DNA of 24,455 bases. Origin: a virus. Every line of letters begins with the position of its first letter. The stretch's first letter is position 1. The notes beneath the pieces are model-generated. The model saw nothing but the letters and a program-made list of their open reading frames with translations. It had not been told where the DNA came from and ran no database searches. Of this stretch, positions 1-24,455 are shown one piece after another. Location of the stretch: positions 1-24,455 of IMG/VR virus record IMGVR_UViG_3300037336_000334; one strand, written 5' to 3'. The position numbers and the translations under genes are program-made.

Positions 1-2
1 CC

Positions 3-9
3 GTTAGCA
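3..9 (-). repeat. Edge of a truncated attC-like site (core GTTAGCA)
   Basis: The plus-strand heptamer GTTAGCA here reads TGCTAAC on the minus strand, just after the stop of the first cassette gene. It is the exact reverse complement of the core site at 255-261 where that same cassette begins. This is the relationship expected between a gene cassette's own two ends. The rest of the attC lies outside the window. Confidence 0.45.
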
Positions 10-14
10 AACAT

Positions 15-242
15 TTAGGTTCGTCCATTTTGGCGACCTTTAGTAATTGCTACAACGTCATCATATATTTTCCATTTTGGATTAATATTCCCTGTGTACA
101 TTGGTATTTCTTGTCTTATTGCCATAGCCGTGAATTCAGCTAATTTGGCAATTGATATATAAGATAAACTTGGATGTAATTCTGTAATACCACTCTCTAA
201 TTTGTCGGCTATTTCTACTGCCTTTTTAAAATCTTCTGTCAT
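15..242 (-). CDS. Cassette-borne hypothetical protein (75 aa)
   Basis: I do not recognise a family. The protein is small, soluble and mostly helical by eye (EDFKKAVEIADKLESGITEL, then IAKLAEFTAMAIRQE), with no signal peptide or membrane segment. An upstream ATG at 261-263 would add seven residues (MLANRFI), but it lies inside the attC-like core site, so MTEDFKK at 242 is the more natural start. The gene fills almost the whole interval between two attC-like ends (core GTTAGCA on both sides), as expected for an integron cassette. No promoter is visible, so transcription probably depends on read-through from upstream cassettes. Confidence 0.6.
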   Translation of the reverse strand: MTEDFKKAVEIADKLESGITELHPSLSYISIAKLAEFTAMAIRQEIPMYTGNINPKWKIYDDVVAITKGRQNGRT

Positions 243-254
243 AATAAAACGATT

Positions 255-349
255 TGCTAACAAAGGCTATAAATAAAAGCCCTGTCAAGGTTATTGTTGT
301 GAATTGAACTTTGTGCTTAGGGCTTCAATTCATAGCCCAAGCGTTAAAT
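255..349 (-). repeat. attC-like recombination site, 95 bp
   Basis: The ends are TGCTAAC (255-261) and GTTAAAT (343-349), matching the inverse-core and core positions of integron attC sites (RYYYAAC and GTTRRRY). Between them the two halves fold: GGCTAT (265-270) pairs with ATAGCC (332-337), and GCCCT (279-283) pairs with AGGGC (319-323). Together they form an imperfect long hairpin with a central loop. Read on the minus strand, it follows the 107-aa gene and precedes the 75-aa gene, as in a cassette array. The GTTAGCA core departs from the consensus in its last two bases. Confidence 0.6.
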
Positions 350-362
350 GCAAGTTTCGGAA

Positions 363-662
363 CTACTTTGCTAAACCAGTCGTTTTATTTTCAATTTCAA
401 GTTTAGTTTTTTCCATTTCTAAATTATACCAAACGCATTGCATAATTGCCATTTTTTTAATGTTATAATTAAAACCACCGTTGATATATTTTTGAAATTC
501 TCTTGGACTAATTTCAAGTAATTCACAAAACTTTTCTTTTGATAAATTAAATTCTTTAATCAAATTTCGTGCATCACGAGCCATTGATAATTGAATGTTT
601 AAGTATCTAAAATCTAAATCATTCAAATCAGTTAAAAACTTTCTTACTTCTATTGCTTTCAT
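363..662 (-). CDS. Cassette-borne protein with a possible HTH (99 aa)
   Basis: The family is not recognised. The middle of the protein (LSKEKFCELLEISPREFQKY) has the spacing of an XRE-like helix-turn-helix, with a 'CELLEIS' turn and a 'REFQKYINGG' recognition-like helix, so it may bind nucleic acid. The C-terminus is a charged helix rich in Glu and Lys. The upstream ATG at 684-686 overlaps the attC-like core site and would add eight hydrophobic residues; MKAIEVRK at 662 is preferred. The gene is enclosed by complementary core sites ATTTAAC and GTTAAAT, which marks it as one cassette. A regulatory role is only an inference from the HTH-like segment. Confidence 0.6.
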   Translation of the reverse strand: MKAIEVRKFLTDLNDLDFRYLNIQLSMARDARNLIKEFNLSKEKFCELLEISPREFQKYINGGFNYNIKKMAIMQCVWYNLEMEKTKLEIENKTTGLAK

Positions 663-684
663 AAAATTTAGTATAAAAACCTGC

Positions 685-818
685 ATTTAACAATGGTTTG
701 CAAAAATGGCAAGGCTTGGTTATTAATTTAAAGTTATTTTTGTACTTGTAATGTTTTGGCAAAATCTAAAAATTTGGCTTGCTTTTTTGCCACTTCTGCA
801 AGCCACAAGACGTTAACG
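685..818 (-). repeat. attC-like recombination site, 134 bp
   Basis: The ends are ATTTAAC (685-691) and GTTAACG (812-818). Paired segments inside are TGGTTTGCA (694-702) with TGCAAGCCA (797-805), with one wobble, and TGGCAA (707-712) with TTGCCA (787-792). This gives a long imperfect hairpin with a variable AT-rich tip, like a long VCR-type attC. The ATTTAAC end is the exact complement of the GTTAAAT end of the neighbouring site at 343-349, so both belong to the same cassette. Confidence 0.58.
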
Positions 819-1022
819 CCGTGAAAGATGCTTCATAATGCCCCAAGCAGACAACAATAATATTCCTAATGCATAACTTGAAAACCATTTGTTAAAATCA
901 TCTTTAACAGCCCATCTAATACTAAGGAAAAGGAATGTTATTGCCTGTATTAAAATTACTATCCGAATGCCGCTACCGGTAAAGTTGGTTTGGCAAGGTT
1001 GCGGGTTTTGTTCTTTACTCAT
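813..1022 (-). CDS. Small two-helix membrane protein (69 aa)
   Basis: The protein has two hydrophobic stretches, roughly residues 19-38 (IRIVILIQAITFLFLSIRW) and 49-62 (YALGILLLSAWGIM), joined by a charged loop (AVKDDFNKWF), and a basic C-terminus (KHLSRR). This predicts an inner-membrane hairpin protein. It is the third gene of the cassette-like array. An attC-like site overlaps its stop codon, but I could not find the matching GTTAACG core upstream of its start, so the upstream cassette boundary is missing or decayed. The function is unknown. Confidence 0.6.
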   Translation of the reverse strand: MSKEQNPQPCQTNFTGSGIRIVILIQAITFLFLSIRWAVKDDFNKWFSSYALGILLLSAWGIMKHLSRR

Positions 1023-1040
1023 AATTTATAGTATAAAAGA

Positions 1041-1078
1041 AAACCCCAACTCGTGGCTTCACTCACTTGCTGGGGTTT
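1041..1078 (-). terminator. Rho-independent terminator after the two-gene unit
   Basis: AAACCCCA (1041-1048) pairs perfectly with TGGGGTTT (1071-1078). On the minus strand the stem is followed by TTTTCTTTT. It sits ~110 nt beyond the stop of the 133-aa gene and separates that unit from the cassette array. Confidence 0.6.
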
Positions 1079-1140
1079 CTTGGTTGATTATTGCTAATCA
1101 ATGTCTTAAAAAAGGTGAAGCGTCTGCAGTGCAAATATAT

Positions 1141-1168
1141 AAAAGTTTTACTAAAAGGTTAAACTTTT
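1141..1168. repeat. Inverted repeat AAAAGTTT...AAACTTTT
   Basis: AAAAGTTTTA (1141-1150) faces TTAAACTTTT (1159-1168), pairing at nine of ten positions. The sequence resembles the two perfect inverted repeats at 2086-2111 and 2119-2142, so the three probably bind the same protein or share an origin. Confidence 0.4.
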
Positions 1169-1190
1169 ATTATTTTTCTTCACTTATTAG

Positions 1191-1592
1191 TTAAACTTCA
1201 AGAAATGCTTTATAGTCTAGTGCTGACGAAATGAACTCTTCATCGTCATCTGCTAACACTAAATTATTGCCTTGCTTCATCCAGAGTGCACCTTCGTCAA
1301 TAATTGATTGGTCAGAGAGCACAAGCTTGGTGGTGTTTCTAAACAAACCGTCGCACTGGGTTCTGGTTACTAATTCTGATTGCGAAATATTGTTGTTTAG
1401 AAACTGCTTGAACAACGGCGCATCAAAATAGAGTGTTTTGAGTGTTTTGGGAAACACCAGCTTAAATGCCTGACTTTCGATTTTGTCTTGAATTTCGAAA
1501 ATAGTTTCAATTGCCTGGCGAAGCGTTTGAGTGTTGAGTTCTAATTGGCTTTTGTTGACAAAGAATACTTGTGTGTTTAATAAACTAGACAT
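1191..1592 (-). CDS. Hypothetical protein, second gene of a coupled pair (133 aa)
   Basis: I do not recognise this protein. Starting at MSSLLNTQVFF (1590-1592), its ATG lies inside the end of the preceding gene (8-nt overlap), which indicates translational coupling. The longer reading frame with an extra 35 Cys-rich residues is only a shadow of that upstream gene. The sequence alternates helical and strand-like segments and has an acidic C-terminal part (VLADDDEEFISS). There are no membrane segments, cysteine clusters or catalytic motifs. It ends an isolated unit with its own promoter, structured leader and terminator, so it probably works together with the 94-aa protein. Confidence 0.6.
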   Translation of the reverse strand: MSSLLNTQVFFVNKSQLELNTQTLRQAIETIFEIQDKIESQAFKLVFPKTLKTLYFDAPLFKQFLNNNISQSELVTRTQCDGLFRNTTKLVLSDQSIIDEGALWMKQGNNLVLADDDEEFISSALDYKAFLEV

Positions 1593-1869
1593 GAGACAAC
1601 TCCTTTCTTGCTTGGTCGAAGGTAGCGAGCAGGCTGCGAATTTGGTCGTCGCTAACGTTTTTAAACACAAGCGACAATTGGTGTAGGCAGTCAACATAAG
1701 TAACCCACTGAATGCGGTACTCTGTTTCTTCCATAATGTCGTCGCTGGTGTGGTTCAGGAAAGCTTCTGAAAAGAAGACTTTCATTTCTTGAAATCTTTG
1801 GGCATCCATGCCTAAGATTGTTGTTAGCAAATTAGTTGCTAATTCTGTGTTTGAATTTTCTTTTGTCAT
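1585..1869 (-). CDS. Hypothetical protein, first gene of a coupled pair (94 aa)
   Basis: This is a small, acidic, mostly helical protein with no recognised family. The start MTKENSN at 1867-1869 is preferred; an upstream ATG at 1890 would place coding sequence inside the closing helix of the structured leader. Helical runs such as DAQRFQEMKVFFSEAFLNH and DDQIRSLLATFDQARKEL suggest a helical bundle or a protein-binding partner. It is preceded by a ~150-nt leader with a three-way-junction-like fold and overlaps the next gene by 8 nt. Two small coupled genes behind a structured leader could be a toxin-antitoxin-like or regulated pair, but nothing in the sequence proves that. Confidence 0.6.
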   Translation of the reverse strand: MTKENSNTELATNLLTTILGMDAQRFQEMKVFFSEAFLNHTSDDIMEETEYRIQWVTYVDCLHQLSLVFKNVSDDQIRSLLATFDQARKELSHV

Positions 1870-1889
1870 AATCGAAAATATTAGATACA

Positions 1890-1978
1890 CGAAACCCTCG
1901 TATTAGATGTGACAAAATATCCAAAGGATAGATTTAGTAGCCTTTCGGTTTAAACTACAGCATCGTAACGAGGGTTCG
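1890..1978 (-). promoter_or_regulatory. Structured 5' leader, candidate riboswitch or regulatory RNA
   Basis: Read on the minus strand, CGAACCCTCGT (1978-1968) pairs with ACGAGGGTTTCG (1901-1890), giving 11 bp with one bulge. Inside it are two further hairpins. One is GTAG...CC-GAAA-GG...CTAC, with a GNRA tetraloop and a 6-nt asymmetric bulge (1958-1937). The other is TATCC-TTT-GGATA (1930-1918). The whole resembles a three-way junction ending about 20 nt before the start codon of the 94-aa gene. It matches no riboswitch class I know. Confidence 0.5.
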
Positions 1979-2041
1979 CTTATGTTTACTTTAAAAAAGT
2001 GTTTTTTGAAGCCCTTTAAATATTTTGTCGAGGCAAACGTA

Positions 2042-2049
2042 CAAATGTA
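2042..2049 (-). promoter_or_regulatory. Bacteroidota -7 promoter box (TACATTTG)
   Basis: On the minus strand TACATTTG matches the TAnnTTTG consensus exactly. TTG triplets lie 12 and 16 nt upstream, closer than the usual ~19-21 nt, so the -33 element is uncertain. It would give a leader of ~165 nt before the 94-aa gene, containing the folded region at 1890-1978. The inverted repeats at 2086-2142 lie just upstream, where a regulator could act. Confidence 0.45.
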
Positions 2050-2085
2050 ATTTGTATTGACCAAACAAAAATGATGTAAATACAT

Positions 2086-2142
2086 AAAGTTTTACTGATA
2101 AGTAAAACTTTATTGAACAAATTTAACTTTTAAGTTAAATTT
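2086..2142. repeat. Two tandem inverted repeats, probable operators
   Basis: AAAGTTTTACT (2086-2096) and AGTAAAACTTT (2101-2111) form a perfect 11-bp inverted repeat with a 4-nt loop. Seven nucleotides on, AAATTTAACTT (2119-2129) and AAGTTAAATTT (2132-2142) form a second perfect 11-bp repeat with a 2-nt spacer. The arms are variants of one sequence. They lie ~40-90 bp upstream of the promoter of the two-gene unit. Confidence 0.5.
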
Positions 2143-2198
2143 TTATGTATTTTTGGTATGTAATTTTTTTTCAAGATTTATTTTAATGGTTAGAAGGG

Positions 2199-2228
2199 AA
2201 AAGTCGCTAGTAATAGCGACTTTTTTTT
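2199..2228. terminator. Bidirectional terminator hairpin
   Basis: GTCGCTA (2203-2209) pairs with TAGCGAC (2214-2220) around a 4-nt loop. The stem extends by AAAA/TTTT, with eight T on the plus strand and four on the minus strand. It lies immediately after the stop codon of the 140-aa gene and closes the leftmost phage-side transcript. Confidence 0.7.
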
Positions 2229-2649
2229 ATTCCTTGTTATGAAAAGTAATCTGATAGTCATCTTTGGTTAATTTAATCTTTACATAACTTTTACCTACAA
2301 ACCAAGTTTTATCTATTTCCCCATCCTGACTTTGTATAGCTGTATTTACATTTCCGTAATTATATAAATCCTGTGCATATGAAGGTAAAAAAGATTTATC
2401 TAAATAAGGCTTTTCTACATCTATATTATTCAATTTTGCAATCTCATTAAATTTTTCAAATAAATGCTTTACGCCAACAGGATTTAATTGAAATCTCATA
2501 ACGTACCAATCTTGTACTGTAAGCCATTTTTCATAATCTAATACATTTTTTTCAGCTGCAACTTCTACTTTATCTAAAGGATAAATTTTAATTTTTTGCG
2601 AAAAAGCAACAATAGGAACGAAAAGTAGCAGTAATAATAATTTTTTCAT
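2227..2649 (-). CDS. Small exported protein with signal peptide (140 aa)
   Basis: The N-terminus is a classic signal peptide: two lysines, a poly-Leu core (LLLLLLFVPIV), then AFSQ at residues 15-18. The FSQ cleavage region is very common in flavobacterial exported proteins. There is no lipobox cysteine, so a periplasmic or secreted protein is expected. The mature part is mixed alpha/beta with aromatic stretches (DWYVMRFQLNP, KTWFVGKSYVKIKL), and I do not recognise its family. It is separated from the phage genes by ~45 nt and followed by a strong hairpin. It could be a late phage accessory gene or a host gene next to the phage end. Confidence 0.7.
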   Translation of the reverse strand: MKKLLLLLLFVPIVAFSQKIKIYPLDKVEVAAEKNVLDYEKWLTVQDWYVMRFQLNPVGVKHLFEKFNEIAKLNNIDVEKPYLDKSFLPSYAQDLYNYGNVNTAIQSQDGEIDKTWFVGKSYVKIKLTKDDYQITFHNKE

Positions 2650-2695
2650 GGTTGATTATTTAATTGGTTGAGTACAAACATAAAAAAAAAGACGA

Positions 2696-2884
2696 TTATA
2701 TCGTCTCTTTTTTTAGTTGTTTTAATTCTTGCATGATCGAAATGAAGTTTCTTCGGTCTTCGATGTCGTCCATGAGGTTCGTGGATAGCATGGCATCAAA
2801 ATAAAATTGTAATTGCTTGATGCATTTTTTTAATCGTTTTTTTGTTTGTTTTTCATCTTGGCTCATAGTAAAAAGTTTAGTCAT
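2696..2884 (-). CDS. Small charged helical protein (62 aa)
   Basis: This short protein is rich in Lys and Gln, with heptad-like patterns (KKRLKKCIKQLQFYFDAML; FISIMQELKQLKKE) suggesting two helices or a short coiled coil. A second possible start is MSQDEKQ at 2866. It lies 22 nt after the 122-aa gene at the end of the connector operon, so it is probably a phage structural or assembly accessory protein. No family is recognised. Confidence 0.55.
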   Translation of the reverse strand: MTKLFTMSQDEKQTKKRLKKCIKQLQFYFDAMLSTNLMDDIEDRRNFISIMQELKQLKKETI

Positions 2885-2906
2885 TTATAACGGAAAAACA
2901 TTTACT

Positions 2907-3275
2907 TTATTGTATGCCTCGCAGTTGATTTTTTATTTCTTGCGTAAACCCAAAAGCTAACTCTTTGGTTAACTGCGAATATTGACCCATCACAATGCGG
3001 TTGTGAATAGCATAAGATTTCTTCTTTTTGCTAGAGCCATCTTTTTGTTTCCTGGTGCGCATGTCTATAAATCGATGCACTTTTAGGTGTTCGAATTCCA
3101 TTTCGTTATCGGTTACTGCAAATGACCTGTCGCGCCAAAAAGAAGAATTGAAGCCAATCATCTTTTTGTTTTGCAATTCTTCAATAGCTTTTGCGGTTTC
3201 GTTTAGCTTTTGTTTAATGAAACGACCTTTGAGAATAGCATCATCGTTATTGTTTCGGTTGGCTAATAGGTTCAT
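2907..3275 (-). CDS. Phage connector-operon protein (122 aa)
   Basis: The start overlaps the end of the HTH gene by 29 nt. The N-terminal third is helical and charged (FIKQKLNETAKAIEELQNKK). A central strand-like region with aromatic residues follows (FNSSFWRDRSFAV, FEHLKVHRFIDMR), then a highly basic KKKKSYAIHNR patch and a C-terminal helix. Its size and place downstream of portal and connector genes are compatible with a head-tail joining or tail-completion protein, but no diagnostic motif is visible. The basic patch could contact nucleic acid. Confidence 0.6.
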   Translation of the reverse strand: MNLLANRNNNDDAILKGRFIKQKLNETAKAIEELQNKKMIGFNSSFWRDRSFAVTDNEMEFEHLKVHRFIDMRTRKQKDGSSKKKKSYAIHNRIVMGQYSQLTKELAFGFTQEIKNQLRGIQ

Positions 3276-3450
3276 TGATTTCGATTAAATTTAGTTGGTA
3301 TAACAATGACAGCATGTCGCCTAATGATGGTTTTTTTCGACCTTTGCGCCAGTTGTAGACTTGGTTTTCTGTTATGGTTTGGGTTCTATTATAAACAGCA
3401 GTTTCATTTATTGCTTTTAGAAACATTGCTTCAATTTGTTTGGTCGTCAT
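3247..3450 (-). CDS. Small helix-turn-helix protein (67 aa)
   Basis: Residues ~22-55 (TQTITENQVYNWRKGRKKPSLGDMLSLLYQLNLI) form a helix-turn-helix with a basic recognition segment (YNWRKGRKKPS), as in small XRE-like or homeodomain-like regulators. It is odd in the middle of a head/connector operon. A palindrome, CCGTA-N4-TACGG, lies only 8 nt upstream of its start codon. The same palindrome occurs in the promoter region of the plus-strand cargo operon at 8182-8195. The simplest inference is an autoregulated repressor that also controls that operon. Its stop overlaps the next gene by 29 nt. Confidence 0.65.
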   Translation of the reverse strand: MTTKQIEAMFLKAINETAVYNRTQTITENQVYNWRKGRKKPSLGDMLSLLYQLNLIEINEPISQPKQ

Positions 3451-3458
3451 GGTTTTTT

Positions 3459-3472
3459 CCGTAAATATACGG
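3459..3472. promoter_or_regulatory. Palindromic operator CCGTA-N4-TACGG, copy 1
   Basis: CCGTAAATATACGG lies in the 24-nt gap between the 153-aa gene and the small HTH gene, 8 nt from the HTH start codon. Only one other copy with the same arms and spacing was found by eye (8182-8195). Confidence 0.5.
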
Positions 3473-3474
3473 TT

Positions 3475-3936
3475 TTACATCCTAGTAAGCAAATCTATTT
3501 CAATCATCCAGCCGTCGCATTGTGCTTTTTCCCAAACAGGATTGATTGATATACTTCCTTCGTCGAGCTCGTTCATTAAACCACAAAAAGAGTTGTCTTC
3601 GCCTATTTTTCGCTCTAGCATATAATTAACAAAATCACGCGCGGCTTGTTGGCTTGCTCCCATGAGGTCAACATATTCGTCGTGGGTTAAATCACGCTTG
3701 GCATTTTTAGCTAGAATCATAAACATTAAGCGGTTGTTCCATTTGGTTTGGTTCTCGGTTCCGGTGATGTCGAACGATGGCATGACCGCAATTAGAATAA
3801 AATTATCAGCATCTTTCAACTCTTTTAGAAACTTGATTAACTGCGAATCATCTACTACTATTCTTGTAGTGTTGATTGCGGTAATGGCTAATTTAGTTTC
3901 GATGAGAAACTCTTTAAGTTTGGCTACGTTCAGCAT
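3475..3936 (-). CDS. Probable phage head-tail/tail-completion protein (153 aa)
   Basis: This is an alpha/beta protein with an N-terminal helix, strands (RIVVDDSQLIKFL, FILIAVMPSFDI, NRLMFMILAKN) and a C-terminal segment with NPVWEKAQCDGWMIEIDLLTRM. The pattern 'NPVWE...C.GW.IEIDL', recalled from small proteins downstream of portal genes in Bacteroidota phages, suggests a tail-terminator or completion-like role. It overlaps the end of the 306-aa gene by 23 nt and belongs to the same operon as portal. Assignment rests on context and overall shape, not on a defining motif. Confidence 0.6.
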   Translation of the reverse strand: MLNVAKLKEFLIETKLAITAINTTRIVVDDSQLIKFLKELKDADNFILIAVMPSFDITGTENQTKWNNRLMFMILAKNAKRDLTHDEYVDLMGASQQAARDFVNYMLERKIGEDNSFCGLMNELDEGSISINPVWEKAQCDGWMIEIDLLTRM

Positions 3937-4834
3937 CTTCTTGTTGTTTTTTAATTTTTAAATCTTTAAGTCTTACGTCATACATTCTAATTAACACCAT
4001 CATAACGCTAGTGTTTTGTAGTTCGGTTTGTGTTCCAAAAACGCCACTTTCGGCCATTGAAAACATAATAGCATCCATGCCAATATCATCGTGGCCAACA
4101 TCTACATCATCATCTGATCTATCTGACTGAAATAATATAGATAAATCAATCTTTTTTCCAGCCCAATCAATTTCGGCGGTAGAAATTGTTTTTTGGAAGG
4201 ACGCAAAAAACAAATAAAATCCGTAGATGAATCCCATAGGCATGTATCGGAATGCTTTTGCACGTTCTTCTACAGTTGCTGCGTTGTATTTTATTCTGAC
4301 ATCACCATCGTAATTGTTTTGTCGTTTTTTGAAGAAATGAAATGCTTTTTTTGGACGATAAAGAATAGCTGCTATCTCGAAAAGCAATTGCACATCGCCA
4401 GTAGCGTTAAACTGATGGAACAAACGCAAGGCATCGCAGTATTCGCCAAACTTGATGTTTGCAAATTGATCTGTTGGTCCGTAGTAGGTTTTTAGTCTTG
4501 GACGAAAAAACGGAATAGGATTGTGAATGTAGTTTTGCTTAATCGTTTTTTGGTTCTCTTGGTTGATTTCGAAAAAATCATCGATTAATTCAGAAAGTAA
4601 GTGAATATTACCAAACTTATTATCTTCTTGCTCTCGAAGTAAGAATTCGTTCTTTGGCTTCATGTTCATTAGTTTGTAAACAGCATGAACACGAAGTTCT
4701 TCGTAAGTGATGTCGGTTATTATCCATCTAAACAATAAATCACACATATCAAGGTATTCTTGACGTGTGCATTCGGCTAATTCGCTCGGAATGTAGCGTG
4801 TGATGTTTGCTTCTGGTATTTGGATGGTGTGCAT
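3914..4834 (-). CDS. Phage protein of unknown function (306 aa)
   Basis: The protein is mostly helical with many aromatic residues, an acidic cluster around residues 240-253 (SDRSDDDVDVGHDDIGMD), and a basic C-terminal tail (LKDLKIKKQQEDAERSQT). A hydrophobic stretch near residues 199-211 (MGFIYGFYLFFAS) is too short and polar-flanked to be a confident membrane helix. It follows the 98-aa gene by one nucleotide and overlaps the 153-aa gene, so it is part of the portal/connector operon. A structural or assembly role is inferred from position only. Confidence 0.6.
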   Translation of the reverse strand: MHTIQIPEANITRYIPSELAECTRQEYLDMCDLLFRWIITDITYEELRVHAVYKLMNMKPKNEFLLREQEDNKFGNIHLLSELIDDFFEINQENQKTIKQNYIHNPIPFFRPRLKTYYGPTDQFANIKFGEYCDALRLFHQFNATGDVQLLFEIAAILYRPKKAFHFFKKRQNNYDGDVRIKYNAATVEERAKAFRYMPMGFIYGFYLFFASFQKTISTAEIDWAGKKIDLSILFQSDRSDDDVDVGHDDIGMDAIMFSMAESGVFGTQTELQNTSVMMVLIRMYDVRLKDLKIKKQQEDAERSQT

Positions 4835-4835
4835 G

Positions 4836-5132
4836 TTATACGAACTGTAAGTTATCGTTGATTTTAACTTTATAAAGCAACATTTGGCTTCTAAATTGAT
4901 CTTCGATTTTAGCTTTTATTTCACGACGCTGTGGCAATGATAGCGGAATAAATTTAGAGTGTGTTTTTGGCCATAGGTTGTCGATTTCTTTTTTGATGGT
5001 TCTCATTAAATGAACCTGATGCGCTTGTTTGTTAATCAACGCCGATTCAAGTTTGGTTTCAAAACCTTTGTACTTGACTGATTTTCTGAAATTCCAAAAG
5101 AAGTAAAAAATGGATAAAAATAATTTGCGCAT
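4836..5132 (-). CDS. Small basic phage protein with hydrophobic N-terminus (98 aa)
   Basis: The first ~14 residues (MRKLFLSIFYFFWN) are hydrophobic and aromatic but short for a membrane helix. The remainder is basic and helical (RKSVKYKGFETKLESALINKQ; RREIKAKIEDQFRSQ). No family is recognised. It lies 18 nt after the 332-aa gene and 1 nt before the 306-aa gene, inside the connector operon. It may be a membrane-associated or DNA-contacting accessory protein; neither is shown. Confidence 0.58.
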   Translation of the reverse strand: MRKLFLSIFYFFWNFRKSVKYKGFETKLESALINKQAHQVHLMRTIKKEIDNLWPKTHSKFIPLSLPQRREIKAKIEDQFRSQMLLYKVKINDNLQFV

Positions 5133-5150
5133 AATAAATTGGATTAGATT

Positions 5151-6149
5151 TTATATAGAAAAGCCGTTTTCGGCATCGATAATGTTAGGTAAAATTGGTA
5201 TGGTTGATACATCTTCTGGTTTTTCTTTAACGAGATTTTGAATGTTGATAATGGCTTTTTTGAAGGCATTATTATAGGCTTGCATTGCAAATTCAGGTTC
5301 TTGTTTTAAAGCAGTTGCAGAAGCTTTTGTAGTGTTCCTGTCGGATGTGAATTGTTGCACAACACTATCTGGCAATAGATTGATAGAAAAACGAGGAATA
5401 GCCCACGCCATTGCATAGTTGGCGCAAGCTTTGCGGATTTGGTTTAACAACTGCACGATGGTTCCGTCTTCTATTGGTGTGGTTTCTAATAGTGTCGTTT
5501 TAATTTCATCGTACTTAGTTTGCCCGATAATTGGAATGATTTGTTCTAGTTCGCACTCTTCGATACCAGGACAAAGTTTAGAATATAGATAACGGCTTTC
5601 GATTACTACATATCTGTCGAATTCTCTGGTGTTTTTGATAAATAATGAATGTGATGCCTTGTATTCATCTGAAGTAGTCCAAATGGCGTATATTGTTTCG
5701 GCTGTTTCTGTTTCAATTTTTGAAGCATCTAGCAATTGAATTAAATCGTCTAAGGCACGATAATAGCGTTTTTCGTGCGCTGCATTGTCAGAATCAATCA
5801 TCCATTGGAAGGCGTTTTTCTCATGCTCTTCATTGCGCATTTTCCGTCCATCGTTAGTGTGTGACAAATCGTTGCTTGGTGCATACATTCTATAAGCATT
5901 GATGGCTATTGGGTTGCGAATTGCTTCTTGCAGTTGATAATCAAAGCTGTCTTGATCTTCTGCAACTGGATATAAATCGGCAATATAATCGTAAACTTCT
6001 TTACTAATGATATTGACAACTTCATTGGTTGCTGTTATTAGATCAGGCTTGATGTTCTTGAAATTGTAATCAGCATCAAGAAATCCTAATATACTTTTGA
6101 TATCATCTGAAGATGAATCGGCATCTGTTATTTCAAATAGTAATTTCAT
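5151..6149 (-). CDS. DUF6712-like phage protein next to portal (332 aa)
   Basis: The protein is largely helical. It contains the stretch NDGRKMRNEEHEKNAFQWMIDSDN (around residues 99-122), which I associate with a Bacteroidota phage family usually found directly after portal (DUF6712, from memory). A head-tail connector or adaptor role is likely from this position but unproven. Its start codon overlaps the portal stop by one nucleotide (TAATG), so the two are translationally coupled. The C-terminal ~80 residues contain a long helix and end with hydrophobic IPILPNIIDAENGFSI. Confidence 0.7.
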   Translation of the reverse strand: MKLLFEITDADSSSDDIKSILGFLDADYNFKNIKPDLITATNEVVNIISKEVYDYIADLYPVAEDQDSFDYQLQEAIRNPIAINAYRMYAPSNDLSHTNDGRKMRNEEHEKNAFQWMIDSDNAAHEKRYYRALDDLIQLLDASKIETETAETIYAIWTTSDEYKASHSLFIKNTREFDRYVVIESRYLYSKLCPGIEECELEQIIPIIGQTKYDEIKTTLLETTPIEDGTIVQLLNQIRKACANYAMAWAIPRFSINLLPDSVVQQFTSDRNTTKASATALKQEPEFAMQAYNNAFKKAIINIQNLVKEKPEDVSTIPILPNIIDAENGFSI

Positions 6150-7525
6150 TATTTTGGTGCTACAGTTGAGTTATTAATAGATCTATCTTTTGGCGATGTT
6201 TCTTGCTGTTTTTCTGGAACGTTATGATAAAAGCCGATTTTGATATCAGTGTCAGGGAAGTTGGCTTTAATTGCATAATTGATTGCTTTGCAAATAATCA
6301 TTTCTTGAATATCAATACCGGTGTTTAGATAACTGATTAAGGCATACAACTGTTCAGAACCACTATCTACTTTGCCAGTTTCTGACATGTTGCCAAGTGC
6401 TGAATGTAACGATATACCCGACGAAACAGCACGGTCAGCACGTTGTGAAATAGCTATTTGTGCGTCTACGAAATCTTTAATGTTTTGATCAATAACTTTT
6501 ATTTCCCAACCATGTTCTATAAGGTTAGTTCCATCAACGGTAAACTCTTTTGAAGTATGTAGATATTTACCAACATTGCCCTCGCCTGATAACACTTTTG
6601 CAATCTTTTTAAGGAAATCAGTTTTATATTCTTCAAGCATGGATTGCTTGTATTCGATGCCTTTGAAAACACAGTTTTCTTTCATCTGGTTTTCTTTCTT
6701 ATCCCAATATGATTGAGGAGAAATTATGTGGTATTTTAAATTGATAGAGTTTTTAGATAACGCCTTAAAAATTAGAGGAACGGCTGTTGACCTGTTTAAC
6801 CATTCTAATGAACCATATATTTCTGGAACAGTATAATAGTCAGTACAGAATGTATATTTATTTGAATAAAGGATTGAGTTCTCGTTAGCAAAAGGATCGC
6901 GGAAATCAAACAATGGATAGGTTTTAGCTTCTAATGATTGCACATGTTTAAGCGCCCAATCAGTGACAATAACGTGCGTTGGTGTTTTCTCTTTAAATGC
7001 TCTAAGAACCGCTAATCTTGCTTTGTCTGTAGTCTCAATGTGTAACTGATTGATTAAGCCCTTGCCTATTCTAGAACCTTTGTTTAACTCAAATCTAGTA
7101 AACGTGCCTTGCACATGCTGGTAGTCTGTTGATGATTGTAGTAAATACTTCTCATAATCCCAGCCATCAAGCCATTTCTGAATAGCTTTATCTTCTGTCC
7201 ATGTACGTACTACTCTACCTTCCTTATATTCTTCTTTATATAACTTAGGACCAGAACCCCAGAGTAATTCTACTTTACGATTAAGTAAACCAGGAGCAAT
7301 ATAATTGTTCTGCACTACTTCTTTAATATAGCTAGGTAAATCATTGTTAATGCCAAAAGGATATACTAAGTAATCACCATAATAATTGTCGATGTTATTC
7401 CATTCCAATGATTGAGAACCACCTCTAAACTTATCGAAGTCTCTAGGGTTCTCAGCTATTTGATATGTGAACGCTACTTCTGGTGTCTGTACTATCGCAT
7501 CTCTGCCAACATATTCTATATTCAT
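6149..7525 (-). CDS. Phage portal protein (458 aa)
   Basis: The portal is the dodecameric ring at the capsid vertex through which DNA is packaged. Supporting features are the early segment NNDLPSYIKEVVQNNYIAPG followed by LLNRKVELLWGSGP (residues ~60-94), and a C-terminal region SGISLHSALGNMS...SGSEQLYALISYLNTG with a following long helix (QEMIICKAINYAIKANF). This is the usual arrangement of Bacteroidota phage portals, whose clip and wing/stem regions occupy these positions. The length is typical. It overlaps the 92-aa gene by 4 nt and the following gene by 1 nt. A phage-type promoter lies 20 nt upstream of the 92-aa gene. Portal would normally follow terL directly; here a cargo island of ~6 kb separates them. 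Confidence 0.85.
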   Translation of the reverse strand: MNIEYVGRDAIVQTPEVAFTYQIAENPRDFDKFRGGSQSLEWNNIDNYYGDYLVYPFGINNDLPSYIKEVVQNNYIAPGLLNRKVELLWGSGPKLYKEEYKEGRVVRTWTEDKAIQKWLDGWDYEKYLLQSSTDYQHVQGTFTRFELNKGSRIGKGLINQLHIETTDKARLAVLRAFKEKTPTHVIVTDWALKHVQSLEAKTYPLFDFRDPFANENSILYSNKYTFCTDYYTVPEIYGSLEWLNRSTAVPLIFKALSKNSINLKYHIISPQSYWDKKENQMKENCVFKGIEYKQSMLEEYKTDFLKKIAKVLSGEGNVGKYLHTSKEFTVDGTNLIEHGWEIKVIDQNIKDFVDAQIAISQRADRAVSSGISLHSALGNMSETGKVDSGSEQLYALISYLNTGIDIQEMIICKAINYAIKANFPDTDIKIGFYHNVPEKQQETSPKDRSINNSTVAPK

Positions 7526-7800
7526 GGTTTAATATTGTATTCGTTAAATGATTGTAACAATGCTATTCTACATTGTCTAGATATACTACCGTTGTCTATA
7601 TCTGTATAGGATAGCAACAAATGTGATTGATTACTTTGATCGTTTCTTAATGATTTTCTAAGCAATGCTTTACTAACTATCTTTAATCCAGCTGATGTGT
7701 TTCTAGTGGTATCAAGTGATATATAACTAAACGAAAAGGTAATGCCTAACTCAGTTAGTTCTTTCATTCGTCTTATAGCTTGATACGGAGTGATGTTCAT
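7522..7800 (-). CDS. Small phage protein preceding portal (92 aa)
   Basis: The protein begins MNITPYQAIRRMKELTELGI and contains FSFSYISLDTTRNTSAGLKIVSKALLRKSL, a pattern I recall from short proteins just upstream of portal in many Bacteroidota prophages. The function is unknown; the mixed alpha/beta character suggests a small structural or packaging accessory. The stop overlaps the portal start (4 nt). It is the first gene of the connector operon and lies ~13 nt behind the predicted transcription start of promoter 7820-7857. Confidence 0.68.
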   Translation of the reverse strand: MNITPYQAIRRMKELTELGITFSFSYISLDTTRNTSAGLKIVSKALLRKSLRNDQSNQSHLLLSYTDIDNGSISRQCRIALLQSFNEYNIKP

Positions 7801-7801
7801 T

Positions 7802-7811
7802 GGTAATTACC
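7802..7811. promoter_or_regulatory. Palindrome GGTAATTACC upstream of the portal operon
   Basis: This perfect 10-bp palindrome sits between the predicted transcription start and the ATG of the 92-aa gene. The same 10-mer occurs at 18170-18179 in another of the phage promoters. Confidence 0.4.
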
Positions 7812-7819
7812 TTATGGTA

Positions 7820-7857
7820 CAATATTACACACAACACATTACTATAATAGTAACATG
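7820..7857 (-). promoter_or_regulatory. Phage late promoter, portal operon (Pd)
   Basis: On the minus strand CATGTTACTA (7857-7848) is followed after exactly 20 nt by TAATATTG (7827-7820), one base off the Bacteroidota -7 box TAnnTTTG. It is one of four sites with the same layout, each in front of a phage module. TTACTATAATAGTAA (7839-7853) is also a perfect palindrome overlapping the upstream element. Confidence 0.65.
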
Positions 7858-7873
7858 AGACAAAAAGCTATAC

Positions 7874-8002
7874 ATGGTGTCCTACGGACTGCTTAAGTGG
7901 TGGAGCGTTCCGCTCTTCACGGTGCGGAACGTCATATATCTCACAATCGAGCGCTTTGGTAATGAGCAATACGAAACTGAGCGGGTCGGTGTTTTGCGTT
8001 AA
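7874..8002 (+). CDS. Short GC-rich ORF (42 aa), possibly a structured RNA instead
   Basis: An ATG-initiated frame encodes 42 residues beginning MVSYGLLKWWSVPLF and ending VGVLR. The region has about 50% GC, whereas its flanks are very AT-rich, so it stands out as foreign or constrained. The peptide is Trp/aromatic-rich in its first half and charged in its second (ERFGNEQYETERV). The same DNA can also fold: CGTTCCGC (7906-7913) pairs perfectly with GCGGAACG (7924-7931), and GTCC-tac-GGAC lies at 7879-7889. Its stop codon touches the left arm of a long inverted repeat at 8001-8048 that could terminate a transcript. Whether it is a micro-gene or an RNA cannot be decided from one sequence. Confidence 0.4.
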   Translation: MVSYGLLKWWSVPLFTVRNVIYLTIERFGNEQYETERVGVLR

Positions 8003-8048
8003 ATAAGTTAATTTAACCCTTTGTATATCAGGGTTAAATTACTTATTT
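8001..8048 (+). terminator. Long inverted repeat, probable terminator of the 42-aa unit
   Basis: The left arm (8001-8020) and right arm (8030-8048) pair along 19 bp with one bulged T around a 9-nt loop; the inner part is AACCCT/AGGGTT. It is followed by TATATGTTTTTATG. It begins within the stop codon of the 42-aa ORF. Beyond it, 8050-8180 is AT-rich with no gene visible. Confidence 0.5.
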
Positions 8049-8180
8049 ATATGTTTTTATGTTTTTTGCTTTTTATTTAAACACCTGTTTTCTATTTGCT
8101 TTTTTATTACTTTCTCTTATTTAGAATTATTATAAATGTTTGATTAAAGTGCTGTAAATGTGTTTTTATGTCTTTTTATT

Positions 8181-8210
8181 TCCGTATTTATACGGAATTT
8201 ATTATCTTTA
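8181..8210 (+). promoter_or_regulatory. Promoter/operator of the plus-strand cargo operon
   Basis: TCCGTATTTATACGGA (8181-8196) is an inverted repeat with 7-bp arms. It contains the same CCGTA-N4-TACGG as the site before the small HTH gene (3459-3472). TATCTTTA (8203-8210) is one base from the -7 consensus TAnnTTTG, which would put the palindrome in the -33 to -7 spacer, a repressor position. The first gene starts 30 nt downstream. Confidence 0.5.
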
Positions 8211-8239
8211 AGTATTGAAAATCAATAAAATATAACATT

Positions 8240-8671
8240 ATGAGTACAGTAAAAAACGCTCCCAAAAATGGGCATGAGGTAAAAAGTTTACCAGGAGCAA
8301 AAAAAGAAACGCCTGCAGTAGTTGAAAAAAATTCGACCGAAGAAGCCGAAGCAAAAAAAGAAGTAATTGCTTTGCTTGACAAATTCAGACCAGAACCGCA
8401 CAAAAGCGCAGAAAGTAGAATTGAGAGAATGAAACAATTTGAAGCACTTTCAAATCGTTACGGAGTTTTAAAGTCAAAGGATAACGAACTAAGAACTTTT
8501 GAAGCAGGAAACGACAAGCTAAGCGCAAAAGTTGTTTTTAAAAATGCGCAAGGTTTTGAATTCGTAGTAAACAATTCAAACGTTATTGAAAAACTGATTG
8601 AAGCAGGAAAAAAAGAACTTTCTATACTGCTGAATGAAGCGGAAAACGAAGTTTTAACCTTTGACATCTAA
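8240..8671 (+). CDS. Hypothetical accessory protein (143 aa)
   Basis: This is the first gene of the plus-strand cargo operon. The N-terminal ~45 residues are low-complexity and charged (Lys, Glu, Ala, Pro), followed by a helical region (KKEVIALLDKFRPEPHKSAESRIERMKQFEAL). The C-terminal half is strand-rich (KLSAKVVFKNAQGFEFVV) and ends with a helix (NVIEKLIEAGKKELSILLNEAENEVL). It has no recognised family; I recall similar proteins on Bacteroidota mobile elements. It is followed at once by a strong terminator hairpin, so the downstream genes may be expressed at a lower level. A palindromic operator lies 45-60 nt upstream. Confidence 0.68.
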   Translation: MSTVKNAPKNGHEVKSLPGAKKETPAVVEKNSTEEAEAKKEVIALLDKFRPEPHKSAESRIERMKQFEALSNRYGVLKSKDNELRTFEAGNDKLSAKVVFKNAQGFEFVVNNSNVIEKLIEAGKKELSILLNEAENEVLTFDI

Positions 8672-8681
8672 ACTAAAAGAC

Positions 8682-8714
8682 AAAGCCCTATTTGTCGAGA
8701 ATAGGGCTTTTTTT
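8682..8714 (+). terminator. Rho-independent terminator or attenuator
   Basis: AAAGCCCTATT (8682-8692) pairs perfectly with AATAGGGCTTT (8700-8710) around a 7-nt loop, followed by more T. It lies between the first and second genes of the plus-strand operon. Confidence 0.75.
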
Positions 8715-8735
8715 AATCAACAAATATTATAAGCC

Positions 8736-8966
8736 ATGACGCAAACAACATTTCACGCCAAAAGTACAAATTCTACGCCATTAAGCGCACAAGTAAGACA
8801 AATTTTAAACGAAAAAGGTTTTTCTTTTTTGTTTAACTGGGATGATTACGCCCATTATAGAACCGAAGCAAAAAACGCTTTTAACAAAGCCTTAGCCATT
8901 GCGGAACTATTTATACAAAATACAGACTGTAACTCTGATTTATACGATTATGATTGCAACTGCTAA
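8736..8966 (+). CDS. Hypothetical accessory protein (76 aa)
   Basis: This is a small protein with a polar N-terminus (TQTTFHAKSTNSTPLSAQ), a central helical/aromatic part (VRQILNEKGFSFLFNWDDYAHYRTEAKNAFNKALAIAELF) and an unusual Asp/Cys-rich end (DCNSDLYDYDCNC). The three Cys and five Asp in the last 13 residues might bind metal, but this is speculation. Its last 17 nt overlap the SymE-like gene, so the two are coupled. No family is recognised. Confidence 0.6.
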   Translation: MTQTTFHAKSTNSTPLSAQVRQILNEKGFSFLFNWDDYAHYRTEAKNAFNKALAIAELFIQNTDCNSDLYDYDCNC

Positions 8967-9138
8967 AATACGAAAACTAAAAATTTCTTCATCATATCAC
9001 AAAGCATTATGGAAGAAAGCCACATTCAAACCGAAATTAACTATTTCGGGCGATTGGATGCAAAGAGCAGGTTTTGAAATTGGCGACAACGTGACCGTTT
9101 CCGTTTCTGATAATTTACTGATAATTCAAAAACTATGA
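8950..9138 (+). CDS. SymE-like toxin (62 aa)
   Basis: The segment KPKLTISGDWMQRAGFEIGD followed by NVTVSVSDNLLIIQKL (residues 27-62) matches the SymE toxin core (pattern P.L.L.G.W...AGF..G..V.V....L.I). SymE proteins have an AbrB/MazE-type fold; in E. coli SymE condenses or cuts nucleic acid and is repressed by an antisense RNA. The start MIATAKI at 8950 keeps the whole domain and overlaps the upstream gene by 17 nt; a start at 8899 would lie entirely within that gene. Its stop overlaps the next ATG (ATGA). No antisense promoter was identified, so a type I arrangement is not shown. It could instead act as a DNA-binding regulator. Confidence 0.72.
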   Translation: MIATAKIRKLKISSSYHKALWKKATFKPKLTISGDWMQRAGFEIGDNVTVSVSDNLLIIQKL

Positions 9139-9551
9139 TTATAAAAAGGTTTAACCCCGATTGTAAAAAGTCGGGTGAAACTGTTTTTTATATTCAATCT
9201 CACGGACTAAACGCAGGAAGACCACTAAAAAAACCAATTCCCAACAGTTGGGAAATAGAGATCAACAATAACAAAGCTTTTGAAATTTGTTTTGTTGTTT
9301 TCAATTCCAAGATTTTAAACAATTATTTGCGTGGTTCCGTCATTCCTTTTTTAAGTTTACACGAATACAAAAAAATTATTTCACCTTATTTATTAAAACC
9401 GATTTTAGAAGATGCAGTAAACCAAAAAATTAACGCCATTTCTAAAATTGATGCAGCACTGGAAGAGCTAGAGCAAAGGAAAGATTTATACAAACAACTT
9501 AAAAACGCTTTGAGTTTTGAAATACTAAAAAATATAAACGCCACTTTATAA
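9135..9551 (+). CDS. DUF6943-like protein coupled to SymE (138 aa)
   Basis: The motifs FYIQSHGLNAGRPLKKPIPNSW (residues 18-39) and a later GSVIPFLSLHEYKKII match what I remember of DUF6943, a Bacteroidota family of unknown function. The C-terminal ~45 residues (EDAVNQKINAISKIDAALEELEQRKDLYKQL) form a probable coiled coil. The gene starts inside the SymE stop codon (4-nt ATGA overlap). The tight coupling makes it a candidate partner, antidote or co-factor of the SymE-like protein. The stop codon lies within the terminator hairpin at 9536-9560. Confidence 0.68.
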   Translation: MIIKRFNPDCKKSGETVFYIQSHGLNAGRPLKKPIPNSWEIEINNNKAFEICFVVFNSKILNNYLRGSVIPFLSLHEYKKIISPYLLKPILEDAVNQKINAISKIDAALEELEQRKDLYKQLKNALSFEILKNINATL

Positions 9552-9561
9552 GTGGCGTTTT
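9536..9561. terminator. Terminator of the plus-strand cargo operon
   Basis: AAACGCCACTT (9536-9546) and AAGTGGCGTTT (9550-9560) form a perfect 11-bp stem with a 3-nt loop, overlapping the stop of the 138-aa gene. Confidence 0.7.
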
Positions 9562-9576
9562 GAATTAAAAAAAATT

Positions 9577-9616
9577 TCGCCGCACGGCGGCGAGTAGGGT
9601 GTTTTTTTTATTTTTA
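9577..9616. terminator. GC-rich hairpin between convergent operons
   Basis: TCGCCG (9577-9582) pairs with CGGCGA (9588-9593) around CACGG. A run of T follows on the plus strand from ~9602 and a run of A precedes it. With the hairpin at 9536-9560 it forms a double stop between the convergent cargo operons. Confidence 0.5.
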
Positions 9617-9618
9617 TT

Positions 9619-9927
9619 TTAAAAAAAATCTTCATCGTCAATATCTTCTACATCTTGTTCCAGTAATCTTTCTTCAATTGCTAAAAAGTTCCACGCTTCA
9701 ATTAAAATTTTTTCTTTTATTTTATCTGAAACATCATCGCCATCAAACCACTGCACTTCTGCAATTGAATCGTAAAACTCATCATAAGAAGAAAAATAAG
9801 CTTCGCCAACTTTATATCGTATAAACACACGAGGAAAACTCATTTTAATTATTGTTTCTTCTCCGTCATAGTGCTGATGATTCTCGCCCCACCAATAATG
9901 CTTATGTTCTTCAAATTTCTTCATCAT
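9619..9927 (-). CDS. Acidic hypothetical protein, last gene of the IbrAB operon (102 aa)
   Basis: The N-terminus is rich in His and Trp (EEHKHYWWGENHQHYDGEE), which might bind metal. A strand-rich middle follows (MSFPRVFIRYKVGEAYFSSYDEFYD), then a helix, then a very acidic C-terminus (EQDVEDIDDEDFF). The start overlaps the XRE gene by 17 nt (a second ATG lies at 9924). An acidic tail next to a DNA-binding protein could suggest an inhibitor or DNA mimic, but nothing more specific can be said. No family is recognised. Confidence 0.62.
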   Translation of the reverse strand: MMKKFEEHKHYWWGENHQHYDGEETIIKMSFPRVFIRYKVGEAYFSSYDEFYDSIAEVQWFDGDDVSDKIKEKILIEAWNFLAIEERLLEQDVEDIDDEDFF

Positions 9928-10156
9928 TAATTTTTAAGGTTAATTCTAAAACTTCTAATATAGCATACAACTGGTCCGCATTAGGTGAAAATTGACAACC
10001 TTCTATTCTAAGTATTGTATTTCTTGAAAACCCTACGGCATCAGCAAGTTGTTCCTGTGTCATTCCTTTTTGCACACGTGCCGTTTGGATTGCTTCCGCC
10101 ACTTTTTCACGCTTTCTTTCTATTAGCATTGATTCTACGATGTTTATATCTTTCAT
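9911..10156 (-). CDS. XRE-family HTH regulator (81 aa)
   Basis: This is a textbook XRE/Cro helix-turn-helix: KVAEAIQTARVQKGMTQEQLADAVGFSRNTILRIEG (residues ~18-53), followed by PNADQLYAILEVLELTLKI, the usual dimerisation tail. It probably binds the operon's own promoter, where an inverted repeat ATGTAAC-N6-GTTACAT overlaps the -7 box (13761-13780). The start MKDINIV at 10156 is chosen because its ATG overlaps the IbrA-like stop as ATGA. The longer start at 10171 would overlap by 19 nt. Confidence 0.8.
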   Translation of the reverse strand: MKDINIVESMLIERKREKVAEAIQTARVQKGMTQEQLADAVGFSRNTILRIEGCQFSPNADQLYAILEVLELTLKINDEEI

Positions 10157-11286
10157 AATAATTGTGTCCACTTTTTAATAATTTCGTCCTCTCTCTTCAA
10201 TTTGTTTTTAAATAAAATCTGTCCTTTCGTATAATTAAATTCAAAATCTCTGCTCCAGGTAATATTACCTTCCCAGTCACATAGTAAAATGCGCTTTACC
10301 ATATATTTATTGGCTGCTACATCGTCAGTTTCTCCAAATCTACTCCATTGATATTCAAATATTTTTTTTAAATCTGGATGGATTGATTTTAACAAAAAAT
10401 CTTTATACTCTTTCCAGGTTTTAAAATTTTCAGGAAGTTTTTTTATAGAATAAATTAGGTTTTCTTTTCCATACATTGCAGCTGTATGAACGCCTTTCAA
10501 TCTTTTTTCTAATTTGTCGTATGTTTCAGGCTCTAACTCCTGCAAATCAGTAAGACAACGAAATGCTTTTTCGTGTACTAAATTTGAAACTCGAAACATT
10601 TTTAAATTCCCGCCTAGCATGTACATTTTATCATAAACCTTATTGTACTTTAAGTTGTTTTCAATTAGATATTTCCAAACATCCGTATACCTCCAATCAA
10701 TAATTGGGTAAGCTTTGTGTGGTTCTGTTTTTCTACGTAACCAAAAAAGTTCAGAATCTTCGCCAAACATTACAAATCTCCTATCAGGACTTTCCTCAGC
10801 TCGAAGTCCAATTATAGAAACAAAACTTCCTTCAAAGTTTTTCCTGTTCTGCTGAGCCACCCAAAGATTAAACTTGTAAAATCGCTTTGGATATTTGTAA
10901 TCTAACTTTTGAATAGCTAAATCATTTTTTTCTCTTACCCATTCTTCTCCTTCTCCCCAAGCCCAAAGAAACAGTTGTTCGTGACTTGCGGCATTAGTCA
11001 TAAATATAGGGACTTGATACCATTGCGGAATAACATTTGGTTGTAGCATCGCCCATTCCACAAAATCAATTGTCCCTTGGTATTCCGCTTCTTGATCTTG
11101 AAAGTATAAAATAAATTTTCTATTCCTTTTCTTCGCTTCTTCATTTACTAAATAAAACAATACTGTACTGTCTTTTCCGCCTGAAAAAGCAAGTTGAATA
11201 TTATCATAATTATCAAATAAAAATGATATTCTTTTGTTTACGGCTGATAAAACATCAAGCGTTCCTCTTATTACCGTTCTAGCCAT
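10153..11286 (-). CDS. ibrA: IbrA-like phosphoadenosine phosphosulfate reductase-family protein (377 aa)
   Basis: The PP-loop SGGKDST at residues 35-41 is the pyrophosphate-binding motif of the PAPS reductase/adenine nucleotide alpha-hydrolase superfamily. Further conserved stretches are YFQDQEAEYQGTIDFVE (after the PP-loop), GLRAEESPDRR, WLRRKTEPHKAYPIIDWRYTDVWKYL and HPDLKKIFEYQWSRFG. The length and the neighbouring ParB-like gene match IbrA (DUF3440-containing). IbrA/IbrB were named as regulators of immunoglobulin-binding proteins in E. coli, and the chemistry of IbrA is not established. DndC, which acts in DNA phosphorothioation, belongs to the same superfamily. It lies 4 nt after ibrB and overlaps the XRE gene by 4 nt. 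Confidence 0.82.
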   Translation of the reverse strand: MARTVIRGTLDVLSAVNKRISFLFDNYDNIQLAFSGGKDSTVLFYLVNEEAKKRNRKFILYFQDQEAEYQGTIDFVEWAMLQPNVIPQWYQVPIFMTNAASHEQLFLWAWGEGEEWVREKNDLAIQKLDYKYPKRFYKFNLWVAQQNRKNFEGSFVSIIGLRAEESPDRRFVMFGEDSELFWLRRKTEPHKAYPIIDWRYTDVWKYLIENNLKYNKVYDKMYMLGGNLKMFRVSNLVHEKAFRCLTDLQELEPETYDKLEKRLKGVHTAAMYGKENLIYSIKKLPENFKTWKEYKDFLLKSIHPDLKKIFEYQWSRFGETDDVAANKYMVKRILLCDWEGNITWSRDFEFNYTKGQILFKNKLKREDEIIKKWTQLL

Positions 11287-11290
11287 TGTC

Positions 11291-11833
11291 TTATATTTCA
11301 GGTTTAATATCTTCCTCTACTTCTACAATTTGTCGTTCAATAGAATAAGGAACGCCCATAATTTCACTTGCAATTCCTTTTAATCCAATTAATCGCTGCA
11401 CTTCTTCCAAAGTCATTCCTAACTCTTTCATTATTTTTATTTCATCCCAGCCCGATTTTAACATTCCAACTAAAGAGGCTTGAAGTTCTACTTCGTGTTT
11501 TCCCCTGGCTCGATTATGCCGAATAGTCGACGCCATACGGTCGCTAATATCTTTTTCAATTACTGAAACAGGCAACATTCCGTTTTCACGTTCAAAAATA
11601 TTCTTATAACGAACCATTATTGTGTATCTGTGAAAGCCATCTACAATAATGTATTTATCTGTTTCCTTATTGTAAAAACAAACGATTGGCATTGTATATC
11701 CATCACTTTTGATGCTTTGATACAATAAATCCATTTCTCTTTTAGCAACGTGATTCGGGTTGTAATCATTGGCTTCAATTTTATCCAATGCCACTGCAAT
11801 CACATTATATACTGGGCTTATAAACTTTTTCAT
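11291..11833 (-). CDS. ibrB: IbrB-like ParB/sulfiredoxin-fold protein (180 aa)
   Basis: The N-terminal ~115 residues are ParB-like: LDKIEANDYNPNHVAKREMD (residues 16-35), IVDGFHRY (63-70) corresponding to the ParB 'DG.HR' box, and TIRHNRARGKH (103-113) corresponding to the 'N..R' box. A helical HTH-like segment follows (DEIKIMKELGMTLEEVQRLIGL). This size and partner match IbrB. ParB-fold proteins bind CTP or ATP, and some act as nucleases or regulators; which applies here is unknown. The start overlaps the helicase stop as ATGA, so helicase, IbrB and IbrA are translated as a coupled set. Confidence 0.82.
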   Translation of the reverse strand: MKKFISPVYNVIAVALDKIEANDYNPNHVAKREMDLLYQSIKSDGYTMPIVCFYNKETDKYIIVDGFHRYTIMVRYKNIFERENGMLPVSVIEKDISDRMASTIRHNRARGKHEVELQASLVGMLKSGWDEIKIMKELGMTLEEVQRLIGLKGIASEIMGVPYSIERQIVEVEEDIKPEI

Positions 11834-13056
11834 AAAATTTCCTTTAATTCCTTCTTACTAATACTTTTAAAATACTCCGCTTGACTGACTTTCTTTTGAA
11901 TATTCAAATCAAATAACTTTTCTAATCCTACATTTCCAGTCATATCAAAATAATGGACGTCCTGTTCCTGTCCTGTTCTAAAACTTCGTCTTGATCCTTG
12001 ATGTTTCAATCCGTAATCCCATATTTTATCCCAATAAATTGTATAAGGAAGATGCTGCAAGTTCAATCCTAAACTTTCTTTTTGATAACTCAAAACGGTC
12101 GCTTTTGGGAAACGTTTCTTTAATTCTTCTTGACTTATTATAAATCTCGCAAAAATGATATGCTTGTCTTCTGGATAGCTTTCAAAATGTTTTTCTAAAG
12201 CTTGAAATTTACTTTCGCTCACGCAATAACCCATTTGCATTTTAGTGGTCATTGCTAGAAAAATATTGTTGTTCATTGCCAAAAGTTTTTCATCGTCCAA
12301 ATACTTTTCTTTGATGAAATCATATTCTTTTTTATCATCTTCTGAAATCTCATAAGCAATATCTGAATAGATCTGCTTTATGTTCAACTGCAAATCGCAC
12401 TCAAAAACATAGTGGCGAATTAAGGAATACAGATAGTCAATGTTTTCATAACCCGAAATAAACTCTTTCGTGTAGCTTTTATGTCCAAAGGTTTTAGTTA
12501 CGGTTGTAACTTCGCAAAATGTGTTTTTAAATTCCGCTATCGGCATACCGAGAATTTTTGGCGAAAGAAATTCCATCTGGCTCCATAAGTCGAGCAAGTT
12601 CCGAGTAATTGGCGTACCGTTTAAAATCAACTTATATTCGACCATTTTACTCAAAGTCAATAGTCGTTGCGTTCGCTTTGCATCGTGATTTTTAATTTTC
12701 AAACTTTCGTCCACAACCAAAAAACACCGCCAAGCTGTTGAAATTTTCTTGTACAATTGTAAATATTCTCGATCTGACATTCCAATACTTTCAACGCCAA
12801 TGTAAATAATGTTTTCGCATTTGAACCCGCCCCATTTATTTATTTCATCAATAATGGACGGAATATTGTCTTTAGGTTTAATCGTTCGCAATGGACCAAC
12901 CCACACCACTAAATCTACACCAGGAACAGAATTTACAAGTTCAATTGTAGGCCGTGTTTTCGCCGTTCCCGCTTCCATGAACAAAGCGCCAAATTTACCT
13001 TTGATAAATTTGTCTTTCACTTCTTTTTGCTGTGGCAATAAAGCTATCTTTTCCAT
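11830..13056 (-). CDS. SNF2-type superfamily 2 helicase (408 aa)
   Basis: The helicase motifs appear in order: motif I MEAGTAKT (27-34), motif II VVDES (114-118), motif III LNGTPITRN (145-153), motif V SLGLNLQ (328-334) and motif VI QGSRRSFRTGQEQ (353-365). The QGSxxRxxRxGQ type of motif VI is characteristic of SNF2/Rad54-like translocases. At 408 aa it is a compact, single-unit protein without extra DNA-binding or nuclease domains. Motif I ends TAKT instead of the usual GKT. It overlaps the upstream 107-aa gene by 13 nt and IbrB by 4 nt. It likely moves on or remodels double-stranded DNA for the neighbouring IbrA/IbrB pair. Confidence 0.82.
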   Translation of the reverse strand: MEKIALLPQQKEVKDKFIKGKFGALFMEAGTAKTRPTIELVNSVPGVDLVVWVGPLRTIKPKDNIPSIIDEINKWGGFKCENIIYIGVESIGMSDREYLQLYKKISTAWRCFLVVDESLKIKNHDAKRTQRLLTLSKMVEYKLILNGTPITRNLLDLWSQMEFLSPKILGMPIAEFKNTFCEVTTVTKTFGHKSYTKEFISGYENIDYLYSLIRHYVFECDLQLNIKQIYSDIAYEISEDDKKEYDFIKEKYLDDEKLLAMNNNIFLAMTTKMQMGYCVSESKFQALEKHFESYPEDKHIIFARFIISQEELKKRFPKATVLSYQKESLGLNLQHLPYTIYWDKIWDYGLKHQGSRRSFRTGQEQDVHYFDMTGNVGLEKLFDLNIQKKVSQAEYFKSISKKELKEIL

Positions 13057-13367
13057 TCCTCAATTGGTTTTGATTCGGTGAAATTTACTTTTTCTGGAGT
13101 TTTCTTTGTGATTACAAAGTGCGGAACCATCTTGCGAGATTCGCTATTAAACCACGCTTCTTTCTTCGTAGAATACTGCAATGATTTCTTTTCAAGAATC
13201 CAAGCACTTATCCAGTGCGCTTCGCTTTTTGTCACATTATAATCCTGTCCGTAATATTGGGAAGAAGGAATCAGCGCTTCAGAACCATCAAAGGCAACGG
13301 CCTTTAAACATTTTTCGGAAATATCGGTAAGGCTTTCAAGCCTTACCGAATAACATAGCACTTTCAT
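13044..13367 (-). CDS. Hypothetical protein of the IbrAB-helicase operon (107 aa)
   Basis: The N-terminus is strand-rich (MKVLCYSVRLESLTDIS; CLKAVAFDGSEALIPSSQYYGQ), followed by a helical and aromatic part (EAHWISAWILEKKSLQYSTKKEAWF) and a charged C-terminus. The 'VRLESLTDISEKCLKAVAFDGSEALIP' stretch has the look of a small beta-domain that might bind nucleic acid, but I know no family for it. The start codon shares one base with the upstream stop (TAATG), and its end overlaps the helicase start by 13 nt. It is therefore a co-expressed, probably functional member of the system. Confidence 0.65.
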   Translation of the reverse strand: MKVLCYSVRLESLTDISEKCLKAVAFDGSEALIPSSQYYGQDYNVTKSEAHWISAWILEKKSLQYSTKKEAWFNSESRKMVPHFVITKKTPEKVNFTESKPIEEWKR

Positions 13368-13711
13368 TATTTATTAATTAATTTTCCATCTTTAAAAAAC
13401 AATCCGAAAGCGCGATACTGCAAAGTACCTTTTGCCTTTTCAACCTCTGAAAAATCAATATGTCTTTTAATGAAATTAGGAAGATTATCTAAATCAAAAT
13501 CAAGACTTCCCGTTATATACATTCCTTTTTTGTCTGTTTTAGTTGACATCAACATTAATTTTGCTGAATTTCCAAAAACATGAACTTGTTTAAACCAATT
13601 GTCTTTTTCTGTGGTAAAACGTCTTAACCACGAAAAATCATCTCCTTGCATGATACTTAATATGTCCCAAGAAGTTCTTTGCTGTGTTTTTGCTATTGTA
13701 TTCATAATCAT
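13367..13711 (-). CDS. First gene of the IbrAB-helicase operon, hypothetical (114 aa)
   Basis: This alpha/beta protein has no recognised family. Visible features are a helical N-terminus (TIAKTQQRTSWDILSIMQGDDFSWLRRF), strands (VHVFGNSAKLMLMST, MYITGSLDFDLDNL) and a basic end. A second ATG two codons in (13705) is also possible. A Bacteroidota consensus promoter and operator lie ~45-75 nt upstream, and a GGAG-containing stretch (CCTCCGGAGCAGGAG, minus strand) sits ~12-27 nt before the start. That resembles a Shine-Dalgarno region, uncommon in this phylum. It is the leader gene of the seven-gene minus-strand cargo operon. Confidence 0.63.
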   Translation of the reverse strand: MIMNTIAKTQQRTSWDILSIMQGDDFSWLRRFTTEKDNWFKQVHVFGNSAKLMLMSTKTDKKGMYITGSLDFDLDNLPNFIKRHIDFSEVEKAKGTLQYRAFGLFFKDGKLINK

Positions 13712-13757
13712 TTCGCGACTTTATTCTCCTGCTCCGGAGGTTCTTATTAATTATATA

Positions 13758-13788
13758 CAAATGTAACGCTTATGTTACATCTTTGCAA
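13758..13788 (-). promoter_or_regulatory. Consensus Bacteroidota promoter with operator, cargo operon
   Basis: On the minus strand TTG (13788-13786), exactly 20 nt, then TACATTTG (13765-13758) gives a full -33/-7 promoter. ATGTAAC-N6-GTTACAT (13761-13780), with 7-bp arms, overlaps the -7 box, the classic position for a repressor such as the XRE protein encoded in the same operon. It lies immediately after the end of terL. Confidence 0.7.
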
Positions 13789-13816
13789 GTAAAAAATGTT
13801 AAAGTTTTGTTTTTTT

Positions 13817-15517
13817 TTAAAACACACCAGGATCACTTCCTGAAACTTGTGAATGTGTGTTTACATACTGCACAAATGCTGGCCTGTAGATTAGATATTT
13901 GAACGCATCGCTAAAATTAGTAGAAAACATTGGGCGCAAATGCATCGCTAATTTTTCGGATGATTTGTCTTTATGAATAGATCTACTTCCGTTTCTGTCG
14001 GTTTTTACCAATATTTTTGTGAGTTCTAGCGATGATTTAGTGCATTTACACTGAAACTTATCTATTTTTAATTTAATTAAACCTGGAGCCGTTTCTGCCA
14101 TCATGGTTTTGGCAAAATTAAATTCTTCTTCTTGGTAAATTGTACCTTGATTTAATGATTTTAAATTAACAATCCATCCGGTAGCAACACCGTTATCTGT
14201 TTCAATAGCTTTTTTTATAGCGGTAGCCCAATCTCGTTTGGTTTTAGAATTTTGATTACCCGAACGGTCATAGTATAATTCTAAAATTTTAACTTTGTGA
14301 TGTTTAAAGAATTCTCTAAATTTTTGTCCTAATTGAATTTCGTTCTCTGGAGCCAAAGTATAAAATTCTTTTAGTAGATATAAGTAGTTGCCTTTTGGCT
14401 GCGCTATAATCATACTACACATATCTCCAAAGTCAACGCCTGCTTCTAGTTTCGCTTCGTGATTAATATATCGCAAAGCCAAACTACTCTCTACAATCTT
14501 ATCTGTGATGGCAAACTGGTCATAATAAGAATTTATGACGCCATCTTCATAATAATGATGTTCGCCCAGGTTTCCATAAAATTTTTCGCCTTTAGTTAAA
14601 TTTACTTTAAACGAGCAAATGGCGCTTTTAAATTCTTCTATTCCTAAAGCCTTCAAACTGTCTTTAAAAAATCCTTCGGTTAAAATGTCAACATTCACAA
14701 ACGAAGAAACAACATAGAAAAATGTTAAATCTTTTCGAACTCTAATCCAGCGTTCTGTCCAGCGCACTAAGTTTTTCTTTAATGATTGCACTTTTATTTT
14801 ATCACCATCTTTTTGGGCATTGTACAGCTCGCATTTTATATCGTTTAATACAATAGAAACTTCCAGCGCCATTTTCACTTGTTCGAGTTGCATGTTTTTT
14901 TCAGTCTGCAAAATCCATTCATCATCGCCATCAAGAATATTTGGCATATCGGTAGTAAATGTTCGACCACGATAAAAAACAGAATGACCAAAATGAGCAT
15001 ATTCTCCACGAATAGCAGGCGTTAATTTTTTTAATCTATCTGATTTTAATAATCTGGCTTCATCACCATAAATATGCTGATAAGAGTTTCCTGCTAATCC
15101 TGATGGTTGATCTAAACTTCCAAGATTAAAAAACACACCATTAAAAATAGATATTGTGTGTTTATAAATTTCAACAGGCTTATATGGCAGCTTGAAATGT
15201 TTAGGCGGACGTTGATCTGTCACATAATGAATTCCTTCTTTCCATCCTTCGCGGTTCCAACCTTCAAGCAGTGTTGGAACTACATTTTTCAACGCATTAG
15301 TGTACGTGTCTGAAACAAACACTTGTTGACTGCGTGGCATGTCGTAAATAATGTTCTGGGAACGTTTTCCCATGATTTCAGTCGTTTTTGCAGTTGCACG
15401 ACCTGCCACAAGATATAAGTCTTTTGGCTGCATTAAATCAATCAAAATCGTTAGCCAATTGGCATAAATCGAATTAACGTTTAAATCATCAAAGTTTACG
15501 TGCGTTCTCCTGCTCAT
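13817..15517 (-). CDS. terL: Terminase large subunit (566 aa)
   Basis: This is the ATP-driven DNA-packaging motor and headful or cos nuclease. The ATPase part has Walker A GRATAKTT (39-46) and Walker B HIYGDEA (148-154). The nuclease part has an RNase H-like Asp strand GVDFGDM (360-366), then YYDRSGN (415-421), and a late Asp in NFSDAFKYLI. The length is typical. Its start overlaps the 211-aa gene by 29 nt. No clear terminator follows, so late transcription may run into the cargo operon promoter region. In most tailed phages portal follows directly; here it is ~6 kb away. Confidence 0.9.
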   Translation of the reverse strand: MSRRTHVNFDDLNVNSIYANWLTILIDLMQPKDLYLVAGRATAKTTEIMGKRSQNIIYDMPRSQQVFVSDTYTNALKNVVPTLLEGWNREGWKEGIHYVTDQRPPKHFKLPYKPVEIYKHTISIFNGVFFNLGSLDQPSGLAGNSYQHIYGDEARLLKSDRLKKLTPAIRGEYAHFGHSVFYRGRTFTTDMPNILDGDDEWILQTEKNMQLEQVKMALEVSIVLNDIKCELYNAQKDGDKIKVQSLKKNLVRWTERWIRVRKDLTFFYVVSSFVNVDILTEGFFKDSLKALGIEEFKSAICSFKVNLTKGEKFYGNLGEHHYYEDGVINSYYDQFAITDKIVESSLALRYINHEAKLEAGVDFGDMCSMIIAQPKGNYLYLLKEFYTLAPENEIQLGQKFREFFKHHKVKILELYYDRSGNQNSKTKRDWATAIKKAIETDNGVATGWIVNLKSLNQGTIYQEEEFNFAKTMMAETAPGLIKLKIDKFQCKCTKSSLELTKILVKTDRNGSRSIHKDKSSEKLAMHLRPMFSTNFSDAFKYLIYRPAFVQYVNTHSQVSGSDPGVF

Positions 15518-16124
15518 TTGGGAATATTTTTAATGGTAGAACCAAAGCTTCTTCTTTGATACGAATTTTTTCGCGTTCTGTTAGTTCTGGAAGCGAATCG
15601 ATAAACTTGGCGAGCTTGTTTCTGTCGGCAGGCGTTGAAAATTCTGAAACTCGTGCATCTAAAGAATATAGTTTCATTGGTTTTTGAAACAATTCGTCTG
15701 GTAAATCTTCTTGTTCTGGTTCGTTCAATCCTCTTATTTCGATGATATCGCGAATTGATTTTATAATGGCAATAGCTTCTTTGGCATCTTTTACAGACAA
15801 CATGGCAAAGTGGAGCATTTTGTCTGCTTTATCAGAATAAATGTTTCTCCAGGCAGTTTTTGAAACTACATTGTCCTTATAAAAATATTCTCGCGCCTGA
15901 TCAATAACTTGTTTTGCTTTATAACGTGACAATTGATTGACCAACATTAAATCTTTAACAATGGCTTCGTCGTTTGAGAATTTATCAATTCGCAATAGCA
16001 TGCCACGAACTTTGTCTAATAGTTCAAGATATTGCACAATTTCGGGCGGCGCATTTTGCACATTGCCTTTTTCCATGAACTCGTAGATGTCTTGTAAATC
16101 GATATCGTTAATTGTCATCACCAA
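15489..16124 (-). CDS. Packaging-associated protein between TerS and TerL (211 aa)
   Basis: The protein is almost entirely helical. The N-terminal region (NDIDLQDIYEFMEKGNVQNAPPEIVQYLELLDKVRGML) and the central SRYKAKQVIDQAREYF segment suggest helical hairpins; the latter looks HTH-like. The C-terminus is DSLPELTEREKIRIKEEALVLPL. Its place between TerS-like and TerL genes, with overlaps of 17 nt and 29 nt, points to a terminase partner. It may be the true DNA-recognising subunit or a packaging accessory. A second ATG lies at 16118. Confidence 0.65.
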   Translation of the reverse strand: MVMTINDIDLQDIYEFMEKGNVQNAPPEIVQYLELLDKVRGMLLRIDKFSNDEAIVKDLMLVNQLSRYKAKQVIDQAREYFYKDNVVSKTAWRNIYSDKADKMLHFAMLSVKDAKEAIAIIKSIRDIIEIRGLNEPEQEDLPDELFQKPMKLYSLDARVSEFSTPADRNKLAKFIDSLPELTEREKIRIKEEALVLPLKIFPNEQENARKL

Positions 16125-16437
16125 ATAAGCATTGATTTCTAATATTGTTTGTTTCTATTTCCTTGCTTTCCTTTAGGAAAATTTGTGCTGCAGTAATATT
16201 GCCACTTTCTGCAAGCTCGCGCTGTTTGTTCATTATATTGAACTGTGCGGTTAGTTTTCCTGCTTCGTATGCTTGTCGAACATCGTGTTCTTTGTTGGTC
16301 CAGAAATGCATAAAAACCGAACGTTCTATGTCTAGTTTTTTTGCAACTAGCTCTGGCGAAAAATTGCACGCTGCTAAATCCATAATGGATTGCAGTTCTT
16401 CATCAGATAAAACAAGTTTTTCAGGAAGGAGTTTCAT
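16108..16437 (-). CDS. terS: Terminase small subunit-like protein (109 aa)
   Basis: The N-terminal segment LSDEELQSIMDLAACNFSPELVAKKLDIERSVFMHFW (residues ~10-46) is a helix-turn-helix. It is followed by a long helical region YEAGKLTAQFNIMNKQRELAESGNITAAQIFLKES, the usual design of a phage small terminase (DNA-binding domain plus oligomerisation helices). It would recognise the packaging site and hand DNA to TerL. It overlaps the 56-aa membrane protein upstream by 17 nt and the 211-aa gene by 17 nt. The family assignment is by architecture and position. Confidence 0.72.
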   Translation of the reverse strand: MKLLPEKLVLSDEELQSIMDLAACNFSPELVAKKLDIERSVFMHFWTNKEHDVRQAYEAGKLTAQFNIMNKQRELAESGNITAAQIFLKESKEIETNNIRNQCLFGDDN

Positions 16438-16591
16438 TTTTTGCTTTTATTAATAAAAAAATCCCAAACAGAAAGTTTAAGAATGCCGCCAGAACCAAAA
16501 TATTTACTTTCGGATGTTCTTTGTGATAATCGGAAAGTATTCCTAGTAGAAAGGAAAATAGTATGAATAAAATTGCTATTGCTTTTTTCAT
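16421..16591 (-). CDS. Small two-helix membrane protein (56 aa)
   Basis: The frame starts MKKAIAILFILFSFLLGIL and, after a short hydrophilic loop (SDYHKEHPKVN), continues with a second hydrophobic segment ILVLAAFLNFLFGIFLLI. Both segments are long enough to span the membrane. The 56-aa frame lies in an otherwise unexplained gap and overlaps the TerS-like gene by 17 nt, which supports it being real. It may be a second small holin/antiholin-like protein or another membrane accessory; neither role is shown. Confidence 0.62.
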   Translation of the reverse strand: MKKAIAILFILFSFLLGILSDYHKEHPKVNILVLAAFLNFLFGIFLLIKAKNETPS

Positions 16592-16593
16592 AA

Positions 16594-16662
16594 TTATGCT
16601 GCTGTAGTTGTCATTTCTTGCAAATCATATAATTCTTTTTTTGTCCAAGTTGATTTTTTCAT
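16594..16662 (-). CDS. Possible 22-aa micro-gene
   Basis: MKKSTWTKKELYDLQEMTTTAA starts one nucleotide after the stop of the PLD-like gene and ends two nucleotides before the start of the 56-aa membrane protein. The tight fit in the operon suggests that it is translated, perhaps to couple its neighbours. There is no other evidence, and the size alone leaves doubt. Confidence 0.38.
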   Translation of the reverse strand: MKKSTWTKKELYDLQEMTTTAA

Positions 16663-16663
16663 C

Positions 16664-17260
16664 TCAATATTTCTTTAGGTTAGCATTCGTAAATAGTTCT
16701 TTTCTAAAATCATACAATCCTTTGCTGTTGGCAAAAACATATTGTTCGTAATGCGCATTTTCTGACCAGTTTCCTGAACCTTCGACGACGAAATGAAAGT
16801 CGTGTGTTTTTAACAAACAAACTTTGGCGTGTGACCAGGCATATTGCACTTTAAAATTTGGTCTAGTCGAAACCATCGCCATCAAGTTGTCTATCGTCAC
16901 TGGATTTCGTTTAATCATACTGTCCGAAATCATCAGCGTAACTTGCTCTACCATTCCTTTATCATGCAATTCTATTAATGCATCAATAACACGGCGTGAA
17001 ATAGAATAGGTTGACGCATACAATTCTTTTATTGGATAATGCTTTGCCACCATCGGGATGAACGTAAACGCATTAAACGCTGTATCGGATTGAAGGAAGA
17101 AAAATTCTTCTGGAGTTGGAACACGTATTAAATCACTTTCGAGATTTGAAACTTTTTGATAGTGTGAAACAATGTATTTCGACACAAACAACTCAGACAA
17201 CTTTTCTTCCTTTGTTTCCTGTTTTTTTTCTGGATTGAAAAATCTATTTCCCATCAGCAA
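16664..17260 (-). CDS. Phospholipase D-like nuclease family protein (198 aa)
   Basis: Residues 143-168 read SHAKVCLLKTHDFHFVVEGSGNWSEN. H144 and K146 form the HxK of the PLD (HKD) motif, followed by the GSGN(W)S turn typical of PLD-type nucleases such as Nuc. The usual Asp four residues after Lys is replaced (KVCLLK), but Asp154 and Glu160 lie nearby. Only one HKD motif is present, so an active enzyme would be a dimer. Its place between capsid/tail genes and the terminase is unusual. It might act in packaging, host DNA degradation or recombination. It overlaps the 295-aa gene by 17 nt; MGNRFF at 17254 is an alternative start. Confidence 0.68.
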   Translation of the reverse strand: MLMGNRFFNPEKKQETKEEKLSELFVSKYIVSHYQKVSNLESDLIRVPTPEEFFFLQSDTAFNAFTFIPMVAKHYPIKELYASTYSISRRVIDALIELHDKGMVEQVTLMISDSMIKRNPVTIDNLMAMVSTRPNFKVQYAWSHAKVCLLKTHDFHFVVEGSGNWSENAHYEQYVFANSKGLYDFRKELFTNANLKKY

Positions 17261-18131
17261 TACCTAATCTAGTGTTTACTAAATTCAATCGGTATTGTCT
17301 GTCATCAATCGCTTGATTGAGTTTTTGTTTTTCGGCATCGCTTTTGGCTTTTTTTAATGCGGCTCTTTTTTTGCTTAAAAATGTCGCTGATGATGTTCTG
17401 TATTTTGCCAATTCTTCATTGGTCATTAGGTCAACTTCACGCTTGGCAACTACTTCTGTGAATAATTTGTGTTTGCCTAATAGTTCGCCTGTTTCTTTGT
17501 AGTGGTTTAATTCGTTCCACAACAAACTATTTTCTGTAAAGGCAGCATCACAAAGCGTAACGATCTCTTTCTTTTCGTCTTCGGTTCCTTCAAAAGTTTT
17601 TTCGGCTATTTGTTGCACAATCGCGTGAAGTTCTTGATATCGTTTATGTGCAGCAATTCTTTTTCCTACGACTACATAAATGATTTCTGGACAATCAGCA
17701 TCGTTTAAATAAGGAAACTCTTCGCGTATTGGCGTTAATTCTTCGCCTGGTATTACTTTATAACCTTCGGGTGCGTTTTCGGGCATTTCAATATGGTCAA
17801 ATAATTTATTGGCTAGTTTAGCATCTTCTGAACTTTCGGGAAAATCGTTCAATTCTTTAAAATCAAGAACTTCCTCTTCTTTTACTTCAATTTCATTTGC
17901 ATCTACTGGCGAGTGAAGTTCTAAATCAGTAATGCCATTCAATGTTTTTAAATCATAAAGCAAATTCTTTAATCCATCTTCAGTAAAGCCAGAACGATTG
18001 TAGCGCGCTTCAAATTGATGGCTTTTGTTTGGCAGTTGCTTATACAATTCAAATGCTTTGTTAAACTGTTCGTACTTGTTGTCAGATAGATTTTGAAGAA
18101 AACCTAAGACGATTATTTTTATACTTTTCAT
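17244..18131 (-). CDS. Phage protein of unknown function (295 aa)
   Basis: This is the first gene of the packaging transcript. The N-terminal half contains short strands and helices; the middle is acidic (EIEVKEEEVLDFKELNDFPESSEDAKL). The C-terminal third is a long basic helical region (KYRTSSATFLSKKRAALKKAKSDAEKQKLNQAIDDRQYRL), probably a coiled coil. No catalytic motif is seen. I recall similar proteins beside terminases in Bacteroidota prophages without a known role. It lies ~26 nt behind the predicted transcription start of promoter 18163-18200. Confidence 0.65.
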   Translation of the reverse strand: MKSIKIIVLGFLQNLSDNKYEQFNKAFELYKQLPNKSHQFEARYNRSGFTEDGLKNLLYDLKTLNGITDLELHSPVDANEIEVKEEEVLDFKELNDFPESSEDAKLANKLFDHIEMPENAPEGYKVIPGEELTPIREEFPYLNDADCPEIIYVVVGKRIAAHKRYQELHAIVQQIAEKTFEGTEDEKKEIVTLCDAAFTENSLLWNELNHYKETGELLGKHKLFTEVVAKREVDLMTNEELAKYRTSSATFLSKKRAALKKAKSDAEKQKLNQAIDDRQYRLNLVNTRLGIADGK

Positions 18132-18145
18132 AAAATATTATTTTT

Positions 18146-18179
18146 AGTAATTACTTAAAGTACAAATTTGGTAATTACC
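18146..18179. promoter_or_regulatory. Two GTAATTAC palindromes in the packaging promoter
   Basis: AGTAATTACT (18146-18155) and GGTAATTACC (18170-18179) share the palindromic core GTAATTAC and are spaced 24 bp centre to centre. One is in the promoter spacer and one near the transcription start. GGTAATTACC recurs at 7802-7811 before the portal operon. Confidence 0.42.
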
Positions 18180-18200
18180 TTTTTGAAAAGTAGTAACATG
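18163..18200 (-). promoter_or_regulatory. Phage late promoter, packaging operon (Pc)
   Basis: On the minus strand CATGTTACTA (18200-18191), 20 nt, then CAAATTTG (18170-18163), one base off TAnnTTTG. It follows the terminator of the capsid operon by 9 nt, so one transcript stops and the next starts here. Confidence 0.65.
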
Positions 18201-18209
18201 ACACAATAC

Positions 18210-18241
18210 AAAAAGCCGTTGAATGAATCCAACGGCTTTTT
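18210..18241. terminator. Terminator of the capsid operon
   Basis: AAAAAGCCGTTG (18210-18221) pairs perfectly with CAACGGCTTTTT (18230-18241) around an 8-nt loop, with T/A runs on both sides, so it can work in both directions. It lies 20 nt after the stop of the tail-tube-like gene. Confidence 0.8.
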
Positions 18242-18261
18242 TCTCCAATCTAAAAATCAAA

Positions 18262-19089
18262 CTATGCGCGAGACAATTCAATTAAATAAAAAACTCCACC
18301 ATCTTTATAAACTCTATAATTAATTACAGAACCGTTTAAAGCTGTCCAAGAAAATCCTTTCTCTTGAATAAATCTTAAAGTTCCAGTGTCAACCGAATTT
18401 ATCACCAAAGGATTTGTTCCTCCAGATCCAATAAATGTTATAATGTCGTTATGAACTAGGTCAAAAACTGCATCATCAATCGCTAAAACAGTAACTGCAT
18501 TAGTGACTGGCAATCTATATTGATATCCATTCTCTTCTGTAACTTCGATACTAGTAGCATCAGCAACAGCCGTTGGCGCAGTAGTTACAATTTCGCCATA
18601 ATAATCACCAGGAACGAAATTAGATTTTGCAAACGCTTCAAATTTCAACATCCAGAATTTAGCATCGTTATTCAATGTTCTTGATGGTTTCAATTGTAAT
18701 GGCGAACATGGCGTTCCAATTACTTCGTAGTAATCTTGATCACATGATTTGTGAAGAATGTAAACATTTCTTCCTAACCAGTTTTGAACAAATTCTTTTA
18801 CTTCGGCCTTGTTCCCTGGATGCTGTGTTTCAAACATCGACTTGATAGAAACACTATCTTCATCACCATCAGATTCTACTGCTGCAGAACCTTTTGATTT
18901 GGTAGTATACATTTCGTGGAAGAAACCGTTTGGCTTCATCACAAAACTACCTAAATGTTTTACTCCGTTTGCATCTCTTGGAGGATATACTAATACATCA
19001 TCTGCATCGATAATGATTACTTTATCCATACCAGAACCAGAACCGGGAGAAATCCCGATTGGTCTGGCTAAATTTACTTTTACGTACAT
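18262..19089 (-). CDS. Probable major tail-tube or head-completion protein (275 aa)
   Basis: The protein is rich in beta-strands (MYVKVNLARPIGI; DKVIIIDADDVLVYPP; YQYRLPVTNAVTVLAI; GGVFYLIELSRA). The stretch WLGRNVYILHKSCDQDYYEVIGTPCSPLQLKPSRTLN (residues ~104-140), followed by FWMLKFEAF, resembles tail-tube-like proteins of Bacteroidota phages as I remember them: a 'voiVIh.dC....y.iGt.c.Pl.l' strand pattern. The C-terminal ~90 residues look like an added beta-domain. Its place 27 nt after the major capsid gene would also fit a capsid decoration protein. It ends 20 nt before a strong terminator. Confidence 0.6.
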   Translation of the reverse strand: MYVKVNLARPIGISPGSGSGMDKVIIIDADDVLVYPPRDANGVKHLGSFVMKPNGFFHEMYTTKSKGSAAVESDGDEDSVSIKSMFETQHPGNKAEVKEFVQNWLGRNVYILHKSCDQDYYEVIGTPCSPLQLKPSRTLNNDAKFWMLKFEAFAKSNFVPGDYYGEIVTTAPTAVADATSIEVTEENGYQYRLPVTNAVTVLAIDDAVFDLVHNDIITFIGSGGTNPLVINSVDTGTLRFIQEKGFSWTALNGSVINYRVYKDGGVFYLIELSRA

Positions 19090-19116
19090 AATAAATATTT
19101 TTTAGCTTAAAGCGAA

Positions 19117-21285
19117 TTAAGCGATTACACGTTTCGTTTCTCTCCAAGTTCCATCAACTAATGTCAATTGAACGTAATCAGCAGCGGTATCTAACACAGC
19201 AGCCGAAGCCATTGCAATATTCCCTACAGTAGATAATGTTACATTTACACCAACGGCATTTGTTCCGTAGATAGAAATTGTTTTGCCTTGAACACCATTA
19301 ATTACAGAAGTAATTGCTGTTGTGGCAGTATGTGCCGATTTGAATATCGTTCCTAAGTCAGCATCAACTGTAGCACCATTAAATGTTGCTTCTTCTGTTG
19401 GTGCAGTTTCTGGAACAGTTGTTCTTGATAATTCAAAAGGAACGCCACCATCTTCTGTAACGAATAAGGTTAATGTTCCACCTGATTTTAAATCAAAGTT
19501 TGCATTACCTGCTAATTTTAATTTTGCTACGTCGTGAACTACGTTTGTAGTTGCTACTAAACCAATGTTTCCTTTAATTTTAACTACTTGACCTTTATAG
19601 TCGCTAAAGTTTTCAATTTCGGTTACTGTTGAAGTTCTTCCTTTTGCAGCATAAACATTATTGAAAGATAATTTCAATTTTGTAGAACCATTTTCGTGAA
19701 ACGGTACAAATGTATCTTCTGGAAAAATTGGCGCCGTGTTAGACCAAACAGTTTGCACTTTAAATTCGTCTGGATCACCTTCATCAATTTTGTTTCCGAT
19801 ATGTAAAAATCGAACACCCATTTTATAGTCAGCCCAGATATAGATCATTCTTTTTAAGTACTCAAATTTGTACATTGATTTTTCTGCCGGAACGTTTTCT
19901 AAAATTTCGATGTTATCATCAAATGTGATGAACATGAAGTTAGAACCTGCCATATCCACTAATCTTTCAAACTTAACGTTCGGATAGTCTTTTGGCGTTT
20001 CAGGATAACCAGAATAATCATTGTTTAATCCAAACAAAGTTTCACTTCTGCGTTTGTAAGCTCTCAACCATTCGTCAGATAAGTATAAAACCAATCCTTG
20101 TTGTTCTCTCACATCTTGTGGCAGTTTTTTCACCATGTTATCTACATAATCTACAATATTTGTAGTTGTAGGCATACCTAAATCAAACGGACGGTATTTT
20201 TTAGTCACATCACGAGCTTGTTGTGCTAAGTATAAAATTCCGTTTTGACGGTTAATTGCTTTTCCTGCTTCGGTAGCATCGTCTGGCGTTGCTACAAATA
20301 TTCCTTTTATCGTGGCAACTCTATCTTCGATACGTGCTTTTTTGTCGATTTCAGAAACTAAGAAACGAACGAATGAATCTTTATAAGGTTGTGAACCTTC
20401 TTTGTTCATCATGTTTAACCACGAAGCTTCAATTTTTTGCAAGAAGTAACCAACGTATTCGATGTCGATATTGATTGGGAAAATTTGTCCTTCTTCTGCT
20501 TGAATTGTTTGCTTGTTTTTTGGCAACCAAGGCAATTTTCGTGCTTGCGAAATTTCGGCAGTAGCAATATTTCCGTCAGCTACTTTATCGTCAACTTTTG
20601 TTCTTGTTGTCCAGAAAGATGGCAAACCATAACTATCACGTGTAAGTGATGTTAACGAAGTTGGATTTTCGCGATAGAATAACGCTAAATCGTCGTTTAA
20701 TTTTTGAACTGTTGGCTGATCGGTAAAATCGGTAGCAGAAACTTGTAACGCTCCGTTTGCTCTCAATAGTGCGCTTTTATTCCAAGGTCTATCGATAGCA
20801 TCATACGATTTGTTTGAAGCAAACAAATGCGTGTCTGAATGTACTACTTTCATGTTTGGATTGTTGTTTTTAATAATTGCACCGGTGTCGCCAACTGGTT
20901 CGTTAATCAGTTTTTGAATCGTTGCGCCCATTTCTGTTTGCTTCAACTGAATCGCTTTTAACGCGGCTAAAGTTTGCTTATCGCCTTTTTCTTCTTTAGC
21001 GATTGTTTCAAGTTCTGCTGCAGTCAATTCTAGTTCTGCAACCATTGCATCGATTTCGTCTTGAATAGCTTTTAATTCAAGCGTGTTTTCAGTCATCAAA
21101 CTGATGTCTTTGTTTAGTGCTTTTTTAAGTTTTTCAACTTCTTCGGCACTCATACTTTTTTTAAGTTGCGCTTCTTGATCATCAGAGAAAGCAACTTGCG
21201 TTCCTTCGGCATTAAGTGGTAATTGTTCGAGCCCAAAAAAGGCTAAAAGCATTCCGACAGTTTTTGCCATAAATTTCCATTTCAT
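19117..21285 (-). CDS. Major capsid protein with extra N- and C-terminal domains (722 aa)
   Basis: This is the longest gene of the window, directly downstream of the S49 head protease as in HK97-type phages. Residues ~35-125 are helical and charged (QEAQLKKSMSAEEVEKLKKAL, ELKAIQDEIDAMVAELELTAAELETIAKEEKGD). This is a coiled-coil scaffold or delta-like domain of the kind removed by the protease. The middle (roughly 150-530) would be the HK97-fold part, with phrases such as QAEEGQIFPINIDIEYVGYFLQ and YKFEYLKRMIYIWADYKMGVRFL. The last ~190 residues are Ala/Thr/Gly/Val-rich beta structure (GGTLTLFVTEDGGVPFELSR; GKTISIYGTNAVGVNVTLSTVGN), probably an Ig-like or decoration domain. An alternative start is MAKTVG at codon 6. 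Confidence 0.8.
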   Translation of the reverse strand: MKWKFMAKTVGMLLAFFGLEQLPLNAEGTQVAFSDDQEAQLKKSMSAEEVEKLKKALNKDISLMTENTLELKAIQDEIDAMVAELELTAAELETIAKEEKGDKQTLAALKAIQLKQTEMGATIQKLINEPVGDTGAIIKNNNPNMKVVHSDTHLFASNKSYDAIDRPWNKSALLRANGALQVSATDFTDQPTVQKLNDDLALFYRENPTSLTSLTRDSYGLPSFWTTRTKVDDKVADGNIATAEISQARKLPWLPKNKQTIQAEEGQIFPINIDIEYVGYFLQKIEASWLNMMNKEGSQPYKDSFVRFLVSEIDKKARIEDRVATIKGIFVATPDDATEAGKAINRQNGILYLAQQARDVTKKYRPFDLGMPTTTNIVDYVDNMVKKLPQDVREQQGLVLYLSDEWLRAYKRRSETLFGLNNDYSGYPETPKDYPNVKFERLVDMAGSNFMFITFDDNIEILENVPAEKSMYKFEYLKRMIYIWADYKMGVRFLHIGNKIDEGDPDEFKVQTVWSNTAPIFPEDTFVPFHENGSTKLKLSFNNVYAAKGRTSTVTEIENFSDYKGQVVKIKGNIGLVATTNVVHDVAKLKLAGNANFDLKSGGTLTLFVTEDGGVPFELSRTTVPETAPTEEATFNGATVDADLGTIFKSAHTATTAITSVINGVQGKTISIYGTNAVGVNVTLSTVGNIAMASAAVLDTAADYVQLTLVDGTWRETKRVIA

Positions 21286-21308
21286 AGTGAATAGGTTTTG
21301 ATTAATAA

Positions 21309-22193
21309 TTAATTTTTATATACTGAGTTAATTTCAGCCAACATAATTGCCAATTTGATTGCTTTTTGCATCGAACCTATAGAATCTATAAGATTTGCTT
21401 CGAGTGCTTGCTCTGCTCCAAAAGTTTTACCGGTAACAATACCAGGAACTTTTAAATCAAGGTTTGGTCTTTTTGCTTTTACAGCGTTTTGAAAGTTAAT
21501 TGCCATTGGCGACAGCATTTCTGCTTTTATCATGTCATACTTTCCTTCCATCGCCAAACGAAACGATTCGTTTTTATTAGCACTTTCTTCTGGATAGACT
21601 TCGTGAAAAGTATATCCTAAACTTTCTAAATATTTTCGGTTATCCATCCATGACAATACCACGCCAATTGAGCCAATTGTTGCAGAAATATTATTGGATG
21701 CCATGAGATGATCTGTGCAAGAAACGGCTGCATATAAATGGGCAGAACAACATTGATCATACAATCCGATTACGGGTTTTGTTTTTGTTAATCCGAATTC
21801 TACAAACGGCGCAATAGCAGAAACGCTTCCGCCCGGTCCGTCGATGTTTAATATGGTAGCGATGATGTTAGGGTTAGAATCGGCTGCTTTTAATGCGGCA
21901 ACGATTTCGTCTGCGCCATACGTGCACCAATCGCCATATTTGATAATAGCGCCAATCATATCGACAACGGCAATTGTTCCTGGAGGAACGTTTCCGTTTT
22001 CTTGAATTCTTACTTTTGTTCCAGAATCAGAAACATAATTGACTAATGCTTTTGGTTCTGTGGCAGCTGCAGGAAGTTCTACCTTTTCGCCAGTGATTAT
22101 TTTGTGTGCTATTGGACCAAAAACAGCCAATCCTTCAAACGACATCGCCCAAAGTCCGCGTGATAATTCGCTAATAAGTGGATTGATTTTCAT
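21309..22193 (-). CDS. S49-family head maturation protease (294 aa)
   Basis: This is a SppA/ClpP-fold serine peptidase that would cleave the capsid scaffold. The motif LNIDGPGGSV (115-124) is the oxyanion/substrate-strand region. S150 in QCCSAHLYAA aligns with the nucleophile of the SppA motif 'SGGYYiA'. ASNNISATIGSIGVV (165-179) is the conserved strand after it. The usual glycine pair after the nucleophile is replaced by Ala-His. The catalytic Lys is probably in the C-terminal half (KTFGAEQALEANLIDSIG region typical of S49). The gene lies 23 nt before the major capsid gene and ~13 nt behind the predicted transcription start of promoter 22212-22249. Confidence 0.85.
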   Translation of the reverse strand: MKINPLISELSRGLWAMSFEGLAVFGPIAHKIITGEKVELPAAATEPKALVNYVSDSGTKVRIQENGNVPPGTIAVVDMIGAIIKYGDWCTYGADEIVAALKAADSNPNIIATILNIDGPGGSVSAIAPFVEFGLTKTKPVIGLYDQCCSAHLYAAVSCTDHLMASNNISATIGSIGVVLSWMDNRKYLESLGYTFHEVYPEESANKNESFRLAMEGKYDMIKAEMLSPMAINFQNAVKAKRPNLDLKVPGIVTGKTFGAEQALEANLIDSIGSMQKAIKLAIMLAEINSVYKN

Positions 22194-22211
22194 GATACTT
22201 CTAATTTTTTA

Positions 22212-22249
22212 CGAAGTTGCGTAAATAGAAAACTATTTATAGTATCATG
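22212..22249 (-). promoter_or_regulatory. Phage late promoter, capsid operon (Pb)
   Basis: On the minus strand CATGATACTA (22249-22240), 20 nt, then CAACTTCG (22219-22212). The -7-like box is the weakest of the four (two mismatches to TAnnTTTG), but the spacing is identical. ACTATTTATAGT (plus strand, ~22232-22243) is also palindromic. No gene lies in 22194-22272. Confidence 0.55.
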
Positions 22250-22272
22250 TTTTTTAAGGGTTTTTTGCAATT

Positions 22273-22443
22273 TTAATCTAAATCGTTTTCTACTGCTTGA
22301 ATTATTTTTAATTCTAGCAATATGATTTCGGTTTCAACTTTACCTAATTGCAGGTAAAATTTATCTCCAATAGAAGACAACATCAGCATCTGATCAACTA
22401 ACAATGCTTTTTTTAATTTTAGTTTACGAAGTTGTTCTTCCAT
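22273..22443 (-). CDS. Small helical protein after the spanin-like gene (56 aa)
   Basis: The frame starts MEEQLRKLKLKKALLVDQML and ends AVENDLD. It overlaps the spanin-like gene by 20 nt and fills an otherwise empty stretch up to the capsid promoter, which supports it being a gene. The heptad-like Leu spacing throughout (LRKLKLKKALL, LELKIIQAVE) suggests a single coiled coil. There is no signal peptide or membrane helix. It may interact with another phage protein; its role is unknown. Confidence 0.6.
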   Translation of the reverse strand: MEEQLRKLKLKKALLVDQMLMLSSIGDKFYLQLGKVETEIILLELKIIQAVENDLD

Positions 22444-22948
22444 CTATTTTGTTAATTAAGGTTGTGATTGCTTGTGAATTTGCGGATAAGTATTTGAAGG
22501 CAAAGAAAAAACCAATAATTACTATTAGCACTATTCCTGCGACTATGTATAAAATAAAACTGCTGTCAAACTCTTCGGTTTTTTCTTTTGATTTTTCTTT
22601 ATAGGTTTCAAACAATTGTTTGTTTTGGCGACTCATTTCTTCTATTGCAGATGCGAAACAATCAACATTGGACACTTGTCCTGTTTTGTCATAAACTGTT
22701 CGCAAAGTCGTTCCTTGTCGGTTTACCGTATAGATTGTTGTGTCTTTATAATTAAATTTCGGGATGACAAGCGACACGGTGTCGCCTTTTCTTTTGCGAG
22801 TAAACTCGTTGCTTTCAACAGTGCTTGTTTCTCCTTTTGATTTTTGTGATGTCTTCATGATGTCACACGAAAAACACAACAATAACATGAAGGTGACAAA
22901 CAAAAAAAGTACTATTTTGGCTAGTATAGAAGTTCTCATTTTTACCAT
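22424..22948 (-). CDS. Probable unimolecular spanin (174 aa)
   Basis: The N-terminus is a signal sequence (KIVLFLFVTFMLLLCFS) ending in Cys28 in a lipobox-like FSC-D context, so it is probably a lipoprotein anchored by lipid. A second hydrophobic helix lies near the C-terminus (131-153, FILYIVAGIVLIVIIGFFFA). Between them is a ~100-residue hydrophilic stretch with coiled-coil character (AIEEMSRQNKQLFETYKEKSKEKTEEF). One lipid anchor and one C-terminal membrane helix is the layout of unimolecular spanins (T1 gp11 type), which join inner and outer membranes in the last step of lysis. The start overlaps the endolysin stop (7 nt). The lipobox has Cys instead of Leu at -3, a weak point. Confidence 0.65.
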   Translation of the reverse strand: MVKMRTSILAKIVLFLFVTFMLLLCFSCDIMKTSQKSKGETSTVESNEFTRKRKGDTVSLVIPKFNYKDTTIYTVNRQGTTLRTVYDKTGQVSNVDCFASAIEEMSRQNKQLFETYKEKSKEKTEEFDSSFILYIVAGIVLIVIIGFFFAFKYLSANSQAITTLINKIDGRTTS

Positions 22949-23316
22949 CTTGCTTTAGTTCCTCGAATATCATAATGAACAAACCCTTTGTAAACTCCAA
23001 TTCCGCCTTGTTTCATTTTTCCTTCAGCAATTAACTTTTCAATTACTGCAGCTAATTTTTTTGGAGTATAATTCTTCGCATTAATATCAGCAGCCGAAGC
23101 CGTAAGGTGTTGGCTGTTTTTTGCTCCACCTACTTTTTTGTTATGCGATGCAGTTCTGTAGCCGCTTCCTGTTATAGAAACACTTTCTTTAATGTGATCG
23201 CGCAATACTTGCAAATTGTTTGCGACTTCTTGAACATTTGTTATATATTTTTCTGGAACTATTGTTCCATCGTTGCAGTCAAATTCTTGACGAGTAAAAT
23301 TTTTAGTCAGTTGCAT
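22942..23316 (-). CDS. Endolysin, peptidase M15 family (124 aa)
   Basis: This is a zinc D-Ala/L-Ala-type peptidase that would cut peptidoglycan cross-links. The motif SGYRTASHNKKVGGAKNSQH then LTASAADI (51-78) contains zinc ligands H70 and D77. FVHYDIRG (112-119) supplies the third ligand H114, with D116 nearby. This is the M15_3 arrangement at its normal length for a phage enzyme without a cell-wall binding domain. There is no signal peptide, so release depends on the holin. It starts at the holin stop (1-nt overlap) and overlaps the spanin-like gene. Confidence 0.88.
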   Translation of the reverse strand: MQLTKNFTRQEFDCNDGTIVPEKYITNVQEVANNLQVLRDHIKESVSITGSGYRTASHNKKVGGAKNSQHLTASAADINAKNYTPKKLAAVIEKLIAEGKMKQGGIGVYKGFVHYDIRGTKARW

Positions 23317-23840
23317 TATTCTTCTGGATTATTAGTTTCTTTTGGTATTTCTAAATTCTCGTTAAATTTTTGAATTTTCTTGATCCATCCCATCGGCGGA
23401 AACTTCCCGTTTGTTATTACAGAAACATTCATCAATGCCGAACCTGCAGGATAGAGAAAAACTGTAATTCGTGTTACAAGCACTAAATATTCTTGCACAG
23501 CAGTATTTGTTTTTGTGATGTGGTTTAATCCTTCAAATAAAATTCCAACCATAACCACCAGCGTAATTTTTAAAGCAACTCCGAGAAAATTTTTCTTAAA
23601 AGTGAAATCTTTTTTTACAAACGCGTGCAAATAACTGCCAACAATGTGATCTATAACAATCGCCAACAACACCACCGAAATATAATCTTGATTAACGATA
23701 GACCAATTGGTAAAGGTTTCTATAATATAGGCTATTGGGCTAAACCCTAACGATAAAAATAAACTAGATTTTAGTTTCGCTAGCACGGTTCCTTTATGAA
23801 TGGCTATTAAATTGGCTGTGATAAATTTTGGAATACTCAT
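23316..23840 (-). CDS. Phage holin (174 aa)
   Basis: Hydrophobic segments lie around SLFLSLGFSPIAYII, ISVVLLAIVIDHIVGSYLHAF, FLGVALKITLVVMVGILF and EYLVLVTRITVFLYPAGSAL, giving three or four membrane passes. The phrase VIDHIVGSYLHAFVKKDFTFKK resembles the 'D...G...A..k....s...' motif of the Phage_holin_4-type family. It precedes the endolysin and would form the pore releasing it. The start MSIPKF at 23840 is chosen because the more upstream ATG (23870) falls inside the promoter spacer, before the -7 box. The resulting leader would be only a few nucleotides. Confidence 0.82.
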   Translation of the reverse strand: MSIPKFITANLIAIHKGTVLAKLKSSLFLSLGFSPIAYIIETFTNWSIVNQDYISVVLLAIVIDHIVGSYLHAFVKKDFTFKKNFLGVALKITLVVMVGILFEGLNHITKTNTAVQEYLVLVTRITVFLYPAGSALMNVSVITNGKFPPMGWIKKIQKFNENLEIPKETNNPEE

Positions 23841-23849
23841 TTTTTTTAT

Positions 23850-23887
23850 CAAAAATAGAATGACTTTCATTCTAAAATAGTAACATG
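23850..23887 (-). promoter_or_regulatory. Phage late promoter, lysis operon (Pa)
   Basis: On the minus strand CATGTTACTA (23887-23878), 20 nt, then TATTTTTG (23857-23850), a perfect TAnnTTTG. The spacer contains AGAATGA-CTT-TCATTCT (23857-23873), an inverted repeat with 7-bp arms that touches the -7 box and could be an operator. Confidence 0.7.
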
Positions 23888-23893
23888 TTATTT

Positions 23894-24445
23894 TTAGGCA
23901 TAATTATAAACTCGATTAGCAGACTTTGACTGAAACCGAAATAGGTTTGGCGTTTTTTTTTCTCTAAAATAAAGCACTCGCAAAGCTTCTATATCAAAAC
24001 CTACCTCAAGAAGATCATATTTATCTATAAATTTCTCAATAGCTTTTGGCACCGATAGGCCACAATCTACACAACCATCAACAAAGAATATCATTGACAC
24101 TCTAAACATGTCTTCGAGTAAATTGTTAAAATCACGCACCCTAAACTCCTCCATAAGCAACGCTTCTTTCACACCGCTAACTTCTATATACACCAGACCG
24201 TGATATTTTTGTTTTTGTTTTTCGTCTATGGTTAACCAAAATATAAAACGATCCTGGCGTTGTGTTGTTTTTTTATAATTAATTTGAGTGTATAAGTAGG
24301 AAGTGATAGAAGATGATGGCAAAAAAACAATGGTTTTGGCTGTTTTAGAATTATAACGCGCTTCGTTGCCACTAAACTCCTTAAACAAAAAAGGAATTAA
24401 CTGCGGACGAATTATTGTTGGCGATAATTTTAAGGTTTCTTGCAC
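23894..24445 (-). CDS. Phage protein of unknown function upstream of the lysis operon (183 aa)
   Basis: This is a mixed alpha/beta protein with no signal peptide or membrane segment. The central part is aromatic and strand-rich (TIVFLPSSSITSYLYTQINY; QDRFIFWLTIDEKQKQKYHGLVYIEV). The C-terminal third is helical (PKAIEKFIDKYDLLEVGFDIEALRVLYFREKK) and has a faint helix-turn-helix look. It ends 7 nt before the promoter element of the lysis operon. By position it could be the last gene of an earlier transcript and even the activator of the four late promoters, but no motif proves this. The start has only ~10 nt before the window edge. Confidence 0.6.
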   Translation of the reverse strand: MQETLKLSPTIIRPQLIPFLFKEFSGNEARYNSKTAKTIVFLPSSSITSYLYTQINYKKTTQRQDRFIFWLTIDEKQKQKYHGLVYIEVSGVKEALLMEEFRVRDFNNLLEDMFRVSMIFFVDGCVDCGLSVPKAIEKFIDKYDLLEVGFDIEALRVLYFREKKTPNLFRFQSKSANRVYNYA

Positions 24446-24455
24446 TTGTTTTTTT

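Follow-up and report, generated by a model that had tools for sequence, protein, structure and literature searches.

The window analysed here, 24,455 nt of DNA which by its late genes is a fragment of a Duneviridae-like, temperate-type Bacteroidota siphophage, carries four sites that are probably activator-dependent late promoters, in which a phage-specific word (CATGWTACTA) replaces the -33 element, the host primary sigma factor would read the -7 box and the adjacent 183-aa product, p186, is the most likely activator. The late gene set and its order are common to the window, Labanvirus, Unahavirus and Ingelinevirus; the window record does not include the early half of the genome.

The window contains exactly four copies of CATGWTACTA, always on the minus strand, where 0.17 copies are expected by chance and none of 100 shuffles contained four or more. 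These are the copies listed in a preliminary description made from the sequence alone, which was also right, by eye, that there is no fifth. The 8-mers that it quoted exactly 20 nt downstream of each copy are equally in place, giving the following sites:

23878..23887, minus strand: site a, lysis operon promoter, putative activator word CATGTTACTA at predicted -42 to -33
23850..23857, minus strand: site a, -7 box TATTTTTG, predicted start near 23845
22240..22249, minus strand: site b, putative activator word CATGATACTA, head protease/capsid operon
22212..22219, minus strand: site b, -7 box CAACTTCG, predicted start near 22207
18191..18200, minus strand: site c, putative activator word CATGTTACTA, operon from the 295-aa gene through p566
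18163..18170, minus strand: site c, -7 box CAAATTTG, predicted start near 18158
7848..7857, minus strand: site d, putative activator word CATGTTACTA, p92/portal operon
7820..7827, minus strand: site d, -7 box TAATATTG, predicted start near 7815

All four copies are intergenic, as had been noticed, and lie ahead of the holin, the S49 head protease, the 295-aa gene and the pair encoding p92 and the 458-aa protein. The distance of 38-60 nt originally quoted to the first gene holds once the holin start is moved to 23840, which is probably the true start rather than the 23870 of the ORF caller, because the alignment with relatives begins at residue 11 and a start at 23870 would precede the -7 box. 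The late genes are:

23316..23840, minus strand: holin, first gene after site a, with the corrected start
21309..22193, minus strand: S49 head maturation protease, first gene after site b
19117..21285, minus strand: major capsid protein (phrog_21862), by homology to annotated Porphyromonas phage capsids
17244..18131, minus strand: 295-aa protein, function unassigned (phrog_21662), first gene after site c
13817..15517, minus strand: 566-aa protein p566, assigned from synteny with PP754931 and PQ571279 as terminase large subunit (its own family search gave no match)
7522..7800, minus strand: 92-aa protein p92 (phrog_26140), first gene after site d
6149..7525, minus strand: 458-aa protein (phrog_22277), assigned from synteny with PP754931 and PQ571279 as portal

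A weight matrix built from relatives only places the four window sites at the top (15.1, 14.4, 13.7 and 10.2; next 8.4), but this alone is no proof of significance since Markov-shuffled sequences average 12.5 for their best score. Off-site depletion of the word-plus-box combination (19 matches against a mean of 44.5 with permuted matrices at threshold 9) was left out of the evidence, because at higher thresholds it falls within the permuted-matrix spread. It is conservation in relatives, as read from sequence comparison, and not the matrix score that shows the sites to be real.

This conservation takes a form different from the one that had been anticipated, namely the same 10-mer before the same modules in related phages. 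The exact CATGWTACTA is found in only 3 of 21 relatives' contigs and never at promoters, therefore words were sought phage by phage; in about 35 relatives the architecture was then found at 3-5 late operon heads per phage, each phage bearing its own version of the word. Mapped genome by genome, words stand at 4-5 operon heads, nearly always on a single strand. Absence of the exact 10-mer from orthologous regions, which the preliminary description would have counted against the sites, is thus a misleading measure: the word changes and the architecture does not. By these comparisons CATGWTACTA is no more than one phage's form of a word that differs from lineage to lineage; among the relatives' forms are CATGTCACA, CATGTTACAA, CATATCACAA, TGTCTTAAA and TGTCCTTTT. 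Unsupervised word counting in four orthologous upstream regions returned the private variant as the top shared word in most relatives. At least 119 stretches of the viral collection match CATGWTACTA-N-yAnnTTTG, with one match each among the matches listed.

The gapless family logo of 63 sites reads CATGTCACA-N21-yAnnTTTG, with A at +29, TTTG at +32..35 and no conservation in the spacer between word and box. When 62 sites were picked by the word alone, ignoring the box, the -7 box was found at offset 28 in 50 and at offset 27 in 5, with 0-2 at any other offset. Of 121 sites, about 100 have a word-to-box spacing exact to the nucleotide, 90 have A at the predicted +1 and just one has a TTG equivalent to the -33 element. 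Over 11 positions words differ by a mean of 1.35 within a phage and 3.06 between phages at the same operon, a comparison which is partly circular because words were chosen per phage. In one 2.5 Mb host genome CATATCACAA with its box gives three matches, all in prophage, and in a second whole host genome 4 of 7 word-plus-box matches are in prophage. A cultured lysogen, F. denitrificans DSM 15936, has such a prophage at about 465-487 kb of contig C3. Some expected sites are weak or missing: one relative (G012) at the protease, another (L199) which diverges, and a Bacteroides phage where the site after the p186 homolog has no good -7 box.

The layout reaches phages of Cellulophaga, Porphyromonas and Bacteroides (54 of 75 words); two bacterial orders are represented among the phages that have it, with a word particular to each phage. 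Ingeline, which infects Cellulophaga, and the Porphyromonas and Bacteroides phages use the same offset with the word TGTCCTTT and possess p186 homologs. We think it likely, with somewhat less assurance than for the promoters themselves, that this is a phylum-wide late-transcription system of marine, freshwater, oral and gut Bacteroidota phages, in which a single ancient superfamily of activators, made up of p186 and its homologs in Bacteroidales, would recognise a private word in each lineage while the distance to the host -7 box stays the same, word and recognition helix co-evolving.

The candidate reader is encoded immediately upstream of site a:

23894..24445, minus strand: p186, proposed late activator (phrog_21888), 183 aa from GTG, frame open to the contig end
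residues 152-162 of p186: predicted recognition helix

p186 matches the profile of PHROG 21888, a family which includes phage 6H gp41, over residues 7-181 (E 2.7e-18). It is present in every relative whose contig spans its place. Nearly all contigs fetched by p186 homology alone have a site directly behind p186 and others at the late operons that follow, and three contigs fetched by holin and lacking p186 have no such sites. Residues of p186 covary with the word. Residue 160 (first of 181 columns) is Y with ACA and D/D/N with TTA, and residue 157 (second) is R/K where word position 3 is C and V/I/L only where it is T, both residues lying inside the predicted recognition helix; these counts take in phages of common ancestry, and the independent changes probably number one or two for the TTA class and at least three for the T class. 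On such sequence evidence p186, the 183-aa product that the preliminary description had put forward for a binding test, is the best-supported reader among the candidates proposed, and it probably does read the word; a late-activator role is newly proposed for phrog_21888, which had no function assigned. The C-terminal model of p186 has a helix-turn-helix-like predicted fold, and its best structural match is the end-binding HTH (Ibeta) domain of Mu transposase (2ezk, 4fcy; Z 6.0-6.5 over 66-71 residues, 13-14% identity), a middling match (Z under 8) that gives no indication of function; there is no transposase here, and the likeness may be just a common HTH arrangement. The whole model had no significant Foldseek match in the PDB or the viral structure collection, and no PDB sequence profile matched p186. 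Another protein universal in the relatives, gp46 (phrog_23018), was rejected: it has no HTH, belongs to no family of known function and its Ingeline neighbours are structural.

With words, fixed spacing, conservation, per-phage word drift, p186 co-occurrence and covariation established, the following mechanism can be proposed. Host RNA polymerase with the primary sigma factor would read the -7 box yAnnTTTG only, while the 9-10 bp word at about -42 to -33, held at fixed spacing, would occupy the place of the missing -33 TTG. A phage-encoded activator, most likely p186 through its C-terminal HTH-like domain, would bind the word and recruit polymerase. That the sites are transcription starts is an inference, as is each step given to p186: binding to the word, activation instead of repression, and contact with sigma or polymerase. 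If one activator reads all words, the lysis, protease/capsid, packaging and portal operons, and in complete relatives the tape-measure operon, would be switched on together, and since the p186 operon itself starts with the word in some relatives, the switch could feed back on itself. Primary-sigma promoters of Bacteroidota have a -7 TAnnTTTG, as in F. psychrophilum motifs SM1-3 (PMC9723704, the text of which does not mention phage or prophage). The four window boxes conform to this identical element and, if it is placed at -12 to -5, the start falls on the A-rich positions seen; in contrast to such promoters, the window sites have the phage word at a fixed place instead of the -33 TTG. The arrangement is that of a class II activator-dependent late promoter, with the putative activator site replacing the -35/-33 element at fixed spacing.

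The preliminary description had left the reader of the word as either a phage activator or an alternative sigma factor, and while the activator reading fits all tests, the sigma reading is disfavoured. The promoters may be as described and yet be read by the early LuxR-type protein (phrog_10300, laban gp54), which has a GerE-type HTH, is present in all nine relatives whose contigs cover the early region, so that p186 is not the sole conserved regulator, and is annotated in Ingeline also. We regard this as unlikely: its gene sits beside the repressor, far from the late region, and those Porphyromonas and Bacteroides records in which the promoter layout is kept have no annotated LuxR. LuxR-type sites are usually palindromic, which the word is not, and the p186 recognition helix tracks the word, LuxR sequences being too few for the same comparison. 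Very unlikely, in our opinion, is a phage or host sigma factor reading the word as a -35 element, even though TGTCACA, contained in the commonest word among relatives and matched in many of them, is the exact -35 consensus of ECF41 promoters (TGTCACA-n16-CGTC; PMC3426412). The window itself has TGTTACT/TGATACT, and both spacer and downstream element differ: logo positions 23-26, 16 nt on, have no preference for CGTC, on which ground ECF41 was rejected, and the conserved box at 28-35 is the primary sigma's TAnnTTTG. Furthermore, phages that share a host genus differ in their word, and no sigma-like gene was found among the conserved phage genes examined, the early half of the window's genome lying outside the record.

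That the word is an operator, at which a repressor silences ordinary late promoters in the prophage, would suit the several relatives that are prophages and the overlap of the word with the upstream promoter edge. An operator would not need the spacing to the -7 box that is fixed in most sites, though, and the -33 TTG is missing, therefore the promoters should be weak unaided; we give this reading a very small chance. Hardly any credence is due to chance or simple descent, whereby homologous intergenic DNA keeps similar short words. The phages are indeed related and have a common gene order, but the spacer is unconserved, words agree better within a phage than between phages at the same operon and the same offset accompanies a different word in another bacterial order, so the results already contradict it.

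Activator-dependent late or middle promoters are familiar from Mu C, T4 MotA, lambda CII and P2 Ogr. As there, one phage protein would serve several promoters, its site replacing the -35 region and the host sigma box being kept. Unlike there, the site is one 9-10 bp element, not palindromic, whose sequence shifts from lineage to lineage, and no sequence kinship between p186 and a named family was found: apart from phrog_21888 it had no Pfam, PHROG, NCBIfam or PDB sequence match, an absence compatible with kinship to these activators. Open-licence papers yielded no description of these promoters or their activator, and a subscription paper could exist.

Bacteroidota are a dominant phylum of the gut and the sea, and the timing of late genes in their phages is little known. 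If the proposed activator system is correct, a word fixed 20-21 nt before a -7 box becomes an annotation rule that maps late operons in uncharacterised phages, and phrog_21888 and its relatives acquire a function. The dozens of activator-word pairs, differing by one or two bases and residues, would form a natural series for the protein-DNA code, and orthogonal, inducible promoters would become available for Flavobacterium and Bacteroides genetics.

Sites c and d have additional elements around them, including a possible second operator:

18210..18241, minus strand: intrinsic terminator of the preceding operon, 14-pair stem and T tail, 10 nt before site c
18171..18178, minus strand: palindrome GTAATTAC at site c, in the stretch from the word to its -7 box; may be a second operator
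18147..18154, minus strand: palindrome GTAATTAC, second copy at site c
7803..7810, minus strand: palindrome GTAATTAC at site d, directly before the start codon

The window, 24,455 bases of an incomplete genome, includes neither the early region nor the tape-measure gene. By sequence comparison its genes resemble those of Flavobacterium phages of the Duneviridae type: the capsid gene (cap722, 722 aa) has 65% identity to laban (NC_048834) and 43% to 6H (NC_021867), and nearly 30 further contigs have the same gene order. The four copies of CATGWTACTA noticed initially, before the lysis (a), protease/capsid (b), packaging (c) and portal (d) operons, are confirmed in strand and coordinates against a chance expectation of 0.17 copies, as is the distance of 20 nt to the -7-like box at each. 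In the holin ORF, the earliest in-frame start codon (23870) is upstream of the -7 box; the true start is likely to be 23840, with a leader of ~5 nt.

The preliminary description proposed a search for the same sites in related phages; there the architecture is kept but the exact 10-mer is almost absent. Common words were therefore sought relative by relative with an unsupervised script, given no target, which listed the words common to the orthologous regions upstream of the four operons. The leading word in most relatives is a version of this one element (CATGTTACAA, CCATGTCACA, CATGATACAC, ATGTCACAA, TTATGTCACA, CCGTGTCACAG, CATGTCTTAAA). A list of all copies has 3–5 per genome, which with few exceptions stand at the head of an operon and on the late strand; a fifth site is 50–56 nt upstream of the tape-measure gene. 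The logo (n = 63 sites) reads CATGTCACA, an unconserved spacer and then yAnnTTTG at fixed columns. The word changes between phages, while the promoter architecture is constant.

The 62 sites outside the window were picked for their word alone, so the box counts as independent evidence: measured along the site from the word, its offset is 28 in 50 sites and 27 in five, and every other offset has 0–2. The primary-sigma -7 box of F. psychrophilum lies at -12 to -5 (PMC9723704); on that scale the predicted start is at offset 40 and the word spans -42 to -33. In a set of 121 sites, part of it found with a matrix that includes the -7 box, A occupies offset 40 in 90, and TTG is present at -33 in only one, in agreement with the earlier proposal that the word replaces or covers the -33 element. 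The analysis shows anatomy, fixed spacing, conservation, co-occurrence and covariation. The simplest reading is a class II activator, which would bind the word where sigma region 4 would otherwise contact -33, touch the polymerase and activate transcription, with the host sigma reading the -7 box. Weighed against it were a LuxR-type reader, an alternative sigma factor, a repressor site and chance, all judged unlikely. Activator-dependent phage late promoters are already known as a kind; in the open-licence literature searched we found no description of this promoter family, its apparently private words or the proposed activator in Bacteroidota phages.

The candidate reader is p186, a 183-aa product of family phrog_21888 (function not assigned), whose gene sits directly before the first late promoter and is present in 15/15 relatives with contigs covering that place. 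Further contigs, gathered by p186 homology alone (28–57% identity), include prophages of Flavobacterium, a Flavobacteriaceae isolate and Winogradskyella. They carry the word directly downstream of p186 and again at the late operons that follow, each in its own version (CATATCACAA three times in contig L192, CATGTTACA three times in L185, GTTGTCACAG-like in L189), with L199 a clear exception. In L142, a 6H-like phage at a greater distance, TGTGTCTTAAA-like words stand at the heads of four operons; its protease promoter (8990-9090) contains several TGTCTTAA-like copies one after another (9007, 9022 and a third that is partial), unlike the single word found elsewhere. Three contigs that have only the holin in common lack both p186 and the word. 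Many random copies in the host genome had been named as evidence against such promoters; scans of whole host genomes found word-plus-box concentrated in the prophage, and therefore no host regulon. In Ingeline (a Cellulophaga phage) and contigs G010 and L188 a word is also found ahead of the operon leading to p186; in these the switch would be self-reinforcing.

The structure model of p186 has high confidence (pLDDT 85.7) and shows a mixed N-terminal domain followed by three C-terminal helices. Compared both in the whole model and alone, the C-terminal domain is best matched by the end-binding HTH domain of Mu transposase (Z 6.0, 71 residues; Z 6.5, 67 residues), middling values that by themselves do not demonstrate function; the next-best matches of the domain alone are other DNA-binding domains. 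The third position of the word is C or T among the 29 phages compared, and p186 residue 157 is R/K only with C, V/I/L only with T, and Q with both, ranking 2nd of 181 columns for this position. For the word change ACA to TTA, residue 160 (Y vs D, D, N) ranks 1st. Residue 157 lies within the predicted recognition helix (152–162), one helical turn from 160. Because the phages are related, this covariation is support and not proof.

The system appears to reach further. Ingeline has a p186 homolog (24% identity) and the word TGTCCTTTTAA ahead of at least three operons; the offset of the box is unchanged. A Porphyromonas gingivalis phage and Bacteroides phage BT-TP2 share the late gene order of the window group; terminase and portal are annotated in both and major capsid in the former, and the 566-aa protein p566, the 458-aa protein p458 and cap722 were therefore named by synteny. 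A profile search found p186 homologs in these two phages (E 7e-5 and 0.035), and the profiles of the two p186 groups align over nearly the full length (probability 92.5%, E 5e-7). In 28 contigs of the Porphyromonas/Bacteroides group, some of them near-duplicates, 54 of 75 copies of the word.GTCCTT[TC] have the box at offset 28 downstream, against 0–5 at any other offset. Several small genes of the Porphyromonas phage (PP754931; L213:8569-9063 and others) are annotated 'acr candidate protein'.

Two other elements were noted in the late region of the window:

18171-18178, 18147-18154 and 7803-7810, minus strand: palindrome GTAATTAC (often GGTAATTACC), in late promoters c and d
9911-13367: cassette of p107, SNF2-like, ParB-like, PAPS-reductase-like and HTH genes

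These are the only three copies of the palindrome in the window, every one inside promoters c or d. About ten relatives keep its offset (+20 in c, +45 to +53 in d), and several Bacteroidales-type contigs have it in their c promoter too. It has the appearance of an operator for a second regulator acting on the c and d operons. The cassette is much more alike between phages than the surrounding genes (ParB-like 90–91% identity to 6H and contig G008, capsid there 44–62%), and its position in the late region varies, being between p275 and pk295 in 6H; this suggests that it was exchanged recently as a unit.
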